A DNA stretch of 64,000 nucleotides from an uncultured Jannaschia sp. Its GTDB lineage: Bacteria > Pseudomonadota > Alphaproteobacteria > Rhodobacterales > Rhodobacteraceae. The stretch covers positions 1-64,000 of the forward strand of contig NZ_CANLTR010000005.1 in NCBI RefSeq assembly GCF_947494055.1. Reading direction: 5' to 3'. Every line of letters starts with the position of its first letter. The stretch's first letter is position 1. The notes below the pieces were generated by a model. It was not told the origin of the DNA. It searched no databases and saw only the letters and a list, made by a program, of their open reading frames with translations. The position numbers and the translations under genes are program-made. Shown here piece after piece: positions 1-64,000 of the stretch.

Positions 1-54
1 ACAGCCGCCGTCCACATTCATCGCTTGACGGGAAAACCCCCGATCAGGCCTATT

Positions 55-340
55 TCAAACCGTTGATGCCTCAGGCGGCCGCTGCGTAACCAAGGCGGAA
101 ATCCACTCAAGAAACGCCCGGAACCTGTTCAGACAAAACGAGCCACCTTTCCAGGCGGCGTCGCCGCCCCGGTCAGCGATGAGCCAGTCAACAGACGGGG
201 TTAGGTTCGCACAGAACCCGGGCATTGACATAGTCTCTGACCTGACCCGCGGTGAGGAAGAGTCCGATTGGACGCCTGACGCTGTCAATGACGGCGTGCA
301 ACTTTGTATTCACTTCGCCCCAAGTGCAGCCGATCATGCG
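55..340 (-). pseudogene. IS5-family transposase remnant
   Basis: Two short minus-strand segments in different frames read like the middle of an IS5-type DDE transposase. One (about 188-337) contains NTKLHAVIDSVRRPIGLFLT followed by AGQVRDY. The other (about 150-192) contains VDWLIADRGGDAAW, which corresponds to the LLADRGYDADW block of the family. The downstream part containing the final catalytic Glu is not recognisable and the frame is broken, so this is a decayed fragment. No terminal inverted repeats could be recognised. Confidence 0.6.
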
Positions 341-489
341 TCCCCGCCCCCTTACTCTTCGCCAAGCTGATCGCCGTGCGGTGACCGTGGCGGTCGCGCT
401 CCCGCCGCGCGGATGGGCAATCTTGTCGTCGAACGGCGTCGGTGCAGCGGAGCTAGTCTCTAGCACGAAGGCGATCTGGCCGGATTCGT

Positions 490-1556
490 AACCGAAGGTG
501 CCGCATGTAATGTTGCCGACGCCTTTCGACGTCAGGGCATCACCGTCGTTATCCGAGTGCTGGGCAGGCGTCAGAAAAGGCGGCGTGCCGTCCTCGAAGC
601 TGGCGTCGTCGGGCTCGGAATCGATGTTGACGACGTGGGCCCATTCTGACCGTGCTGGTCCCACGGAACGCGTCTTAGATCGTGTGCTTGAAGCTCGCTT
701 AGTCGTCGATACTGTCCTCCGGGCTGAAGTAAAATTAGCCCCATCCTCGAAGCTGACGTTCCTGCACGTGACACCGGCCACGGGGGCGAACGAAATCGCG
801 ACGTCCTCAGGCCCGCTGTCGTTGCCCAGAAGCGTTGCCGATCAATCACCGCCATCTGGCCGCCGGCGATTACGAGGCCCGCGTCGTCCATCGCCACCGG
901 ATCGGCTTTGGCGACGGCTTTCTGCACGATCGACACGTTGGGGAAGCGGCATGTGGCGGTGCTGCCGGCTCGTTGCGTTCATGAAGACGACGTGGGCAAG
1001 GGTCTGGCCGGCCCAGTCGCCGGGTGCGATCTCGATCGTGTCCGCGCAGTCGGCGCTCTGGTATCTTGAGTAGCCTGCTCGGCATAGGCTGACCAAACTT
1101 ACGTGCTTGCGAACTGTAACAGGACCCGATTCGCCGTCGAGCCGTAGAAGTTGCCGGTATCGAAGCGATGCTCATGATCTTGCCGATTTGTCCCACACCG
1201 AAGGTGAAGCGCAGGACGGTGTCGGTACCGACCGTGAGCGGCTCGCGCAGCGAAAGCTTCCTCCATTTGGTTCCGGACGGCTCGAGCGACGCCCTGCCAT
1301 CGACGACGGTGGCGCGGTTCGTGTCGACGAGGTCGTAGTTGAAGCGCGTCATCCCGGCGAAGCCCGCTGCCGGGGTGAAAGCCACCACGTCGCCCGACAG
1401 CGCGACGCTACCTCCCGCTGCGTCGGGGTCCGATACCACAACGATCGTCAGCGAGTCGCGGTCGGGATTGCCGTCATTGGCCAGATGCTCGGCCGCGCCG
1501 ATGGTAAGCGGTGTGTCCAAAGCGGCCCACTGCATGTCGTTGACCGGCCCATGCAA
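490..1556 (-). pseudogene. Broken cadherin-like/Ca-binding surface protein gene
   Basis: The minus strand encodes, around 1240-1556, a stretch with the cadherin-like tandem-repeat signature (AEHLANDGNPDRDSLTIVVV, then VVAFTPAAGFAGMTRFNYDL). This is typical of large RTX-like or VCBS-type secreted proteins. The likely continuation appears in other frames further down: DTIEIAPGDWAGQTLAHVVF near 1000-1060, ADPVAMDDAGLVIAGGQ near 840-910, and Asp/Gly-rich text near 490-650. At least two frameshifts are needed to join these, so it is a decaying gene next to an IS remnant. Family membership is inferred from repeat style only. Confidence 0.5.
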
Positions 1557-2028
1557 TCAAATCCCCGCCATTTTCACCCTCCGTGATCCGCACGCCAGAG
1601 ACGACCGTGTTGGTTAAGGCGTTCCAGCCGTCTTACCGGACGGAACAACCGGGAACGGCTTAGCTGATAGCTGCCTTTCCTTAGCAAGTATGAAGGACTG
1701 CCGCAGCATCTAGCCGATGCCGCCCGCGTCGTTCCGAAATGTCATTCTGTACCTGTCAGGGAAGTTTGCGTTCCCATACATCGTGCCTTTGTTCCAGATT
1801 TGGGGGACTAATGTCCGGCAGTATCGAAGCTGACGACACCGAGCAACGAAATGTCAGTCGCCCTGATCTCCTCTGAGCTTAATCCGCATCTACAACGTTC
1901 AGCGGAAGAACGATGGAACGTTATAGAAAAGCTAGCGGGATTGAAGCCCTGCGGTGGAGACGGCGAGAGCGGTTAAACTATCGGCAAATCAAGCCTTCGC
2001 ATTGTACACATTCTCCGCCGTCCGCGAC
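1557..2028. other. Intergenic stretch, nothing recognised
   Basis: No reading frame with coding character, RNA gene or convincing signal was found. Base composition is lower in GC than the pet operon that follows, consistent with the decayed region to its left. Confidence 0.5.
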
Positions 2029-2547
2029 CTATTGCGGCGGACGCGCGGTGAAGATCGGGTGCTTCCGGTCCGGTGCGCCGGTGTGAGAACGGACGCCGAG
2101 CGGCGGCGCGTTGCGTGTCGGCAAAATCTTCGACGCCCCGATCCGACCACGCAGGCCGAGCGCGATGGCCGACGGATCCTTAGGCGTTTGTGTGGGCGCG
2201 GGCTGCGATACTCCCTTGAGCTCCGGCTTGGCGGGCGCTGGCCATTCCCGTAGCAAGGCGCGCAACTCGAGAGAAACGTCCGCCTGATCCATGACGGTGC
2301 GGCTCAGGCCCGCTAATGTGACGCCATACAAGCCGATCAGTGCAAATCCCAAGCCAAGCGACACTACGACGATGCGGGCGATCGGACCGTCCGAGGCATC
2401 AACAGCCCCGCTCATGACCGGTGATACGCCGGTCATCGCACCGGCAAGGGCAACAAGCAGACCGACGACGATGACGACCCAACCGAAAACCGAGCAAACA
2501 GCGGCGGTCTTACCGGCGATGGATTGTGATCTGCGCGACTCGTTCAT
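2029..2547 (-). CDS. Hypothetical two-TM membrane protein
   Basis: I do not recognise a family. The protein has two strong hydrophobic segments (VFGWVVIVVGLLVALAGAM near the N-terminus and VVSLGLGFALIGLYGVTLAG about 45 residues later). A polar C-terminal tail of about 90 residues is rich in Pro, Arg and Lys. The chosen start (MNESRRSQ) has GAGGGG just upstream; an in-frame ATG at 2562 has no ribosome site. It lies directly downstream of the petC terminator on the same strand, so it probably has its own promoter or depends on read-through. The low-complexity tail leaves the true C-terminus uncertain. Confidence 0.45.
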   Translation of the reverse strand: MNESRRSQSIAGKTAAVCSVFGWVVIVVGLLVALAGAMTGVSPVMSGAVDASDGPIARIVVVSLGLGFALIGLYGVTLAGLSRTVMDQADVSLELRALLREWPAPAKPELKGVSQPAPTQTPKDPSAIALGLRGRIGASKILPTRNAPPLGVRSHTGAPDRKHPIFTARPPQ

Positions 2548-2600
2548 CGGCCCCTCGGTCATTCTGCCAGAGTATTGCCCGGCCCCTCCCACAAGAAAAG

Positions 2601-2622
2601 ACCGGTCCCGCCGGGGACCGGT
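2601..2622 (-). terminator. Rho-independent terminator of petABC
   Basis: On the minus strand a perfect 9-bp stem (ACCGGTCCC paired with GGGACCGGT, 4-nt loop) is followed by CTTTTCTTG. It starts 26 nt after the petC stop codon and fits an intrinsic terminator for the cytochrome bc1 operon. Confidence 0.8.
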
Positions 2623-2647
2623 CCGAACCGCGCCATCCCTGGGCCGC

Positions 2648-3457
2648 TCAGCTTTTCTTCGGCCCCTTCACGCGCGACCAGATGCGTTTGTTGGTCAAGT
2701 AGAGAAGCACCGAAAGCACACCGAGCAGGACGATGGCCGTCAAGCCCATCTGCTTGCGGGCCGCGAGCTTCGGTTCTGCCGTCCACATCAGGAAGGCGGC
2801 AACGTCCTTCGCGGCGCTGACGGCATCGGTCGGCGCACCGTCGTCGAACGCCACGTAATCATCCCCGAGGGGCGGCGGCATGCTGATCCATCCGCTCGGA
2901 AAGGCGGTGTTCTCGTAAAGGATCGTTCCGGCCTGTTCCCGCTCCTCGCCCGTATAGCTAACGAGGAGGGAGGCGATGTATTCGGGCCCGCCCATGCCGT
3001 TCACGAGCTGGTTGACCCCGAGGTTGTAGGGCCCGTGGAAGCCTGCCCGCGCCTTCGCCATCAGCGACAGGTCGGGTGCGTTCTGCGTGTTGTTCGCAGG
3101 GAAGTTGTCCGTCGGCGTCGCGGGCCGGAAGTCACCGATCGGGTCGGGGTCGTTCAGCGCAGGGTCGTAGACCTCGACGGTCGAAGCATAGGCCTGCACC
3201 TGCGCCTCCGAGTAGCCGAGCGCGCCCTCGTCACCCAACGTCCGGATCGGCACGAACTTCAATCCGTGGCAGGAGGCGCAGACCTCGGTATAGACCTTGA
3301 GCCCGCGCTGGAGCTGGTTCTGGTCGTAGGTCCCGAACAGCCCCTCGAACGAGAACTCGTAATCGGTGATTTCCTGGTGAACCCCCTCCTCGGCCGCGAC
3401 GGTTACCGAGGTCATGAGTGCGAGAGCCGCGAGGGCTTTGGTGCAGGTCGACAGCAT
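2648..3457 (-). CDS. petC: Cytochrome c1 of the bc1 complex
   Basis: Carries electrons from the Rieske centre to soluble or membrane cytochrome c within ubiquinol:cytochrome c oxidoreductase. The 269-aa protein starts with a Sec signal peptide (KALAALALMTSVTVAA) and has the heme c motif CASCH at residues 60-64. A Met in WISMPPPL is the probable axial ligand. A single C-terminal membrane anchor (IVLLGVLSVLLYLTN) precedes a basic tail, as expected for periplasmic cytochrome c1. It is the last gene of petABC, 12 nt after petB, and is followed by an intrinsic terminator. Confidence 0.97.
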   Translation of the reverse strand: MLSTCTKALAALALMTSVTVAAEEGVHQEITDYEFSFEGLFGTYDQNQLQRGLKVYTEVCASCHGLKFVPIRTLGDEGALGYSEAQVQAYASTVEVYDPALNDPDPIGDFRPATPTDNFPANNTQNAPDLSLMAKARAGFHGPYNLGVNQLVNGMGGPEYIASLLVSYTGEEREQAGTILYENTAFPSGWISMPPPLGDDYVAFDDGAPTDAVSAAKDVAAFLMWTAEPKLAARKQMGLTAIVLLGVLSVLLYLTNKRIWSRVKGPKKS

Positions 3458-3469
3458 TTGTCCCTCTCC

Positions 3470-4831
3470 TTATTCAGCCGGGCTGGCGGATTTCTCGCCC
3501 GGCAGGCGCATGCCGGTCGCATCGCCCGCCTCGCCGTAATGGCTGGCGAAGTCGTCCTCGATGGTCCGGGGCCGTGCGGTCGGCTTCTCGATCACGCCGA
3601 GCAGCGGCAGGATCACGAGGAAGTAAGCGAACCAGTAGGCCGAGGCAATCAGCGAGATCGAGGCCCACGGCTCCTCCGCCGGCATCGAGCCAAGCCACAT
3701 CAGCAGGAAGAAGTCGACGACCAGCAGCCAGAACCACCACTTGAACATCGGGCGGTACCGGCCCGAACGGACCGACGACGTGTCGAGCCAGGGCGCCAGC
3801 GCCATCGCCACGATCGCACCGAACATCGCGAGCACGCCGAAGAACTTGGCGTCGACGATGCCGCCCGTCAGCCAGTTGGCCGCGATCACGACCCAGACGT
3901 CGCCGGTGAAGGCGCGAAGGATCGCGTAGAACGGCAGGAAATACCATTCCGGCACGATGTGCGCCGGCGTCGCGAGGGCGTTCGCCTCGATGTAGTTGTC
4001 CGGGTGGCCGAGATAGTTCGGCATGAACCCGACTATCGCGAAGAAGACGAGCAGGATCACGGCCAGCGCGAAGAAGTCCTTGATGACGAAATACGGCCAG
4101 AACGGCAGCGTGTCGCGCGCGGCCTCCTCCTTGGAGGTGCGGCGCACCTCGACCCCGGTCGGGTTGTTGTTGCCGGTCGAGTGGAACGACCAGATATGCA
4201 CAACCGTCAGACCGAGGATCAGGAACGGCATCAGGTAGTGCAGCGAGAAGAAGCGGTTGAGCGTCGCGTTGTCCACCGCCGGCCCGCCGAGCAGCCAAGC
4301 CTGGATCGACTCGCCGACCCACGGCACCGCGCCGAACAGGCCGGTGATCACGGTCGCGCCCCAGAACGACATCTGACCCCAGGGCAGGACGTAGCCCATG
4401 AACGCCGTGCCCATCATCAGCAGGTAGATGACGATGCCGATGATCCACGTGATCTCCCGCGGCGTCTTGTAGGACCCGTAGTAGAGGTTGCGGAAGATAT
4501 GCGCGTAGACCGCGACGAAGAACAGCGACGCGCCGTTCGCATGCACGTAGCGCAGCGCCCAGCCGCCGTTCACGTTACGCATGATGTGCTCGACGCTCGC
4601 GAAAGCGTAGTCGACATGCGGCGTGTAATGCATGACCAGCACGATGCCAGTGATGATCTGCAGCACCAGCGTGAAGGTCAGGATGATGCCCCAGATCCAC
4701 ATCCAGTTGAGGTTCTTGGGCGTCGGGATGTAGAGCGTGTCGTAGATCAGGCTCAGGATCGGGATACGCCTGTGAACCCAGCGCTCGGCGCCGGAGTTCG
4801 GTTCGTAGTGGTCGTGCGGAATGCCAGCCAT
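3470..4831 (-). CDS. petB: Cytochrome b of the bc1 complex
   Basis: Membrane core of complex III, carrying hemes bL and bH and the quinol oxidation and quinone reduction sites. The 453-aa protein has the expected hydrophobic segments, His ligands in helix B (RYVHANGAS) and helix D, and the Qo-site PEWY motif in [14 protein letters not shown]. The length matches alphaproteobacterial cytochrome b, including the C-terminal extension beyond the mitochondrial form. It sits between petA and petC with 12-nt gaps on each side and is surely co-transcribed with them. Confidence 0.98.
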
Positions 4832-4843
4832 GTCGGTGCCTCC

Positions 4844-5431
4844 TCAGCCCAGCCTGATGTTCGTTTCGGATGTAAACTCCGCCAGCGGAACCGGAAGGTT
4901 CCGCGGCGCGGGGCCGCGGCGGATGCGGCCCGCGGTGTCGTAGTGCGAGCCGTGGCATGGGCAGAACCAACCGCCGAAATCGCCGGCATCGCCGAGCGGC
5001 ACGCAACCCAAGTGGGTGCAGACGCCGATCATCACGAGCCATTCACCGCTCGCCGGGGCGGAATCGTCGTCGTTGAAGCCGGCCAGCACGCGGTTGTCGT
5101 CCGTCGCAGGGGAGCCCGCCTCAATATTGGCGTTCTCGGCGTTCGGATCGGGCAGCGCGGAGATGTCGACCTCGCGGGCGGCCGTGATCTCCTCCTCGGT
5201 GCGGCGGCGGATGAAGACCGGCTTGCCCAGCCACTTCACCGTGAGCTGCGTGCCCGGCTCCACGCCCGCGACGTCGACGTCGATCGAGGCCAGCGCCTGC
5301 ACGTCGGCGGAGGGGTTCATCTGGTTGACCAGCGGCCAGACGGCGGCCCCGGTCGCAACGAGTCCGGCGGCGCCAGTGGCGTAGTACAGGAAATCGCGGC
5401 GGGTGCCCGCGTGATCGTCGGCATGTGACAC
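4844..5431 (-). CDS. petA: Rieske iron-sulfur subunit of the bc1 complex
   Basis: Binds the [2Fe-2S] cluster that takes the first electron from ubiquinol. The cluster ligand boxes CTHLGC and CPCHGS are both present in the C-terminal half. The N-terminus carries a twin-arginine signal anchor ([20 protein letters not shown]), as Rieske proteins are Tat-exported and stay membrane bound. I chose the GTG at 5429-5431 because it has GGGAG 8 nt upstream and gives the usual length of 195 aa. The longer open frame up to 5740 has no coding character. First gene of petABC; its promoter must lie in 5432-5585. Confidence 0.95.
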
Positions 5432-5585
5432 GAAGCCATCTCCCGGTCTGGTGTCGGTCCGGATGGAACCGATCGTCAAAACACTGCGTCGGGACGTGGA
5501 GTCACCTCCCGCCCGCGTTCCGTCTCCCATAGCGCAAGGTCGGGGCGGAGTTCCAGCGGACAAACGCGCGCATCTTCGTGTATTG

Positions 5586-6023
5586 TCAGCCTGTATCCCC
5601 GAGGTCGCGGTCCATGTCGCGGTGCGGGATGCCCGCATCGTCGTAGATCGGCCCGCGCGCGACGAAACCCAGCCGCGTGTAGAAACCGATCGCCTCCGTC
5701 TGCGCGCCGAGCGTGGCACGCCGGAACCCTCGTTCCGCAAGCGCCGCCATCACGTGCCGCATGAGCGCCGCGCCGAGCCCGGTGCCCCGCGCCCGGCGCA
5801 GGACGGCCACGCGCTGGATTTTCGCCACGTCTCCCCTCGGCAGGACGCGCAGCGTGGCGACCGGCCCCTCGCCATCCGTTGCGAGCCAATGCAGGCAGTC
5901 GCCGTCCCGGCCGTCCACCTCGTCCGGCCGCGAAACGCCCTGCTCCTCGATGAACACCTCCGCCCGGATGGCGAGCGGCGCGGCGAGGTCGGTGACCTCG
6001 GCGATCGTCACCACCTCGGTCAA
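5586..6023 (-). CDS. GNAT-family N-acetyltransferase
   Basis: A 145-aa acetyl-CoA-dependent acyltransferase of the small GNAT type related to ElaA/YjcF-like proteins. The fold signature is visible as VFIEEQGV at the N-terminus, then [20 protein letters not shown] (acetyl-CoA binding loop R-x-x-G-x-G) and IGFYTRLGF near the end. Substrate is unknown. There is no in-frame ATG at the N-terminus. A TTG at 6021-6023 overlaps the GST stop as TTGA, suggesting translational coupling, and a GTG at 6012-6014 is the alternative. It is co-transcribed with the upstream glutathione S-transferase. Confidence 0.85.
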
Positions 6024-6619
6024 TCGGGCTTCGTCGCCTGCATCGCGTCGCGCGCGGCGAAGCGCGCCTCCCAGGCGGCGAGCGTCGGACGCCCCTCGCG
6101 CCAGGCCCGGTCGCCAAGCCGGAAATCCAGATAGCCAAGCGCGCATCCGACGGAGATCTGCGCCATGTTGAGCGGCCCTTCCAGAAGCGGCATCGATCGG
6201 TGCTCCAGCGCGTCGAGCGAGCGGGCGATCTTTGCCCATTGCGCCTCGAACCAGTCCGGCCACCAGAGGGTCTCCGGCCGCAGGCGCTTCTCGTAGATGA
6301 TCGCGAGCGCCGCCTCCATGATCGCGTCGGCATTGGCCTCGAGGGCCAGCACGTCCCAGAGCCGCGCCTCCGGGTAGAGCTTCGCGCCCGCCCGGTGGTC
6401 GAGGAACCGGCAGATCACGCGGCTGTCGTAGATCGCGGGCCCGTCGTCGCGCACGAGGACGGGGATCTTGCCCGACGGGTTCGCCGCGTTCAGCACGGCC
6501 TCGCCGCCCATCGGACTCGAGGTGACGGCGCGGACCTCGATATCGGTCTGCTTCGTCTCGAGCAGGACCACGCGGACCTTCCGGACGAAGGGCGAGGCGG
6601 GGGAGGAGAGGATGTGCAT
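6020..6619 (-). CDS. Glutathione S-transferase family protein
   Basis: A 199-aa cytosolic GST. The N-terminal thioredoxin-like domain has the usual start (MHILSSPASPFVRKVRVVLL) and the cis-Pro/glutathione-binding block NPSGKIPVLV, then DSRVICRFLDH. The C-terminal all-helical domain covers roughly residues 85-199. The start was placed at the ATG opening this conserved N-terminus rather than at the upstream Arg-rich extension. It overlaps the following GNAT gene by 4 nt. The substrate is not predictable; these are usually detoxification enzymes. Confidence 0.9.
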   Translation of the reverse strand: MHILSSPASPFVRKVRVVLLETKQTDIEVRAVTSSPMGGEAVLNAANPSGKIPVLVRDDGPAIYDSRVICRFLDHRAGAKLYPEARLWDVLALEANADAIMEAALAIIYEKRLRPETLWWPDWFEAQWAKIARSLDALEHRSMPLLEGPLNMAQISVGCALGYLDFRLGDRAWREGRPTLAAWEARFAARDAMQATKPD

Positions 6620-6700
6620 GCGCGGACTCCGGTCGCTTGGCCGGCGGAGCCTAGCGCCGGGGCGAAAGCGGTCCAAGGTGCAATCCGCGTCCGGACCGCC

Positions 6701-7951
6701 TCAGGCCCTCACCGTCAGGGACCGGCCCGCGATGCCGGTGATCCGCGCGGGGACGATCGCGCCGACCGGCTGATCCGCGTCGAAGGTGACTTCGGCGAAT
6801 TGCGCCGTGCGGCCCATGCGGGAGGATTCCATCAGGACGGCGTGGTCGCGTCCGACCTGTTCGGCCAGATGCTTCTCGACGGCGGCCTCCCCCGCCGCGC
6901 GCAGCCGCGCCGCGCGCGCCCGGATCGTCGTTCCGTCGACGGCCGGCATCCGCGCCGCGGGCGTGCCGGCGCGCGGCGAATAGGGGAAGACGTGCAGCCA
7001 GGTCAGATCGCATTCCTCCACGAGCCGCAACGAATCCGCGAACTGCGCCTCGCTTTCGGTCGGGAAGCCCGCGATGATGTCGGCGCCGAAGGTCATGTCG
7101 GGCCGCAGCCGCCGCGCCGCCTCCACGAAGCGGATCGCGTCGCCGCGCAGGTGCCGGCGCTTCATCCGCTTCAGGATCAGGTCCGACCCGTGCTGGAGCG
7201 AGAGGTGGAGATGCGGCATCAGCCGTTCTTCCTCCGCGATTGCCCGCAACAGCGCCGCGTCCACCTCGATCGAGTCGATGGAGCTGATGCGCAGACGCGG
7301 CAGGTCCGGCACCAGCCGCAGGATGCGCAGGACGAGATCGCCCAGCCCGGGCCGTCCCGGCAGGTCCGCGCCCCAGGAGGTCAGGTCCACCCCGGTCAGG
7401 ACCACCTCGTTGAACCCCCGCCCCGTCAGCCGCCGGATTTGCTCGACCACGACGCCGGCGGGCACCGAGCGGCTGTTCCCGCGCCCGTAGGGAATGATGC
7501 AGAAGGTGCAGCGGTGGTCGCAGCCGTTCTGGACCTGCACATAGGCGCGGGAGCGCGTGCCGAACCCGTCGATCAGGTGCCCGGCCGTCTCCGTCACCGA
7601 CATGATGTCGTCGACCTGCACCGGCTCGGTTCCGCCGGTGGCGAGGCCGGCCCAAGTCTCCGCCCGCATCTTCTCGGCGTTGCCCACCACCGCGTCCACC
7701 TCGTCCATCGCGGCGAAGCCGTCGGGGTCGGTCTGCGCGGCGCAGCCGGTCACGACGATACGCGCGTCCGGATGGTCGCGGCGCAGGCGGCGGATGTCCT
7801 GCCGCCCCTTGCGCACCGCCTCGGCGGTCACGGCGCAGGTGTTCACGATCACCACGTCCTCGAGCCCGGCGCCCGTGGCCAGCTCGCGCATCGCCTCCGC
7901 CTCGTAGGCGTTCAGACGGCAGCCGTGGTTCGACAGGATCGGCGCGCTCAT
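6701..7951 (-). CDS. mtaB: tRNA N6-threonylcarbamoyladenosine methylthiotransferase
   Basis: Radical-SAM enzyme that adds a methylthio group to t6A37 of tRNAs decoding ANN codons. The N-terminal UPF0004 domain supplies cysteines in NHGCRLN, NTCAVT and TGCAAQ for one [4Fe-4S] cluster. The radical-SAM motif is CDHRCTFC, followed by IIPYGRG. A TRAM-like RNA-binding domain ends the 416-aa protein. MtaB is favoured over MiaB because of the shorter N-terminus and the GCRLN signature. Its ATG overlaps the dapF stop as ATGA, a coupling common for dapF-mtaB in this group. Confidence 0.95.
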
Positions 7952-8769
7952 GCCGCGCCCCGCGGCCAGACGCCGTCGAAGACATGCGCGGTCGGCCCCG
8001 TCATCCAGACGCCGTCCTCGCGCCAGTCGACATGGATCGTCCCGCCGTCGAGATCGATCCGCACGGCCCGCCCGGTCAGCCCCCGCCGCGCGGCGGCCAC
8101 CGCCACGGCGCAGGAGGAGGAGCCGGAGGCGAGCGTCGGTCCCACGCCACGCTCCCAGACCCGCATCCGCAGGTGGTCGGGCGCGATGCGATGCACGACC
8201 TGCACGTTGGTGCCCTCGGGGAACAGCGCGTTCCGCTCGAACGCGCCGTAGGCGGCGAGGTCGGCCGCCTCGGCATCGTCGACGAAAAAGGTGCAGTGCG
8301 GGTTGCCCATCCCGGTCGCGACCGGATCGCCGTCGAGCGGCAGGTGCAGAAGGTCGACCTCGCGGGCCAGCGGCACCGCGCACCAGTCGAGGATCGGCGC
8401 CCCCATGTTCACCGCCGTCAGCCCCTCCCCGCGCGCCTCGGCGCGAAGCAGGCCGCGTTCCGTCCGGATCGTGAGCGCATCCGTCCCGCGCCGCGCCATC
8501 TCCCGGGCCGCGACGCAGCGGGTCGCGTTGCCGCAGGCGCCGGCGGTGCTCCCGTCCGCGTTCCAGAACACCAGCGCGAGATCCGCCTCCGCGTCGTCCC
8601 GGATCACCGCGAGCTGGTCGAAGCCTACGCCGAGATGCCGGTCGCCCATCGCCCGTGCCAGCGCGGCATCGACGGCGGGACCGGTCGCGCGCTCGTCCAC
8701 CACGACGAAATCGTTGCCGAGGCCGTGCATCTTCATGAACGGCAGGCCGTCTGCAGGGGTCCAGGTCAT
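7948..8769 (-). CDS. dapF: Diaminopimelate epimerase
   Basis: Converts LL-diaminopimelate to meso-diaminopimelate for lysine and peptidoglycan synthesis, using two cysteines and no cofactor. Both active-site blocks are visible: ACGNATRC for the first Cys and [12 protein letters not shown] for the second. The N-terminus [15 protein letters not shown] is diagnostic and the 273-aa length is normal. It is the first gene of a two-gene unit with mtaB (ATGA overlap) and is divergent from the tRNA-Lys gene. Confidence 0.97.
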
Positions 8770-8813
8770 GCGCGCGCAGATACGCGCGGCGTCGCGATTT
8801 TGAAAGGGCCCGC

Positions 8814-8841
8814 TTGACGGGCCGAGACCCCCCGTTTAGGA
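8814..8841 (+). promoter_or_regulatory. Candidate promoter of tRNA-Lys
   Basis: TTGACG lies at 8814-8819 and a weak -10-like block (TTTAGG or TTAGGA) at about 8835-8841, ending 12 nt before the mature tRNA. The -35 is good and the -10 is poor, so this is tentative. Confidence 0.35.
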
Positions 8842-8852
8842 GCCGCCTCGGA

Positions 8853-8928
8853 GAGCCGGTAGCTCAGTTGGTAGAGCAACTGACTTTTAATCAGTAGGTC
8901 CAGGGTTCGAGCCCCTGCCGGCTCACCA
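8853..8928 (+). tRNA. tRNA-Lys (UUU)
   Basis: A complete cloverleaf with acceptor arms GAGCCGG/CCGGCTC and D-loop AGCTCAGTTGGTAGAGC. The anticodon loop CTTTTAA gives anticodon TTT. The T-arm is GGTTCGAGCCC and CCA is genomically encoded at 8926-8928. Nothing suggests a mobile element inserted at its 3' end. Confidence 0.97.
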
Positions 8929-9125
8929 CCTTACCTTCAAAAGCGTCAGAAGCTCCGTCTTCCTGTCAGGGAAATCGACTTTCCCGGGGGCGTCACGAAA
9001 GCGGCCTTCGATTGCGCCGTCGTTGGGCATCGGCATAGCTCACGACCCTTCTACGCCCATCTTCGAAGATCGCGACGGCCGAAGCGGAGTTGCAGATGCT
9101 CGGGAAGGCGGACAAGGATCGAGCG

Positions 9126-9569
9126 ATGTCGATCCGGATCGCCACCATCGCGGATATCGAGGCGTGGGCCGGCCTGCGTGCCGAGCTCTGGACGGATACG
9201 TCGCGCGAGGAACATCTGGACGAGATCGCGGCGATGCTCGCCGGACCCGGCGGGTTCTGCATCGGCGTCCTGGAGGAAGATGGGTCTGGTCTCCGCGCCT
9301 TCGCAGAGGCCGCCTTGCGCCACGACCACGTGAACGGATGCGAAACGACGCCGGTCGCCTTTCTCGAAGGCGTCTTCGTGCGCGCGGAGCACCGCGGCCG
9401 CGGCATCGGAAGCCGGTTGGTGCGGGCGGTTCGATCCTGGGCGCATGAGAGCGGATGCTCGGAACTCGGATCGGACGCCGATCTCGCGAACACCGCGAGC
9501 CACGCCTTCCATGCGGCCGCAGGTTTCGAGGAGACGCAACGCGTCGTCTTCTATCGCCTGCGCCTGTAG
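9126..9569 (+). CDS. Aminoglycoside 6'-N-acetyltransferase-like GNAT protein
   Basis: A 147-aa GNAT protein whose sequence follows the AAC(6')-Iy/-Iz type. It has an N-terminal RIATIADIEAWAGLRAELW, the block HDHVNGCETTPVAFLEGVFV, acetyl-CoA loop RGRGIGSRLV, and a terminal FEETQRVVFYRLRL. In characterised relatives this fold acetylates the 6'-amino group of aminoglycosides; here the activity is only inferred. The start is the ATG with AAGGA 7 nt upstream, not the in-frame codon at 9090. It stands alone between tRNA-Lys and the convergent lytic transglycosylase gene. Confidence 0.8.
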   Translation: MSIRIATIADIEAWAGLRAELWTDTSREEHLDEIAAMLAGPGGFCIGVLEEDGSGLRAFAEAALRHDHVNGCETTPVAFLEGVFVRAEHRGRGIGSRLVRAVRSWAHESGCSELGSDADLANTASHAFHAAAGFEETQRVVFYRLRL

Positions 9570-9767
9570 GTCGGTTTACGCATTGCCCCGGGGCTTTGGC
9601 AGATCGCATCAAGTCAATCACGGGCTCCGCGTTGACCCTCGCCGCGCTTGTCCCGAACGCATTCTTCGTACGAAAGGTCTCCGCCTCAAAGGCGGGACGA
9701 CGTGATCCGATTCAACCGGAATACGCCGCCGCCGCAAGGAGCCTCACGCCGAATGCTGCCAAACGCT

Positions 9768-10358
9768 CTAGCTGCACGTCTCCGCGCCGAGCAGGCCCGC
9801 GAACCCGGCGGCCGGCCCGCAAGTCTCGACCACCGCGACGACCCGGCCGCGCGTGTCGAGCGGCGGCAATTCCCGCAGCCCGGCATCGTAGTTCCGCCAC
9901 ATCGCCCCGCGCAGCCCGGTGGCCAGAAGCAGGCCGCGCCGCTTGGCCTCGTGGTAAAAGCCGCGGGCGTACCACATCATCGCCGCTTCCTCGTTGCCGT
10001 CCGAGACCATCCAGGCGCCGCGCAGGTAGCGGACCGAGTATTTCAGCGCCGTGTCCGCCTTCAGCAGCTCCTGCGGGGTGCCCTGAAAGTTCATGTTGCG
10101 CGCGGTGGCGGGCAGGATCTGCATCATCCCCCAATAGGGGCCATTCCGGGCGCCGGGGCGGTAGTCGCTCTCCCGCTGGATCACCCGGTGCACGAGGCTG
10201 CGCGGAATCTCGTAACGGTCGGCCCACTTGTTGATCAGCGTCCGGACCTCCGGCGTCTCGCCGGGATAGAGATCGTGCGTCTGGAAGGACAGCTTCGGTT
10301 CGGGCGCGCTGGCGCAGGCGGCAAGCAGGAGCAGGACGGGAAGCAGGACGTAGTGCAT
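9768..10358 (-). CDS. Lytic transglycosylase lipoprotein (SLT domain)
   Basis: A 196-aa murein-cleaving enzyme that splits the MurNAc-GlcNAc bond. The N-terminus MHYVLLPVLLLLAACASAP is a lipoprotein signal with lipobox LAAC, so the mature protein is membrane anchored. The SLT fold is visible as SLVHRVIQRESDYRPGARN (catalytic Glu in RES), GPYWGMMQILPATA, and MMWYARGFYH near the end. The ATG chosen opens the signal peptide; the longer frame is not coding-like. It is divergent from the LpxL-type acyltransferase. Confidence 0.88.
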   Translation of the reverse strand: MHYVLLPVLLLLAACASAPEPKLSFQTHDLYPGETPEVRTLINKWADRYEIPRSLVHRVIQRESDYRPGARNGPYWGMMQILPATARNMNFQGTPQELLKADTALKYSVRYLRGAWMVSDGNEEAAMMWYARGFYHEAKRRGLLLATGLRGAMWRNYDAGLRELPPLDTRGRVVAVVETCGPAAGFAGLLGAETCS

Positions 10359-10480
10359 CGAGACCCTCGGCGTTTTCCGTTCCGGTAGCAAATCGCCCGG
10401 CCGCCCGGGAGCCCCCGGTTCCGCCATCGGCGGAGGTCCGCGCTTGAAAGGCGGGCCCCGATCGGTCAACCCCCGGTCCC

Positions 10481-11350
10481 ATGAGAGATCTCGTCTACCG
10501 GGTGCAGGCCTACGCCCTGCGCGCCCTCGTCGCCTGCCTCCGCCCCCTGTCCATGCCCGCCCGCCGGCGCATCCTCGGCGCAGTGACCGAATGGGTCGTG
10601 CGCCTCAGTCCGCTGCGCCGCCGGGTGCGCGCGAACCTGCGCCTCGTCTGGCCGGACATGCCGGAGGCGGAGCGTCGCCAGCTGTCGCACGAGGCCGCCC
10701 GCAATGTCGGGCGCACGCTCGCGAGCGTCTGGTTCAACGAGGATTTCGCGCAGGAGGCCGCCGATCTCGACGCGCATGGCGAGGGGCTCGCCGCGCTGCG
10801 CGCCGCCCGCGCGGAAGGGCGCGGCGCCATCCTCCTGTCGGGGCATTACGGCCAGTGGGAGGCGGTGCGCGTCATCCTGCGACGCGAGGGGATCGAGGCG
10901 GGCGCGATCTACCGGCCGAGCAACAACCCCTATTACGATCCGATCTTCAAACGCGGGCTCGAGGCGGGCGGCCGGCCGATCGTCGCCAAGGGCCGCGCCG
11001 GCAACCGCGACCTGCTGCGCGCGCTCCGCGGCGGCGCCGTCATGGCGATCCTGCCCGACCAGTACGTCAAGGGCGCGCCCTATCTGGACTATCTCGGCCA
11101 TCCGGCGCGCACCTCGCTCGCCGCGGCCGAGCTGGCGCTGCGCTACGACCTGCCGCTGATCCCGACCTTCGCGCCCGAGATCGACGGCCGGCCCGTCGTC
11201 ACCCTGGAGGCGCCGATCCCGCATACCGACGCGGAGACGATGATGCGGGTTTTCAACGACCGTCTTTCGTCGTGGGTGGCGCGGTATCCGTCGCAATGGT
11301 ACTGGCTCCACCGCCGCTGGAAGGTCAAAGGTGGCCGTGCGGCCCGCTAG
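10481..11350 (+). CDS. LpxL/HtrB-type lysophospholipid acyltransferase
   Basis: A 289-aa membrane-associated acyltransferase of the lauroyl/myristoyl transferase family, which adds secondary acyl chains to lipid A precursors. The catalytic motif is GHYGQWEA (HX4E type), followed by IYRPSNNPYYD and MAILPDQYVKGAPY, and ending with WYWLHRRWKV, all typical. Lipid A is the expected substrate; related paralogs act on ornithine lipids. The stop lies 26 nt before the sdaA start, so the two genes may share a transcript. Confidence 0.88.
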   Translation: MRDLVYRVQAYALRALVACLRPLSMPARRRILGAVTEWVVRLSPLRRRVRANLRLVWPDMPEAERRQLSHEAARNVGRTLASVWFNEDFAQEAADLDAHGEGLAALRAARAEGRGAILLSGHYGQWEAVRVILRREGIEAGAIYRPSNNPYYDPIFKRGLEAGGRPIVAKGRAGNRDLLRALRGGAVMAILPDQYVKGAPYLDYLGHPARTSLAAAELALRYDLPLIPTFAPEIDGRPVVTLEAPIPHTDAETMMRVFNDRLSSWVARYPSQWYWLHRRWKVKGGRAAR

Positions 11351-11375
11351 CCCGCCCGCCGGTCCCGAGGCATCC

Positions 11376-12776
11376 ATGTTCCTGTCCATATTCGATATCT
11401 TCAAGCCGGGCATCGGCCCCTCCTCCTCGCACACGATGGGGCCGATGGTCGCCGCCGCCCGCTTCCTCGGCGCGCTCGCCGGCGGGACGGAGCCGGAGCC
11501 GGGGTCCGGCCCGCCCGCGCATGTCACCGCGACGCTGCACGGCTCGCTCGCGTGGACGGGCAAGGGCCACGCGACGGACCGGGCGGTCTGTCTCGGCCTT
11601 CTCGGCTTCGACCCGGCGCGCGTGGACATGGACCGGGCGGAGGCGGCGCTCGAGCGGCTCGCGGCGGACCGGACGCTGGCACCCGAGGGGTTGCCGGAGA
11701 TGCGGTTCGATCCGGCCGAGGACGTCGTCTTCGACTGGGGTCCGCCGCTGCCGGGCCACGCCAACGGCCTCGTCCTGCGCGCCTTCGACGCGGCGGGCCA
11801 TCTTCGGATGCAGGAGACGTATTACTCCGTCGGTGGCGGCTTCGTCGTGACCGAGCGTGAACATGCGGGGCACGCCGACCTGCGCGCGGCAAAGTTCGAG
11901 GCGGGCTTTCCCTACCCGTTCGGCTCGGCCGCCGAGATGCTTCGGATGGGCGCCGAGTCGGGGCTGAGCATCGCCCGGATGAAATGGCGCAACGAGACGG
12001 TGTTGATTCCGGAGGGCGAGTTGGGCCGACGGATCGACGCCATCTGGTCGGCGATGGATGCCTGCATCGACCGTGGTCTGTCGCAGGAGGGCATCCTGCC
12101 CGGCGGCCTCTCGGTGCGGCGTCGTGCCCAGGCGATCCACGTGCAGCTCTGCGAGGAGGCGGGCCGCAACCTCGCGCAACCGCATGTCGTCAACGACTGG
12201 CTCTCGGTCTACGCGATGGCGGTCAACGAGGAGAACGCGGCCGGGGGCCGGGTCGTGACCTCGCCCACCAACGGCGCGGCCGGCGTGGTGCCGTCGGTGA
12301 TCCGCTATTACCGCGACCATTGCGTCGGCGCGCGGCCCGAGGGCATCCGGACCTTCCTGCTGACGGCGGCGGCGATCGGCGGGCTCGTCAAGCACAACGC
12401 CTCGATCTCGGGGGCCGAGGTCGGCTGCCAGGGCGAGGTGGGCAGCGCCTCGGCGATGGCGGCGGCCGGGCTCTGCGCAGCGCTCGGCGGCACCAACGCG
12501 CAGGTGGAGAACGCCGCCGAGATCGCGCTCGAGCACCATCTCGGCATGACCTGCGACCCGGCGGCGGGGCTGGTGCAGGTGCCCTGCATCGAGCGCAACG
12601 GCCTCGGCGCGATCAAGGCCGTCTCCGCCGCCTCGCTCAGCCTGCGCGGCGACGGCACGCATTTCATGCCGCTCGACAATTGCATCGAGGCGATGCGCCA
12701 GACCGGCCGCGACATGTCGGAGAAATACAAGGAGACGAGCCAGGGCGGCCTTGCGGTGAACCTGCCGGAATGCTGA
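11376..12776 (+). CDS. sdaA: L-serine ammonia-lyase (iron-sulfur dependent)
   Basis: Deaminates L-serine to pyruvate and ammonia using a [4Fe-4S] cluster. The 466-aa single-chain form has the beta domain first ([20 protein letters not shown]) and the alpha domain after about residue 190. Cluster cysteines are in [20 protein letters not shown] and VPCIERN. The start is the ATG before FLSIFDIF; the upstream extension overlaps the acyltransferase gene and lacks family similarity. Confidence 0.95.
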
Positions 12777-12896
12777 TTTCCATGCAGGCTGCGACGGGAA
12801 CGGTCGAAGCGCAGGACAGCAGGATCGACGCGAAGCTCGGAGTGGGCAGCCCGCGGCCGCAGATGAAGCCCCGGCCCGTGGGGGCGGTCGGGGGCT

Positions 12897-12916
12897 GCCC
12901 GGCCTCACGGCCGGGC
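12897..12916. terminator. GC hairpin between convergent genes
   Basis: A perfect 8-bp stem (GCCCGGCC/GGCCGGGC, loop TCAC) lies between sdaA and the convergent methyltransferase gene. It has no T-run on either strand, so termination is only a positional inference. Confidence 0.4.
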
Positions 12917-12957
12917 GGAAGGCGGACACGCAACGTCCGGATGTCGTCCGAGACGCC

Positions 12958-13509
12958 CTAGCGGTCCAGCCGTATCACATATTGCTGCCCCATCGTCTCC
13001 AGCGCGGCACGCGTATCCAGTCGCGCGACAAGGCGGTTCACGGCGTCCTTCACCGGCGTCCCCTCGCCGTCGCTCCAATGGTAGTCGTCGCCCGCGATCA
13101 CGCCGCCGGGGCGGACCTTGCGCGAGGCCAGATCGAGGTCGGCATCGACGAAGGGCGCGTTGTGGTTGCCGTCGATGTAGATCCAGTCGAGGTCGCCATC
13201 CGCCATCGCCGACAGCGCCGCCTCCGACGTGGCGCGGTGCAGGACGACGCGGTCGTCGCCGGCGAAGCGCGCGGAGACCATCTCGTACATCTCGGGCATG
13301 CGCTCGGCGTTCTTCTTGCGGCCGAAGCCGGTATTGTTGAAGCGCGGGTCGTATTCCCAGGGGTCGATGAGGTGCAGGCGCACGGGCGCGCAGATCTCGA
13401 GGATGGTCTCGCTGAACCGCCCCTCCCAGACGCCCACCTCCGCGCCGGTGCCGCCCTTCGGCAGCGTCTCCAGCATCTTTCGCCGCGTCTCGTCGCGCTT
13501 TCCGGCCAT
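12958..13509 (-). CDS. Class I SAM-dependent methyltransferase
   Basis: A 183-aa protein with the short Methyltransf_24-type fold. It has GAEVGVWEGRFSETIL as the SAM-binding loop, LHLIDPWEYDPRF, DWIYIDGNHNAPFVDADL and RPGGVIAGDDYHW. This subtype is common in polysaccharide and macrolide-modification loci. Its fold resembles the N-terminal domain of the adjacent fusion protein, which shares AEVGxxxGxxxxxL and LIDPW, suggesting an ancestral duplication. It is the last gene of a three-gene minus-strand operon, 10 nt after the fusion gene. The substrate is unknown. Confidence 0.85.
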   Translation of the reverse strand: MAGKRDETRRKMLETLPKGGTGAEVGVWEGRFSETILEICAPVRLHLIDPWEYDPRFNNTGFGRKKNAERMPEMYEMVSARFAGDDRVVLHRATSEAALSAMADGDLDWIYIDGNHNAPFVDADLDLASRKVRPGGVIAGDDYHWSDGEGTPVKDAVNRLVARLDTRAALETMGQQYVIRLDR

Positions 13510-13519
13510 GATCGTCCTC

Positions 13520-15049
13520 TCAGGCGGTCCCGTCCGCCGGTTCCCGCGACTGGAGCGCGTCGCGCAGCGCCCGGTAGGCGGGCACCTCCATCAGCGCGGC
13601 GTATTGCGCCCGGTGCCACGCCACGCCCTGCCGATGCAGCTGCCGCACCCTCCGGTCGGCGCGTAACTCCGCCAGCGCCGCGTCGAAGCCCGGCAGGGCG
13701 GGGGTGGCGTCGCGACCGCCGGTCATGTTCCACTTCTCCCAGTAGTCGCGGCCCAGATCCTCGTTCACGTGATTGGCCCGCCCGCGGTTCTTCTTGAGAA
13801 CATACGCCTCCAGCGAACGCAGGGGATAGTGCCGCAGGAAGCCCGCCTCCTGGCACCCGCCCCAGGGCATCGTCCAGACCTGACCCCGGTTCATGCACTC
13901 CGACAAGTCGGTCCCGTCGGGAGATCTCCAGACGATCCGGTCCACCCAATTGTCGCGAATACGGGGACGATGCAGACCAAAATGATACATTGTTTCCGCT
14001 CGACGAAAGAGCGTCTTCACCTCCCGGACCTTTCGGCCGCCACGCCGGGGAAGCGGCTCGCAGCGGGTGAACTGCGCGGTCACGGGCCGGTCGGCGAAGG
14101 TCTCGACGCCGCCATTGCCGAAGACCTTCCACGGAAAGCTCACAACGTCCGTCTCCGGCCCGAGCGTCTGCAGGAGGCCCCGGACGGTGCCGTCGCCCGC
14201 GCGGATGTCGAGGAATTCGTCCACGTCGGCGATGAAGATCCATTCGGCGCGCAGCGTCGCGACGTGATCCTTCGCCCATTTCAGCGCCGACTTGTGCGGC
14301 CCGCGCTTCAGCACGCGGTTCGGCTGGTGCGTGAGGACGCCCCGCGCCTGCAACCGATCGAGCAGCGCGGTCGTGCCGTCTTCGCAATCGTTGGTGAAGA
14401 TCAGGAAGTCGTCGAATCCGATGGCGCGGTGATGGGCGATCCATTCGAGGATGTAGGGCGCCTCGTTCTTCATCGTGGAAACGAGAAGGAACCGACCCTC
14501 CGGCCGAGGTGCGAGCACCACATGCTCGGGCAGGCGCAGCGTCCAGTAGCGCCCCCGCGTCTCGATTACGGCACCCGGCAGGCGGGCGGCGAGGTCGGTC
14601 ACGGCGGCGCGGACCGGGCGGCCGAGCTCCGTGCCCCAGTGCCAGCCGGCCCCGGCCACGACGCCCCCGGGCCGGACGACCCCCGCGGCCGCCTCCAGAT
14701 CGGCCAGGATCGTGTCGTAATGCTTGCCCCCGTCGAGCCACAGCCAGTCCAGCGCGCCATCGCTCCTCCCGGCCAGCGCCTCGGCGGAGGTCATCCGCAG
14801 GATCGTGGCGTCCGGATAGGCGGCCGCGACCTCCGCCGCCTGCGCGTCGCGGGTGGCCTGCGGGATCGGCCGGGCAAGCGCGCGGACGTCGCGCCCGGCA
14901 TCCTCGGTCCAGGGATCGATCAGGGTGAGCGCGTCGGGGCGCGCGATCTCGACAAGCGCGGCGGTGTGGTGGCCCGCATGCGTGCCGACCTCCGCGCCCC
15001 GCGCGTCCTTCGGCAGCGCCTCGATCACGGCGCGGGCGTTGTCGCGCAC
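13520..15049 (-). CDS. Methyltransferase-glycosyltransferase fusion protein
   Basis: A 509-aa two-domain protein. Residues 1 to about 175 form a class I methyltransferase (GAEVGTHAGHHTAALV, LTLIDPWTED, DWLWLDGGKHYDTI). From about residue 185 a GT2-like glycosyltransferase of the Glyco_tranf_2_4 type follows (FLLVSTMKNEAPYILEWIAH, FTNDCEDGTTALL, IADVDEFLD with the DxD-like motif). No ATG fits the N-terminus; the GTG at 15047-15049, 5 nt after the upstream stop, is the likely start. It probably builds and methylates a surface glycan; sugar and acceptor are unknown. Confidence 0.8.
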   Translation of the reverse strand: MRDNARAVIEALPKDARGAEVGTHAGHHTAALVEIARPDALTLIDPWTEDAGRDVRALARPIPQATRDAQAAEVAAAYPDATILRMTSAEALAGRSDGALDWLWLDGGKHYDTILADLEAAAGVVRPGGVVAGAGWHWGTELGRPVRAAVTDLAARLPGAVIETRGRYWTLRLPEHVVLAPRPEGRFLLVSTMKNEAPYILEWIAHHRAIGFDDFLIFTNDCEDGTTALLDRLQARGVLTHQPNRVLKRGPHKSALKWAKDHVATLRAEWIFIADVDEFLDIRAGDGTVRGLLQTLGPETDVVSFPWKVFGNGGVETFADRPVTAQFTRCEPLPRRGGRKVREVKTLFRRAETMYHFGLHRPRIRDNWVDRIVWRSPDGTDLSECMNRGQVWTMPWGGCQEAGFLRHYPLRSLEAYVLKKNRGRANHVNEDLGRDYWEKWNMTGGRDATPALPGFDAALAELRADRRVRQLHRQGVAWHRAQYAALMEVPAYRALRDALQSREPADGTA

Positions 15050-15054
15050 CGGTC

Positions 15055-16257
15055 TCACGCGCGCAGCGCCGCCGCCAGACGCTCGACCTCCGCCCGGATC
15101 CCGGCCTCCATCTCGGGATGGCGCGCGATCTTGCGCTTGGCGAGGATACGGGCGAGCTTGCCGGCATCGACCTCCCGGATCGCCGTTTCCAGCCGGTCGG
15201 AGACCAGTCCCGCCGCCGAAAGCGCGGCGAGCCAGTGGCGCCGCATCTCGTCCTCGGTTGGCTGCCGCTCGCACCAGACCATCTCGAAGAGCATCATGAT
15301 GTAGTCCAGCACCGCCCGCGGCAGGTGCCGCCGGTCGCCCTTGAAGGGCGAGTGGAAGACGTCGGTGACGATCTCGTAGCTGGGCCAGTAATGCAGCACG
15401 CCGTCGCCGCCCGCCTCGGGGCCGAGCTCGCGCATCAGCTCGTCGATGGCGACGCGCAGGACGCTTTTCGACACCGCGTTCGCGCTGATGCAGGAGACGG
15501 GGCGGAAGGTCGCGATGAGCGGCACGGGCGACAGCGTGCAGATGATCCTCGCCTCCGGTCGGTGGCGGCGGATCAGGTCGTGGATCGCCCGGATGTTGGC
15601 CTTGTTCTCCTCGACGGTCGTGACGCGGAACTTGTGGCGCGACGGATCGTAGACGTCCTGCGGGATCGAGCGCCAGAACACGCCGCCCGTCACCTCGTCG
15701 TACCAGACCTCCGAGAGCCCGAAGGTCAGGATGAACAGGTCGGTGCGGGCGAAGATGTCGTACGTCTGCCGCCGCACCGCCTCGTCGTAGCCGTAGCTTT
15801 CGGCGGAATAGCCGTGCCAGAGCTCCGCCTCGAAGCGCGTCCCCTCGAAGGCCCATTCGAATTGCTGGCGGATGACGAAGGAGTTCACCATCCCCTCGCC
15901 GCATTTCACGACATAGGCGTTCGAGCCTTCGTCGCGGGTCAGCACCGAGTAGCTCCGCGCCGCCAGCCAGTTCGAGATGTTGGCCGCGAAGCAGGAGCCG
16001 AAGGCGGTGATCCGCGTCTCGGGCGTGATCGTCCGCGCGGCGGGCTGCCAGCCGTCGACGACCCAGTCGAGCGCGGCGCCCGTCCCCGCCATCTTCGCGC
16101 GGTCGGGGGCGAAATTGGTATGCGCGCCCCGGAACCAAGTCCGGTGCACGCCTTCCTTGCGGGTATGCTGGAATTCGACCGTGTTGGCGGCGGGCATGTC
16201 GTTCATGCGGGACGGCCGGGCAACGGGCATCCGGTCGAGCCGGTGACCGGCGTCCAT
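15055..16257 (-). CDS. GSCFA-family SGNH-like hydrolase
   Basis: The protein contains the family-defining GSCFA block in ITAFGSCFAANISNW, followed by FVIRQQFEWAFEG, LFILTFGLSEVWYD and a C-terminal TDVFHSPFKGD. GSCFA proteins are SGNH-hydrolase relatives in polysaccharide loci, thought to esterify or de-esterify glycans. The start is uncertain: the open frame gives 400 aa, but an internal ATG at 16206 (MNDMPAAN) would also suit. It heads the operon with the glycosyltransferase fusion and the methyltransferase, so it probably acts on the same glycan. Confidence 0.8.
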   Translation of the reverse strand: MDAGHRLDRMPVARPSRMNDMPAANTVEFQHTRKEGVHRTWFRGAHTNFAPDRAKMAGTGAALDWVVDGWQPAARTITPETRITAFGSCFAANISNWLAARSYSVLTRDEGSNAYVVKCGEGMVNSFVIRQQFEWAFEGTRFEAELWHGYSAESYGYDEAVRRQTYDIFARTDLFILTFGLSEVWYDEVTGGVFWRSIPQDVYDPSRHKFRVTTVEENKANIRAIHDLIRRHRPEARIICTLSPVPLIATFRPVSCISANAVSKSVLRVAIDELMRELGPEAGGDGVLHYWPSYEIVTDVFHSPFKGDRRHLPRAVLDYIMMLFEMVWCERQPTEDEMRRHWLAALSAAGLVSDRLETAIREVDAGKLARILAKRKIARHPEMEAGIRAEVERLAAALRA

Positions 16258-16359
16258 GTCCGTGACAGCGTCGCCATGACCGATCCTCCGCCTGTCTCGC
16301 CGCGACGCGCGTACGGGGCGCGCCTCGTCACTCGGTCGCGGATCGGGGTTTACAAATGG

Positions 16360-17379
16360 TTAACGCATCGTGTCGCCGGGCAGAAAGGTCGGCACCAGCT
16401 CGACCCGCCGGTCCTCGCCCGGGAAGGCATGCGCGCCGAGGATGATGCGCGCCGCGATCTGCCCGGCCTCGCGGCGACGGCTGTCCACGGTGGCGAGCTG
16501 CCTCGGCAGCCCGTCGAGCAGGGTGAAGGCGTTGAAGCCCACGAGGCCGAGCCCGCCCCCCACGTCGAACCCCTTCTCCAGCGCGTAGAGCAGGCCGCCC
16601 CCGCCAGTGAGGTCGTTCGTGTAGAACAGGAAGTCCAGATCGGGCGTGCGCGCCAGCATCTCCGCCGTCATCTCGCGGCCCTTGCCGAAGGCCGATTGTC
16701 CAGAATAGGCCATCTGGTCGACGATCGGCACGCCGGCCTCCCGCAGCGCGCGCTCCAGCCCCTCCAGCCGCTTGCGGGCGCGGTGGTCGCCGTCGACCTT
16801 GGTGCCGAGCACACCCACCCGCCGGTAGCCGCGTTGCACGATCTCGGTGCCGACCTGATAGCCCGCGCGCCAGTGACTGATCCCCACGGCGGCATCGACC
16901 GGCGTTCCGTCCACGTCCATCACCTCGACCACCGGAACGCCGGAATTGGCGAGCATCGCCCGGCTCGCCTCGGAATGCTCGAGCCCGGCGACGATCACGC
17001 CGGAGGGCCGCCAGGACAGCATCTCGAACAGCGTCCGCTCCTCCTTGCCGGGGTCGTAGCCGGTGGTGCCGACGACGGGCTGCAGGTCGGTGTCGCCCAG
17101 CACCTCGTCCACGCCGGCCAGCATCTCGGGAAAGACGAGGTTCGACAGGGAAGGCACGATCACGGCGACGAGGTTCACCCGGTTCGAGGCCAGCGCGCCG
17201 GCGATCTTGTTGGGCACGTAGCCCAGCCGCCGCGCGGCCTCGAGCACCTTGGCGCGCGTCCGGTCGCTGACGTCGCCGCGGTTGCGCAGCACGCGGCTGA
17301 CCGTCATCTCGCTGACGCCCGACGCCTCGGAGACGTCGCGAAGCGTCAGATGCCGGTGTCGGTCGTTGCGGCGCGTCAC
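16360..17379 (-). CDS. LacI-family transcriptional regulator (GntR-like)
   Basis: A 339-aa repressor with an N-terminal LacI helix-turn-helix (LRDVSEASGVSEMTVSRVLR) and hinge helix (YVPNKIAGALASN). The periplasmic-binding-protein-like effector domain carries LVAVIVPSLSNLVFPEML and HSEASRAMLANSGVPVVEVM, resembling gluconate-type GntR regulators. No sugar-catabolic gene lies beside it in this window, so the regulon is not evident. It sits between the GSCFA operon and tRNA-Arg and may be monocistronic. Confidence 0.88.
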   Translation of the reverse strand: MTRRNDRHRHLTLRDVSEASGVSEMTVSRVLRNRGDVSDRTRAKVLEAARRLGYVPNKIAGALASNRVNLVAVIVPSLSNLVFPEMLAGVDEVLGDTDLQPVVGTTGYDPGKEERTLFEMLSWRPSGVIVAGLEHSEASRAMLANSGVPVVEVMDVDGTPVDAAVGISHWRAGYQVGTEIVQRGYRRVGVLGTKVDGDHRARKRLEGLERALREAGVPIVDQMAYSGQSAFGKGREMTAEMLARTPDLDFLFYTNDLTGGGGLLYALEKGFDVGGGLGLVGFNAFTLLDGLPRQLATVDSRRREAGQIAARIILGAHAFPGEDRRVELVPTFLPGDTMR

Positions 17380-17475
17380 CCGGGGAAAGCCTCGCTGATC
17401 GGGGTCAGGGCCCCGTGTTACCGCGCCGCCCGGCCTGTGGACAAGCGGGCCGTTCGACGGCTATTGCACCCAAGG

Positions 17476-17552
17476 GGTCCCGTGGCTCAACTGGATAGAG
17501 CAATCCCCTCCTAAGGGATAGGTTGCAGGTTCGAGTCCTGCCGGGATCACCA
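17476..17552 (+). tRNA. tRNA-Arg (CCU), integration target
   Basis: Cloverleaf with acceptor arms GGTCCCG/CGGGATC and D-loop GGCTCAACTGGATAGAGC. The anticodon loop CTCCTAA gives anticodon CCT. The T-arm is GGTTCGAGTCC and CCA is encoded. The last 17 nt are part of the attL core of the element to the right, so the tRNA is rebuilt intact after integration. Confidence 0.96.
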
Positions 17553-17553
17553 C
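17536..17553 (+). other. attL core (18 bp) in tRNA-Arg
   Basis: TCCTGCCGGGATCACCAC, the 3' end of tRNA-Arg, is repeated exactly at 36378-36395. Flanks differ at both ends, so these are the crossover limits of the integrated element. Confidence 0.93.
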
Positions 17554-17578
17554 AGAACTTCGTAAACATTTGCTTTCC

Positions 17579-18715
17579 TTACTTTTCTGGGGGTTGGTCC
17601 CCTAACCCTGCTTTCCGGTTAGGGGACGGAATTGCCGCCAGAGCGCGCTTGCGCATCCCTGACGCGGCCAATTTCGTGCGCTTCGCAGCGGCGCAGTAAC
17701 GGGATGCCTCACGTGTATTTGCGTGTCCGAGGATGGCCGCGACCTCCATCTCGGTGCCATCGGCCTCGGCTAGCATACGGGCGCCGGCCTTCCGCAGTCC
17801 GTGCGCCCGGCCGGGAACGCCAGCCTGGACGCACCAGTCCCGGAACAGATTGCCGAACGTCTCGGGCAGGTAGGGCTTGCCCACCGTGCCGTGATTCAGG
17901 AAGGTCATCGCCTTCGTCCCCGCCAGCGCCAATTCATTCGCCAGCTCGGGCAGGATCGGAATCGGGACTTCGATAACGTCTTCGGCCTGGTCTTCGGTCT
18001 TCTGACGTTCATAGACGATCAGACCGGCGCGGATGTTGCGCGGTCCCAGCTTCACCGCGTCGACCCGCGCGGCGCCGGTGTTCAACAGTAGTTCGAGCGC
18101 GAGGCGCGCCTTCGTGCCGCTCGGATGCTTGTCCCGGAAGGCTTCGATCTCGTCGTCGGTCCAGCTATGGTGACCGCCCTTCCGCATGCGCTGCGACTTG
18201 GCTAGGCGCGCCGGGTTCGGCCCCTTGAAGCCGTGGTGCTTCGCCGCCCAATCGAAGATCTGCGCGATGTCTTTCTTGAAGCGGTTCGCGGCCGCCGGAC
18301 CATCATATCGCGCCATCATGCGTTCGACGTGACCCGCTTCGATGCTCGCCAGCTTGGCCTCGGCATAGTTGCCGCGAATGCGATCGAGACGCAGCCGCTT
18401 GCCCCGCTTGGTCGAGTCGGCCAGTCCGCCCTTGGCGCGCGTCTTCGCGAACGCCTCGGACGCAAGGTAGCTCTCGATGGCATGGCCGATCGTCCCCGCC
18501 TCGGCCCGGAGCGGCGCAGGGGCTGCAACGCCCTTCTCGGCGGCGTCCTCGGCGGCGTGGTAGCCGGTGCGGAACTCATCCGAACCCCAAGGACCGGGCA
18601 GGTAGATGTCCACGACCTTGACGCCCTTGCGGACCCGCTGGAACCGCCAGCGCGCCCGCCCGTGGCGATCAGTCTCGCGGAACACGCCAGGGAAGGGATT
18701 GCGGCGCCGTGTCAT
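17579..18715 (-). CDS. int: Tyrosine integrase of the element
   Basis: A 378-aa phage-type tyrosine recombinase. The catalytic residues are visible in order: Arg in NTGAARVDAVKLG, the HxxR box in HGLRKAGARML, the second His in ILGHANT, and the nucleophilic Tyr in ASRYCAAAKR. The N-terminal half contains arm-binding and core-binding regions. Its TAA stop lies 25 nt from the attL core and is itself part of a Shine-Dalgarno sequence (TAAGGA) for the ATG at 17567-17569, which opens the attP-spanning frame. It overlaps the preceding 60-aa ORF by 4 nt and is the last gene of a four-gene operon. Confidence 0.96.
   Translation of the reverse strand: MTRRRNPFPGVFRETDRHGRARWRFQRVRKGVKVVDIYLPGPWGSDEFRTGYHAAEDAAEKGVAAPAPLRAEAGTIGHAIESYLASEAFAKTRAKGGLADSTKRGKRLRLDRIRGNYAEAKLASIEAGHVERMMARYDGPAAANRFKKDIAQIFDWAAKHHGFKGPNPARLAKSQRMRKGGHHSWTDDEIEAFRDKHPSGTKARLALELLLNTGAARVDAVKLGPRNIRAGLIVYERQKTEDQAEDVIEVPIPILPELANELALAGTKAMTFLNHGTVGKPYLPETFGNLFRDWCVQAGVPGRAHGLRKAGARMLAEADGTEMEVAAILGHANTREASRYCAAAKRTKLAASGMRKRALAAIPSPNRKAGLGDQPPEK
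17597..17627. promoter_or_regulatory. Left-arm inverted repeat, candidate integrase arm sites
   Basis: GTCCCCTAACC (17597-17607) and GGTTAGGGGAC (17617-17627) form a perfect 11-bp inverted repeat with a 9-nt spacer, inside the 3' end of int. Two further TTAGGGGA copies lie at the right end (36284-36292 and 36335-36342). Shared presence at 35-95 bp from both cores suggests arm-type integrase or directionality-factor sites. Confidence 0.55.
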
Positions 18716-18894
18716 GTCGCGCGCCCGATCATGGCGTCGATGTCGTCCATGCCGCCGCTGCCGGGATAGCAGAACTCGATGCCGTCCGGCCCTAGACGCT
18801 TGATGTAGGCGCTCGGGTTCGCCTCCCGCGCCAAGGCGAGGGCTTCGCGTACTTGTGTGGGCGTCGGCATGGACGGGGCGGCAGGGCGCGACAT
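18712..18894 (-). CDS. Small ORF upstream of integrase
   Basis: A 60-aa protein starting MSRPAAPSMPTPTQVREAL. Its ATG comes 1 nt after the stop of the upstream gene and its stop overlaps the int start, so it is tightly coupled to int. Small proteins of this style, a helix followed by a short beta stretch (IKRLGPDGIEFCYPG), often precede integrases in alphaproteobacterial prophages. A role in directionality is possible, but it lacks the basic winged helix of known excisionases. No family assigned. Confidence 0.55.
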   Translation of the reverse strand: MSRPAAPSMPTPTQVREALALAREANPSAYIKRLGPDGIEFCYPGSGGMDDIDAMIGRAT

Positions 18895-18895
18895 G

Positions 18896-19594
18896 TCAGG
18901 CAGCCCCCACTTTTGCCAAATCGTTGAGCGCATCGCCCCAAAGGGTCCGTTCAGTGAGCAGTGAGCGGCCTCGCGGGTGGATCAGCGCTCCGAAGGTCAG
19001 TCGGACGGTTGCGTATTCCGGCCCAGCTTCTTCATCGAACCAAATAGGATGCCCGTCCTCGGCAAAAGCCGACCTTCCGTGCAGTTCAATGACGATCGAC
19101 AGTCGCTCCCCGCAGACAGTCAATGTAATGCGGTCGCTCGGGTCGTGGTCGTTGCGCGGGGAATAATCCGTGAACATGCACGTCAATACGCCGACCAGAT
19201 TCTCGGGGCCGTCGAACGGATGGCGCCCGTGGGTCAAACCCAGCTTATAACGTGCGAAGTATGCCGCCACCTCGTCGGATAGAGCGTCCTTCGGGCCAAA
19301 CTGGACCGGCTTAGTGCGGCCGGGATCGTCCACTTCCAAAAGGGCCAAGGGCAGCGACCAGTAGGTATCAACAGCCTCTGCAACGTCTGTCGTTGGCCCG
19401 GGATATAGAACACATAGGAGGGCCGCCGCAAAGTCGGTGCCAACCATCATCGGGGCGCCGCGGCCTCGCCCCCCAGTTGTAAAGATGCCCGCCTTACGCG
19501 CGCGCATCACAACGGTACGGGCGCGCCCCTCTTCATCAGGGAGCGCGCCTTCAACCCATTGGGTCAGATCAGAAAGGGTTGGACGACGAGACAT
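18896..19594 (-). CDS. Hypothetical protein of the integrase operon
   Basis: A 232-aa protein I cannot assign. The N-terminal 60 residues (LSDLTQWVEGAL, VVMRARKAGIFTTGGRGRGA) look like a winged-helix or helix-wing DNA-contact segment. The remainder alternates hydrophobic strands, and no membrane segment is present. It is followed directly by the 60-aa ORF and int. It may be a regulator of the excision operon; this is inference from position only. Confidence 0.6.
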   Translation of the reverse strand: MSRRPTLSDLTQWVEGALPDEEGRARTVVMRARKAGIFTTGGRGRGAPMMVGTDFAAALLCVLYPGPTTDVAEAVDTYWSLPLALLEVDDPGRTKPVQFGPKDALSDEVAAYFARYKLGLTHGRHPFDGPENLVGVLTCMFTDYSPRNDHDPSDRITLTVCGERLSIVIELHGRSAFAEDGHPIWFDEEAGPEYATVRLTFGALIHPRGRSLLTERTLWGDALNDLAKVGAA

Positions 19595-19653
19595 ATTGAA
19601 CAGGTAGCGTAATTCTAGGACGCTGTCAATACGAACAGGTTGTTCCTTTTAGG

Positions 19654-20058
19654 TCAGTCCCTCGGCCGAAGAATATCCATCGCCTTCTCGATGCGTCCAT
19701 ACTCTGCCCGCTGGCACTCAATCAGCCGATCCGTGAGCCAGCGCATCGCGTCGCGTTCCTCCGGCATGTTCTCGGGGTCGCAGGTCTGGACCATGCTTTC
19801 GAGCGCGAACGCGATGACCTGCGCTTCGCGTAACATGCCCCCGGAATAGTAGTCGTCATCGATCCATAGCTTACGGATCGCGTCGCACTTGTCCTTCAGA
19901 TCAGTTGGCATAGTGGCACGGTAGGCGGCATCGCGGTCTCGTAAGCCCTGGGCCTTGGCCAGTTGGTCCCGATAGATGTCCTCACCGGCTAAGGCGAGGC
20001 CACTAACGCTGCGGTTCTCCCAATCGGTGACGGGGGTCGGTTCAATCGCGTTCTGCAT
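19654..20058 (-). CDS. Hypothetical protein, first gene of the integrase operon
   Basis: A 134-aa acidic, mostly helical protein (MQNAIEPTPVTDWENRSVSG, later DDDYYSGGMLREAQVIAFAL). No family recognised. GGGAG lies 9 nt before the ATG. It is the first gene read from the promoter in the divergent operator region, with the -10 and the nearer operator only about 25-45 nt upstream. Immediate-early position suggests a role in the excision/replication decision. Confidence 0.6.
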   Translation of the reverse strand: MQNAIEPTPVTDWENRSVSGLALAGEDIYRDQLAKAQGLRDRDAAYRATMPTDLKDKCDAIRKLWIDDDYYSGGMLREAQVIAFALESMVQTCDPENMPEERDAMRWLTDRLIECQRAEYGRIEKAMDILRPRD

Positions 20059-20081
20059 TGTCAGGTTCTCCCAGACAGGCT

Positions 20082-20138
20082 ATCAATGTTTTACGTTGAT
20101 AAACCTCGGTGGACGCGCCGTCAATGAAAAACGTTGAT
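20082..20138 (-). promoter_or_regulatory. Integrase-operon promoter overlapped by two operators
   Basis: Reading the minus strand, TTGACG (20119-20124) and TATCAA (20096-20101) are spaced by exactly 17 nt and form a plausible sigma-70 promoter for the integrase operon. Two 19-bp near-identical palindromic sites, ATCAATGTTTTACGTTGAT (20082-20100) and GTCAATGAAAAACGTTGAT (20120-20138), cover the -10 and the -35. The second also ends 2 nt before the ATG of the divergent HTH gene. This is the expected layout for an autoregulated lysogeny repressor. Confidence 0.7.
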
Positions 20139-20140
20139 AC

Positions 20141-20371
20141 ATGTCACCAGCTCAATCTCGTGCCGCCCGTGGCCTTCTATCCTTGACGCAAACAGGCTTG
20201 GCGAAGGCTGCCGGAGTAGGGCAGTCCACCGTGATCGACTTTGAGCGTGAGCGCCGTCAAGTCTCAGATCAGTCCATTGCCGCGATCCGCTCCGCCCTCG
20301 AAGCCGCCGGCGTCGAGTTCATCGAAGCGAACGGTGGCGGGGCCGGGGTCAGACTGCGGAAGGACGTGTGA
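20141..20371 (+). CDS. XRE-family repressor-like HTH protein
   Basis: A 76-aa protein with one helix-turn-helix (LSLTQTGLAKAAGVGQSTVI), the pattern of small Rhizobiales/Rhodobacterales XRE proteins that begin MxPAQxRAARxLL. The ATG comes 2 nt after the second operator and has no Shine-Dalgarno sequence, so the transcript may be leaderless. It is divergent from the integrase operon and is the best candidate for the lysogeny repressor acting on the two operators. Confidence 0.8.
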   Translation: MSPAQSRAARGLLSLTQTGLAKAAGVGQSTVIDFERERRQVSDQSIAAIRSALEAAGVEFIEANGGGAGVRLRKDV

Positions 20372-20375
20372 ACCG

Positions 20376-20636
20376 ATGAACCTCGTGCAACTCCGCATGG
20401 CCCGTGCTGGCCTTGGATGGACGCAGGAGCGGCTGGCCGAAGCGGCGGACATGTCGCTGTTTGCCTACAAGGGCGTCGAGGAAGGGCGTTGGCTCGGAAT
20501 GGATCTGTACATGACACGTCTCCAAGATGCCTTAGAGCGGGCGGGGATTACGTTCCTGGACGATGACGGGAGCGGGTTCGGCGTGCGGCGGAAGGGGGCG
20601 AGCGGTTCAGAGATATGGTTAGGTAAGTTAAGCTGA
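20376..20636 (+). CDS. Second XRE-family HTH protein
   Basis: An 86-aa protein with helix-turn-helix LGWTQERLAEAADMSLFAYK and a short C-terminal beta segment (GITFLDDDGSGFGVRRKG) similar to that of the preceding gene. The two look like tandem paralogs, 4 nt apart. GGAAGGA precedes the ATG. It ends 9 nt inside the 3' end of the convergent fic gene. It may be a co-repressor or antirepressor. Confidence 0.75.
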   Translation: MNLVQLRMARAGLGWTQERLAEAADMSLFAYKGVEEGRWLGMDLYMTRLQDALERAGITFLDDDGSGFGVRRKGASGSEIWLGKLS

Positions 20637-21233
20637 TGCAATCTGTTCACCTAGTAGGCGGACGACTAGTGCGTGGAGATCATTAAGGTCGGGTTCACCT
20701 CGTTCAGCAAAGGCAACGTGTGCCTTCTGGAGAGCTTCAACGTACTCTGGGCGATTTTGCTTAATTAACTGTGGCAGAATGATTTTCCCTTGAGGAAACC
20801 GACCAAGCGCCAAGCATAACACAAAGTAACACGCTGCCCGCGCAGTCCTTCCATTCCCGTTCACGAACGGATGAATGTTGTTCAGGCGCCATAATACATA
20901 GGTCGCAAGAACGACCGGGTCAGTCTCGTTCCAGTGCCGGTTAACCTGATTAACAAAGTCGTCCATCAACGCAGGAACACGATAGTATGGAGGGGGTTGG
21001 TGCTGCCCAACTCGAACCTCGCACGGCCGGTATTCTCCTGCGGATATATGAAGGCACGCGATCGCGTGGTAGTTTAGAGCCTTGATAACATGCTGAGACA
21101 GGAAGGGCCTCCCGATGTCCCGGGAGGCTATTGCGACAGAGTTGACGAAAGCATACTGCCTATCGCCGTTCTCTACCTCTAAAGATTTATAAACAGGATG
21201 GTTCTCTGTGTTTGTGAGTTCAAAGAGAATCAT
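20628..21233 (-). CDS. Fic-domain toxin (AMPylase)
   Basis: A 201-aa Fic protein. The active-site motif HPFVNGNGRTAR starts at His121, with the catalytic His, the phosphate-binding GNGR and the final Arg all intact; a flap-like GEYRPCEVRVG lies upstream. Fic enzymes transfer AMP, or less often other groups, to target proteins. It overlaps the upstream antitoxin gene by 1 nt (TGATG). GC content here is visibly lower than in flanking phage genes, a sign that the pair was acquired separately. An SLEVEN hexapeptide at residues 17-22 also matches the inhibitory SxxxEN pattern. Confidence 0.88.
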   Translation of the reverse strand: MILFELTNTENHPVYKSLEVENGDRQYAFVNSVAIASRDIGRPFLSQHVIKALNYHAIACLHISAGEYRPCEVRVGQHQPPPYYRVPALMDDFVNQVNRHWNETDPVVLATYVLWRLNNIHPFVNGNGRTARAACYFVLCLALGRFPQGKIILPQLIKQNRPEYVEALQKAHVAFAERGEPDLNDLHALVVRLLGEQIASA

Positions 21234-21406
21234 CAGTTCGTTAGCGCGGTCCGCTCTAGAACACGTTCGACCTGCTCTTGGGTCATATCATTCTCATCAG
21301 GAAGCGACCCCATAACGAACGAGACACGCTGCTCATAGTGAGGCTGCTTGCTTGAGGCTTCACGCAAGCGATCCAGAAAACGCTGATCCGTATGTATTTT
21401 TGTCAT
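21233..21406 (-). CDS. Fic antitoxin, class I (VbhA/FicA-like)
   Basis: A 57-aa helical protein whose core SFVMGSLPDENDMTQEQVERV contains SLPDEN (Ser34, Glu38, Asn39). This fits the inhibitory motif [S/T]xxxE[G/N], whose Glu blocks the ATP gamma-phosphate site of Fic enzymes. The start MTKIHTDQ was chosen because GGGAGA lies about 10 nt upstream. A TATTAT -10-like box at 21431-21436 would fall inside a longer version. It is coupled to the downstream toxin by a TGATG junction. Confidence 0.8.
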   Translation of the reverse strand: MTKIHTDQRFLDRLREASSKQPHYEQRVSFVMGSLPDENDMTQEQVERVLERTALTN

Positions 21407-21469
21407 AGTGGTCGGTCTCCCAGGCATTCTATAATACAAGTAAGCCGAACAGCGGCAGTCGTCACGCAC

Positions 21470-21788
21470 CTTCTTCTAGAACAGGTAAAAAAATTCTTGA
21501 CAGCCTCTTCTTCTTCGCGGCCGTCCATCCCCCTCCACCAGACTTAAATGCCTGAAACGCCGCCTCTAAGGTATGTCAAGAGGAAACCGCGACGAAAATC
21601 TATCCACAGCGTAGATGCAAGAATGCATCGTCACAGTTTGGCCGGAGCGGCCATCCGTGTAACCGCCCCGGCCCGACGCCGCGCCCCGATGGAGGCCAGA
21701 GGCCGCGTCATGTCGGTGTCTAACCGGACCGCCGACTGCCGATGCGGATCGGGGAACAGAAACCCCAGGGACCGCAGGCCCTATCCCG
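21470..21788. other. Junction between Fic module and tail genes
   Basis: No coding frame was recognised. It holds a TGGCCG/CGGCCA inverted repeat (21639-21653) without a T-run and GGGG/CCCC-rich text just after the last tail gene. Base composition changes near 21.6 kb from AT-rich (Fic side) to GC-rich (phage side). This is where tail-tip, fibre and lysis genes would be expected in a complete prophage, so it may be a deletion joint. Confidence 0.5.
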
Positions 21789-22157
21789 TTACGCCACGAT
21801 GTCGAACAAGGCCGGGGTCAGCCTCGCCTTCGATACCGCTGGCAATGTCTTCGTCCCGTCCGGCGCCGCGTCGTTGGTCTTCGCGGTCGTTCGCAGCCAC
21901 GCCCGGTCCATCGCTTGCAGCACCGCGACGTGACGGGCTTCCAGCGGCATCCCGTAGAGCCGCGCACCGGCTTCGATCTCCATCAGCGACAGCGCCTGCG
22001 GACCGTAACCCGTGCCCTGCCGCCCGCTGCATAACGCGCAGAACAGCCGCCACAGATCGGCCCCGCCTTCGGGCACCCGGAGCATCGTTGCGGACGACAA
22101 CGTTGCTGTTACCGCCACCTCCATCCGCTCGGTGAAGCGTGCCCAGGCCGGCGTCAT
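21789..22157 (-). CDS. Small phage protein, tail-chaperone-like
   Basis: A 122-aa protein starting MTPAWARFTERMEVAV. Its central block (DLWRLFCALCSGRQGTGYGP then LSLMEIEAGARLYG) resembles short proteins encoded in tail-assembly regions of alphaproteobacterial siphophages, which are often annotated as tail assembly chaperones. The ATG overlaps the upstream gene's stop as ATGA. Unusually it lies after, not before, the tape measure gene. It is the last gene of the structural operon. Confidence 0.55.
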   Translation of the reverse strand: MTPAWARFTERMEVAVTATLSSATMLRVPEGGADLWRLFCALCSGRQGTGYGPQALSLMEIEAGARLYGMPLEARHVAVLQAMDRAWLRTTAKTNDAAPDGTKTLPAVSKARLTPALFDIVA

Positions 22158-22765
22158 CTGATCACCTGCGTCGCGTCGAAGCCCACCACGTAGAGCAGGC
22201 CGGAGACACGGGTCAGGGTCACGCCGCCAGCGTCGAGGCGCAGCTCCATCGGCGGGTTCTTCAGCTTCGCCGTCTGCCCGACCTTCACGGACACCCGGAG
22301 CGCCGGGCTGCACTCGATCCACGCCGACAGGCCGGTGGAACTGACCGGCCCGCCCTTCGTCAGCCGTACGAACTCGAAGCCGCCCGCGTCGGTCTCGATC
22401 GAGACGTGATCGCCTTCCGTCAGGTCCAGTCCTTCGGGCAGGCCCGTGATCCGAAGCGCCCCGCGATCCGAACGGACGGAATGGATGGTCGCCGATCCGA
22501 GGCCGCCGGACCTGTAGCGCGCCGGTTGCGGGCGTTGCGCGGGATGGCCGGTGAACGTGCCTAGCGAGCCGCGCAGCGCCATCATCTTCGCCTCGAAGGC
22601 TTCCGCCTCGTCCTTCGGCATCGGCCCCGACTGGTAGGAGGTGTGCCAGAGCATCGGTCCCAGGTCGCGAACCTGCACCTGATTATTCGAGCGGAACGTC
22701 TCCTGACGCCACATCGGGCGGAAGTCGGCGATCTCCCATTCGATTCCTGTCGTCATATCCATCAT
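22154..22765 (-). CDS. Phage tail protein, distal-tail-like
   Basis: A 203-aa beta-rich protein (IEWEIADFRPMWRQETFRSN, then FEAKMMALRGSLGTFTGHP). This style is found in phage tail proteins encoded just after the tape measure, where the distal tail protein usually sits. It overlaps the tape measure stop by 4 nt. No adhesion-tip or fibre gene follows. The family assignment is by position and general pattern only. Confidence 0.55.
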   Translation of the reverse strand: MMDMTTGIEWEIADFRPMWRQETFRSNNQVQVRDLGPMLWHTSYQSGPMPKDEAEAFEAKMMALRGSLGTFTGHPAQRPQPARYRSGGLGSATIHSVRSDRGALRITGLPEGLDLTEGDHVSIETDAGGFEFVRLTKGGPVSSTGLSAWIECSPALRVSVKVGQTAKLKNPPMELRLDAGGVTLTRVSGLLYVVGFDATQVIR

Positions 22766-25119
22766 CGAACGATCCTCTGCGTGGCGCCGCGGTTGCCCGA
22801 CTGGCGAAGCGTCTGCATGACCACGCCCGGCCCGTCCCGGCGCATCGTGTTCCCCGCCTCGCGTTTGGCGATCGGCGCGGCGCGCTGGTCGATCTTGGCG
22901 TCGAGCATGTCGGACTTCAGGTCGACGGCGACGCGGACATCGACGGCCTGCGATCCGCCACCGGGCAGCGACGGCATCCGACCGCTGTTCAGGGATTCCA
23001 TCATCTCGCGCGCACCCGGCATCCGCATGGCGCCCGCGTTCAGGACGCCTTCACGGCCATGCACGACACCCGCGATCCGGTCTTCGGGCACGTTCCCGGT
23101 ATAGCCGCCCGATGCGAAGCCCAGCATCCCGCCGATTGCCCCGAAGACCCCGCCCCCCGCACCGGAGGCCAGCCCTTGGAAGCCGCGCAGCATCTGCATC
23201 CGGGCGAACTCGGTCAGCAGCGAAGCCAGTGCGTCCTTCGCCTTCATCGACCCGTCGAGGATGCCGCCGAAGATGTCGGCCACCTTCGTCGCCCCGGCCT
23301 CGGCGCGTTCCTCGACCCGTTGCAGATCGTCGGCCGCCTGTTCCGCCGCATCGCCTGCGCGGGCGTAGGACTCGGCCAGCTTGTCGATCTCGGCTTCGAG
23401 TTGCGGCGTGATCTTCGTGCCCTGTTCCTGCGCCGCCTTCAGCAGCTCGGCCTTCTTGCGGGCGTATTCGAGCGCATCGCCCACGTCGCGGCCGGTCTCG
23501 GCCAGCACGACCAGCGCCGTCGCCTCGGCTTCCAGTTCGCGGATTTCCTGTTGCGTGCCCTCCAGCGCCTCGCGCCAGACATCCACCGGCGCGCGGCCAC
23601 TGCCGCCCCCACCGCCCGAACTGGCCGCCGGAAGGTCGGGAACGCCGATCTCGAAGGGCGCCGGTCGGGGCCGGGACGACGACGAAGGCGCAAGCTCGGA
23701 CGAAGAGCCGCCAGTCCCGTATTGACGCGGATCGCCCCGCGTGCCGACTTCGCCGTAGACGCCCGGCGCCGCCTGACCGGACGCATCGCCACCGGGCAGG
23801 CTCGCCCTCAGCTCGCGGGCGCGGGTGATGGCTGCGCCAAGTCGTCCGACGAAGGCATCGAGGGCGGATGACACCGAACCAAACTGCACCCCGTCGATCG
23901 CCGACACCTCCGACAATGCCGTTTGCGCGGTGCGGGCCAGCGTGCCCATAGCAACCTCGAAGGTCTCCGCCCCGATCTTGCCCGCATCGAGGTCCGTGGC
24001 GAGTTCGGTCATTTCCGTGGCGATGCTGTTCAGTTCGCCGGCGGCGTCCGTCTCGCCCAGCATCGCGAGATTGCCCGCCACCTGGAACAGCGGGCCGGCC
24101 AGACCGGCGGCTTCGTCGGCCAGCCGGAAGTACTCAGAGCGAAGGGACTCCAGTTTCGCCCGGTGCGCGTCGACCGCATCGCTGTCATTGTCGAGCGTGT
24201 CGGCGATGCCCTCGCCCAGCAACGCGCGGGCCTGTTCGGGATTGGCGAAGAGGTCATCGAGGTCCGTGCGCAGCGTCGCGATCTTCACCGCCGCGTCCGC
24301 CAGCCCGACCGCCAGTTCCTTGCCAAAGGTCGAGACGCGGGTCGTGAGTGCCTGGAACCGCCGATCCAGCTCTTCGGCCTTCTCGATCAGTTCCGCGTCG
24401 AGGACGGCCCCGGTTTCGCGTGCGGTCTGGATGGTCTTGCGCAGCGCGGCCTCGCCCTGTCCCATCAGTTGCACGAACTGCTCGCCGCCAGTGCCGCCGA
24501 AGATTTCATCGGCAATGCGGATCTGCGCGGCGGCATCCAAGTCCTCCATCCGCCCGATGATTTCGAGCATCAGGTCGGACGGGTCTTCGAGCTTGCGCGT
24601 CAGGTCCGTGGCGCCGTAGCCCAGCCGCGCGAACGCCTCGGCCGCCGGCCCCTTGCCGGTCACGATGAACTCGTCGGCGCGCAGGTTCAGTTCCTTCAGG
24701 CCGTCCGTCAGGGCATCGACGCCGATCCGGTTCTGCTCGGCGACGAACTTCAGTTCCTGGAACGCCTCGACGCTGACACCCGCCCGCCTGGCTTCCGCGC
24801 CAAGTTCCGCCACCGCCGCCGTCGCCCCGCGCACGCCCCGCACGATGCCGGTCAGCGCCACGGCTGCACCGCCCGCAAGAAAGCCTCCGGCGAAGGCCCG
24901 GCCGAAGGCGCCGATCTTCGTGGAGGTCGCCGCGAGCGCCTGGTTGATGCGCGAGGTCGACCGCAGCATGTCGGTTTCCATGCGCTTCGTTGCCCGTGAC
25001 GATCCGCGTTCCAGGCCCTGATAGGATCGGGTGCCAGTGCGTTCGGCCTTCTCCATCCGCTTCTCGAACTCGCGGACGCGGGCTTCGAGGTAGACCACCA
25101 GTTGTTCGTCGCTGCTCAT
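22762..25119 (-). CDS. Phage tape measure protein
   Basis: A 785-aa, largely helical protein with an N-terminal coiled coil (residues about 5-60) and a Gly/Ala-rich hydrophobic stretch (FGRAFAGGFLAGGAAVALTG). A second coiled region covers about 520-620, and the C-terminus is the typical GFASGGYTGNVPEDRIAGVV. Such proteins fix the length of siphovirus tails; at roughly 0.15 nm per residue it would set a tail of the order of 120 nm. Its presence argues against a pure capsid-only satellite. GGAGG precedes the ATG. It follows terL by 9 nt, an unusual adjacency. Confidence 0.9.
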   Translation of the reverse strand: MSSDEQLVVYLEARVREFEKRMEKAERTGTRSYQGLERGSSRATKRMETDMLRSTSRINQALAATSTKIGAFGRAFAGGFLAGGAAVALTGIVRGVRGATAAVAELGAEARRAGVSVEAFQELKFVAEQNRIGVDALTDGLKELNLRADEFIVTGKGPAAEAFARLGYGATDLTRKLEDPSDLMLEIIGRMEDLDAAAQIRIADEIFGGTGGEQFVQLMGQGEAALRKTIQTARETGAVLDAELIEKAEELDRRFQALTTRVSTFGKELAVGLADAAVKIATLRTDLDDLFANPEQARALLGEGIADTLDNDSDAVDAHRAKLESLRSEYFRLADEAAGLAGPLFQVAGNLAMLGETDAAGELNSIATEMTELATDLDAGKIGAETFEVAMGTLARTAQTALSEVSAIDGVQFGSVSSALDAFVGRLGAAITRARELRASLPGGDASGQAAPGVYGEVGTRGDPRQYGTGGSSSELAPSSSSRPRPAPFEIGVPDLPAASSGGGGGSGRAPVDVWREALEGTQQEIRELEAEATALVVLAETGRDVGDALEYARKKAELLKAAQEQGTKITPQLEAEIDKLAESYARAGDAAEQAADDLQRVEERAEAGATKVADIFGGILDGSMKAKDALASLLTEFARMQMLRGFQGLASGAGGGVFGAIGGMLGFASGGYTGNVPEDRIAGVVHGREGVLNAGAMRMPGAREMMESLNSGRMPSLPGGGSQAVDVRVAVDLKSDMLDAKIDQRAAPIAKREAGNTMRRDGPGVVMQTLRQSGNRGATQRIVR

Positions 25120-25128
25120 TCTCGCCTC

Positions 25129-26736
25129 CTATGCGGTCCACATGTCGTCATCGAACCACGGGGCAGCGGTGGCGAAGGCTTCCTCGCCTTCCGCGCAGCG
25201 GGCCACGGCCATCGCGGCGGCGACCGCGCCGTCGATCTTGTTGCCGGACTTGCCCTTGTGGAACGCCTTGTTCCCGGCCGCATCGACGTGGAGCTGGATG
25301 TTCTCGAAGTTCCACCGCAGGACCGGGTGCCCGCCATGCCGGAACGACCCGGCCAGGATCGCCCGTTCCAGTTCCTTGACCGCCGGGGCCATCGACACCC
25401 AGCCCTGTCGGAACTCGGCCACGGGCAGCCCGTCGTCGTGCAGGTTCGACATCATGTGCCGGCCCAGATGAGGGTCGAAGGCGGCCTCGCGGACGTTGAA
25501 CCGGGCGAACAGTTCGCGCACGTGATCCTCGACCGCGCGCAGATCGACCGTGTTGCCGGGCGTCGGGATGATGAAGCCTTCCTCGGCCCAGGTGATGTAG
25601 TCGACCCCGTGCAGCTCGCCGCGCGTTCGCAGGTTGTCCTCGGGACAGAAGAACCACGGATGCACCTGGTAGCCGCCCGCGCCGTCCTGCCAGCACGCGA
25701 CGACGACAGTCAGATCCTCGTTCTTCGACAGGTCGACACCTAGCCAGCATGGCGCCTGCACCAGTTCCAGTTCGTCCAGGTCGACCGCATCCGCGCCCCG
25801 GTCATAGGTCGCCATGTCCACGAAGGGCGAGGTCGAGGCATCGAGCCATCGGTTCAGGTTGAACTGCTTGAAGCTGTCGCGCTCGAAGGGCGAATGCTGC
25901 GCCTTCTTTGCTTTGTCGCGGAAGGCTTCGAGGTCGGGATAGCCGTGCGCGAGGCCGGGATTGACCGCGTGCCACAGGGCTTCGTCCTGCCAGTCGTCGT
26001 CCTCTTCGGCCATGAAGATGACAGGAAGCGTGGCCGGGTCGTCAATCTCGCCCTTCTGCACCCGGATCGCGTATTCGACCTGTTGCCAGGCGAGGTTCTC
26101 CTGCCCCCGCCCGGAGGTGCTGGCGACGATCAGCAGCGTGCCCGACACCTTCACCAGCGCGCTGTCGAGGGCTTCCCAGAGCCGCAGACCGGGGCGGCCT
26201 TCCCAGGCGTGGATTTCGTCTGCGACGACGACATCGGGCGTCTTGCCGTGCTGTCCCTTGCCGTCGCTGGCGACCGCGACATAGCGCGACCGCTCGCGGC
26301 CGAAGCCGATGCGCGAGACGTATTCCCGGACCTGAAGGTGTTTGGCGAGCCTGTAGTCGCCCTGGATGATCATTGCCGTCTCGTTGAACAGTTCCTTGGC
26401 CTGCTCGTGCGAGGCCGCCGCCGACAGGATCAGGCCGCCCGGTTTCCGCTCCGGCCCCATCAGGTGCAGAAGGTTCAGCGCGGCGGCGAGCGAGGTCTTG
26501 CGGTTGCCACGGGGCAGCAGCAGCACGACGCGCCGGACGATCCGTTGCCCGTGTTCGTCGCGGGGGCCATAGATGCGGCGCACGACACGCTCCTGCCACG
26601 GATCGAGCTGGAACGGGTGACCGGGCGCCGGGTTCTTCGGATGCTTCAGCTTGCGCAGCCATTGCACGGCCTTCTCGCCGTGCCCCATCGGGTCCGCGAT
26701 CTCCGACCCGTCCGCGATCCACGCTGGCGCCAGCAT
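25129..26736 (-). CDS. Terminase large subunit
   Basis: A 535-aa packaging ATPase/nuclease of the phage P27/HK97 group. The Walker A variant is LLPRGNRKTS, Walker B is DVVVADEIHAW, and the C-terminal nuclease Asp residues begin in WLGVDLSKNEDLT and recur in KIDGAVAAAMA. The ATG overlaps the small-subunit stop (TGATG). It is complete. Position between the head-closure genes and the tape measure is atypical, since terminase normally precedes the portal gene. Confidence 0.95.
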   Translation of the reverse strand: MLAPAWIADGSEIADPMGHGEKAVQWLRKLKHPKNPAPGHPFQLDPWQERVVRRIYGPRDEHGQRIVRRVVLLLPRGNRKTSLAAALNLLHLMGPERKPGGLILSAAASHEQAKELFNETAMIIQGDYRLAKHLQVREYVSRIGFGRERSRYVAVASDGKGQHGKTPDVVVADEIHAWEGRPGLRLWEALDSALVKVSGTLLIVASTSGRGQENLAWQQVEYAIRVQKGEIDDPATLPVIFMAEEDDDWQDEALWHAVNPGLAHGYPDLEAFRDKAKKAQHSPFERDSFKQFNLNRWLDASTSPFVDMATYDRGADAVDLDELELVQAPCWLGVDLSKNEDLTVVVACWQDGAGGYQVHPWFFCPEDNLRTRGELHGVDYITWAEEGFIIPTPGNTVDLRAVEDHVRELFARFNVREAAFDPHLGRHMMSNLHDDGLPVAEFRQGWVSMAPAVKELERAILAGSFRHGGHPVLRWNFENIQLHVDAAGNKAFHKGKSGNKIDGAVAAAMAVARCAEGEEAFATAAPWFDDDMWTA

Positions 26737-27125
26737 CACAGCAACTCGTCTTCGTCGCCCGCATCGTCGCGGATCGAAGGCCGGGACCGGCTGACCGGCG
26801 TCAGGCCAAGTTCCGAGGCCAGCAAGCGGGCGCGCGTCATGGCGTCGGATTGAATGCCTACGGCGGGGTGACGCTTCAGGCCGTTCTCTGTGTCGAGAAC
26901 ATGGCCGTCCTCTTGCAGACGGCGCTCCATCTCGCGGACGGTGCCGATGGCGATGGCGTAGTTCTCCAGGCTGCCAAGATCGGCATCGGTCAGGATGCGG
27001 CGTTCCTCGAGGATCGGCATGACACGGTTCCATTCCGCCGCCGCGTCGGCCGACAGCCAGGCCGGGGGCGGCAGGATGCCCAGCGGTTCCGCTTCCTCGC
27101 GCATGATCGGTTTGACGCCCCTCAT
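26736..27125 (-). CDS. Terminase small subunit (P27 family)
   Basis: A 129-aa protein with the P27 signature: PAWLSADAAAEWNRVMPILE, LENYAIAIGTVREMERRLQ, and GLKRHPAVGIQSDAM. It recognises the packaging site and hands DNA to the large subunit. It overlaps the upstream head-closure gene and the downstream terL gene by a few nt, so the whole block is translationally coupled. Confidence 0.92.
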   Translation of the reverse strand: MRGVKPIMREEAEPLGILPPPAWLSADAAAEWNRVMPILEERRILTDADLGSLENYAIAIGTVREMERRLQEDGHVLDTENGLKRHPAVGIQSDAMTRARLLASELGLTPVSRSRPSIRDDAGDEDELL

Positions 27126-27448
27126 GCTGCCGCCCTCCCGCGTGTCACGCAGCGCAGCTCCAGCACCCGGCCCCGTTCAATTTCCACGATGTCCGTGATG
27201 TCGTGGGCCACGTCGCGGAACAGCACCCGGTCCTCGCTCGTGAGGTCCGCCATCCATCGGATACGGAAGACGGCCATGCGCTTTTCGGTATCGCCGCCCG
27301 CCGCAAGGAACTCTCCCGCCGATTGCGCCACCACTTCGGCCCGCAAACGCAGGTGATCGGTCCAGAGCGTTTCCGGCGTGCCGACATCGTTCGCGGCGTA
27401 GCTTGCCCGCTGCACGACGATCAGCCGATCGAGCTTGCCCGCCCTCAT
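27122..27448 (-). CDS. Phage head closure protein
   Basis: A 108-aa protein with the SPP1 gp16-like pattern: MRAGKLDRLIVVQR, LWTDHLRLRAEVV, MAVFRIRWMADLTSEDRVLF, and a final DIVEIERGRVLELRCV. It would seal the connector after packaging. It overlaps the DUF3168 gene upstream and terS downstream by 4 nt each. Confidence 0.85.
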   Translation of the reverse strand: MRAGKLDRLIVVQRASYAANDVGTPETLWTDHLRLRAEVVAQSAGEFLAAGGDTEKRMAVFRIRWMADLTSEDRVLFRDVAHDITDIVEIERGRVLELRCVTRGRAAA

Positions 27449-27858
27449 GCCGGCACCCGTTCGGCCAGCACCTCGACCGTCAGGACGCCGTGCGCGGTCA
27501 CCCCGTCCGGGTCGCGGAGATAGCGCGCGGAGGTCACGTCCCAGTCGGCGCAATGATAGTCCGGGCCAAGGTCGAGGCGTGCGGCTTCGATCGCGCTGCG
27601 AACCGCGAAGGCGATGCCCTTGCAGCGTTCGGTCGAGGGTTCCTCGGTCCAGACGTGGATCGTGTGCGTCACGGTCTCCAGGTTGCGGGCGATGCTTTCC
27701 ACCCGGACGGATTGCGCGTCGCCCAGGATGATGCCGGGACGCGGCGCAGGACGCTTGTGGGCGTCGAGGATGGATGCGGCCGGCACCAGGGCCGTCACCG
27801 CAGGCGAGGCCACCAGACGGGCGCGCAGGGCGCGCTGGATGGCAAGATCGGCGCTCAT
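27445..27858 (-). CDS. DUF3168 tail completion/terminator protein
   Basis: A 137-aa protein of the DUF3168 family, with IQRALRARLVASPAVTALVP, RPGIILGDAQSVRV and THTIHVWTEEPS. The family corresponds to tail terminator proteins that cap the tail tube and join it to the neck. Coupled by ATGA to both neighbours. Confidence 0.85.
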   Translation of the reverse strand: MSADLAIQRALRARLVASPAVTALVPAASILDAHKRPAPRPGIILGDAQSVRVESIARNLETVTHTIHVWTEEPSTERCKGIAFAVRSAIEAARLDLGPDYHCADWDVTSARYLRDPDGVTAHGVLTVEVLAERVPA

Positions 27859-28262
27859 GACCGCGCCTCCCGGATCGCCTTGCCGATCGCCCGCTTGATC
27901 TTCGCCTGCGCCTTCTTCCGGCTCAGTCGAAAGCCGGGCCAGAAGAACGGCTGCGCGGGTGCGTCGGCGGTGCCGTATTCGACCAGGTGCGGATAGCGGA
28001 CATCGCTGTTGCCCACGGTCACGGCGACCATGTGTTCCGGAACGGTCATCGAACCGCCCGGCTGCGAGTAAGGTGGCGTCGTCTCGCCCGGACCCGTGAC
28101 CGCGACGCTGCCCTTCAGGTCGCCGGTATCCTCGGGCGCAAGGGTCTCGATCGTGTCGCCAACGTCATGCCCGGCCGACAGCAGGGCGGGCTTCACTGCC
28201 GCCCGCGCCGCCTTCGGAACAGCCCGCATCCGGGCCTGGAACGATGCCAGCCCGCGCCCCAT
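27855..28262 (-). CDS. HK97 gp10-like neck/tail protein
   Basis: A 135-aa protein of the HK97-gp10 type: residues 15-50 form a helix (PKAARAAVKPALLSAGHDVG), then TLAPEDTGDLKGSVAV and YPHLVEYGTADAPAQPFFWP, the conserved HxVEYGT and QPF motif. It is a connector/tail completion factor. Starts at a TGATG junction with the preceding gene. Confidence 0.88.
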   Translation of the reverse strand: MGRGLASFQARMRAVPKAARAAVKPALLSAGHDVGDTIETLAPEDTGDLKGSVAVTGPGETTPPYSQPGGSMTVPEHMVAVTVGNSDVRYPHLVEYGTADAPAQPFFWPGFRLSRKKAQAKIKRAIGKAIREARS

Positions 28263-28591
28263 CAGAACGTCCAGTCCCGGTATTCGGCGACGATCTCGCG
28301 CACGCCGAAGGGCACTTCCGCCGTCCGGTCGCCAACCGTCGCCGCCTCGCGTTGCAGGAACCACCAGGCGGCGAGTTGAAGGATCGCCGTTTGCAGAGGT
28401 TCGGGTAGCGGCTCCCTCGGGGCAGGTCCGTAGAAGTCTTCGAGGCGCCAGCCCAGCAACTTCTCGACGTAGACCTGCGCCGCCCAGGCCGTGCGGTTCA
28501 GGACGGTGGCATCCACGTCGCGCATGTCCTCCGTGAAGCTCAAGTGCTCCCGGAGGGCTTCCGCGTTGACGTAGAACTGACCATTCGCCAT
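28262..28591 (-). CDS. Head-tail connector protein (gp6-like)
   Basis: A 109-aa helical protein of the HK97 gp6 adaptor type (LREHLSFTEDMRDVDATVLN, AAQVYVEKLLGWRLEDF, QTAILQLAAWWFLQREA). It forms the ring bound under the portal. Located 4 nt after the tail-tube gene. Confidence 0.85.
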   Translation of the reverse strand: MANGQFYVNAEALREHLSFTEDMRDVDATVLNRTAWAAQVYVEKLLGWRLEDFYGPAPREPLPEPLQTAILQLAAWWFLQREAATVGDRTAEVPFGVREIVAEYRDWTF

Positions 28592-28595
28592 CGCG

Positions 28596-29066
28596 TCAGC
28601 TCGCGTTCTTCCGAACGACGTTGCTGTTCACCCAGAGCGACAGGTTCAGCTTCATCACCGAACTGGCCGTGTCGAGGGCTTCCGCCGCGCTGCCGACAAT
28701 GGCGCCGAACTTGCGCTCCGAGCCAGTCCCGCCGCCGGTCGCATCGTTGAACACCACCTTGAAGGCGTAGTTGTCCTGCGTCTTCTCGGCGGCGAGGGCG
28801 GCTTGCTGGCCTTCGTCGTCGTAGTCGATGCCGCAAACCACCTCCATCGTGCCCGCGTCGCGAACGCCTTTCAGCTTCTTGCGACGCTGGCGGTTGATGG
28901 CGTCGAAGGTCACCGGCTCGGCCGCGTCTCCGACCGATCCGAGGGCTTCGGTTTCCTTGATCTCTTTCCAGGTCTGCGAGGTGAAGTCGTCCTCGGCCAG
29001 TTCGTCGGTCACGTCGATGACGCCGCCGATGTAGAGCTTGGCCCCGGCCGTCGCGAAGATGGTCAT
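28596..29066 (-). CDS. Phage tail tube protein
   Basis: A 156-aa beta-rich protein (MTIFATAGAKLYIGGVIDV, GTMEVVCGIDYDDEGQQAAL, ending VMKLNLSLWVNSNVV). This is the pattern of siphovirus major tail (tube) proteins. It overlaps the HNH gene by 4 nt. In standard HK97-type maps this gene follows the tail terminator, whereas here it precedes the connector genes. Confidence 0.82.
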   Translation of the reverse strand: MTIFATAGAKLYIGGVIDVTDELAEDDFTSQTWKEIKETEALGSVGDAAEPVTFDAINRQRRKKLKGVRDAGTMEVVCGIDYDDEGQQAALAAEKTQDNYAFKVVFNDATGGGTGSERKFGAIVGSAAEALDTASSVMKLNLSLWVNSNVVRKNAS

Positions 29067-29422
29067 TGTCTCGTTCCTTCCATGCCGCGGCGTTCTTCAC
29101 GCTGTTTCGCGGAGTTGTGGTCGCGGGCGCACAAGGCTTGCCAGTTCGTGCGGTCCCAGAACTTCTGCATGTCCCCGCGATGCGGGATGCGGTGATCCAC
29201 GACCGTCGCCCGCGCGCCGCAGCGGACGCAGAACGGATGCTGGTCGAGGTATTCCCGGCGTGCCCGGTCCCACGCCCCCGTGTAGCCGCGTGCCGAAGAC
29301 GAAGGCCGCTTGGCGTCGTGCCGGGCCTTGCGTGCGCGGTCGCGATCCACGGTGCAGGCGCAGCGCGTCCCCGAAGGAACCACCTTCCCGCATCCGCAGA
29401 CCTTGGGGGGCTTCGTGGGCAT
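29063..29422 (-). CDS. HNH endonuclease
   Basis: A 119-aa protein with a zinc-ribbon-like start (CGCGKVVPSGTRCACT) and an HNH core (HPFCVRCGARATVVDHRIPH, WQALCARDHNSAK). HNH proteins of HK97-type phages assist terminase cleavage at cos or pac sites and usually lie next to terS; here it is between capsid and tube genes. Confidence 0.88.
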   Translation of the reverse strand: MPTKPPKVCGCGKVVPSGTRCACTVDRDRARKARHDAKRPSSSARGYTGAWDRARREYLDQHPFCVRCGARATVVDHRIPHRGDMQKFWDRTNWQALCARDHNSAKQREERRGMEGTRQ

Positions 29423-29424
29423 CG

Positions 29425-29808
29425 TCAGACCGGCCGCTCGGCGAGGTCGCCCATGACGGCCACGGCGGATGCCGCGATCGACGTACCGCTGGCCTTCGTC
29501 AGCACCAGTCGCACGAACCGCTTGTGGCCGTGGTAGCCGATCCGGTAGGCGCTATCGCCTTCGAGCGGCAAGGCCGCGTCGCTGTCGATCCATTGCGCAT
29601 CCGCATCCGCGAAGTCGCCGCCGGCCGACGTGTCGGCTTCCTGCACCTTGGCGGTGAAGCTGCCGGACCCCGCGATTGCCCCCGTGGTGATGACAAAGGC
29701 CATCCGGTTGCAGTCGCGAAGGTCGATGGCCGGGCCAGTCTTGTTGCCGGCCAGCACCTCTGGCGAGACGGCGACCTGCGCCGCGATGTTCGATTTCATG
29801 TCACGCAT
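29425..29808 (-). CDS. Phage virion protein, possible decoration or connector
   Basis: A 127-aa beta-rich protein (MRDMKSNIAAQVAV, FVITTGAIAGSGSFTAKVQE, GYHGHKRFVRLVLTKASGT). Similar proteins occur just after the capsid gene in alphaproteobacterial phages. The function is not established. GGAGGG lies 7 nt before the ATG. Confidence 0.6.
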   Translation of the reverse strand: MRDMKSNIAAQVAVSPEVLAGNKTGPAIDLRDCNRMAFVITTGAIAGSGSFTAKVQEADTSAGGDFADADAQWIDSDAALPLEGDSAYRIGYHGHKRFVRLVLTKASGTSIAASAVAVMGDLAERPV

Positions 29809-29821
29809 GGTTCAGCCCTCC

Positions 29822-30961
29822 TCAGGCGGCAATCTTGAGCTTGCGGAACTTGGCGGCCTGGATGACGCGGCCACCGACGCGACGGGTCGCGTGGATGCGG
29901 GTCATGCCGTTCGTCGCCAGAAGGTACGGGTTGACCAGGATCGACAGCGCCGTGTGATCCACGATGCGGTAGCCGGACCAGTCGCCATAGACGATCGGGG
30001 TCGCGTTCGCTTCGAGGTCCGGCATGTCGACCATCTCGACCACGGGACGGCCCAGGATCGTCTCGGGCTGTCCAAGCTGGAACGACGGCTGCCACAGGAA
30101 TCGGCCGTCGCCATCCTTCAGAAGCCGGATCGCCGCAAGCGTGGTGCTGTTCAGCGCCCAGGCGCCCCGGTTCCGGTACATGGCCGGAAGCTGGTACATC
30201 AGCGCGACCAGCGCGTCGGCGGTCAGGCCCGTGGCGCTGCCGGAGTTGAACTCCTGGATGCTCGGGTCGCGAAGGATGCCCAGGGGGGCAAGGATGCCGT
30301 CGCCACCCACGAAGGCCATGCCTTCCTTCTGACCGAAGTCCTCGGCGAGTGCCGCGCGAACTTCCGCCTCGGCCTGGCCCGCGCTGTCGGACAGCAGTTC
30401 GTTCGACAGGTCGACGTAGGTGTCGAGCGATTTGATGTCGACTTCGGCCTGCGCGAAGGCCGGCTCGCTCGGCTGTTGCGGCATCGTCTCGCCGCGCCAC
30501 CGGGCATTCGTGATCTCCGTACGGCGCGGGTAGATGACGGAGGGCGACGACGTGCTGCGCACGCTGGCGAACTGGCGGATCGGCGACACCTCGACCAGAT
30601 CCTTGATGATCTCCGACGCCATCTCCGGCGGGGCGAGATAACCGGCCTTCGGGTCCTGGAGCGTCGTCAGGGCCTTCAGCACGTCCGGGCCGGCATCGTT
30701 GCCCTTCGCCAGATAGGCACTGAACGCCTTGCGGATTTCCGAAGGCTCTTTGTCGGCCTCGCGCGCACCCTTGGCGCGGTTCGTCTTCGCCTCGATCCGG
30801 TCCAGACGCTCGACAAGCGCGGACGTGTCGGCGGCCTTCTCGACCTTCGACAGCCGGTCCTCGACCTTGCCGGTGAAGTCCTCGATCGCCTTCGTCACGA
30901 TGTCGTCGGGCGTGTCCTCTTCGGCCTTTCGGACGAACGTGTTGTGGTCCTGATAAGTCAT
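29822..30961 (-). CDS. Major capsid protein, HK97 fold
   Basis: A 379-aa capsid subunit. Residues about 15-85 are a charged coiled-coil delta domain (IEDFTGKVEDRLSKVEKAAD) of the kind that acts as internal scaffold and is removed by the protease. The HK97 body begins near GYLAPPEMASEIIKDLVEVS and includes LGRPVVEMVDMPD and ILVNPYLLATNGMTRIHATR. The ATG overlaps the protease stop as ATGA. Confidence 0.93.
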   Translation of the reverse strand: MTYQDHNTFVRKAEEDTPDDIVTKAIEDFTGKVEDRLSKVEKAADTSALVERLDRIEAKTNRAKGAREADKEPSEIRKAFSAYLAKGNDAGPDVLKALTTLQDPKAGYLAPPEMASEIIKDLVEVSPIRQFASVRSTSSPSVIYPRRTEITNARWRGETMPQQPSEPAFAQAEVDIKSLDTYVDLSNELLSDSAGQAEAEVRAALAEDFGQKEGMAFVGGDGILAPLGILRDPSIQEFNSGSATGLTADALVALMYQLPAMYRNRGAWALNSTTLAAIRLLKDGDGRFLWQPSFQLGQPETILGRPVVEMVDMPDLEANATPIVYGDWSGYRIVDHTALSILVNPYLLATNGMTRIHATRRVGGRVIQAAKFRKLKIAA

Positions 30962-31467
30962 TCTGTCCTCGTGAGTTGCGCCGCAGCGCGGTGGAGTGCT
31001 GTCGCGAGCTGAAGCGCACGCACGGCGGATTTCGCGGACGCGACCTGCGCGCCCGGATGGCAGGGGAAGGTGACCAGGCTGCATTCCATCAGCTCCAGGT
31101 CGGTGATCGTCCGGCCGCCGCCCTTGCGCTTGCTGGCGGACTTCGTGCGGAAGCCGATCGAAACGCCCCGGACAGCCCCGGCCCGGACCAGCGCCCGAAC
31201 CTCGCGGGCGCGGTGAACGTCCTCGACCAGAAGCCGGCCCTTCAGGTGCAGGCCGTCCTCGCGTTCCTCGCCGGCCGACCAGACGCCCACAGGGTCGTTC
31301 GGATCGTGGCCGAACAGCAGCGGGATCGGGAATGATGCGGAAGCGAACGCCCCCTTGGTGATGACATCGCCTACGCGGTCGGGTGTCGCGAAGGACCAGG
31401 CAATCGCCTCGATTTCGCCGTCGCTATTCGCTTCGAACTTCGTCTCGATCAGCAGCCGGTCCATCAC
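30958..31467 (-). CDS. Prohead protease (HK97 family U35)
   Basis: A 169-aa serine protease that trims the capsid delta domain. Catalytic blocks LLFGHDPNDPVGVW (His) and RGVSIGFRT (Ser) are in the right order, followed by ITDLELMECSLVTFP. It sits between portal and capsid genes as usual. Confidence 0.92.
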   Translation of the reverse strand: MMDRLLIETKFEANSDGEIEAIAWSFATPDRVGDVITKGAFASASFPIPLLFGHDPNDPVGVWSAGEEREDGLHLKGRLLVEDVHRAREVRALVRAGAVRGVSIGFRTKSASKRKGGGRTITDLELMECSLVTFPCHPGAQVASAKSAVRALQLATALHRAAAQLTRTE

Positions 31468-31853
31468 GCACCCCCTCGGTGGGCGGCGCGGTCGCTGGCG
31501 TAGGCGTCGATTTGCGCCTCCACCCAGGTCGCGGCGCGGATCAAGCGAATGACGTTGGCCGTGTTGAAGGGTACGGGCTGGCCGTCCTCATCGCATTCCC
31601 AGCCCAGCACGCAGCGGGCGAGGTTGGCGATGCGGGCCTTCTCGCGGTTCTCCGACGACACCCGGCCGTCGATGTCCGACATCTCGACCAGATCGTCGGC
31701 CAGCCGCAGACGTGCCTTGCGCTGCGTCTCGCTGTCCGGCCCGGCAATGCGCAGGCGGATGCCCGTGGGCCTGCCGGTCAGCGGATCGGCAAGGACGAAC
31801 CACGCGCCCCGCTCCTGGTCTTCGGACATGGCGATGATGTCATTCAGTTGCAT
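31464..31853 (-). CDS. Hypothetical phage protein
   Basis: A 129-aa protein (MQLNDIIAMSEDQERGAWFV, GRPTGIRLRIAGPDSETQRK) rich in helices, with DAYASDRAAHRGGA at the end. It looks like head-assembly proteins encoded between portal and protease that carry no established function. The second of two adjacent ATGs was chosen, because GGAGG is 4 nt upstream of it. It overlaps the protease gene by 4 nt. Confidence 0.65.
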   Translation of the reverse strand: MQLNDIIAMSEDQERGAWFVLADPLTGRPTGIRLRIAGPDSETQRKARLRLADDLVEMSDIDGRVSSENREKARIANLARCVLGWECDEDGQPVPFNTANVIRLIRAATWVEAQIDAYASDRAAHRGGA

Positions 31854-32110
31854 CATGCCTCCACCGGGTTGGCGGCAGTGAAGAACACGGTGCCGGACCC
31901 TTTGACCCAGAGGTGTTCGCCGTCTTCGAGGGCGAAGGATTGGTTGGAGTAAGGCGACAGGCGATGCCCGCCCTTCAGGGTCGGGGCCGTTGTGCCCTCG
32001 CTCACGATCCAGAAGAGATAATTGCCGGACTCGTTGGCAACGGTAACGGTGCCGCCTGCGGCAATGCGCGACCATTCCCCTTCGAGTACGCGCATCTTCG
32101 TTTCAGCCAT
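31853..32110 (-). CDS. Hypothetical small beta-rich phage protein
   Basis: An 85-aa protein (MAETKMRVLEGEWSRIAAGG, FALEDGEHLWVKGSGTVFFT). The pattern suggests a single beta-sandwich domain; a head-decoration or fibre-stub role is possible but unproven. It overlaps the portal gene by 8 nt and the next gene by 1 nt. Confidence 0.6.
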   Translation of the reverse strand: MAETKMRVLEGEWSRIAAGGTVTVANESGNYLFWIVSEGTTAPTLKGGHRLSPYSNQSFALEDGEHLWVKGSGTVFFTAANPVEA

Positions 32111-33308
32111 CGGTGCCCTTCTGCGCGTCGGTCGGCGCGGTCTGGATGTTCGGATTGACGAAGGTCTCGCCGCCCGCACGCGGGGGCAGTCCGAGCCATC
32201 CCCGGCCTTCGTTCGGATTGATGACCTGCGCCGCGATCAGGCTGTTGATGACCGTCGAGCGGGTGGACAGGTCGGCGCGGGTAAGGTCGTCGCGATCGAA
32301 CCGGACGGCGTGGTCGGCCCGCTCTTCGGGCGTGAAGAGGGCACGGCGGAACGCGCCTTCAGCGGCCCGCAGCCAAGGCTCCAGGCAGTAGGACAGGAAC
32401 TCGACGCCCATCTGCTCAGTGTTCGACCACGTTGCCCGGTCCAGCTCGAAGAGCATGGTCGGCGGGACGCGGAACGCACGGGCGACTTCCAGCACCTGGA
32501 ACTTGCGGTTCTCCAGGAACTGCGCGTCCGTCGAGTTGAAGGTGAACGGGTCGAACTCGGCGCCATCGTACAGGATCGCCGTGCGGCCCCCGGCGTCGTC
32601 GCCTTCGTGGGTGGCACGCCAGGCGGCGCGTGCCTTCCGCACGCTGTCCTCGCCCATACCCTTCGGGAACTTCAGCGCACCGGACGGGCGGGCACCGCGA
32701 CCGAAGAGTCGGGCGGCGTGACGGTCGAGGGCGGCAGCCGTGCCGATCGCGTCCCGGTAGAGGGTCAGCGGGGAACGCCCGAACGGGCTGCGCAGGTGGA
32801 TGAAGTCGCGGGCGGGCTGGATGTCGCCGTCGATCTTGTAGGTCGGTTCGCCGGTCGCGGTGTCGAAGTCCACGGAGACGATGCCGCGTTGATAGCGGAC
32901 GATCTCCTGCACCTCGCCGCGCACGCGGTTGACGTGGGCGAGGCCACCGACATCGCTCGACAGGGCGTCGATGACGAGGTCGCGGATCAGCTCGAAGCCC
33001 GATGTCCAGTCGTTCGCCGCATCCCGCAGGAACGGCAGCGCCGGGTGGCCGGGAAGCGGGGTCTCGTTGCCTGCCGCGTCGATGCGCTTCACATGCACGT
33101 CGAGGGTCGCGACGGCTTCCGAGATGACGCGGATCGCGGACCCGACAGCCGGAACCTTCAGCGCTGCTTCGGGCGTCAGGACGATGCCGGAGGTCGCGGT
33201 CGGAACAATGCCGAACAGGGCGTAAAGGTCATCGTCAGGCGTCGCCAGACCTTTCGCCTCGGGGGCGATGGTCGGCTCATCGGGCGGAGTACGGCGGAAC
33301 CAGCTCAT
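32103..33308 (-). CDS. Portal protein (HK97 family)
   Basis: A 401-aa protein that forms the dodecameric DNA-entry ring. Family blocks are AVGSAIRVISEAVATLDVHV, HLRSPFGRSPLTLYRDAIGT, FQVLEVARAFRVPPTMLFEL and the C-terminal NEGRGWLGLPP. It is the first gene of the late block on the minus strand. The ribosome site is weak. A hairpin lies 38 nt upstream. Confidence 0.94.
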   Translation of the reverse strand: MSWFRRTPPDEPTIAPEAKGLATPDDDLYALFGIVPTATSGIVLTPEAALKVPAVGSAIRVISEAVATLDVHVKRIDAAGNETPLPGHPALPFLRDAANDWTSGFELIRDLVIDALSSDVGGLAHVNRVRGEVQEIVRYQRGIVSVDFDTATGEPTYKIDGDIQPARDFIHLRSPFGRSPLTLYRDAIGTAAALDRHAARLFGRGARPSGALKFPKGMGEDSVRKARAAWRATHEGDDAGGRTAILYDGAEFDPFTFNSTDAQFLENRKFQVLEVARAFRVPPTMLFELDRATWSNTEQMGVEFLSYCLEPWLRAAEGAFRRALFTPEERADHAVRFDRDDLTRADLSTRSTVINSLIAAQVINPNEGRGWLGLPPRAGGETFVNPNIQTAPTDAQKGTDG

Positions 33309-33345
33309 GCCGCGAGGATCGCAGGCGGTTCGTGCCCAAGTAAGC

Positions 33346-33361
33346 TAGCGCGATGGCGCTA
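33346..33361. promoter_or_regulatory. Inverted repeat upstream of the portal gene
   Basis: TAGCGC and GCGCTA with a GATG loop form a 6-bp perfect inverted repeat between the small ORF at 33479 and the portal gene. It could be an operator or weak terminator controlling entry into the late block. No T-run follows. Confidence 0.35.
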
Positions 33362-33478
33362 AAGCTAGGTATTCATGGGTTATTCAGGCAGACCGAAAAT
33401 CCAGTTTGCCGCAAATGTTGAAGAAGCGACCCCGCGCCGGTCCCCGATGGCCCCAAAAGTCCAGGACCACCCCCCCGG

Positions 33479-33619
33479 TTACTTACCCGTGCAGTCCGCA
33501 ACCTCTTCCACAGGGGACAGCTCCTCAGCCCATCTAAGTGCCATCTTGCGCTCAGTGAACCTCGCAACGACGATAGGAGCTGTATCGTCCCAGACATACG
33601 CGACCTCATAGGGCAGCAT
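33479..33619 (-). CDS. Small hypothetical protein
   Basis: A 46-aa protein starting MLPYEVAYVWDDTAPIVVAR, with a compact beta-strand pair followed by helix FTERKMALRWAEEL. AGAGGA lies 5 nt before this ATG. A longer version from 33664 is possible but has a poorer ribosome site. Proteins of this form occur as small orphan genes in phages; function unknown. Confidence 0.5.
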   Translation of the reverse strand: MLPYEVAYVWDDTAPIVVARFTERKMALRWAEELSPVEEVADCTGK

Positions 33620-33733
33620 ATCATCCTCTCGCGTTTTCCTGACTTCCGCTCTCTTGATAGACATACCGAACCGACCTTTTGGCCCCCCTCACGAGGCGCA
33701 TATTGCAGCTTCTGCTCGTGATGCATGGTCTAG

Positions 33734-33955
33734 CTACGCCTTGCGTGTCTTCAACCATGCGTTCAGTTCCGCACGGAGTGCGAAGTACCGCCGTCCGTCC
33801 GGCCGATAGATCGGGGCAAGGTTACGCTCGGCCAGCCTACGGGTCGCGTCCACGCTCAGGCCGATGGCATGTGCAATCGCCTCCAGTCCCCAGAGCTTTT
33901 CCGGTCCGCTCGTGATGGCGTCGAAGCGCCAGCGGTCGAGGTTTGGTCTGTCCAT
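33734..33955 (-). CDS. AlpA-like/HTH_17 DNA-binding regulator
   Basis: A 73-aa protein with a MerR/excisionase-type winged helix: LWGLEAIAHAIGLSVDATRR, NLAPIYRPDGRRYFALRAEL, NAWLK. AlpA-like proteins next to a primase are characteristic of P4-like satellites and Gram-negative PICIs, where they activate excision or morphogenesis genes. The start ATG has AAGGA 8 nt upstream. The repeat-rich gap to its right separates it from the primase gene. Confidence 0.8.
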   Translation of the reverse strand: MDRPNLDRWRFDAITSGPEKLWGLEAIAHAIGLSVDATRRLAERNLAPIYRPDGRRYFALRAELNAWLKTRKA

Positions 33956-33983
33956 CTGTCTCATCCTTCCTGCACGTTTCAGC

Positions 33984-34077
33984 GGTTACGGTTACAGATG
34001 GTTACGTGTGTTTCCCGTTTCCCCTTATGCGCGTGTGCATGAGGTATAATCGGAGTTACACGTAACCATCCGTAACC
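33984..34077. repeat. GGTTAC iteron-like cluster, candidate origin
   Basis: Three direct copies of GGTTACR begin at 33984, 33990 and 34000. Two inverted copies CGTAACC lie at 34061-34067 and 34071-34077, the first forming a GTTAC-ACG-TAAC dyad with 34055-34059. A TATAAT lies at 34045-34050. The cluster fills the gap between the primase-helicase gene and the AlpA-like gene, where P4-type satellites carry their replication origin iterons. An alternative is an operator array for the AlpA-like protein. Confidence 0.6.
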
Positions 34078-34087
34078 GTGTCCCGCG

Positions 34088-35482
34088 TCACCCATTGCCG
34101 GGCACCTCGGGCCGGTTGATCGTCACGCCCTGCCAGCCGCGATAGGTCTTGCCGCTTATCTTCCGGGGCATGTCCCGCAGCCCCTGACGACGCAGCCGGG
34201 GCGCCATGCTCTTGGCAGTTCCAGGCTCTTCGCCGTTCGACTTCGCGTAGTCCGTCCAGTTCCTGAAAAGGTCCGCGCTGGTCTCCCAACGATGTTCGTT
34301 CCCCGGTTCCAGAATACAGGCATCATCCAGCCATTGCCGCACGAGGTCCTGTTCGCCGAAATAGTTGGCCGTGGCGTCGACCACGCTCTGCGGCCGCTCC
34401 AGGCCCTCACGCCGCCAAGCAACGGCCCCCCCGATCATCCAGCGTAGGATGCCGGGCCATTCGACGCGCAGCTTCGCCTCCAGCTCCCTGTCGGGCTGCT
34501 CGGGCTTCACGGTGAACGGCACGATGTTGAACCGCCGCCGTGCCGCTTCATCGACGTTCGCCAGCGCAGGCGCATGGTTTCCGACAATCGTCAACTTGAA
34601 CGCGGGCGTGTAGGTGAAGAAGTCCTGCCGCATGAAACGAGCGGAGATAGGGTCGCCGCCGGTCATCTGCTTGATGCGGGCTTCGGCCCATGCCCGGCCT
34701 TCCTCCGTCTCTGAGGCGGACACCAGACGCGCCCCACGTAGCAGGGCAAGCTCTGTCGGGTGCTTGTCCCCGCGCGAGGCGGTGAACGTGTCCATCGCTG
34801 CCGTGGTGGCATAATCGCCCATGATCCGGGTGACGGTGTTCAGAAAGACGGACTTGCCGTTCCCACCGGGGCCATAGAGGAAGATCAGGGCATGTTCCCG
34901 TGTGTCGCCCGTGAGGCAGTACCCGCACCAGCGCCGAAGGAACTCGATCATCCCCGCGTCCCCACTGGTCGCTTCGGTCAGGAAGCGCATCCAGGTCGGG
35001 CAGTCCGGCACCAGCGAGGGCGCCACGGCCGCACGCTTCGTCAGACCGCTGGCCGGTTCCGGGTCGAGAGCGTCGCCGGTGCGAAGGTCGATGGCACCGC
35101 CCGGCACGCCAAGGATGAAAGGGTCCTGGTCCCATTCGTCCTGCCGGACCGCGTGCGCTCGATCCGACCGGGCAAACGCCTCGACGCCCCCGGCGAACCC
35201 ACGTTTCCGCACCCGTTCCTTGACGCGCTCCGGCGTGCCTTCCGACAGTTCGCGAGCGACACGACGACACCACGAGAACGCAAGGTCGGTCCTGTCGATC
35301 CGCCAGTGATCTCCGGTCCATTCGTACCACGCGCCGACATCGTGGTCGAAGCGCAGCCGGTCCCGAAACCGCTCGGAAAACGCCAGCGCCACGCCGTCTT
35401 CGGTCAATTCGACATCTTTCGCCCGAATGTCCTCGGCCCCGGCTGCGCGGGCGCGGTCTTCCAGATCAGCAAACTTGTTCAT
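34088..35482 (-). CDS. P4-type primase/SF3 helicase
   Basis: A 464-aa replication protein. The N-terminal region resembles the D5_N domain (DRLRFDHDVGAWYEWTGDHW and PGGAIDLRTGD). The SF3 helicase core has Walker A GPGGNGKSVF, followed by FTASRGDKHPTELALLRGAR and TPAFKLTIVGNHAPAL, with VDEAARRRFNIVPF as the SF3 arginine-finger region. It would load at the adjacent repeat cluster. The ATG (MNKFADLEDR) with GGAGG 5 nt upstream was chosen. It overlaps the preceding gene by 17 nt. Confidence 0.92.
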   Translation of the reverse strand: MNKFADLEDRARAAGAEDIRAKDVELTEDGVALAFSERFRDRLRFDHDVGAWYEWTGDHWRIDRTDLAFSWCRRVARELSEGTPERVKERVRKRGFAGGVEAFARSDRAHAVRQDEWDQDPFILGVPGGAIDLRTGDALDPEPASGLTKRAAVAPSLVPDCPTWMRFLTEATSGDAGMIEFLRRWCGYCLTGDTREHALIFLYGPGGNGKSVFLNTVTRIMGDYATTAAMDTFTASRGDKHPTELALLRGARLVSASETEEGRAWAEARIKQMTGGDPISARFMRQDFFTYTPAFKLTIVGNHAPALANVDEAARRRFNIVPFTVKPEQPDRELEAKLRVEWPGILRWMIGGAVAWRREGLERPQSVVDATANYFGEQDLVRQWLDDACILEPGNEHRWETSADLFRNWTDYAKSNGEEPGTAKSMAPRLRRQGLRDMPRKISGKTYRGWQGVTINRPEVPGNG

Positions 35483-35891
35483 CGCCGCCTCCATTCGAGA
35501 CGTGGGCAATGAAGTCCTGCCGATCCGCCATGTTCAGGGCGCGAAACGCCGTAAGCGCATAGGCGCGAAGCTCGTCATCGGTCGCAGCACCCGCCCACAG
35601 GGCGGCATCCTGAAGGGCGTTGTCGAAGGGCGCCGGAGGCAAGCCCGCTCCACGCTGACCGACGTAAAGAATGGTCCGCAGCTCGTCGTCCGGCAAAGTC
35701 TCGGCCATCATCAGGGTGACCGCCCCGCGCTCGCGCAGGGTCAGCCGTTTGGTCATGACAGTGGCGAAGTCCTGCCAGGTATCCGCGCAGTCGGACGCCA
35801 GCGCATAGCCCAGCATCCGGGCGGCGCCCTTGTGCCGGTCTTGAATATGACGACCGCGATTGACGCGACGGATCGGGGTGAGCGCGTTCAT
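35466..35891 (-). CDS. Hypothetical protein of the replication operon
   Basis: A 141-aa helical protein (MNALTPIRRVNRGRHIQDRH, AARMLGYALASDCADTWQDF, LRERGAVTLMMAETLPDDEL). No family recognised. The ATG overlaps the upstream stop as ATGA and the 3' end overlaps the primase start, so it is translated with the replication genes. Confidence 0.6.
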   Translation of the reverse strand: MNALTPIRRVNRGRHIQDRHKGAARMLGYALASDCADTWQDFATVMTKRLTLRERGAVTLMMAETLPDDELRTILYVGQRGAGLPPAPFDNALQDAALWAGAATDDELRAYALTAFRALNMADRQDFIAHVSNGGGDEQVC

Positions 35892-36103
35892 CGCTGCGCC
35901 CCCCATTCGGGGCAAACGATCTCGGCCGTCGGAAGGTAGGCGCCGCTTCCGCAGGCGTAGTCGCGCGCGAAGTCCACGGCTTCCTGATGGCGAAGAAAGG
36001 CTCCGACCGTTTCGCCGCTGTCGCGGTGTTCGTCCCAATGAATGACGGCGTAAGGCTCGCGCCAGTTTAAGAACGCGATCTCGATGATGCCGGGGTGTCT
36101 CAT
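35888..36103 (-). CDS. Small hypothetical protein of the replication operon
   Basis: A 71-aa protein (MRHPGIIEIAFLNWREPYAV, ETVGAFLRHQEAVDFARDYA). It resembles short orphan phage proteins with a beta pair and a helix. GGAGG lies 8 nt upstream of its ATG, and that ATG overlaps as ATGA the stop of the frame that runs in from attR. It is thus the first complete gene of the right-hand operon in the integrated state. Confidence 0.6.
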   Translation of the reverse strand: MRHPGIIEIAFLNWREPYAVIHWDEHRDSGETVGAFLRHQEAVDFARDYACGSGAYLPTAEIVCPEWGAQR

Positions 36104-36281
36104 GCCGCCGCCTCCAGCCCGAAATGCCGGGCGAGAATCGGGAATTGCCTTGCGAGAAAGCCCGATTTGGGGCTATCCTCGGAAGTGATCAGGCTACCAA
36201 TCTGACCAGTTTCAGCGCCGCTTCCGATGCCAGTCGGGGCGGCGTTTTCCGTTCCATCGTCAGGTGGAACTGCGCAGCAGC

Positions 36282-36342
36282 GCTTAGGGGACAGGCCGAT
36301 TTCGTAAGCGTCTTCAACGGCCCTTACCGACGGGTTAGGGGA
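36282..36342. promoter_or_regulatory. Right-arm TTAGGGGA sites
   Basis: TTAGGGGAC at 36284-36292 and GGTTAGGGGA at 36333-36342 repeat the sequence of the left-arm inverted repeat (17597-17627). They lie 35-95 bp inside attR and within the split ORF. Candidate integrase arm-type or directionality-factor binding sites. Confidence 0.5.
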
Positions 36343-36377
36343 GGCTAAGTCGCGGACGGAATAAAGGTTTCCATCCT

Positions 36378-36395
36378 TCCTGCCGGGATCACCAC
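36378..36395 (+). other. attR core (18 bp)
   Basis: TCCTGCCGGGATCACCAC, identical to 17536-17553 at the 3' end of tRNA-Arg. It marks the right limit of the element; host DNA with the phoA control region begins immediately to the right. Confidence 0.93.
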
Positions 36396-36401
36396 CCTCC
36401 G

Positions 36402-36435
36402 ATGTTACACCATAACATACTGTTATAGAATAACA
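36402..36435. promoter_or_regulatory. Two tandem palindromes resembling Zur boxes upstream of phoA
   Basis: ATGTTACACCATAACAT (36402-36418) and TGTTATAGAATAACA (36421-36435) are 15-17-bp palindromes of the form TGTTA-N5-TAACA with centres 18 bp apart. The second differs at two positions from the TGTTATANTATAACA core of gammaproteobacterial Zur sites. They precede the PHO box of phoA. The assignment to Zur is inference. Confidence 0.45.
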
Positions 36436-36445
36436 TCCGGCTGCG

Positions 36446-36474
36446 CTGTCACCATTCCTTCACGCGCATGTCAT
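36446..36474 (+). promoter_or_regulatory. PHO box of phoA
   Basis: Three 7-bp elements start exactly 11 bp apart: CTGTCAC (36446), CCTTCAC (36457) and ATGTCAT (36468). This is the PhoB direct-repeat layout (CTGTCAT-N4-CTGTCAT). It ends 55 nt before the phoA ATG. Confidence 0.7.
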
Positions 36475-36529
36475 GTCCCTGCAACCTCCCGGCCCTAGGG
36501 CGGCGACGCACATCAACGGGGCATGCCAG

Positions 36530-38086
36530 ATGACCAGATTCACGCTACTCTCGACCGCAGCCATCCTCGCCACCGGGTCCGCCTTCGCGCAGGACCTGCC
36601 GCAAGCCGGCGACACGTGGTTCACCTCCGCGCAGGAGGCCGTGCAGGCGCAGCTCGAGACGCAGCCGAACACCAACCGCGCGAAGAACGTCATCCTCTTC
36701 GTGGCCGACGGCAACGGCGTCGGCACGAACTATGCAAGCCGCCTCTTCGCCGGCCAGCAGGAAGGCGGCCTCGGCGACGACTACGTCCAGCCGCACGAGG
36801 CCTTCCCGAACGTGGCACTGGTGAAGACCTATTCGACGAACGGCCAGACTCCCGACAGCGCGCCCACGGCGACGGCGATGAACGCGGGCATCAAGACCAA
36901 GAACGACCTCATCAACATCACCGAGAACGTCGCCGTCAGCGATTGCGTCGCGGGCCTCGAGAACGGCGTACGGACCTTCGCCGAGATCGTGTCGGGGGCC
37001 GGCAAGTCCGTCGGCGTCATCTCCACCGCGCGGATCACCCATGCGACCCCGGCCGCCGTCTACGCCCGCACCGCGAACCGCGACTGGGAGGACGACACGC
37101 TGATCCCCGAGGGCTGCGAACAGCTCGACATCGCCGCGCAGCTGGCCGAGCAGATGACGAGCGGCGTCATCGACGTGGCGATGGGCGGCGGGCGGCAGCA
37201 CTTCCTGCCCGCATCCGCCACCGATGCCGAGGGCGAGGCCGGCGTCCGCGGCGACGACCGCGACCTGACGCAGGAGATCGTCGACGACAGCGGCGCCTAC
37301 GTCCAGACCCAGGAGGAGTTCGACGCGATCGAGCCCGGTGCCACGCCGATCCTCGGCCTGTTCGAGGCCTCGCACATGCAATACGAGGCCGACCGCTCCG
37401 GCGAGCCGAGCCTCGCCGAGATGACCCGCGCCGCCATCGAGGCGATGCAGGACAACGAGGCCGGCTTCTACCTCGAGGTCGAGGCCGGCCGCGTCGACCA
37501 CGCCAACCATGCCGGCAACCTCGCTCGCACGGTGCGCGACGGCGTCGCCTTCAACGAGGCGATCGCGCTGGCCGACGAGCTGACCGACGACGAGGACACG
37601 CTCATCATCGTCACCGCCGACCACGAGCACGCCATCGCGTTCAACGGCTATTGCGGCCGCGGCTCGGACATCCTCGGGCTCTGCATGCAGATCGACGAGG
37701 CGGGCACCGAGGCGCTGGACGAGCCGAACATGGCCTCCGACGAGCTGCCCTACACGGTCGCGGGCTTCCTCAACGGCGCGGGCTCCGTCCTCGTCGAGCA
37801 GATGCCGGAGCCGTCCGACAATTCGCAGCCGACGGCGCCGGAGACCGGCGAGGCCTCGCCCGAGGAAGGCTCGCCGCTCTATTCCGGCGACCGTTCGGCG
37901 ATCGCGGACGCGGACGTGACCGACATCGACTACCTCCAGCAGGCGCTGGTCCCGATGAGCTCCGAGACGCATTCGGGCGAGGACGTCGCGGTCTTCGCCA
38001 AGGGCCCCTTCGCGCATCTCTTCGACGGCGTGATCGAGCAGAACGTGATTTTCCACGTGATGCACCACGCCGCCACGGCCGAATGA
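36530..38086 (+). CDS. phoA: Alkaline phosphatase (PhoA family)
   Basis: A 518-aa periplasmic zinc phosphomonoesterase that releases phosphate from organic esters. A signal peptide (FTLLSTAAILATGSAFA) is followed by the metal site VILFVADGNGVG, the nucleophile serine in TPDSAPTATAM, and metal ligands in ARITHATPAAVYA, GRVDHANHAGN and VTADHEHA, with a final His block in SSETHSGEDV. The ATG at the signal peptide was chosen. The promoter region carries a PHO box and two Zur-like palindromes, and a strong terminator follows. Confidence 0.95.
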   Translation: MTRFTLLSTAAILATGSAFAQDLPQAGDTWFTSAQEAVQAQLETQPNTNRAKNVILFVADGNGVGTNYASRLFAGQQEGGLGDDYVQPHEAFPNVALVKTYSTNGQTPDSAPTATAMNAGIKTKNDLINITENVAVSDCVAGLENGVRTFAEIVSGAGKSVGVISTARITHATPAAVYARTANRDWEDDTLIPEGCEQLDIAAQLAEQMTSGVIDVAMGGGRQHFLPASATDAEGEAGVRGDDRDLTQEIVDDSGAYVQTQEEFDAIEPGATPILGLFEASHMQYEADRSGEPSLAEMTRAAIEAMQDNEAGFYLEVEAGRVDHANHAGNLARTVRDGVAFNEAIALADELTDDEDTLIIVTADHEHAIAFNGYCGRGSDILGLCMQIDEAGTEALDEPNMASDELPYTVAGFLNGAGSVLVEQMPEPSDNSQPTAPETGEASPEEGSPLYSGDRSAIADADVTDIDYLQQALVPMSSETHSGEDVAVFAKGPFAHLFDGVIEQNVIFHVMHHAATAE

Positions 38087-38102
38087 GATCGTCGTGAACC
38101 GG

Positions 38103-38126
38103 CCGCGGGCCCCTCAAGGCCCGCGG
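38103..38126 (+). terminator. Rho-independent terminator of phoA
   Basis: A 9-bp perfect GC stem (CCGCGGGCC/GGCCCGCGG) with a 6-nt loop is followed by TCTTTCGT, 17 nt after the phoA stop. Confidence 0.75.
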
Positions 38127-38169
38127 TCTTTCGTGACATGAAGCTGCAAGCAAACCGGGAGATGCACCG

Positions 38170-38595
38170 ATGATGAACCGACGCCGGACCCTCGCGCTCG
38201 CCACCGGCCTTCTCGCCGCGCCGTCCCTGCTGCGGGCCGGAACCGCGCCGGTCAAGATCCGCGACCTCTACGACAAGGACCGGACGATGTCGGACCTCGC
38301 GCTGTCGCTGGTGGATGCGCGGACGACCTTCGAGGGCTTCATGGCCCCGCCGCTCAAGGCCGAGTCCCGCTTCTTCGTGATGACCAAGATGCCGATGTCG
38401 GTCTGCCCGTTCTGCGAGACCTCGGCCCAGTGGCCCGACAACATCCTCGCCGTCTACACCAAGCGCATCGTCGACGTGGTGCCCTTCAACGTCGGCATCG
38501 AGACGCGCGGCGTGCTCGAGATCGGCGAGTACCGCGACCCCGAGACCGGCTTCGTCTCGATGGTGCGTCTGGCCGACGCGACCTATGGGCGGTAG
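38170..38595 (+). CDS. Exported DUF3299-like protein with Tat signal
   Basis: A 141-aa protein with a twin-arginine-type signal (NRRRTLALATGLLAAPSLLR). Its globular domain (FEGFMAPPLKAESRFFVMTK, SVCPFCETSAQWPDNILAVY, VGIETRGVLEIGEYRD) follows the pattern of DUF3299-like proteins, with a conserved CPFC pair. Such proteins are often encoded with MacB/LolDE-like ABC genes, as here: its stop overlaps the ATPase start by 11 nt. In Vibrio a similar trio belongs to the zinc-regulated zrg operon. Its role here is not known. Confidence 0.65.
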   Translation: MMNRRRTLALATGLLAAPSLLRAGTAPVKIRDLYDKDRTMSDLALSLVDARTTFEGFMAPPLKAESRFFVMTKMPMSVCPFCETSAQWPDNILAVYTKRIVDVVPFNVGIETRGVLEIGEYRDPETGFVSMVRLADATYGR

Positions 38596-39268
38596 CGGGC
38601 CGGGCCTGCGGATCGACGACCTGATCGTGCGCGGCGACGGGGGCCGCGAGCTCCTGTCGGTGCCGCGCCTCGACGTGCCGCCCGGCAGATCGCTCGGCGT
38701 GTCCGGCCCGTCCGGGTCCGGCAAGTCCACGCTCCTCTTCGCGGTCGCGGGCCTTCTGCGCGCCGCGTCCGGAACCGTTGCTTGGGGCGACACGGCGATC
38801 ACCGACATGGGCGAGGCACGACGCGCGGCGTTCCGTGCCGAACGAATGGGCATCGTGTTCCAGGATTTCCTCCTCTTCGACGAGCTTGGCGCGGCGGATA
38901 ACGCGGCCATCGCGTCTCTCTACGCGCCCCGCGACGCGCGCGGCGGCATCCGGATGCGGGCCGGTGACCTGCTGACCCGGCTCGGGATCGCGGACCGGGA
39001 CCGCGCCGTGCCCGGCCTCTCCGGCGGGGAGCGGCAACGGGTGGCCGTCGCCCGGGCGATGGCTGGAAACGCGGACATCCTGCTGGCCGACGAGCCCACG
39101 GCCAACCTCGACCGTCCGACGGCGACGCGTCTGGTGGACGACCTGCTGGCGCGATGCCGGGAGCGCGGCGCGACGCTGATCGCCGTCAGCCACGACGAGA
39201 CCCTGCTCGCGCAGCTCGACCGCCGGATCGAGATCCGGGACGGACGGATGCAGCCGGTCGATGCGTGA
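38585..39268 (+). CDS. ABC transporter ATP-binding protein (LolD/MacB type)
   Basis: A 227-aa ATPase with Walker A GPSGSGKST, Q-loop IVFQDFLLF, signature LSGGERQRVAVARA, Walker B ILLADEPTANLD and switch His VSHDE. The order and spacing match lipoprotein-release or MacB-type ATPases that pair with FtsX-like permeases. It overlaps both neighbours, so the trio is one translational unit. Direction and substrate of transport are unknown. Confidence 0.9.
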   Translation: MGGSGPGLRIDDLIVRGDGGRELLSVPRLDVPPGRSLGVSGPSGSGKSTLLFAVAGLLRAASGTVAWGDTAITDMGEARRAAFRAERMGIVFQDFLLFDELGAADNAAIASLYAPRDARGGIRMRAGDLLTRLGIADRDRAVPGLSGGERQRVAVARAMAGNADILLADEPTANLDRPTATRLVDDLLARCRERGATLIAVSHDETLLAQLDRRIEIRDGRMQPVDA

Positions 39269-40574
39269 CGCGTGGGACAGCCTGCCCGTCCTCGTGCAGG
39301 ACGGGCTCGTCGCGCTCGTCTGGGCGCTGCCGCTCCTCGTCGTCGGCGCCTTGCTCCTGCGCGGGCTCGCGCCCTGGCCGCTCGTGCGCGCCCTGCTGGT
39401 GCGGTTCCGCGTGCCGGTCGCGCTCTTCGTGCTTCTGATCGCCGTCTCGGTCGGCACGGGGATCAGCCTCGTCGCGCTGGAACGCGGGCTGCGGGCGGGC
39501 ACGGCCCGGGCGGCGGACCCGTTCGACCTCATCGTCGCCGCACCGGGCAGCGACATCACCGCGCTGATGGCGACGGTGTTCCTGCAACCCTCCGACATGC
39601 CGCTGCTGGACGGCGCGACCTGGGCGGAGGTGACGGGGCACCCGGCGGTCGCCTTCGCCGCGCCGCTGGCCTTCGGCGACAGCGCCGGCGGTGCGCCGGT
39701 CGTGGGCACCACGGCGAACTTCCTCGACCACCTGACCGAAGGCGCCATCGAGGGCCGGGTCTGGACCGCGCACGAGGAGGCCGTCGTCGGCGCCGACACG
39801 CCCTTCGCCCTCGGCGACGCGCTGCACCCCGCGCATGGCGTCGGAGACTTCGCCGACACGGAGGCCCACGGGGATCACGAATACCGCGTCGTCGGCCGCA
39901 TGGCCCGGACGGGCAGCCCGTGGGACCGCGCCGTCCTGGTGCCCATCGAGACGGTGTGGGAGGCGCACGACCTGCCCATTGGCCACGTTCCGGCGCGCGC
40001 GGAGCAGATCGGCCCGCCCTTCGACGCGGCGCTGTTTCCCGGCACACCGGCGATCCTGCTGCGCGGCCATACGCTCGCCGACACCTACGGCCTGCGCTCC
40101 GCGTTCCAGGGCACGGAGGAAACGATGGCCTTCTTCCCCGGCACCGTCCTGTCGCGGCTCTACGACGTGCTGGGCGACATGCGGCAGATCGTGTCCGTCC
40201 TGACGCTGGTGACGCAGGTGCTCGTCGCGGCGGCGGTGCTGACCGGCTTCGCGCTGCTGACCCGTCTCATCCGGCGGCAGATGGCGCTACTCCGCGCGCT
40301 GGGGGCGCCGGCGCGCTTCGTCGTCGCGGTGGTCTGGAGCCTCGCGGTGAGTTTGATGGCCAGCGGCGCGGCGCTGGGCGTCGTCCTCGCGATCGGGCTC
40401 GTCGCGGCGCTGGCCTCGATCGTCGGCGTGCGGGCCGGCCTCGCGGTCGACGTGTCCCTCGGCCTGCCGGACGTCACGCTCGCGCTCGCCTTCGTCAGCC
40501 TCGCCTCGCTGATCGCGCTGCTGCCCGCGCTGTCGATGCGTCGGCAGGACATCGTCGCCGGCCTGCGGGGCTAG
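39261..40574 (+). CDS. ABC transporter permease (FtsX/MacB-like)
   Basis: A 437-aa permease with one N-terminal membrane region (ALFVLLIAVSVGTGISLVAL), a large periplasmic domain of about 250 residues, and three C-terminal helices (TQVLVAAAVLTGFALLTRLI, VAVVWSLAVSLMASGAALGV, TLALAFVSLASLIALLPALS). That is the FtsX-like fold. The periplasmic part has several His residues (DTEAHGDHEY) that might bind a metal. It belongs with the preceding ATPase and DUF3299-like protein. Confidence 0.88.
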   Translation: MRDAWDSLPVLVQDGLVALVWALPLLVVGALLLRGLAPWPLVRALLVRFRVPVALFVLLIAVSVGTGISLVALERGLRAGTARAADPFDLIVAAPGSDITALMATVFLQPSDMPLLDGATWAEVTGHPAVAFAAPLAFGDSAGGAPVVGTTANFLDHLTEGAIEGRVWTAHEEAVVGADTPFALGDALHPAHGVGDFADTEAHGDHEYRVVGRMARTGSPWDRAVLVPIETVWEAHDLPIGHVPARAEQIGPPFDAALFPGTPAILLRGHTLADTYGLRSAFQGTEETMAFFPGTVLSRLYDVLGDMRQIVSVLTLVTQVLVAAAVLTGFALLTRLIRRQMALLRALGAPARFVVAVVWSLAVSLMASGAALGVVLAIGLVAALASIVGVRAGLAVDVSLGLPDVTLALAFVSLASLIALLPALSMRRQDIVAGLRG

Positions 40575-40635
40575 CGATTGAACTGCCCGGCGGCTCGGAC
40601 GTTCTGACCGGAGCGCACGAAGGCACCGACACGTG

Positions 40636-40647
40636 ATGTTATAACAT
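40636..40647. promoter_or_regulatory. ATGTTATAACAT palindrome overlapping the CHAD gene start
   Basis: A perfect 12-bp palindrome identical to the core of published alphaproteobacterial Zur boxes of the GATATGTTATAACATATC type. It covers the first two bases of the CHAD gene start codon, which has no Shine-Dalgarno sequence. A Zur or other Fur-family operator is a reasonable guess. Confidence 0.45.
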
Positions 40648-41551
40648 GCCATACCGTATCAAGACGAGCGACGCCGACCTGCAGGCGGCCCTGCGGCGGA
40701 TCGCGGCCGAGCAGATCGACCGCGCCCTGAGCGAGATCGACGACGCCGATATCCCGCTGACCGAGCGGGTCCATCAGGTCCGAAAGCGGTGCAAGAAGCT
40801 GCGGGGGCTGATCCGTCTCGTCCGTCCGGTCTTTGCCGGATACGAACGGGAGAACGTGGCCCTGCGCGATGCGGCGCGGCGCCTGTCGGGCCTGCGCGAC
40901 ACCCAGACCCTCATCGTCACCTACGACGCGGTCTGCGTGCAGTTCGCGGACGAGATCGACCGCCGGGCCTTCGGACCGATCCGCGGAAGGCTGACGCGGG
41001 ACGCGAAGGCCGCCGCCGCGAACCCGGACCTCGCCGCGCAGGTCGACGCGTTCCGGGACGTGATGCAGGCGGTGCGGGCGCGGGCCTCCGACTGGACGCT
41101 GGAGGGCGAGGGCTTCGACGCGATCGCCGCCGGGTTGCACAAGACCTACGGGCGCGCGAGGACGCGGATGAAGCACGCCCGGTCCGATGGTGGCGACACG
41201 GCGATGCACGAATGGCGCAAGCGGGTGAAGTACCACTGGTACCACGCGCGGCTGCTGACGCCCGTCTATCCCGCGATGATGGCGCCGTGGGTGGCGGAGG
41301 CGGACCGGCTGTCGGACCTTCTGGGCGACCACCACGACCTCGCAGTGTTCGAGGCGCGCCTGGCCCGGACGCCGGACGCGTTCGGCGATGCCACATCGCT
41401 CGCGGCGTTCCGCGCGCTCCTCGGCAAACGGAAGGCGATGCTCGCGGAGCGCGCGCTCGCCACGGGGCGGATGCTCCTCGCCGAGGACCCGGACGCGTTG
41501 GTCGACCGCTGGAGTTGCTATCTGGCCCTGTGGCGCACAGGCCGGACGTAG
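40646..41551 (+). CDS. CHAD domain protein (polyphosphate-binding)
   Basis: A 301-aa helical protein made of one CHAD domain. Conserved basic helices are visible: ERVHQVRKRCKKLRGLIRLV near the N-terminus and MHEWRKRVKYHWYHARLLTP in the centre, followed by LSDLLGDHHDLAVFEARL. CHAD domains bind inorganic polyphosphate through these Lys/Arg/His helices. The convergent neighbour is a CYTH protein, the usual partner. The start has no ribosome site and overlaps a palindrome, so a leaderless transcript is possible. Confidence 0.9.
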   Translation: MPYRIKTSDADLQAALRRIAAEQIDRALSEIDDADIPLTERVHQVRKRCKKLRGLIRLVRPVFAGYERENVALRDAARRLSGLRDTQTLIVTYDAVCVQFADEIDRRAFGPIRGRLTRDAKAAAANPDLAAQVDAFRDVMQAVRARASDWTLEGEGFDAIAAGLHKTYGRARTRMKHARSDGGDTAMHEWRKRVKYHWYHARLLTPVYPAMMAPWVAEADRLSDLLGDHHDLAVFEARLARTPDAFGDATSLAAFRALLGKRKAMLAERALATGRMLLAEDPDALVDRWSCYLALWRTGRT

Positions 41552-41555
41552 CGCC

Positions 41556-42026
41556 TTACGTGTCGCCCACCGGGTCCAGCCCGGCCAGCGTAGCGTTGTA
41601 GTAGCGCGGGTCGCCCGTCACCTCCCGGCCGAGCCAGTCGGGGCGCACGATCTCCGCTGCCTCGTCCTCCAGCTCCATCTCGGCGAGGACAAGCCCGGTC
41701 TGCGCACCCTCGAACACGTCGATTTCCCAGGTGCCGGGGTCGCCGGGGACGAGGTGCCGCCGCTTCTCGACCGGCCGACCCTGCGCGAGGTCGAGAAGCG
41801 CGCGCGCGTCTTCGACCGGGATGGCGTATTCGTATTCCGCCCGGCTGGTGGCCGTCCCGGTGGCCTTGACGGTGATCACCGCCGCCGCGTCGTCGGTGAT
41901 GCGCACGCGGACCGTCGCCGCCCCGGTCCGCGCGAGATAGCCTTGCCGCAGGCGCTTGCTCCCGGTCGCGAGGTTGCGCCAGCTATCGTTCGCGACGAGG
42001 TATTTCCGTTCGATCTCGGTCGCCAT
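41556..42026 (-). CDS. CYTH domain protein (triphosphatase-like)
   Basis: A 156-aa single-domain CYTH protein. The signature EIERKYLV is at residues 4-11, followed by the charged strands RQGYLARTGAATVRVRITDD, EYEYAIPVEDARALL and WEIDVFEGAQTGLVLAEMEL. CYTH tunnels hydrolyse inorganic triphosphate or thiamine triphosphate with metal ions. It converges with the CHAD gene with a 4-nt gap. Its promoter region (42027-42183) is shared with the divergent phytase-like gene. Confidence 0.92.
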   Translation of the reverse strand: MATEIERKYLVANDSWRNLATGSKRLRQGYLARTGAATVRVRITDDAAAVITVKATGTATSRAEYEYAIPVEDARALLDLAQGRPVEKRRHLVPGDPGTWEIDVFEGAQTGLVLAEMELEDEAAEIVRPDWLGREVTGDPRYYNATLAGLDPVGDT

Positions 42027-42098
42027 GGCCCCCTCCGGCGTGGTCCGGGGAACGATCTATCGCATTGCCGCGGCACCGCCAGCCCCATCGGAGGTGCG

Positions 42099-42127
42099 CT
42101 GTCACGCGATTGAAACCGAACCGTCAC
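42099..42127 (+). promoter_or_regulatory. PHO box upstream of the phytase-like gene
   Basis: Elements CTGTCAC (42099), TTGAAAC (42110) and CCGTCAC (42121) start 11 bp apart; the outer two are near-perfect and the middle one is weak. It lies between the divergent CYTH and phytase-like genes and could serve both. Confidence 0.6.
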
Positions 42128-42183
42128 GGAACCGACAAGTTCGGCGCGCAGGAGCCGGTCACGCACAGCTCGAAGGTCCGACC

Positions 42184-44334
42184 ATGACGATCCGTCTCAG
42201 CATCCTGACGTCCACCGCCCTCGCCGCCGCCATGCCGGCCTTCGCGGAGGAGATGGCGTTCGACCGCATCGCCAGCTTCCCGGTCGCGCGGAACTCCGAC
42301 GGCGCGGCGGAAAGTTCGGCCGAGATCATCGCCGCCACGACGGACGGGATGACGCTGGTCTATTCGGACAGCCCGCTCGGCGCGATCGGCATGGTCGACA
42401 TCACCGACCCCGCCGCGCCCGCGCCGCTGGGTCACATCGAGGTCGGGGGCGAGCCGACCGCCGTGTCGGTGCTGGAGCGGACCGCCTTCGTCGCGGTCGA
42501 CACCTCGGAGAGCTACACCGACCCGTCGGGCGTCGTGACGAGCTACGGGATGGACGGCACGCAGGGCGCGACCTGCGACCTCGGCGGGCAACCCGACAGC
42601 ACGGCGATCGCCCCGGACGGCAGCTTCATCGCCATCGCCGTCGAGAACGAGCGCGACGAGGAGGCGGGCGACGGCCGCGTGGGGCAGATGCCCGGCGGCA
42701 CGCTCGCCATCGTCGACATCGCGGACGCGGCGCTCGACTGCGCGAGCCTGCGCTTCGCGGATCTGACGGGGCTGGCGGAGATCGCGCCCGAGGATCCCGA
42801 GCCCGAATTCGTCGACGTGAACGACGCGGGCGAGATCGTGGTCACGTTGCAGGAGAACAACCACATCGCCATCGTCGGCGCGGACGGGACGGTGCTGTCG
42901 CATTTCTCCGCCGGCACGGTCAGCCTCGACGGGATCGACGCCAGCGACGACGGCGCGCTGGTCTTCGACGAAAACCTGTCGGACATCCCGCGCGAGCCCG
43001 ACGGCGTGCAGTGGATCGACGCGGACCATGTCGCCATCGCCAACGAGGGGGACATGGACGGCGGCACGCGCGGCTGGTCTGTGATGGACCGCGACGGAAA
43101 CGTGGTCTGGGACAGCGGCGCGACGTTCGAGCACGCGCTGGTCGAGGTCGGGCACTACCCGGACGCGCGCTCCGACGCGAAGGGCGTGGAGCCCGAGGGG
43201 ATGGAGTTCGCCACGTTCGGCGGCACGCCCTACGTCTTCATCCTCGCCGAACGCGCCTCCGCCGTAGGCGTCTACGACGTGACCGACCCGGCGAACCCGG
43301 TGCTCGCGCAGATCCTGCCCTCCGGCATCGCGCCGGAGGGGGCCGTGGCGATCCCCGAACGGAACCTCCTCGTCACCGCGAACGAGAGCGATCTGGGCGC
43401 GGATGGCGGCGCGCGGAGCCACGTGATGATCTACGAATACCGCGAGGGGGCGCCGAGCTATCCGCACCTGACCTCCGCCGGGGCCGACCGGCTCATCGGG
43501 TGGTCGGCGCTGTCGGGCCTCGCCGCCGATCCGGAACGGCCGGGCATCTTCCGCGTCGTCAACGACAGCTTCTTCGGCGCGCAGCCGACCATCTTCACCA
43601 TCGACGCGACGCAGGTTCCGGCACGGATCACCGATGCGACGGTGGTGACGCGGAACGGCAACCCGGCGCAGAAGCTCGACATCGAGGGGATCGCGCCCGA
43701 CGGCGAGGGGGGTCACTGGCTCGCCTCCGAGGGGCGGACCGACCGGCTGATCCCGCACGCGATCTACCGTGTCGACGCGACTGGCGAGATCACCGAGGAG
43801 GTCGCCTTCCCGCCCGAGCTCCTCGCCCACGAGACGCGCTACGGCGCCGAGGGGATCGCGATGGTCGACGGCCGGCTCTGGATCGCGATGCAGCGGGACT
43901 GGGCGGACGACGCGGAGAACATGGTGAAGCTGGTCTCCTACGATCTCGAGAGCGAGGAATGGGGCGCCGTCCTCTACGAACGTGCCGCGCCCGAGGCGGG
44001 CTGGGTCGGGCTGTCGGAGATCACGGTCCACGGCGAGCACGTCTATCTGATCGAGCGTGACAACCAGATCGGCGCGGCGGCCGCGATCAAGCGCATCACC
44101 CGCGTGCCCGTGTCCGAGATGGTGCCCGCGCCCCTCGGCGGCGCGCTGCCGGTGGTCGGCCACGAGGTCGCGATGGACCTGCTGCCCGCGCTCGCCGCGA
44201 CCGGCGGCTACGTCGTGGACAAGGTCGAGGGGCTGGCCTTCGACGCGGACGGGAACGCCTGGATCGTGACCGACAACGACGGGGTGGACGACAGCTCGGG
44301 CGAGACGCTGCTCCTGAACCTCGGCCCGCTCTGA
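42184..44334 (+). CDS. Exported phytase-like esterase protein
   Basis: A 716-aa secreted protein with a signal peptide (RLSILTSTALAAAMPAFA). The N-terminal half is a beta-propeller-like domain (MTLVYSDSPLGAIGMVDITD, and the block VGVYDVTDPANPVLAQIL). The C-terminal half follows the esterase-like activity of phytase family (PF13449): SALSGLAADPERPGIFRVVN, KLDIEGIAPDGEGGHWLASE, VEGLAFDADGNAWIVTDNDG. It probably acts on phosphate esters in the periplasm or outside, consistent with its PHO box. A hairpin terminator follows. Confidence 0.82.
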   Translation: MTIRLSILTSTALAAAMPAFAEEMAFDRIASFPVARNSDGAAESSAEIIAATTDGMTLVYSDSPLGAIGMVDITDPAAPAPLGHIEVGGEPTAVSVLERTAFVAVDTSESYTDPSGVVTSYGMDGTQGATCDLGGQPDSTAIAPDGSFIAIAVENERDEEAGDGRVGQMPGGTLAIVDIADAALDCASLRFADLTGLAEIAPEDPEPEFVDVNDAGEIVVTLQENNHIAIVGADGTVLSHFSAGTVSLDGIDASDDGALVFDENLSDIPREPDGVQWIDADHVAIANEGDMDGGTRGWSVMDRDGNVVWDSGATFEHALVEVGHYPDARSDAKGVEPEGMEFATFGGTPYVFILAERASAVGVYDVTDPANPVLAQILPSGIAPEGAVAIPERNLLVTANESDLGADGGARSHVMIYEYREGAPSYPHLTSAGADRLIGWSALSGLAADPERPGIFRVVNDSFFGAQPTIFTIDATQVPARITDATVVTRNGNPAQKLDIEGIAPDGEGGHWLASEGRTDRLIPHAIYRVDATGEITEEVAFPPELLAHETRYGAEGIAMVDGRLWIAMQRDWADDAENMVKLVSYDLESEEWGAVLYERAAPEAGWVGLSEITVHGEHVYLIERDNQIGAAAAIKRITRVPVSEMVPAPLGGALPVVGHEVAMDLLPALAATGGYVVDKVEGLAFDADGNAWIVTDNDGVDDSSGETLLLNLGPL

Positions 44335-44342
44335 CGCGGCTT

Positions 44343-44365
44343 GCGGGCCGGTGCGACCGGCCCGC
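44343..44365 (+). terminator. Hairpin after the phytase-like gene
   Basis: A 9-bp perfect stem GCGGGCCGG/CCGGCCCGC with a 5-nt loop, 8 nt after the stop. The following CTGTTACCTT is only moderately T-rich. Confidence 0.6.
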
Positions 44366-44383
44366 CTGTTACCTTAGCGTCAC
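44366..44383 (+). promoter_or_regulatory. Candidate PHO box of phoD
   Basis: CTGTTAC (44366) and GCGTCAC (44377) start 11 bp apart, as in the two other PHO boxes of the window; a third element at 44388 is poor. It lies 70 nt before the phoD start. Confidence 0.45.
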
Positions 44384-44452
44384 CGGATCGTGTCCGTAAT
44401 GTCGCAGGGGCCTGCGAGGACGCGCCGAGTTCATTCGCACAGGAAACCCGCC

Positions 44453-46009
44453 ATGCCCTCGTCCCTCATCCGACCGCACCGCCGCGCCGTGCTGGCCGGC
44501 GGCGCCGCGATGGCCGCCGTCCTCGCCACGCCCTCGCTGGTGCGCGCGCAGTCCCGCCCCGCCTTCACCCACGGCGTGCAATCGGGCGACGTCGACGCGT
44601 CCTCCGGCATGGTCTGGACGCGCACCGACCGCCCGGCCCGCATCCGAACCGAGATCGCGACGACCGAGAGCTTCGCCGATGCGCGCGCGCTCGCCCCGAT
44701 CGACGCGCTGCCGGAGAGCGACCTCGCCGTGAAGCGCCTGCTCGCCGACCTGCCGTCGGGGCAGGACGTGTTCTACCGCTTCACCGCCGAGGCGCTCGAC
44801 GACGTGAACGCCGTTTCCGAGCCGATCACCGGGCGCTTCCGCACCGCGCCGGGCGACCGCCGCGACGTGCGCTTCGCCTGGTCCGGCGACACGGTGGGCC
44901 AGGGCTGGGGCATCGACGCGGAGGGCATGCGCACGTACGCCGCCATCGCCGGGCGACAGCCGGACTTCTTCATCCATTCCGGCGACACGATCTATGCCGA
45001 CGGCCCGCTGGAGGAGCGCGTCGAGCTGCCCGACGGGGGCGTCTGGCTGAACGAGATCGTCACGCCCGAGAAGCGCAAGGTGGCCGAGACGCTCGACGAG
45101 TATCGCGGCCAGTGGAAGTACAACATGATGGACGCGCATCTGCGCGCGATGAACGCGGCGCTGCCGACCTTCTTCCAGTGGGACGACCATGAGGTGGTCA
45201 ACAACTGGTCCGCGTCGAAGGACCTGCTCTCCGACGACCGCTACAGCGTGAAGGAGATCGGCGTGCTCTCCGCCCGCGCCGGCCGCGCCTTCCACGAGAT
45301 GACGCCGATCCGCTACGTCCCGGAGGAGCCGGGCCGCGTCTATCGCAAGATCGCCTACGGCCCGCATCTGGACGTGTTCTTCCTCGACATGCGCTCCTAT
45401 CGCGGGGCCAACAGCGACAACCTGCAGACGGAGGCGGGCGACGCGACCGCGATGCTCGGCGCGCGGCAGATCGCCTGGCTGAAGCGGGCGCTGGCCGACA
45501 GCCGCGCGACGTGGAAGGTGATCGCCTCCGACATGCCCATCGGCCTCGTCGTGCCGGACGGGGACACGATGTTCGAGGGGGTGGCCAACCGCGAGGACGG
45601 TGCGCCGAAGGGTCGCGAGCACGACGTCGCCGAGGTGCTGCGCTTCATCCGCGCGGCGGGGGTGAAGAACACCGTCTGGCTGACGGCGGACGTGCATTAC
45701 ACCGCGGCGCATCACTACAGCCCCGACCGCGCCGCGTTCCAGGATTTCGAGCCGTTCTGGGAGTTCGTCTCCGGCCCGATCCATGCCGGGACGTTCGGGC
45801 CGAGCGAACTCGACATGACCTTCGGGCCGGAGGTGCGCTTCGTGAAGGCGCCGCCGGAGGGCCAGGCGAACCTGCCGCCCTCGGCCGGCTACCAGTTCTT
45901 CGGCCTCGTCGACATCGAGGGGGCGAGCGGCCGGATGACGGTGCGGCTGATGGACCGCGACGACACCGAGCTCTGGTCCACCACGCTCGACCCCGACACC
46001 ACGATCTGA
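44453..46009 (+). CDS. phoD: PhoD-type alkaline phosphatase/phosphodiesterase
   Basis: A 518-aa Tat-exported phosphodiesterase of the PhoD family, which uses calcium and iron. The signal has a twin arginine (RPHRRAVLAGGAAMAAVLAT). The N-terminal Fn3-like domain is followed by the catalytic domain with RFAWSGDTVGQ, FIHSGDTIYADG, WDDHEVVNNW and the final metal His in WLTADVHYTAAH. AGGAAA precedes the ATG. With phoA and the phytase-like gene it provides three different extracytoplasmic routes to phosphate. Confidence 0.95.
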   Translation: MPSSLIRPHRRAVLAGGAAMAAVLATPSLVRAQSRPAFTHGVQSGDVDASSGMVWTRTDRPARIRTEIATTESFADARALAPIDALPESDLAVKRLLADLPSGQDVFYRFTAEALDDVNAVSEPITGRFRTAPGDRRDVRFAWSGDTVGQGWGIDAEGMRTYAAIAGRQPDFFIHSGDTIYADGPLEERVELPDGGVWLNEIVTPEKRKVAETLDEYRGQWKYNMMDAHLRAMNAALPTFFQWDDHEVVNNWSASKDLLSDDRYSVKEIGVLSARAGRAFHEMTPIRYVPEEPGRVYRKIAYGPHLDVFFLDMRSYRGANSDNLQTEAGDATAMLGARQIAWLKRALADSRATWKVIASDMPIGLVVPDGDTMFEGVANREDGAPKGREHDVAEVLRFIRAAGVKNTVWLTADVHYTAAHHYSPDRAAFQDFEPFWEFVSGPIHAGTFGPSELDMTFGPEVRFVKAPPEGQANLPPSAGYQFFGLVDIEGASGRMTVRLMDRDDTELWSTTLDPDTTI

Positions 46010-46187
46010 CCCGGATCGCCGCGCGGCCCGGCCGGGCCGTCGCGACCTGCCCGCCGGTCGCCGCCGGAACCGATCCACGGGGGCGGGCATTGCCCTGAAG
46101 GGGTCGGGCCCGTATCCATGCGGAGCCCGCCCCCGCAGGAGGAAGCCCGAGGATGTCGTCGTGATGCCGGCCGATACGTTCTGAACG

Positions 46188-46844
46188 ATGCTGCCGGTCG
46201 TCGGAATCGTCCTCGCCTGCGCCGCACTCTCGGCGCTTCTGCCGATCTTCACGGCGATGTCGGGGATCCGGTTTCCCCGCCGCCTCGTCGTCGGCACCTT
46301 CGTCTTCGCACTCACCGCGCTCCTCTACGGGGAGTTCGCCGACGGCTACGAGGCGCTGCCGTGGTGGGACATGCTCCTGCATGTCGTGAGCGCCGCGGTC
46401 CTGTCGGTCGCCGGAATGGGGCTCGCGCTTCTGCCCACGGCCGGCGGCCGGGCCCGGACCTCGATATGGCTGCTGGCGGTGCTGGGCTTCGGCTTCTCGA
46501 TGATGGTCGGCACGATGTGGGAGATCATGGAGTTCACGCTCGACCAGGTCTTCGGCTACAACACGCAGGCGAGCGGCCTGATGGACACGATGACGGACAC
46601 GATCGCGAACCTCGTGGGCGCCGTCTTGGGCGCGGTCGCGGCGCATCAGGCGGTCACGTTCGGGCGGCGCATCCCGCCGGCGGGCGTGCTTCTGGACTTC
46701 GTGGAGAAGAATCCGGTGATCTACGGTGCGTGGCGGGGGCCGTCAGGCGGCCTGCGCGGCGAGGCGCGCGGCGGCGAGGCCGGAGCGGACCGCCCCCTCG
46801 AGCGTCGCGGGCAGCCCGGTCCCGACATGGTCCCCGGCGAGTAG
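46188..46844 (+). CDS. YjdF/DUF2238-like membrane protein
   Basis: A 218-aa protein with five or six membrane segments. Conserved blocks include GEFADGYEALPWWDMLLHVV and VGTMWEIMEFTLDQVFGYNT followed by SGLMDTMTDTIANLVGAVLG, the pattern of DUF2238/YjdF-type proteins of unknown function. The last 34 residues are polar and overlap in antisense with the 3' end of the convergent hpnE gene over 102 nt, which is long for this compact genome. Confidence 0.75.
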   Translation: MLPVVGIVLACAALSALLPIFTAMSGIRFPRRLVVGTFVFALTALLYGEFADGYEALPWWDMLLHVVSAAVLSVAGMGLALLPTAGGRARTSIWLLAVLGFGFSMMVGTMWEIMEFTLDQVFGYNTQASGLMDTMTDTIANLVGAVLGAVAAHQAVTFGRRIPPAGVLLDFVEKNPVIYGAWRGPSGGLRGEARGGEAGADRPLERRGQPGPDMVPGE

Positions 46845-47993
46845 CAGGTTCGGCCAGGGCGTGCGCGCGGCCGGGCGGCGGACGGCGCCGGCGGGCGACT
46901 GATCGAAGGTCGCGGCCTTCTCCCGCAGCAGTCGTGCCACCGGCATCGCGGCGGGAACGGTCCCGCCATGCGCGGCGATCGCGGCGGCCACGTCGCGCCA
47001 GAGCTGCCCGAGCGCGGCCTCGCGCGACAGCCCGTCCACCTCCGACGCTTCGGCCGCCGAGACGGTGACGGAGACGACGTCGCCGCGCCGGAACAACCAT
47101 TGCGCCGCGCCACCGAGAAGGGCCAGCACCGGCGGCAGGCCGCTTTCCGGCGCCAGGAAATGCGCGTTCACGATGGTGCGGCCCGGGCCCGGCACGTCGA
47201 TCTGCGGCAGGAGCGTCGCCGCCTGACGCGCGGGGACGGCGAGGATGGCGGCGTCGCCCGGGCCGAGCGCGACCGGGCCGTCCGCCGTCTCGATGGCGTC
47301 GAGACGGTCCGTGCCGCGCAGGGCGGCGGCGGCGGTGCGGTAGCGGATGCGGACGCCGCGCGCTTCAAGGAGCGGCAGCGCGGGATCGACGAGCGCGGGG
47401 CCGAGCCCGTCGGGCGCGAAGACCGGCCGCACCGCGCCCGCCCCCCGTGCGAAGCTCCGCAGCAGCGCCGCGCGCAGGAGGGGGGCGCTGCCGGTCTCGG
47501 GCGGCTCGTTCAGGACGGCGCGGGTCATCGGGTCCCAGAACGCGTCCCAGGCCGGACCGCGCGCGACGACCTCCGCCACGCTGGTCGTGCGGCGGGCGGC
47601 AAGGAGGCGGGCGGTGTCGCGGCCAAGCGCGAGCGCGGAGACGCCGGGCGGGCGGGCGGCGCGGCGGAGAGCGCCGAGCGGGCCCGGACCGGGCCGGATC
47701 GTCCAGCGCGCGCCGGTGGCGAGGTCGAGGAACGGAAACGCCGCCTCCCCCGTCGACAGCGCGTCGGCCCCGCCGATGCGCGCGGCCCAGTCGAGCACGG
47801 CGCGGTTGCCCGACAGGATCAGATGGTTGCCGTTGTCGATCACCCGGTCGAGCCGCGTGTCGCGATAGGAGCGGCAACGCCCGCCGGCCTTCGGCGACGC
47901 CTCGAGCATCTCCACCGTGTGCCCCGTGCCCGACAGCCGTTCGGCGGCGACGAGGCCGGCGAGCCCCGCGCCGATGACCCAGATGCGCCCCAT
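46743..47993 (-). CDS. hpnE: Hydroxysqualene dehydroxylase
   Basis: A 416-aa FAD enzyme that reduces hydroxysqualene to squalene, the last step of the HpnCDE route. The dinucleotide-binding motif WVIGAGLAGLVAAERLSGTG opens the protein and EASPKAGGRCRSY is the second FAD contact. IDNGNHLILSGNRAVLDW and the C-terminal LLLAGDHVGTGLPATLEGAV complete the amine-oxidase pattern. It follows hpnD with no gap. Confidence 0.92.
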   Translation of the reverse strand: MGRIWVIGAGLAGLVAAERLSGTGHTVEMLEASPKAGGRCRSYRDTRLDRVIDNGNHLILSGNRAVLDWAARIGGADALSTGEAAFPFLDLATGARWTIRPGPGPLGALRRAARPPGVSALALGRDTARLLAARRTTSVAEVVARGPAWDAFWDPMTRAVLNEPPETGSAPLLRAALLRSFARGAGAVRPVFAPDGLGPALVDPALPLLEARGVRIRYRTAAAALRGTDRLDAIETADGPVALGPGDAAILAVPARQAATLLPQIDVPGPGRTIVNAHFLAPESGLPPVLALLGGAAQWLFRRGDVVSVTVSAAEASEVDGLSREAALGQLWRDVAAAIAAHGGTVPAAMPVARLLREKAATFDQSPAGAVRRPAARTPWPNLLLAGDHVGTGLPATLEGAVRSGLAAARLAAQAA

Positions 47994-48860
47994 TCAGACG
48001 GGACGCGCGACCGCGGCCAACCCGTCCGCGACCTTGCCCAGGCGCGAGCGCACGGGCGGCGGGCGGGACCAGTCGGCCTCCCACCGGCGGAGCAGCCGCT
48101 CGTAGGGGCCCATCATCATCAGCGCGGGCAGGAGCGGCGTGCGGCGATGCGCGGCGATCTCCACGGCGGCGGCGTCGAAGGCCTGCCGCGCTTCGCGGCC
48201 GAGCAGCGCGCGGGCCTGCGACAGCCGGGGATGGCGCGCGACCTGCGCGGGGTCCTCCGGCAGGCCGGCGGCGCGCAGCACGTGCGCCGGCAGGTAGAGA
48301 CGGCCCATCGCCGCATCCGTCTCGACGTCGCGCAGGATGTTCATCACCTGCAACCCGCGCGCGAGGTTGAGCGCGAACCGCTCGGAACACGCGCCGCGCC
48401 ATGCGCCGAAGCAGAACATCGACAGGATGCCGACGGAGCCCGCGACGCGGCGGATATAGGCCGAGAACAGCTCGGCATCCGGGGCGACGATTGCGGCGGC
48501 ATCCATGCGCATCCCTTCGACAACCATCACGAATTCCCGCTTGGGCAGGTCGATCCAGTCGAGCGTCCGGGCGATCTCCGCGCCGATGGCGGTGCGGGGC
48601 ATGCCGTCGAAGGTTGCGTCGAGCTCCGCCTCCCAGCGGTCGAGCAGGGCGGCGCGGCTGGCGGAATCGACGGCCTCCGGTGCGTCGCCGTCGGCGATGT
48701 CGTCCACCGCACGGCAAAGCGCGTAGACCGCGTGGATCGCCCGACGGCGGCGCTGCGGCAGGATGCGCATGCCGGCGGCGAAGCTCGACCCGGCCATCGC
48801 CACGACACGGCGGACCTCGTCCCGGTCGGCCCGTTCGCTGGTCGCCCGGGCGAAGCTCAT
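47994..48860 (-). CDS. hpnD: Presqualene diphosphate synthase
   Basis: A 288-aa prenyl synthase that condenses two farnesyl diphosphates to presqualene diphosphate. Aspartate-rich metal sites are CRAVDDIADGD and NILRDVETDAAMGRLYLP, and SMFCFGAWRG is typical of HpnD. The ATG overlaps the hpnC stop as ATGA. No squalene-hopene cyclase is in the window, so the squalene may feed the adjacent carotenoid genes. Confidence 0.93.
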   Translation of the reverse strand: MSFARATSERADRDEVRRVVAMAGSSFAAGMRILPQRRRRAIHAVYALCRAVDDIADGDAPEAVDSASRAALLDRWEAELDATFDGMPRTAIGAEIARTLDWIDLPKREFVMVVEGMRMDAAAIVAPDAELFSAYIRRVAGSVGILSMFCFGAWRGACSERFALNLARGLQVMNILRDVETDAAMGRLYLPAHVLRAAGLPEDPAQVARHPRLSQARALLGREARQAFDAAAVEIAAHRRTPLLPALMMMGPYERLLRRWEADWSRPPPVRSRLGKVADGLAAVARPV

Positions 48861-49729
48861 GGCGCGAACCACAGGCTCGAGAGACCGGCGCGGGCGAAGT
48901 CGGCCCGGCGAAGCGCCACGCGCCGGGCGAGCGGGTCGCCCCGACGCAGCAGCGCATGCAGGCGCCGGGCGAGGGCGACGGTCGCCGCCGCCTGCATCCG
49001 CAAGCCGCGCGAGGCGATCAGAGTGGGCAGCGGTGCGGCCTCCGTCAGGAGCGCGTCGGTCGCCTCCAGCGTCCGGTCGACCACGCGCCGAAGCGCGGGC
49101 GTCAGGGCGGGACCGACCAGATCGGCGTCGGCCGCCCCCTCGGCCGCCATCCAGTCGCCGGGCAGGTACCGCCGTCCGAGGTCGCGGTGATCCTCCGCGA
49201 TATCCTGCAGGTGGTTCAGGACCTGCAACGCGGCGCAAAGCGCGTCGGACGGCCCGTGTGTCACCGCGTCCTCGCCATGCACCGCGAGGAGGAACCGGCC
49301 GACCGGCGCGGCGGAGACGTCGCAATAGGCCATCAGATCGGCCCAGTCGGCGCAGGCGATCCCGCCCGCGTCCCGGCGGAACGCCACGAGAAGCTCGCCC
49401 GCCGCGGCGAGGGCGGTCGCGTCGGAGGGCGTGCGGCCGTCGTCCAGCGCGCGGCGTAGCGCCGCAGCCGGATCCTTGCCGTCCTGCCCGGAGAGAGCGC
49501 GATCTAACGCGTCGAGCCGGCCGAGCTTGGCCTCGGGCGACGCATCGGGATCGTCGGCAATGTCGTCGGCGGCGCGGGCGAACCGGTAGAACGCGACGAC
49601 CTTGCCACGCGCATGCGGCGGCAGGAGGCGCGAGGCCACGGGAAAGTTCTCCCGTCGCGCCGCACGGTCGAGATCCGTCGTGGCCCGGTCGGTCCGGGTC
49701 TCGTTGCGGCGTTCTTCGGCGAGCGTCAT
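48857..49729 (-). CDS. hpnC: Hydroxysqualene synthase
   Basis: A 290-aa squalene-synthase-like enzyme converting presqualene diphosphate to hydroxysqualene. Aspartate-rich boxes are YRFARAADDIADDPDAS and LNHLQDIAEDHRDLGRRYLP. Start uncertain: the ATG before TLAEERRNETR was chosen, while a TTG at 49777 is in frame. First gene of hpnCDE, divergent from the carotenoid operon across a 229-bp gap. Confidence 0.9.
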   Translation of the reverse strand: MTLAEERRNETRTDRATTDLDRAARRENFPVASRLLPPHARGKVVAFYRFARAADDIADDPDASPEAKLGRLDALDRALSGQDGKDPAAALRRALDDGRTPSDATALAAAGELLVAFRRDAGGIACADWADLMAYCDVSAAPVGRFLLAVHGEDAVTHGPSDALCAALQVLNHLQDIAEDHRDLGRRYLPGDWMAAEGAADADLVGPALTPALRRVVDRTLEATDALLTEAAPLPTLIASRGLRMQAAATVALARRLHALLRRGDPLARRVALRRADFARAGLSSLWFAP

Positions 49730-49897
49730 GTGGCGTTCGGCCCCGGCAGACGATGGTTGCGTGACAATCCCGGGCAACGACTTAGGTCGCCCGCTGTTGC
49801 GGAGAAGATACTAACATGTTTCATCCCCCTGCCCTGCGACCCGGTGTCCTACCCGGCACTTCGTCGTCTGGTCCCGGGGGAACCATCAGGCCATTGT

Positions 49898-49915
49898 CCG
49901 GATTTGGCAATCCGG
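49898..49915. promoter_or_regulatory. Palindrome between hpnC and the carotenoid operon
   Basis: CCGGATT and AATCCGG form a perfect 7-bp inverted repeat with a TGGC spacer, 43 nt before the first carotenoid ATG. It may be an operator acting on both divergent units or a leader hairpin. It does not match the TGT-N12-ACA site of PpsR/CrtJ. Confidence 0.4.
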
Positions 49916-49958
49916 GTTCGCGGTGGACCGGGGCGGCGATGACGAGGGGGAACGAACG

Positions 49959-51527
49959 ATGAATGCGCTGGGTGGACGTTTCGCGGGGCGCCGGGCCGAT
50001 GCCCGCCGCGCCGTGGTGATCGGGGCCGGCCCCGGTGGTCTGGCCACGGCCATGCTCCTGCGGGCCTCCGGAGCAGAGGTGACGGTGTTGGAGCGGGAGG
50101 ACCGCGTGGGCGGTCGCACCGCGAGCTTCACGCAGGACGGCTTCACCTTCGATTACGGCCCGACTTTCTATCTCTATCCGGAGATCCTGCGGGAGATCTT
50201 CGGCGCCTGCGGCTACGACCTCGACGCCGAGGTGGATCTGCGCCGGCTCGACCCGATGTACCGGCTGCATTTCCACGACGGCAACACGTTCGACGCGACG
50301 CCCGACATCGAGCGCCTGACGGCGGAAGCCGCGCGGATCAGCCCCGAGGATGCGCGGAACGTGCAGCGCTATCTCGACTCCAACATCGCCAAGTTCGACG
50401 CCTTCCGGCCGATCCTGCAACGTCCGTTCCACGGGCCGCGCGACTTCATGCGCGCCGACATGGTGCGTGCGCTGCCCAAGCTGCGCCCCTGGCTTACCGT
50501 GGATCAGGACCTGCGCCGCTGGTTCAAGCATCCCGACCTGCGCCTCGCCTTCAGCTTCCAGTCCAAATACCTCGGGATGAGCCCGTTCAAATGCCCGTCG
50601 CTCTTCACGATCGTGGCGCATATCGAATACGGCTTCGGCGTGTTCCACCCGATCGGCGGCTGCAACGCGATCCCGCGCGCGATGGCCCGGGTGGCGACCG
50701 ATATGGGCGTGGACATCCGCCTGTCCGCCCCGGCCCAGGAGATCGAGTTCGACGGCCGCCGCGCGCGGGCCGTCCGCATCGAGGGCGAGACGATCGAGAC
50801 CGATGCGGTGGTGATGAACGGCGACTTCGCGACCACGGCCAAGGCGCTGATCCCCGACCGCCTGCGCCGGCGCTGGACCGATGCGAAGATCGATTCGAAG
50901 AAGTATTCCTGCTCCACCTTCATGCTCTATCTCGGGCTCGAGGGACGGCTCGACGATCTGCATCATCATTCGATCCACATGTCGTCGGACTACGTGGAGA
51001 ACATTCGCGAGATCGAGGCGGGCCTCGCGCCGGAGGAGCCGACGATCTACGTCCAGAACGCCTCCGTCACCGACCCCACGCTCGCGCCCGAGGGACATTC
51101 GACGCTCTACGTGCTGGTGCCGACGGGCAACCTGAACGGCGCGGTGGACTGGGACGAGATGGGGCCGCGTTACCGCGAGAAGATCCTCGACCGGCTGTCC
51201 CGCCTGACCGGTCACGACATCCGGCCGCGCATCCGCACCGAGCGGATGATCACCCCGGCCGACTGGGAAAGCCGAATGGGCATCTTCCGAGGCGCGACCT
51301 TCAACCTCGCGCACAATCTGGGCCAGATGCTGCACTGGCGGCCGCGCAACCGGTTCGAGGACGTGGACGGCGTCTACCTCACCGGCGGCGGCACGCATCC
51401 GGGCTCCGGCCTGCCCACCATCTTCGAGAGCGCGCGCATCGCCTCGAAGCTCGCGGCCGAGGATCTGGGCTTGCCGGTCCCGAACGTGCAAAGTCTGGGC
51501 GAGTCGCTCGAGGAGGCAGCGAAATGA
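49959..51527 (+). CDS. CrtN/CrtP-type carotenoid desaturase or oxidase (first copy)
   Basis: A 522-aa FAD-dependent phytoene-desaturase-family enzyme. The FAD site is VVIGAGPGGLATAMLLRASG, then REDRVGGRTASFTQDGFTFD, and the C-terminal carotenoid dehydrogenase block is YLTGGGTHPGSGLPTIFESA. Given hpnCDE next door, squalene or a dehydrosqualene is the probable substrate, as in the C30 pathways of Methylobacterium and Planctomycetes. Which copy introduces double bonds and which oxidises terminal methyls cannot be told from sequence alone. GAGGGGG lies 8 nt before the ATG. Confidence 0.85.
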   Translation: MNALGGRFAGRRADARRAVVIGAGPGGLATAMLLRASGAEVTVLEREDRVGGRTASFTQDGFTFDYGPTFYLYPEILREIFGACGYDLDAEVDLRRLDPMYRLHFHDGNTFDATPDIERLTAEAARISPEDARNVQRYLDSNIAKFDAFRPILQRPFHGPRDFMRADMVRALPKLRPWLTVDQDLRRWFKHPDLRLAFSFQSKYLGMSPFKCPSLFTIVAHIEYGFGVFHPIGGCNAIPRAMARVATDMGVDIRLSAPAQEIEFDGRRARAVRIEGETIETDAVVMNGDFATTAKALIPDRLRRRWTDAKIDSKKYSCSTFMLYLGLEGRLDDLHHHSIHMSSDYVENIREIEAGLAPEEPTIYVQNASVTDPTLAPEGHSTLYVLVPTGNLNGAVDWDEMGPRYREKILDRLSRLTGHDIRPRIRTERMITPADWESRMGIFRGATFNLAHNLGQMLHWRPRNRFEDVDGVYLTGGGTHPGSGLPTIFESARIASKLAAEDLGLPVPNVQSLGESLEEAAK

Positions 51528-53035
51528 GCAGCGTCGGCATCATCGGAGGCGGCCTGGGCGGGCTTGCCGCGGCGGCGACGCTGGCGGCGCGCGGCCACAA
51601 GGTCACGCTTCTGGAGAAGAACGCCTGGCTGGGCGGCAAGGCGGCGGAACTCTCCGAGGAGGGGTTCCGCTTCGACATGGGTCCGACGATCCTGACCATG
51701 CCCCGCGTGCTGGAGCGGGTGTTCGCGGAGTCCGGACGAAACCTCTCGGATTATCTCGACCTGCGCCGGCTCGACCCGCAATGGCGCTGCTTCTACGACG
51801 ACGGGACCGTGCTCGACCTGTGCGACGACCCAGCGGAGGCGGCGCGCGAGATCGGCAAGCTCAGCCCCGCCGACGAACAGGGCTTCCAGCGCTTCATGGA
51901 GGTGGCCGACCGGCTCTCGGACGTGTCGGACAAGTTCTTCTTCTGGCGCTCGGTCGAGGACCTGCGCGACACGATGAACCTGAAGGAGAACATGACGCTC
52001 TCGACCCTGTCGGACGTCATGGCGCTGCGGATGCACCGCACCGTGGCCGGGCAGATCAAGAAGAACGTCCGCGACCCGCGCGTGGCGCAGATGCTGGAGC
52101 ACTTCATCCAGTATATCGGCTCCTCCCCGCTGGCCGCGCCGGCCGTCCTTTGCGGCATCGCGCAGATGCAGCAGGGCGAGGGGGTCTGGTACCCGATCGG
52201 GGGCACCCGCGCCGTGCCGATGGCCCTCACCCGGCTGGGCGAGGAGCTGGGCGTCGATTACCGCACCGGCGTCGACGTGGAGCGCATCGAGGTCGAGAAT
52301 GGCCGCGCCGTGGCCGTCGTGGCGAACGGCGAGACCCTGCGCTTCGACAAGGTCGTGTCGAACATGGATTCGGTGCGCACCTACCGGGAGCTCGTCGGCG
52401 GCAAGGCTTGGCAGGATTTCGGCTACAAGTCCCGCGAGGCGGCCTGCTCCGGCATCGTGCTCTATCTCGGGCTCGACCGGGCCTACGAGCATCTGGCGCA
52501 TCACAACTTCGTCTTCTCCCGCGACCCGAAGGAGGAGTTCGGCGCGATCTACGACAAGGGCGTGCCGGCGCCCGACCCGACCGCCTACATCGCCGCGCCC
52601 GCGCGGACCGAGCCCGGCGTCGCGCCGGAGGGGGGCGAGGCGCTCTACATCCTCGTCCACACGCCGCATCTGCGCCCCGGCCACGACTGGTCCACGATGC
52701 TGCCGGTGGAGCGTGCGAAGATCATGGAGAAGCTCGGCCGCGCCGCCGGGATGGAGGACCTGCAGGAGCGGATCGTGTTCGAGCGGGCGCTTACGCCGCA
52801 GGACATCCACGACCGCTACAAGGTGCTCGACGGGGCGATCTACGGGTTGGTGAGCCACGGCCGCGTGAACGGCGCGTTCAAGCCCGGCAACCGCTCCCGG
52901 CAGGTGCGCGACCTCTATCTCGCCGGCGGGAGCGCGCATCCGGGGCCGGGCATGCCGATGGCGCTGATGTCGGGCTGGATCGCCGCCGACAGCCTGCACC
53001 AGGACGCCATCGCCAATGCCCATGCCGCCGAGTAG
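51524..53035 (+). CDS. CrtN/CrtP-type carotenoid desaturase (second copy)
   Basis: A 503-aa paralog of the preceding enzyme (SVGIIGGGLGGLAAAATLAA; KAAELSEEGFRFDMGPTILT; LYLAGGSAHPGPGMPMALMS). The N-terminal half is close to diapophytoene desaturases. It overlaps the first copy by ATGA with GGAGG upstream. Two such enzymes fit stepwise desaturation and terminal oxidation of a C30 chain. Confidence 0.87.
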   Translation: MSSVGIIGGGLGGLAAAATLAARGHKVTLLEKNAWLGGKAAELSEEGFRFDMGPTILTMPRVLERVFAESGRNLSDYLDLRRLDPQWRCFYDDGTVLDLCDDPAEAAREIGKLSPADEQGFQRFMEVADRLSDVSDKFFFWRSVEDLRDTMNLKENMTLSTLSDVMALRMHRTVAGQIKKNVRDPRVAQMLEHFIQYIGSSPLAAPAVLCGIAQMQQGEGVWYPIGGTRAVPMALTRLGEELGVDYRTGVDVERIEVENGRAVAVVANGETLRFDKVVSNMDSVRTYRELVGGKAWQDFGYKSREAACSGIVLYLGLDRAYEHLAHHNFVFSRDPKEEFGAIYDKGVPAPDPTAYIAAPARTEPGVAPEGGEALYILVHTPHLRPGHDWSTMLPVERAKIMEKLGRAAGMEDLQERIVFERALTPQDIHDRYKVLDGAIYGLVSHGRVNGAFKPGNRSRQVRDLYLAGGSAHPGPGMPMALMSGWIAADSLHQDAIANAHAAE

Positions 53036-53819
53036 CGGCGGGACGATCCCGGACGATCCGGTCGCGCGCCTGTCGCCACGAATGGTCCGGTTCTTCAACG
53101 GCGTCATGCGGCGGCAGATGCGTCGCGCCTTCCGGGGCGTGCGCGTGCTCCGGGCCGGGCGCCCCGACGTGCCCGCCGACCGGCCGGTGGTCGTCTACGG
53201 GAACCATCCCGGCTGGTGGGACCCGGTCTTCTTCATCGTCCTGCAGGAGACGCTGTTCCCCGGGCGGCAGGGCTACGGCCCGATGGAGGCCACGGCGCTC
53301 GAACGCTACCCGTTCATGAAGCGGATCGGCATCTTCGCGGTCGATCCGGAAAGCCGGGCCGGCGGGGTACGATTCCTCAGGGTCGGGACGCATCTGCTCG
53401 ACGATCCGTCCCGGACCCTGTGGATGACGGTGCAGGGGCGTTTCGCCGACCCGCGGGAGCGCCCCGTCACGCTTCGGCCCGGTCTCGCGCATCTGATGGC
53501 GCGGGTGCCGGGCGCGATGGCCCTTCCCGTGGCCCTCGAATACCCGTTCTGGTCCGAGAAGCGCCCCGAGGCGCTGGCGGCGTTCGGCGCCCCACTCGTC
53601 GATGTCGGGTCGGCCGCGGCGTGGCAAGACGCGCTGGAGGCGGGGCTGACCGCGACGCAGGACCGCCTCGCGGCGGCCGCGATGGCGCGCGATCCCGCCG
53701 CGTTCGAGACGATCCTCGGTGGCGCTCGGGGGGTCGGGGGCGTCTACGGCCTGTGGTCGCGGCTCCGGGACACCGCCGCGGGACGCGGGCACGATCCCGA
53801 TCATGTGGCCGGCGAGTGA
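53016..53819 (+). CDS. PlsC-like acyltransferase of the carotenoid operon
   Basis: A 267-aa acyltransferase with the catalytic motif NHPGWWDP (HX4D) and a substrate-binding GVRFLRVGTHLL. It overlaps the second desaturase by 20 nt. In staphyloxanthin and related pathways an acyltransferase esterifies the sugar of a carotenoid glycosyl ester, and this gene sits in the matching place. It could also act on glycerophospholipids. The first of two close ATGs was used. Confidence 0.8.
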   Translation: MPMPPSSGGTIPDDPVARLSPRMVRFFNGVMRRQMRRAFRGVRVLRAGRPDVPADRPVVVYGNHPGWWDPVFFIVLQETLFPGRQGYGPMEATALERYPFMKRIGIFAVDPESRAGGVRFLRVGTHLLDDPSRTLWMTVQGRFADPRERPVTLRPGLAHLMARVPGAMALPVALEYPFWSEKRPEALAAFGAPLVDVGSAAAWQDALEAGLTATQDRLAAAAMARDPAAFETILGGARGVGGVYGLWSRLRDTAAGRGHDPDHVAGE

Positions 53820-53829
53820 AGGGGCGCTG

Positions 53830-54969
53830 ATGAACTCCGTCCTGACCCTCCTCGCCGTCGTCGGTCTCGTCCTCGGATCGCTTTACACCATCGTCACGCT
53901 TCTCAATCTCGCGATCTTCCGATCCCCTCCGCGGGCGAAGGGACGGTCCGGGCATTCCGTCTCGATCCTGATCCCCGCCCGCGACGAGGCCGGCAATATC
54001 GGGCCCGCGCTCAAGGCGGCCCTGTCGCAGGACGGCGCGGAGGTCGAGGTCGTCGTCCTCGACGACGGCTCCACCGACGGCACGTCCGGCATCGTGGCCC
54101 GGGCCGCCGCGGCCGATCCGCGCGTGCGGCTGATCCGCGGCGCCGCCCTGCCCAAGGGCTGGAACGGGAAGCAGCATGCCTGTCACCAGCTGGCGGCCGC
54201 GGCGACCCATCCCGTCCTGCTTTTCGTCGATGCCGACGTGCGCCTTGCCCCTGATTGCGTCGGGCGGATGCTCGGCTATCTGGAACGCAGCGCGCTGGAT
54301 CTCGTCTCCGGCTTTCCGCGACAGATCACCCGAACGCTCGGGGAACGCATCGTCATCCCGCAGATCCTCGTCCTCCTGCTGGGGTATCTGCCACTGCCGA
54401 TGGCCCGTATCGCGAAGTCCGACGCGCGCTTCGCGGCGGGCTGCGGCCAGCTGATGATGGTGCGGGCCGAGGCGTATCGGGCGGCCGGCGGCCACGCCGC
54501 GTTCCGCGACCGGATGCATGACGGGCTGAACCTGCCGCGAAACGTGCGCCGGGCCGGAGGACGCACCGACATCCTCGACGCGACGCCGCTGGCGCATGTG
54601 CGGATGTACGACAATTGGGCGGATATCTGGGCCGGGTTCACCAAGAACGCGACCGAGGGGATGGCCACGCCGCGCGGCTTGCCGATCTGGACGGTTCTGC
54701 TCGCCGGCGGCCATCTGCTGCCGCCGCTCGTCGCGCTCGTGGCCCTGGCGGCAGGCGCGGGCTTCGCGGCGGCGATCGCCGGTCTGACGACGGCAGCGGT
54801 TCTGATCGCCCGAAGCGCGCTGGCCGTGAAGGCGCGGCAATCGCCGCTCGTCGTCCTGCTGCACCCGGTCGGGGTCGCGGTGACGCTCTGGATCCAGTGG
54901 TCCGCGCTTCGTGCGGGGCGGCGGGGCCAACGGGCGATCTGGCGCGGCCGGGCCTACGACGTCCATTGA
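53830..54969 (+). CDS. Family 2 glycosyltransferase, CrtQ-like
   Basis: A 379-aa membrane glycosyltransferase. An N-terminal helix (LTLLAVVGLVLGSLYTIVTL) precedes the GT-A domain with VSILIPARDEAGNIGPAL, VVLDDGSTDGTSGI, PKGWNGKQHACHQLA and the DXD motif in LLFVDADVRLAP. C-terminal helices begin near WTVLLAGGHLLPPLVALVAL. The PKGWxGKxxA block is typical of 4,4'-diaponeurosporenoate glycosyltransferases. AAGGGG precedes the ATG. Confidence 0.85.
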   Translation: MNSVLTLLAVVGLVLGSLYTIVTLLNLAIFRSPPRAKGRSGHSVSILIPARDEAGNIGPALKAALSQDGAEVEVVVLDDGSTDGTSGIVARAAAADPRVRLIRGAALPKGWNGKQHACHQLAAAATHPVLLFVDADVRLAPDCVGRMLGYLERSALDLVSGFPRQITRTLGERIVIPQILVLLLGYLPLPMARIAKSDARFAAGCGQLMMVRAEAYRAAGGHAAFRDRMHDGLNLPRNVRRAGGRTDILDATPLAHVRMYDNWADIWAGFTKNATEGMATPRGLPIWTVLLAGGHLLPPLVALVALAAGAGFAAAIAGLTTAAVLIARSALAVKARQSPLVVLLHPVGVAVTLWIQWSALRAGRRGQRAIWRGRAYDVH

Positions 54970-56336
54970 CCGCGACCGTCATCACCGCCCATGCCCGCCT
55001 GCGCCGGGCCTTCTCCCTCGAGGACGTGCCGCCGGTCGCCGCGCGGATCGCGCGGCTGAAGCAGCTGGGCGACGCGCTCCGCGACCGCCGCTCCGACCTG
55101 ATCGCCGCGATCGACGCCGATTTCGGCCCGCGGGCCGAGAGCGAGACGATGACGGCTGAGCTGGCCTTCCTGCGCACGGGGCTGAAGCACACGATCCGCC
55201 ACCTGCCGCGCTGGTCGCGGCCCCGGACCGCGCGCGTGCTGCAACCCGTTCCCGGCCGCACCGATATCTGGACGGAGCCGAAGGGCGTCGTGGGCATCCT
55301 GTCGCCGTGGAACTACCCGTTGCAACTGGCGCTGATGCCGCTGATCTCGGCCGTGGCGGCGGGCAACCGGGTCCTGCTGAAGCCGTCCGAGCGCAGCCCC
55401 GCGACCACGGCGGCGTTGGCCTCGCTCTTGGAGGCGGTCTTTCCCCCCGACGAGCTCGCCGTCGTTACCGGCGGTCCGGATGTGGCGCAGGCCGTGGCTG
55501 CCCTGCCGCTCGGGCACCTGTTCTTCACGGGCTCCACGGAGACGGGGCGCAAGGTCGCGCAAGCCGCCGCGCGCACCCTGACCCCGGTCACGCTGGAGCT
55601 CGGTGGACGCAGCCCCGCCGTCGCCTTGCCGGACGCGTCGCCCGAGGACCATGCCCCGATCATTGCGTGGGGGGCATGGCTCAGCGCGGGGCAGACCTGC
55701 GTCGCGCCGAACCATCTCTGGGTGCCGAGGGACAGCGCACCGGCCTGGACCGACGCCCTGCTCGATGCGGCGCGCGGCTTCCTGCCCGACGATTACACCG
55801 CGATGATCGACGCGCGCGCATTCTCCCGGATGGAGCGCATGATCGCGGAGGCGCGCGAGGGCGGCGCGCTGGTCCGCGTGACGGAGGGCGAGGTGCGGGG
55901 CCGTCGGACGATCGCGCCGACCATCGTCGTCGACCCGCCACCCGACTCCGCGCTGATGACGGAGGAGATCTTCGGCCCCGTCCTCGTGGTGCTGACCTAT
56001 CGCGACCCCGAGGAGGTGATCGTCGCGGAGGCCGACGCCTCCCCGCTGGCGGCCTACGTCTTCGACAGGGACGCCGCGCGCGCCCGGCGGTTCCTGACCC
56101 GCCTGCGTTCGGGCGGGGGTGCGGTGAACGCGACGGTGCTGCATCTTGCGGCGCATGACCTGCCCTTCGGCGGGATCGGGGAAAGCGGCTACGGCGCCTA
56201 TCACGGGCATCGCGGGTTTCGCGAGTTCAGCCATGAGCGCGCCGTCTTCACCGCGGCACGCGGACCGTGGCTCAGGATGCTGCTGCCGCCGTATTCCGAG
56301 ACCGCCCGCCGTCTCTTCCGGCGAATGACGCAGTAG
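54966..56336 (+). CDS. Aldehyde dehydrogenase of the carotenoid operon
   Basis: A 456-aa NAD(P)-dependent aldehyde dehydrogenase of the short membrane-linked class (fatty aldehyde dehydrogenase/CrtNc type). The catalytic Glu is in VTLELGGRSPAVAL and Cys in SAGQTCVAPNHLWV; NAD-binding is FFTGSTETGRKV. The C-terminus is hydrophobic (PWLRMLLPPY). No ATG fits; a TTG at 54966 overlaps the glycosyltransferase stop as TTGA. It would oxidise a C30 carotenoid aldehyde to the acid that is then glycosylated. Confidence 0.88.
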   Translation: MTATVITAHARLRRAFSLEDVPPVAARIARLKQLGDALRDRRSDLIAAIDADFGPRAESETMTAELAFLRTGLKHTIRHLPRWSRPRTARVLQPVPGRTDIWTEPKGVVGILSPWNYPLQLALMPLISAVAAGNRVLLKPSERSPATTAALASLLEAVFPPDELAVVTGGPDVAQAVAALPLGHLFFTGSTETGRKVAQAAARTLTPVTLELGGRSPAVALPDASPEDHAPIIAWGAWLSAGQTCVAPNHLWVPRDSAPAWTDALLDAARGFLPDDYTAMIDARAFSRMERMIAEAREGGALVRVTEGEVRGRRTIAPTIVVDPPPDSALMTEEIFGPVLVVLTYRDPEEVIVAEADASPLAAYVFDRDAARARRFLTRLRSGGGAVNATVLHLAAHDLPFGGIGESGYGAYHGHRGFREFSHERAVFTAARGPWLRMLLPPYSETARRLFRRMTQ

Positions 56337-56475
56337 CGCCGCGGTTCCGTGCCGCCCGCGCACACGCGTAGTTGCGACAATTGCCTGCAATCGGATCTTG
56401 CCCGGTGAAATGCGCTCGACTAACGGCGAAAGGGGGGCCGTCCGAAAACGGCCGCTGATTCCCACGGAGGGTGCC

Positions 56476-56598
56476 ATGCTGTCGCGCGATGATCTCATCC
56501 GCGAATATCGCAACCGGGTCGGCAGCCTGCCGGGGCTGGTGATCGTCTATGCGTGCATCGTGGGGACGATGGCGCTGACGGCGATGACCATCGTCTGA
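56476..56598 (+). CDS. 40-aa single-span membrane protein
   Basis: A short ORF (MLSRDDLIREYRNRVGSLPG) with one membrane segment (LVIVYACIVGTMALTAMTIV). GGAGGG lies 5 nt before the ATG, a strong site for so short a frame. A GGCCGT/ACGGCC hairpin sits at 56436-56453 in its leader. The amphipathic N-terminus and terminal helix resemble small regulatory or stress membrane peptides, but no family is recognised. Confidence 0.55.
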   Translation: MLSRDDLIREYRNRVGSLPGLVIVYACIVGTMALTAMTIV

Positions 56599-56614
56599 AC
56601 CGACCGGCCCGCCG

Positions 56615-58306
56615 TCAGGCGGATTGCGTTTTCTCCGATCCGTCCTTCGTCTCGCTGCCCGCCTCGCCGATATTGTCGACGCCGCGCTCTTCCAGGAGCG
56701 TGGTGAGCCAGTTCGGGTCCATCTCCGGCACGGAGGAGAGGAGGAGATCCGTATAGGGGTGGTGCGGCGGGGTGAACATCTGGTCCTTCGGCCCCTGCTC
56801 CACCACGCGGCCGTTCTGCATGACGACCACCTCGTCGGCGATCGAGCGGACGGTGGCGAGGTCGTGGGTGATGAACATGTAGGCCAGGTTCAGCTCTCTC
56901 TGAAGGCGGTCGAGCAGCTTCAGGATACCCTCGGCCACGAGCTGATCCAGCGCGCTCGTCACCTCGTCGCAGATGATGAAGTCGGGCTCCGCGGCCAGCG
57001 CACGGGCGATGCCGATCCGCTGCTTCTGGCCCCCGGAGAGCTCGGGCGGATAGCGGTTGTAGTATTTCGACGGCTCGAGCTCGATCAGGTCGAGCAGCTC
57101 GTCCACGCGCTGCTTGAGCGCCGGTCCCTTCAGCCCCGAATAGAACTGCGCCGGCCGGCCGATGATCTCCCGGATGCGGACCTTCGGGTTCAGCGCGGTG
57201 TCGGCCATCTGGTAGATCATCTGCGCCTGACGCAGCTGGTCACGGGTCCGGTTCGTGTATTTCGGCGGCAGCGGCTCCCCGTTCAGGAGCACGTCGCCCT
57301 TGGACGGTGGCAACAGCCCGGTGATGACCCGCGCGGTGGTGGACTTGCCGGAGCCGGACTCGCCCACGACGGCCACGGTCATGCCGGGATAGATGTCGAA
57401 GGACACGTCGTCGAGCACCTTGTCGCCCCCGGTATAGGACGCGTCGACACCCCGGACGGAGATGATCGGCTTGGTCCCGTCGGTCGGCCGGGCCTTTTGC
57501 GGACGCTTGAAGCTGCGCACGGCCCAGAGCGACTTGGTGTAGTCCTCCTGCGGGTCGGAAAGCATGCGGTCGGTCGACGCCTGCTCGACCTCCTCGCCCT
57601 TCAGCAGGACCTTGATCGTGTCGGCCATCTGCGCGACCACGGCGAGGTCGTGGGTGATGTAGATCGCGGCCGTGTTGAACTGATCGACGATGTCGCGGAT
57701 CGCGGCCAGCACCTCGATCTGCGTCGTCACGTCGAGCGCGGTAGTCGGCTCGTCGAAGATGATGAGGTCGGGGCGGCAGGACATCGCCATCGCCGTCATC
57801 GCGCGCTGCAGTTGGCCGCCGGAAACCTGGTGCGGGTAGCGGAATCCGATTTCCTGCGGGTTGGGCAGGCGCAGCCGCTCGTAGAGTTCCTTCGCGTCCT
57901 CCTGCGCCTCCATCCGCTTCTTGATGCGGTAATGGACGGGCGCCTCGGTATGCTGGTCGATGATCTTGTGGGCCGGGTTGAACGACGCGGCCGCCGATTG
58001 CGCGACATAGGCGATGCGGGAGCCGCGAAGCGCGCGGCGCTCCCCCTCGGAGGCGGTGGTAAGCTCCATTCCGTCGAACTCGATCGAGCCGCCGGAGATT
58101 CGCGTCCCGTCGCGGGCGTATCCCATCGCGGCGGCGCCGATCGTGGACTTGCCCGCGCCGCTCTCGCCGATGAGGCCCATGACCTCTCCCCGGTGGAGCT
58201 TCAGGTCGACGCCCTTGATGATCGGCACCCAGGTCTCGTCGGAATAGCCCTCGATCCGCAGATCCTCGATATCGAGAAGGACGTCCTTGTCGCTGAAACG
58301 ACCCAT
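56615..58306 (-). CDS. Peptide-type ABC importer, fused double ATPase
   Basis: A 563-aa protein with two complete ATPase halves. Half one has Walker [10 protein letters not shown], signature [10 protein letters not shown] and Walker [13 protein letters not shown]. Half two has [24 protein letters not shown] and [12 protein letters not shown]. This is the DppD-DppF/GsiA-type fusion that powers oligopeptide or dipeptide uptake. It ends the operon with two permeases and a binding protein. The Val in CDEVTSALD, where Pro is usual, is common in these second halves. Confidence 0.93.
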
Positions 58307-58310
58307 GCGA

Positions 58311-59372
58311 TTACCCTTTCAGGCCGGAGGACCGGAACAGCATCCAGTCGACCACGAAGTTGACCGCGACCGTCAGCAGCGCGATGGCCGCCGCCGGGAT
58401 CAGCGGAGTGACGTCGCCGAAGGAGATCAGCGTCGCGTTCTCCCGCACCATGGAGCCCCAGTCCGCCGTGGGCGGCTGGATGCCGAGGCCCAGGAAGCTG
58501 AGGCCGGCGATGAGGAGGAAGACGAAGCAGAACTCGAGCCCGAACTCGGCGACGAGGGGTGCGGTGGAGTTCGGCAGGATCTCCCGGCGGATGAGATACC
58601 AGTCGCCCTCGCCGCGCAGCTTCGCCGCTTCGATGTAGTCCATCACCACCACGTTGCCCGCGACCGCGCGGGTCAGGCGGAACACGCGGGGCGAGTAGAT
58701 CACAGCGACCACCACGACGATCACGAAGAGGTTGGTTCCGAAGATCGACAGCATCAGGAGCGCGAAGATGAGCGAGGGGACCGACATGATGACGTCGGCG
58801 AAGCGGCCCATGAACTGATCGAACCAGCCGCCCTTCACCGCCGCGAGCAGCCCGGCGAATGCGCCCATCACGAAAGCCAGGATCGTCGCGGCGAGGGCGA
58901 GGCCGACCGTGTTGCGCGCGCCGTAGATGATGCGGCTGAAGATGTCGCGGCCGAGCTGGTCGGCGCCGAGCAACATGTTGGCGTCGGGCGGCGCGAAGGA
59001 GGTGGAGATCACCTCGGCCTGTCCGTGCGGCGCGATCCAGGGCGCGAAGATGCCGGCGATGGCGTAGGTGAAGATCACGAACATCCCGAACGCTGCGGTC
59101 AGTGGCGCGGTGCGAAGCTCCCGCGCGAGACCCGGCCGCGCGATCTGTACGAGGAACTCCTTGAAAGCGTAGGACACGCCCGCCGCCAGCGAGAGCACCG
59201 CCGCGAGCGTGGTGATCGTGCGCAGCGCACCGACGCCGCCGATGATGCCCGCCACGAAGGAGACCAGCGTGAGCGAGAACAGCAGCATGAAGACGCGCCG
59301 CCGCTCGAAATAGACCGCGAGACAGGAGGCCGCGATCAGGATCGTGTAGTAGCCGATGACGAAGACGCTCAT
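58311..59372 (-). CDS. Peptide-type ABC importer permease (DppC-like)
   Basis: A 353-aa permease. The first about 90 residues hold two to three extra helices (MSVFVIGYYTILIAASCLAV). The BPD_transp_1 domain begins near ADQLGRDIFSRIIYGARNTV, and the EAA-like loop is YIEAAKLRGEGDWYLIRREI. The ATPase gene starts 4 nt after it. Slightly longer at the N-terminus than typical DppC proteins. Confidence 0.9.
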   Translation of the reverse strand: MSVFVIGYYTILIAASCLAVYFERRRVFMLLFSLTLVSFVAGIIGGVGALRTITTLAAVLSLAAGVSYAFKEFLVQIARPGLARELRTAPLTAAFGMFVIFTYAIAGIFAPWIAPHGQAEVISTSFAPPDANMLLGADQLGRDIFSRIIYGARNTVGLALAATILAFVMGAFAGLLAAVKGGWFDQFMGRFADVIMSVPSLIFALLMLSIFGTNLFVIVVVVAVIYSPRVFRLTRAVAGNVVVMDYIEAAKLRGEGDWYLIRREILPNSTAPLVAEFGLEFCFVFLLIAGLSFLGLGIQPPTADWGSMVRENATLISFGDVTPLIPAAAIALLTVAVNFVVDWMLFRSSGLKG

Positions 59373-59381
59373 GATCCGCCT

Positions 59382-60338
59382 CTACTTTGGGTGCCGCAGG
59401 CGCGGATTGGTCAGGATGGACCCCACATCGGCGGCGAGGTTCAGCAGGATGAAGGTCGCCGCGAAGATGAGGCAGCAGGCCTGCACGATCGGGAAGTCGC
59501 GCTTGGCCACAGCGTCGACGAGAAGCTGGCCGATGCCGGGATAGACGAACACCACCTCGACCAGCACGACGCCGGTGATGAGGTAGGCGAGGTTCAGCGC
59601 GACGACGTTGATGATCGGCGCCCAGGCGTTCGGCAGCGCGTGCTTCACGATCACCTTCCAGGGCGGCATGCCCTTGAGCCGCGCCATTTCGATATAGGGG
59701 GACGCGAGCAGGTTGATGATCGCCGCCCGCGTCATCCGCATCATGTGCGCGGTCACCACGAGTACGAGCGTCAGCGCCGGCAGGAACGTCCGCTCCAGGA
59801 GTTCGCCGAAACTCATGCCCGCCGACAGGCTCGAGATGGCCGGGAACCAGCCGGTCTTCACCGACAGGTACAGGATCAGGACGTAGCCCAGGAAGAACTC
59901 GGGCGAGGAGATCGAGGTCAGCGTCAGGATGTTCGCCGCCCGGTCGAAGAGCGTATCCCGCATCAACGCGACGAGCACGCCCAGGACGATCGCAAAGGGC
60001 ACGGCGATGACCGCGGCATAGGTGGCGAGGAACAGCGTGTTGAGGAACCGCTGCGTGATCGCATCCCCGACGGAGCCGCCGGATATGAGCGAGACCCCGA
60101 AATCGCCGCGGACCGCGCCGCCGAGCCAGTCGAGATAGCGCACGATGGCAGGGTCGTTCAGGCCCATCCGCTCGCGCAGGGTGGCCACGGTTTCCTCCGT
60201 GGCGCCCTGCCCCAGAACGGCCTGGGCGATGTCGCCGGGCAACAGCTCGACGGCGAAGAAGATCAGGATCGAGACGACCAGAAGCGTCACCAGCCCCAAT
60301 CCCAGCCGTTTCATCACCAGTTTGAAGATGTCGGACAT
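59382..60338 (-). CDS. Peptide-type ABC importer permease (DppB-like)
   Basis: A 318-aa permease with the usual start (MKRLGLGLVTLLVVSILIFF) and an N-terminal periplasmic domain (LGQGATEETVATLRERMGLN). The membrane domain has EAA loop YIEMARLKGMPPWKVIVKHA and the end VYPGIGQLLVDAVAKRDFPI. Pairs with the next permease, 9 nt away. Confidence 0.92.
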   Translation of the reverse strand: MSDIFKLVMKRLGLGLVTLLVVSILIFFAVELLPGDIAQAVLGQGATEETVATLRERMGLNDPAIVRYLDWLGGAVRGDFGVSLISGGSVGDAITQRFLNTLFLATYAAVIAVPFAIVLGVLVALMRDTLFDRAANILTLTSISSPEFFLGYVLILYLSVKTGWFPAISSLSAGMSFGELLERTFLPALTLVLVVTAHMMRMTRAAIINLLASPYIEMARLKGMPPWKVIVKHALPNAWAPIINVVALNLAYLITGVVLVEVVFVYPGIGQLLVDAVAKRDFPIVQACCLIFAATFILLNLAADVGSILTNPRLRHPK

Positions 60339-60412
60339 CCGTACCTCCGGCCTGCCGATCCGGCCTTGGCATGCCGGCGTCTCATTGTCCGTTCGGGATG
60401 GGCATCGCAGGC

Positions 60413-60442
60413 GATCCGGCCCGGTCGAACCCGGGCCGGATC
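60413..60442 (-). terminator. 12-bp stem-loop between binding protein and permease genes
   Basis: GATCCGGCCCGG and CCGGGCCGGATC form a perfect 12-bp stem with a 6-nt loop, 8 nt after the stop of the binding-protein gene. No T-run follows, so it is more likely an mRNA-stabilising or attenuating element that keeps the binding protein more abundant than the membrane subunits. Confidence 0.6.
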
Positions 60443-60450
60443 ATGCGAGA

Positions 60451-62058
60451 TCAGTCGGTGAACCACCAGCGGCTGGCGGCCCGGGCGCCGTCGTTCTCCC
60501 AGCTCGCAGCCAATTCTTCGGGCGTGCCGACATTGGCGCGGTTCGCGTAGACGAAGTTGTTGAAGAACGGGATGATGGTGCCGCCATCGTCGCGGGCCAG
60601 CGTCGCCATCTCGGCGTACATCTCGGCACGCAGCGACTCGTCCAGTTCCGACTTCGCCTGCAGTAGGAGCTCGTTGAAGCGCTCGTTCTGCCAGTGGCTC
60701 TCGTTCCAGGCCGCGTCGTCCTTGTAGGCCAGCGTGTACATCACGTCCGGCGTCGGGCGTGCGCCCCAGGAGACGAGGCAGAACGGCTTGGTCAGCCAGA
60801 CGTCGGAATAGTAGCCGTCGTTCGGCTCCCGCACGACGTTGATGTTGATCCCGGCCGCCCGGGCCTGTTCGGCATAGAGAACGGCCATGTCGACCGCGCC
60901 GGCATAGACGCTGTCGGCGGCGCTCAGATTGACCGTCAGGCCCTCGGCCCCGGCCTTCTGGAGAAGCGAGCGCGCCTGGTCGGGATCGTAGTCCCGCTGC
61001 GGGATCCCCTCGGGATAGTAGGGCTGCGCCGGCGAATGGTGGAAGTCGTTGGCCTTGGTCGCCGCGCCGAAGGTGATCTTCTCGATGATCTCGTCCCGGT
61101 TCATGGCGAGCTTCATCGCGTTGCGGACGTCGACATTGTCGAACGGCGCCTGGTCGCAGAACATCGGCATGGTGATCGCCGCGGCCGAGGGCACGTTGTG
61201 GATGTCGAGGTTCGGGTCGCGCTGCAGGAGGCCCATCGTCTTGAGCTCGATCAGCGAGACCGCGTGCACGTCGCCGGTGACGAGCGCCGTCTGCCGGGCG
61301 TTCGGGTCGTTCAGCGTCAGGATCTCGACCGTATCGAAATAGGCCCCCTCGCGGTGCCAGCCATCGTGCCGGCTCAGCGTGAACTGCACGCCCCATTCGC
61401 CCGAGTCGATCTTGTAGGGACCGGAGCCGTCGCCCGACTGCCAGTCGATCGTGCCGTCGTCGTTCGCGGGACAGATGGCGAAATGATAATCCGTCATCAG
61501 CCACGGCAGGTCGGCATTGCCGCGCGACAGCGTCACGACGATCGTGTGGTCGCCATCCTTGGCGATGTCGGAGACGTCGGTCAGCAACGCTTTGGCCGCC
61601 GAAGTCGTGTCGTCGCCCCGGTGGTGGTTCAGCGACGCGATCACGTCGTCGGCGGTGACCGGCTTGCCGCTATGGAAAGCGGCCTCCTGGTTCAGATCGA
61701 AGGTCCACTCGGTCGCGTCGTCGTTCGCTTCCCAGCTATCGGCGAGGTCGGGCCCGAGGGACCCGTCGCCCATGATCATCGTCAGGTAGCTGCGATGGGT
61801 GTGGGCGAGGAAGATGTTCTGCCGGGTGACGTAGGTGCCCGGATCGTGCGTGTCGGACGTGTTGCCGTCGTGCAGACCCCAGCGGAAGTTGCCGCCGGAT
61901 TTCGGCTGCGCGGCTGCCTTCGTCGTCCAGAGCCCCGTCGCGGTGGTCGCCGTAAGGCCAGCAGCGACGGAGTAATGCATGAAGTCGCGGCGCGAGATGC
62001 GGCCTTGCCGCGCCGCATCGGCGAGCCGGTCGAGTTGCGCTTGGTTCTTCTTCGACAT
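60451..62058 (-). CDS. Peptide-type ABC importer substrate-binding protein
   Basis: A 535-aa family 5 periplasmic binding protein. A Tat signal is visible (ISRRDFMHYSVAAGLTATTA), so it is exported folded. SBP_bac_5 blocks are TEWTFDLNQEAAFHSGKPVT followed by ADDVIASLNHH, and FDNVDVRNAMKLAMNRDEII. The start is the ATG with GGGAGAG 3 nt upstream. Cargo is probably peptides or a related small ligand. First gene of the four-gene operon; the promoter is in 62059-62281. Confidence 0.92.
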   Translation of the reverse strand: MSKKNQAQLDRLADAARQGRISRRDFMHYSVAAGLTATTATGLWTTKAAAQPKSGGNFRWGLHDGNTSDTHDPGTYVTRQNIFLAHTHRSYLTMIMGDGSLGPDLADSWEANDDATEWTFDLNQEAAFHSGKPVTADDVIASLNHHRGDDTTSAAKALLTDVSDIAKDGDHTIVVTLSRGNADLPWLMTDYHFAICPANDDGTIDWQSGDGSGPYKIDSGEWGVQFTLSRHDGWHREGAYFDTVEILTLNDPNARQTALVTGDVHAVSLIELKTMGLLQRDPNLDIHNVPSAAAITMPMFCDQAPFDNVDVRNAMKLAMNRDEIIEKITFGAATKANDFHHSPAQPYYPEGIPQRDYDPDQARSLLQKAGAEGLTVNLSAADSVYAGAVDMAVLYAEQARAAGININVVREPNDGYYSDVWLTKPFCLVSWGARPTPDVMYTLAYKDDAAWNESHWQNERFNELLLQAKSELDESLRAEMYAEMATLARDDGGTIIPFFNNFVYANRANVGTPEELAASWENDGARAASRWWFTD

Positions 62059-62281
62059 GATCTCTCCCATTCTCGTGGCGGCGCACCTCGTAGACACGCC
62101 CTGTCATTAGGTTGCAAGCCCGCCGTTGCGAACCCGCATCGTTCCTAGGGAAACACGAAGAGGCCGACGATGCTACCGGGTTTCTGATCGAGTTCCTGTC
62201 GGAAGACGGTCGGAACGCGGCGTAAGATCCTATCTTCGTACGGTTTTAGCACGACGCGGTAAGGTCATTCGCGCCGCTTGG

Positions 62282-64000
<1,719 letters not shown>

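Follow-up and report, generated by a model that had tools for sequence, protein, structure and literature searches.

The window, the whole stretch of 64,000 nt that was analysed, contains a tRNA-Arg gene occupied by an 18.8-kb phage-like element, and the 18-bp attachment core is present in the window in two copies (Table 1). At the int end, the minus strand reads TAAGGA-AAGCAA-ATG, with TAA serving as the int stop codon. The split frame with a Shine-Dalgarno (SD) sequence and an ATG directly after int, as described in the initial annotation, was borne out base by base. At the opposite end, the right part of this frame runs from 36393 down to 36100, giving 97 codons from the first whole core codon and 91 codons wholly past the core; the open frame was thus as annotated, whereas its length had been put at about 94 codons. 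The TGA of the right part overlaps the ATG at 36103 as ATGA. In the lysogen, no ATG, GTG, or TTG opens the right part, and none of the ORFs of at least 60 aa listed for 14000-40000 ends there, in agreement with the claim that it has no start of its own. When the ends were joined across attP, one ORF of 103 codons was recomputed, the number given before, and the left stub in the lysogen was seen to read antisense through tRNA-Arg as proposed, for 54 codons. attP in the window is inside an open reading frame, and integration removes the 5’ end of this frame, not the 3’ end.

Table 1. Features of the element and its integration site (positions in the window; an empty strand cell marks a feature without strand)
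Feature	Position	Strand	Remarks
tRNA-Arg (CCT), integration site	17476..17552	+	ARAGORN; 3’ end overlaps core
Left core copy, int side, TCCTGCCGGGATCACCAC, 18 bp	17536..17553		sequence match
5’ stub of attP-crossing frame	17554..17569	-	ATG 17569-17567; five codons including ATG plus one base, then core
Shine-Dalgarno TAAGGA	17576..17581	-	overlaps int stop codon; ATG 6 nt further on
Tyrosine integrase (int)	17579..18715	-	reads toward tRNA; ends in TAA
Inverted arm-type repeat GTCCCCTAACC/GGTTAGGGGAC	17597..17627		in 3’ end of int
Three ORFs upstream of int, same direction (18712-18933, 18896-19594, 19654-20058)	18712..20058	-	ORF list
Operator-like repeats	20074..20139		between leftward operon and divergent HTH gene; two 28-nt copies 71% alike
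HTH_3 repressor-like protein, 76 aa	20141..20371	+	30.1 bits, cut-off 23
Head and tail genes	22154..33308	-	products in text
Replication primase/helicase (D5_N, DUF5906)	34088..35479	-	domain matches
Second right-hand gene (MNALTP...), ~141 aa	35466..35891	-	ATGA with 71-aa gene; start chosen by eye
First right-hand gene, 71 aa	35888..36103	-	no Pfam match; own GGAGG site 7 nt upstream
Crossing frame, right part	36100..36393	-	97 codons and stop; no start codon; ATGA overlap with next gene
Arm-type copy CTTAGGGGA	36283-36291		one mismatch; inside crossing frame, ~87 nt from core
Arm-type copy GTTAGGGGA	36334-36342		inside crossing frame, ~36 nt from core
Right core copy, TCCTGCCGGGATCACCAC, 18 bp	36378..36395		sequence match

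The int-end operon points out of the element toward the same-strand genes at the opposite end. Its three ORFs upstream of int gave no Pfam or PHROG match. The repeats next to it include inverted arms of 19 nt (20081-20099 and 20121-20139) that are 84% complementary. A promoter had been proposed at 20.1 kb; the adjoining repeats were found, but the promoter candidate matched at 9 of 12 positions, which is chance level (1 found, 1.3 expected). The right-hand operon had been said to have no visible promoter, and a consensus scan of 33200-36700 indeed gave no minus-strand match, although a promoter there may escape such a scan. AT-rich host DNA adjoins attR (36404-36440), and a promoter there could read into the element. 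The head and tail genes encode terminase small and large, portal, S78 protease, capsid, HNH, major tail, adaptor, tail terminator, tape measure, and distal tail products. An HTH_17-like gene in the right operon (33734-33964) is a possible excisionase, which would be awkward if this operon is silent in the lysogen.

Relatives were gathered by bait searches, from which the best 80 of 177, of 464, and of 568 were taken. Type B comprises the 19 elements, the window included, whose attP separates int from the replication genes. In the 19 sister elements of type A, attP lies upstream of int; this set was uncollapsed, with the near-duplicates L140/L178 and L196/L200 and the more distant primases L358-L360 and L362 at 35-39% identity. 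An automatic rule scored a crossing frame when it was open for at least 90 nt past the core, and coupling when its stop overlapped a next start. A first, cruder rule based on the longest right frame had given 11/17 (p = 0.008); it scored four elements wrongly, since in L031 and L143 a different right frame was longer and in L159 and L209 equal SD scores led to a neighbouring ATG. Since the rule was revised after this first test by a spacing term and the coupling criterion, the resulting 14/17 and 12/17 were not blind, and its unchanged application to the type-A set and two later type-B elements is the cleaner test. Dropped before the counts were L348 (same locus as L155), L206 (same as L185), the 13-bp second row of L202, and duplicate entries or entries whose tRNA lies at the opposite end (L184, L197, and second rows of L202 and L352). 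Elements with a type-B-like place of int or tRNA in which no core was located were left uncounted (L022, L066/L305, L166, L182, L187, L261, L267, L271, L293, L295, L317, L354, L364, and L365). L208, possibly a remnant at just 3 kb in length, and L123, with int on the opposite strand, were retained.

A crossing frame was present in 15/19 type-B elements versus 2/19 type-A elements (Fisher 4.7e-5), and its stop was coupled to a next start in 13/19 versus 0/19 (Fisher 1.0e-5). The frame of L167 reaches its coupled stop only after 772 codons; without this element the coupled count was 12/19 (Fisher 3.7e-5). Permuting the right ends of the 19 type-B elements gave a mean of 7.4 frames versus 15 observed (p = 1e-5) and 5.8 coupled frames versus 13 (p = 1.7e-5), with values for L318 and L347 entered by hand and later confirmed by the rule. 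The expectation that the joined ends of related elements keep the frame open held for 14 of the 18 other type-B elements; the four without it were L145, L232, and L347 at tRNA-Gly and L155 at tRNA-Thr. An SD match of at least 4 bases preceded 14 of the 15 crossing starts, L236 having none. Sequences of 8 nt common to both sides of the core numbered 102 versus 11.2 expected (18/19 elements). In the primase tree (18 type-B and 19 type-A rows, with L125, L128, L136, L148, L154, and L158 assigned to type A by int position without a located core), the two types were interspersed and at least five changes were forced. The window element belongs to a family of small elements resembling phage satellites, mostly of Alphaproteobacteria, with attP between int and the replication genes and within what would be a single operon in the circle. 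Anatomy and comparison show that the first replication-side frame has its start codon and, as a rule, an SD match on the int side of attP, that it is open through the core and the arm-type repeats, and that its stop usually overlaps the next start.

The elements at tRNA-Phe differ in the phase in which the frame reads the tRNA, GGT-GCC in L031, L159, L167, and L209 and TGG-TGC in L141 and L143, and their right ends follow this phase. In L209 the same core has a second int (27% identical) immediately to its left, and an ATG that follows this second int reads across the core in frame in natural, unjoined DNA. L123 has a divergent int, yet an SD match and a start lie across attP from its Prim-Pol gene. 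The crossing sequence is the 5’ end of the primase gene in L123 (Prim-Pol) and L167, the 5’ end of the protein encoded just before the primase in L015, L137, and L208, and a leader of 45-65 codons in six other relatives; in L138 it is a frame of 151 codons starting from TTG. It is not conserved as a protein and doubles as arm-type repeat DNA around attP. The initial description of a gene spanning attP applies to a frame joining the int and replication operons, but rarely to a gene for a conserved protein. Coding scores were weak: the crossing frame beat the other two forward frames in 10/15 elements, and all 15 scored within the bottom quarter of windows from real genes. Most type-B relatives measure 8.5-12.3 kb. 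Capsid genes were detected in the window, L015, L138, and L318; the window and L015 have their own capsid, protease, portal, and terminase (the L015 portal below Pfam’s cut-off), and a tape measure gene is also found in L318. Near int, L155 scored 33.5 bits for HTH_17 (cut-off 27) and L138 17.7 for AlpA (cut-off 21), with weaker matches in L137, L167, and L318; no gene of this type was found at int in L141 or L015, nor among the three leftward ORFs of the window.

A homologue search had been suggested for seeing whether att splits the crossing product in other copies, and it yielded no convincing homologue in phage records or family genomes. The crossing ORF had no relative at E <= 1e-3 in a pattern scan of viral contigs and nothing better than E = 1 among 50,697 phage records, and its 12 matches at E <= 0.01 in 394 family genomes were the query genome and others at E 2e-4 or worse. 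It had no Pfam match and matched no repressor family. The integrase used as bait gave no match in viral contigs. A search for free or circular genomes with an intact attP found no end repeats of the tested lengths in 80 viral loci (L014-L093), many of them partial contigs; L020 and L021 have 11,014 identical bases in common, which does not establish circularity. No close isolated phage was found, the best of 546 records at E <= 1e-40 having 48% primase identity.

The crossing-frame anatomy is well supported and is a recurrent design among type-B elements. The best reading, which we give a probability of about 0.6 from sequence comparison, is that int, attP, and the replication genes form one operon that integration would cut from its start signals. 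In the circle, the promoter that serves int, and in some relatives also a candidate gene of HTH_17/AlpA type that overlaps int, would transcribe the replication genes as well, and the crossing frame would carry ribosomes across attP. Integration at the 3’ end of the tRNA would place the start signals at the opposite end of the element, where they point antisense into the tRNA, and would leave the replication operon without them. Since the start signals would be displaced by integration, replication would be coupled to excision with no repressor devoted to the replication genes, and we infer that integration could itself be the off-switch.

That the open frame is a meaningless product of chance and compactness, with attP adjoining int in a G+C-rich genome, is disfavoured and very improbable. 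For a single element the probability of such a frame is not tiny, 4/19 type-B elements are without it, and the cruder first rule reached only p = 0.008; against this stand the permutation value (p = 1e-5), the 0/19 coupled frames in the type-A control, and the phase variants, in which the two sides of the core agree. It is also improbable, if less so, that the frame encodes a regulatory protein of the circle only, such as an activator or anti-repressor, whose product rather than position matters. The 103 codons of the window frame, which outscores the other two forward frames, and the long frame of L138 would fit such a protein, but the searches of viral contigs, phage records, family genomes, and Pfam argue against it, and unrelated sequences take its place in other elements.

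A third explanation is unlikely but deserves more weight than these two: the frame would be an anti-polarity leader only, keeping ribosomes on the transcript through attP and hairpins, while the replication genes also have their own promoter, fired in the lysogen by a helper or stress signal, and integration is not the switch. The short, unconserved crossing sequences of the six relatives are consistent with it, as is an 11-bp inverted repeat without mismatches, some 28 nt upstream of the crossing start codon, which forms a hairpin in the predicted RNA (z -2.0; 6/200 shuffles as good). Several next genes, like the 71-aa gene of the window, have their own SD, and the right part contains an internal ATG, GTG, or TTG in 11/15 crossing frames and is free of any in only 4/15 (window, L031, L138, and L159), so translation need not depend on the crossing frame. 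However, within 120 bp to the right of the core, the top-scoring promoter-like site was weaker, not stronger, in type B (mean z -0.59 versus +0.54 in type A, p = 0.003), and the scan of 33200-36700 in the window found no promoter match on the minus strand.

If the reading of an operon cut by integration is true, site-specific integration would itself act as a genetic switch by parting replication genes from their promoter, ribosome site, and start codon, and this would explain how small satellites avoid in-place replication. A broader and more tentative proposal, for which the odds fall slightly short of even, is a repressor-free latch that evolved repeatedly: attP would separate the body of the replication operon from its start signals, in some elements within the primase gene itself (L123 and L167). 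The replication genes would then be silent in the integrated element and come on automatically upon excision, sparing the host chromosome harmful replication in place. A simple sequence test applies to any mapped element, namely whether a frame with an int-side start crosses attP, and the type-A sisters can serve directly as controls.

Several known systems resemble parts of this arrangement. Among phage-inducible islands, the capsid-forming type (cf-PICIs) and the classical PICIs come close. The cf-PICIs are not known to carry tail genes and obtain tails from a helper, whereas the window element, at 18.8 kb, has tape measure, major tail, and distal tail genes. The likeness lies in int, primase (DUF5906 in the window), own capsid genes, and, in some elements, a candidate HTH_17/AlpA-like gene at int, classes that excerpts of the PICI literature list as int, primase, own capsid genes, and AlpA (PMC10111431). 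The main cf-PICI hosts named in the excerpted source are not Alphaproteobacteria (PMC10803314), and no description of an attP-crossing frame was found in the excerpts of this literature. In the KplE1 prophage, the intS promoter overlaps attL, according to part of PMC2951348. This too is a prophage gene controlled through an att site, but an int promoter on attL is nearer to type A, whereas here attP is on the replication side of int. The lambda sib element depends on attP. With int/sib retroregulation, for which sib is mentioned in part of PMC2951348, the element has in common that int is transcribed toward attP and that circle and prophage have different sequences beyond attP on the transcript. 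The sib element feeds back on the expression of int, whereas here a downstream operon would be entered by a coupled frame. In integration-dependent immunity of BPs and related mycobacteriophages, attP lies inside an ORF and integration alters the gene as part of a genetic switch, as the excerpted account has it (PMC4557955). The likeness is attP within an open reading frame. There the repressor is shortened at its 3’ end to the prophage form, whereas in the window the loss falls on the first frame of the replication side, at its 5’ end with the ribosome site and start codon. This split frame has no match to a repressor family, and the HTH repressor candidate lies elsewhere. In the circularisation-dependent transcription of Tn916, transcripts from one end reach the transfer genes at the opposite end only in the circular form. 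The window element likewise has an outward operon at one end facing same-strand genes at the other, but here a reading frame and its start codon also span the joint, the sites are tRNA genes, and the target is replication.

The 18.8-kb element was integrated at the 3' end of a tRNA-Arg (CCT) gene, and a start codon directly past the stop of its integrase gene (int) opened a frame with 5 codons (ATG counted) and 1 base ahead of the core. Right of the core, the frame matching this left stub was open for 91 codons and ended in a TGA overlapping the ATG of a 71-aa gene, which had a Shine-Dalgarno (SD) sequence of its own and an ATGA overlap with the following gene; that gene in turn overlapped the primase gene (D5_N and DUF5906, Pfam). 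Beyond the primase came genes for portal, protease, capsid, terminase, and tail proteins, with no change of strand. The ORF listing of the window contained no start codon (ATG/GTG/TTG) for the right-hand frame in the lysogen, host DNA included. The claim of the initial annotation that a single frame spans attP and joins the int side to the replication side agreed with the base-level positions in the window.

Features of the element and its right host flank in the window
Feature	Position	Strand	Remark
Core, copy 1	17536-17553		18 bp
Core, copy 2	36378-36395		18 bp
int	17579-18715	minus	reads toward tRNA
Start of crossing frame	ATG 17569-17567	minus	SD TAAGGA, then 6 bases, then ATG; directly past int TAA
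Fic/DOC protein	within 20628-21469		201 aa; Pfam 64 bits
Head and tail genes	22154-33308		
HTH_17-like gene, right operon	33734-33964		18.1 bits, below cut-off
Host DNA adjoining attR	36404-36440		AT-rich, palindrome-like
Promoter-like match, host flank	36404-36431	plus	ahead of long ORF
Long ORF, host flank	36523-38097	plus	

Head and tail genes were present in two elements of 17-19 kb, that of the window and the related locus L318. Both carried a tape measure gene, and major tail, tail terminator, and distal tail genes were also found in the window; no lysis, baseplate, or fibre genes were recognised among the scanned proteins, a subset of the ORFs of these two elements. The Fic/DOC gene, beside the repressor region, was preceded by a 78-aa ORF without a PHROG match, and the two possibly form a toxin-antitoxin pair.

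The window primase was used as bait to collect related loci from IMG/VR (the best 80 of 177 and the best 80 of 568), from a one-genome-per-species collection (the best 80 of 464), and from whole genomes, and cores at tRNA 3' ends were located by script. Two layouts were found among the primase relatives. In type A the core lay immediately upstream of int, in the order core-int-primase; in type B the core lay upstream of the primase, and int was at the opposite end of the element, directed into the tRNA (except in L123, where int was divergent). Core pairs were located in 19 type-A and 19 type-B loci, the window among the latter, and type B used tRNAs for Arg, Phe, Thr, Leu, Ala, Gly, Cys, Met, and Lys. 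The primase tree intermixed the two types and required a minimum of five changes between them, indicating that attP moved across int, or that int-att modules were swapped, several times. One locus, L208 (G051, 2010-5077), had 3 kb between 48-bp cores and little besides the crossing ORF, primase, and int; it is either a remnant or a minimal element.

For each locus, the start codon with the best SD match at -60 to +8 of the core was chosen and its frame followed through the core. The frame was called open if it continued for at least 90 nt beyond the core, and coupled if its stop lay in the interval from -20 to +4 around the start codon of an ORF at least 60 aa long. Under this one rule, applied to 17 type-B elements and two later ones, 15/19 were open and 13/19 coupled (12 without L167, whose frame ran for 772 codons before the stop that counted as coupled). 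Under the identical rule only two of the 19 type-A elements were open, both without an SD, and none was coupled (Fisher, p = 4.7e-5 for open and 1.0e-5 for coupled; 3.7e-5 for 12 versus 0). When the right ends of type-B elements were permuted, the means were 7.4 open and 5.8 coupled (p = 1e-5 and 1.7e-5), and after near relatives were collapsed to 16 elements, 14 were open and 12 coupled (permutation p = 4e-5 and 2e-5). Since the rule had been altered after a cruder version (11/17), the comparison with type A is the fairer test. Joined ends that fail to keep the frame, which the initial annotation had named as counting against its proposal, occurred in four type-B elements, L145, L232, and L347 (tRNA-Gly, 49-52-bp cores) and L155 (tRNA-Thr); the others, the window included, kept it.

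Phase across the core was matched between both sides rather than fixed. The tRNA-Phe core was read GGT-GCC in L031, L159, L167, and L209 and TGG-TGC in L141 and L143, both from Gluconobacter, with the phase of the right ends changing accordingly. In L209 (oriented with the primase on the plus strand), a second int, 27% identical to the element's own, lay immediately left of the core at about 1600-1890, apparently belonging to a tandem element, the rest of which extends to the contig end. An ATG after this second int, 11 codons and 2 bases ahead of the core, opened a frame identical in phase to that of the element's own start, crossing this core and ending at the same stop, and this junction is natural chromosomal sequence. 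In L123, where int was divergent, a start codon about 100 bp away from it (by a crude gene call) led across attP into a Prim-Pol gene. The int frame itself ran through the core in five tRNA-Phe elements (L159, 16358-17572; L031, L141, L143, and L167), in a frame other than that of the crossing ORF, so that the last integrase residues would differ between lysogen and circle.

The crossing frames encoded nothing constant. Sequence matches among loci started well right of the core, and the frame was the Prim-Pol gene in L123, the primase gene in L167, the protein encoded immediately ahead of the primase in L015, L137, and L208, a leader of 45-65 codons in six elements, and a frame of 103-151 codons in L138, L236, L318, and the window. 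No convincing homologues of the window crossing ORF were found in viral contigs, phage records, family genomes, or Pfam. The right part contained an internal ATG, GTG, or TTG in 11/15 elements (none in the window, L031, L138, or L159). By codon score the crossing frame beat the other two forward frames in 10/15 elements, but every one of the 15 ranked in the bottom quarter of real-gene windows. The crossing DNA seems to have a second job. The 8-mers that recurred on both sides of the core (130 bp on the left, 150 bp on the right) numbered 102, versus 11.2 expected from shuffles, and were present in 18/19 type-B elements; hits fell at +75 to +92 in 15 elements and at +28 to +38 in nine, as would be expected of integrase arm sites. 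In the window the shared motif was GTTAGGGGA, with one pair of copies near the end of int (its 3' end) and another pair in the crossing frame (one copy with a mismatch); it was not commoner than chance over the whole window, and four of its five places were in these two regions.

From this arrangement we infer that int, attP, and the replication genes would form one operon in the circle. Promoter, ribosome site, and start codon would all lie on the int side of attP, and the crossing frame would convey ribosomes over attP and pass them to the next gene via the stop-start overlap; integration would part the halves, with the start signals then facing antisense into the tRNA. The promoter proposed at 20.1 kb in the window is a guess, prompted by repeats that lie between divergent genes. 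Alternatively, transcription of the right-hand genes could start at a promoter not recognised here or enter from the host flank. Within 120 bp right of the core, the strongest promoter-like site scored below shuffles in type B (mean z -0.59; -1.91 in the window) and above them in type A (mean z +0.54; B versus A, p = 0.003), which supports the operon model beyond anatomy. Against that model, if the right operon were silent, its HTH_17-like gene would not be readily available for excision. In several relatives an HTH_17- or AlpA-like gene overlapped int (above the Pfam cut-off in L155, below it in the others), and with one operon in the circle, excision and replication functions could therefore share one transcript, ordered by recombination itself.

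Transfer genes of Tn916 are an example of circle-only transcription. For mycobacteriophages it is established that integration changes the repressor gene, in which attP lies (PMC4557955). Full-text searches, mostly of openly available papers, found no description, among the titles and abstract openings listed, of an open frame across attP or of circle-only expression at a replication operon. The available text of PMC4490671 deals with satellite phage-plasmids, not with an attP-crossing frame at the replication operon, and the main hosts of cf-PICI named in that of PMC10803314 are not Alphaproteobacteria. The elements described here are like capsid-forming satellites, but the window element bears tail genes.
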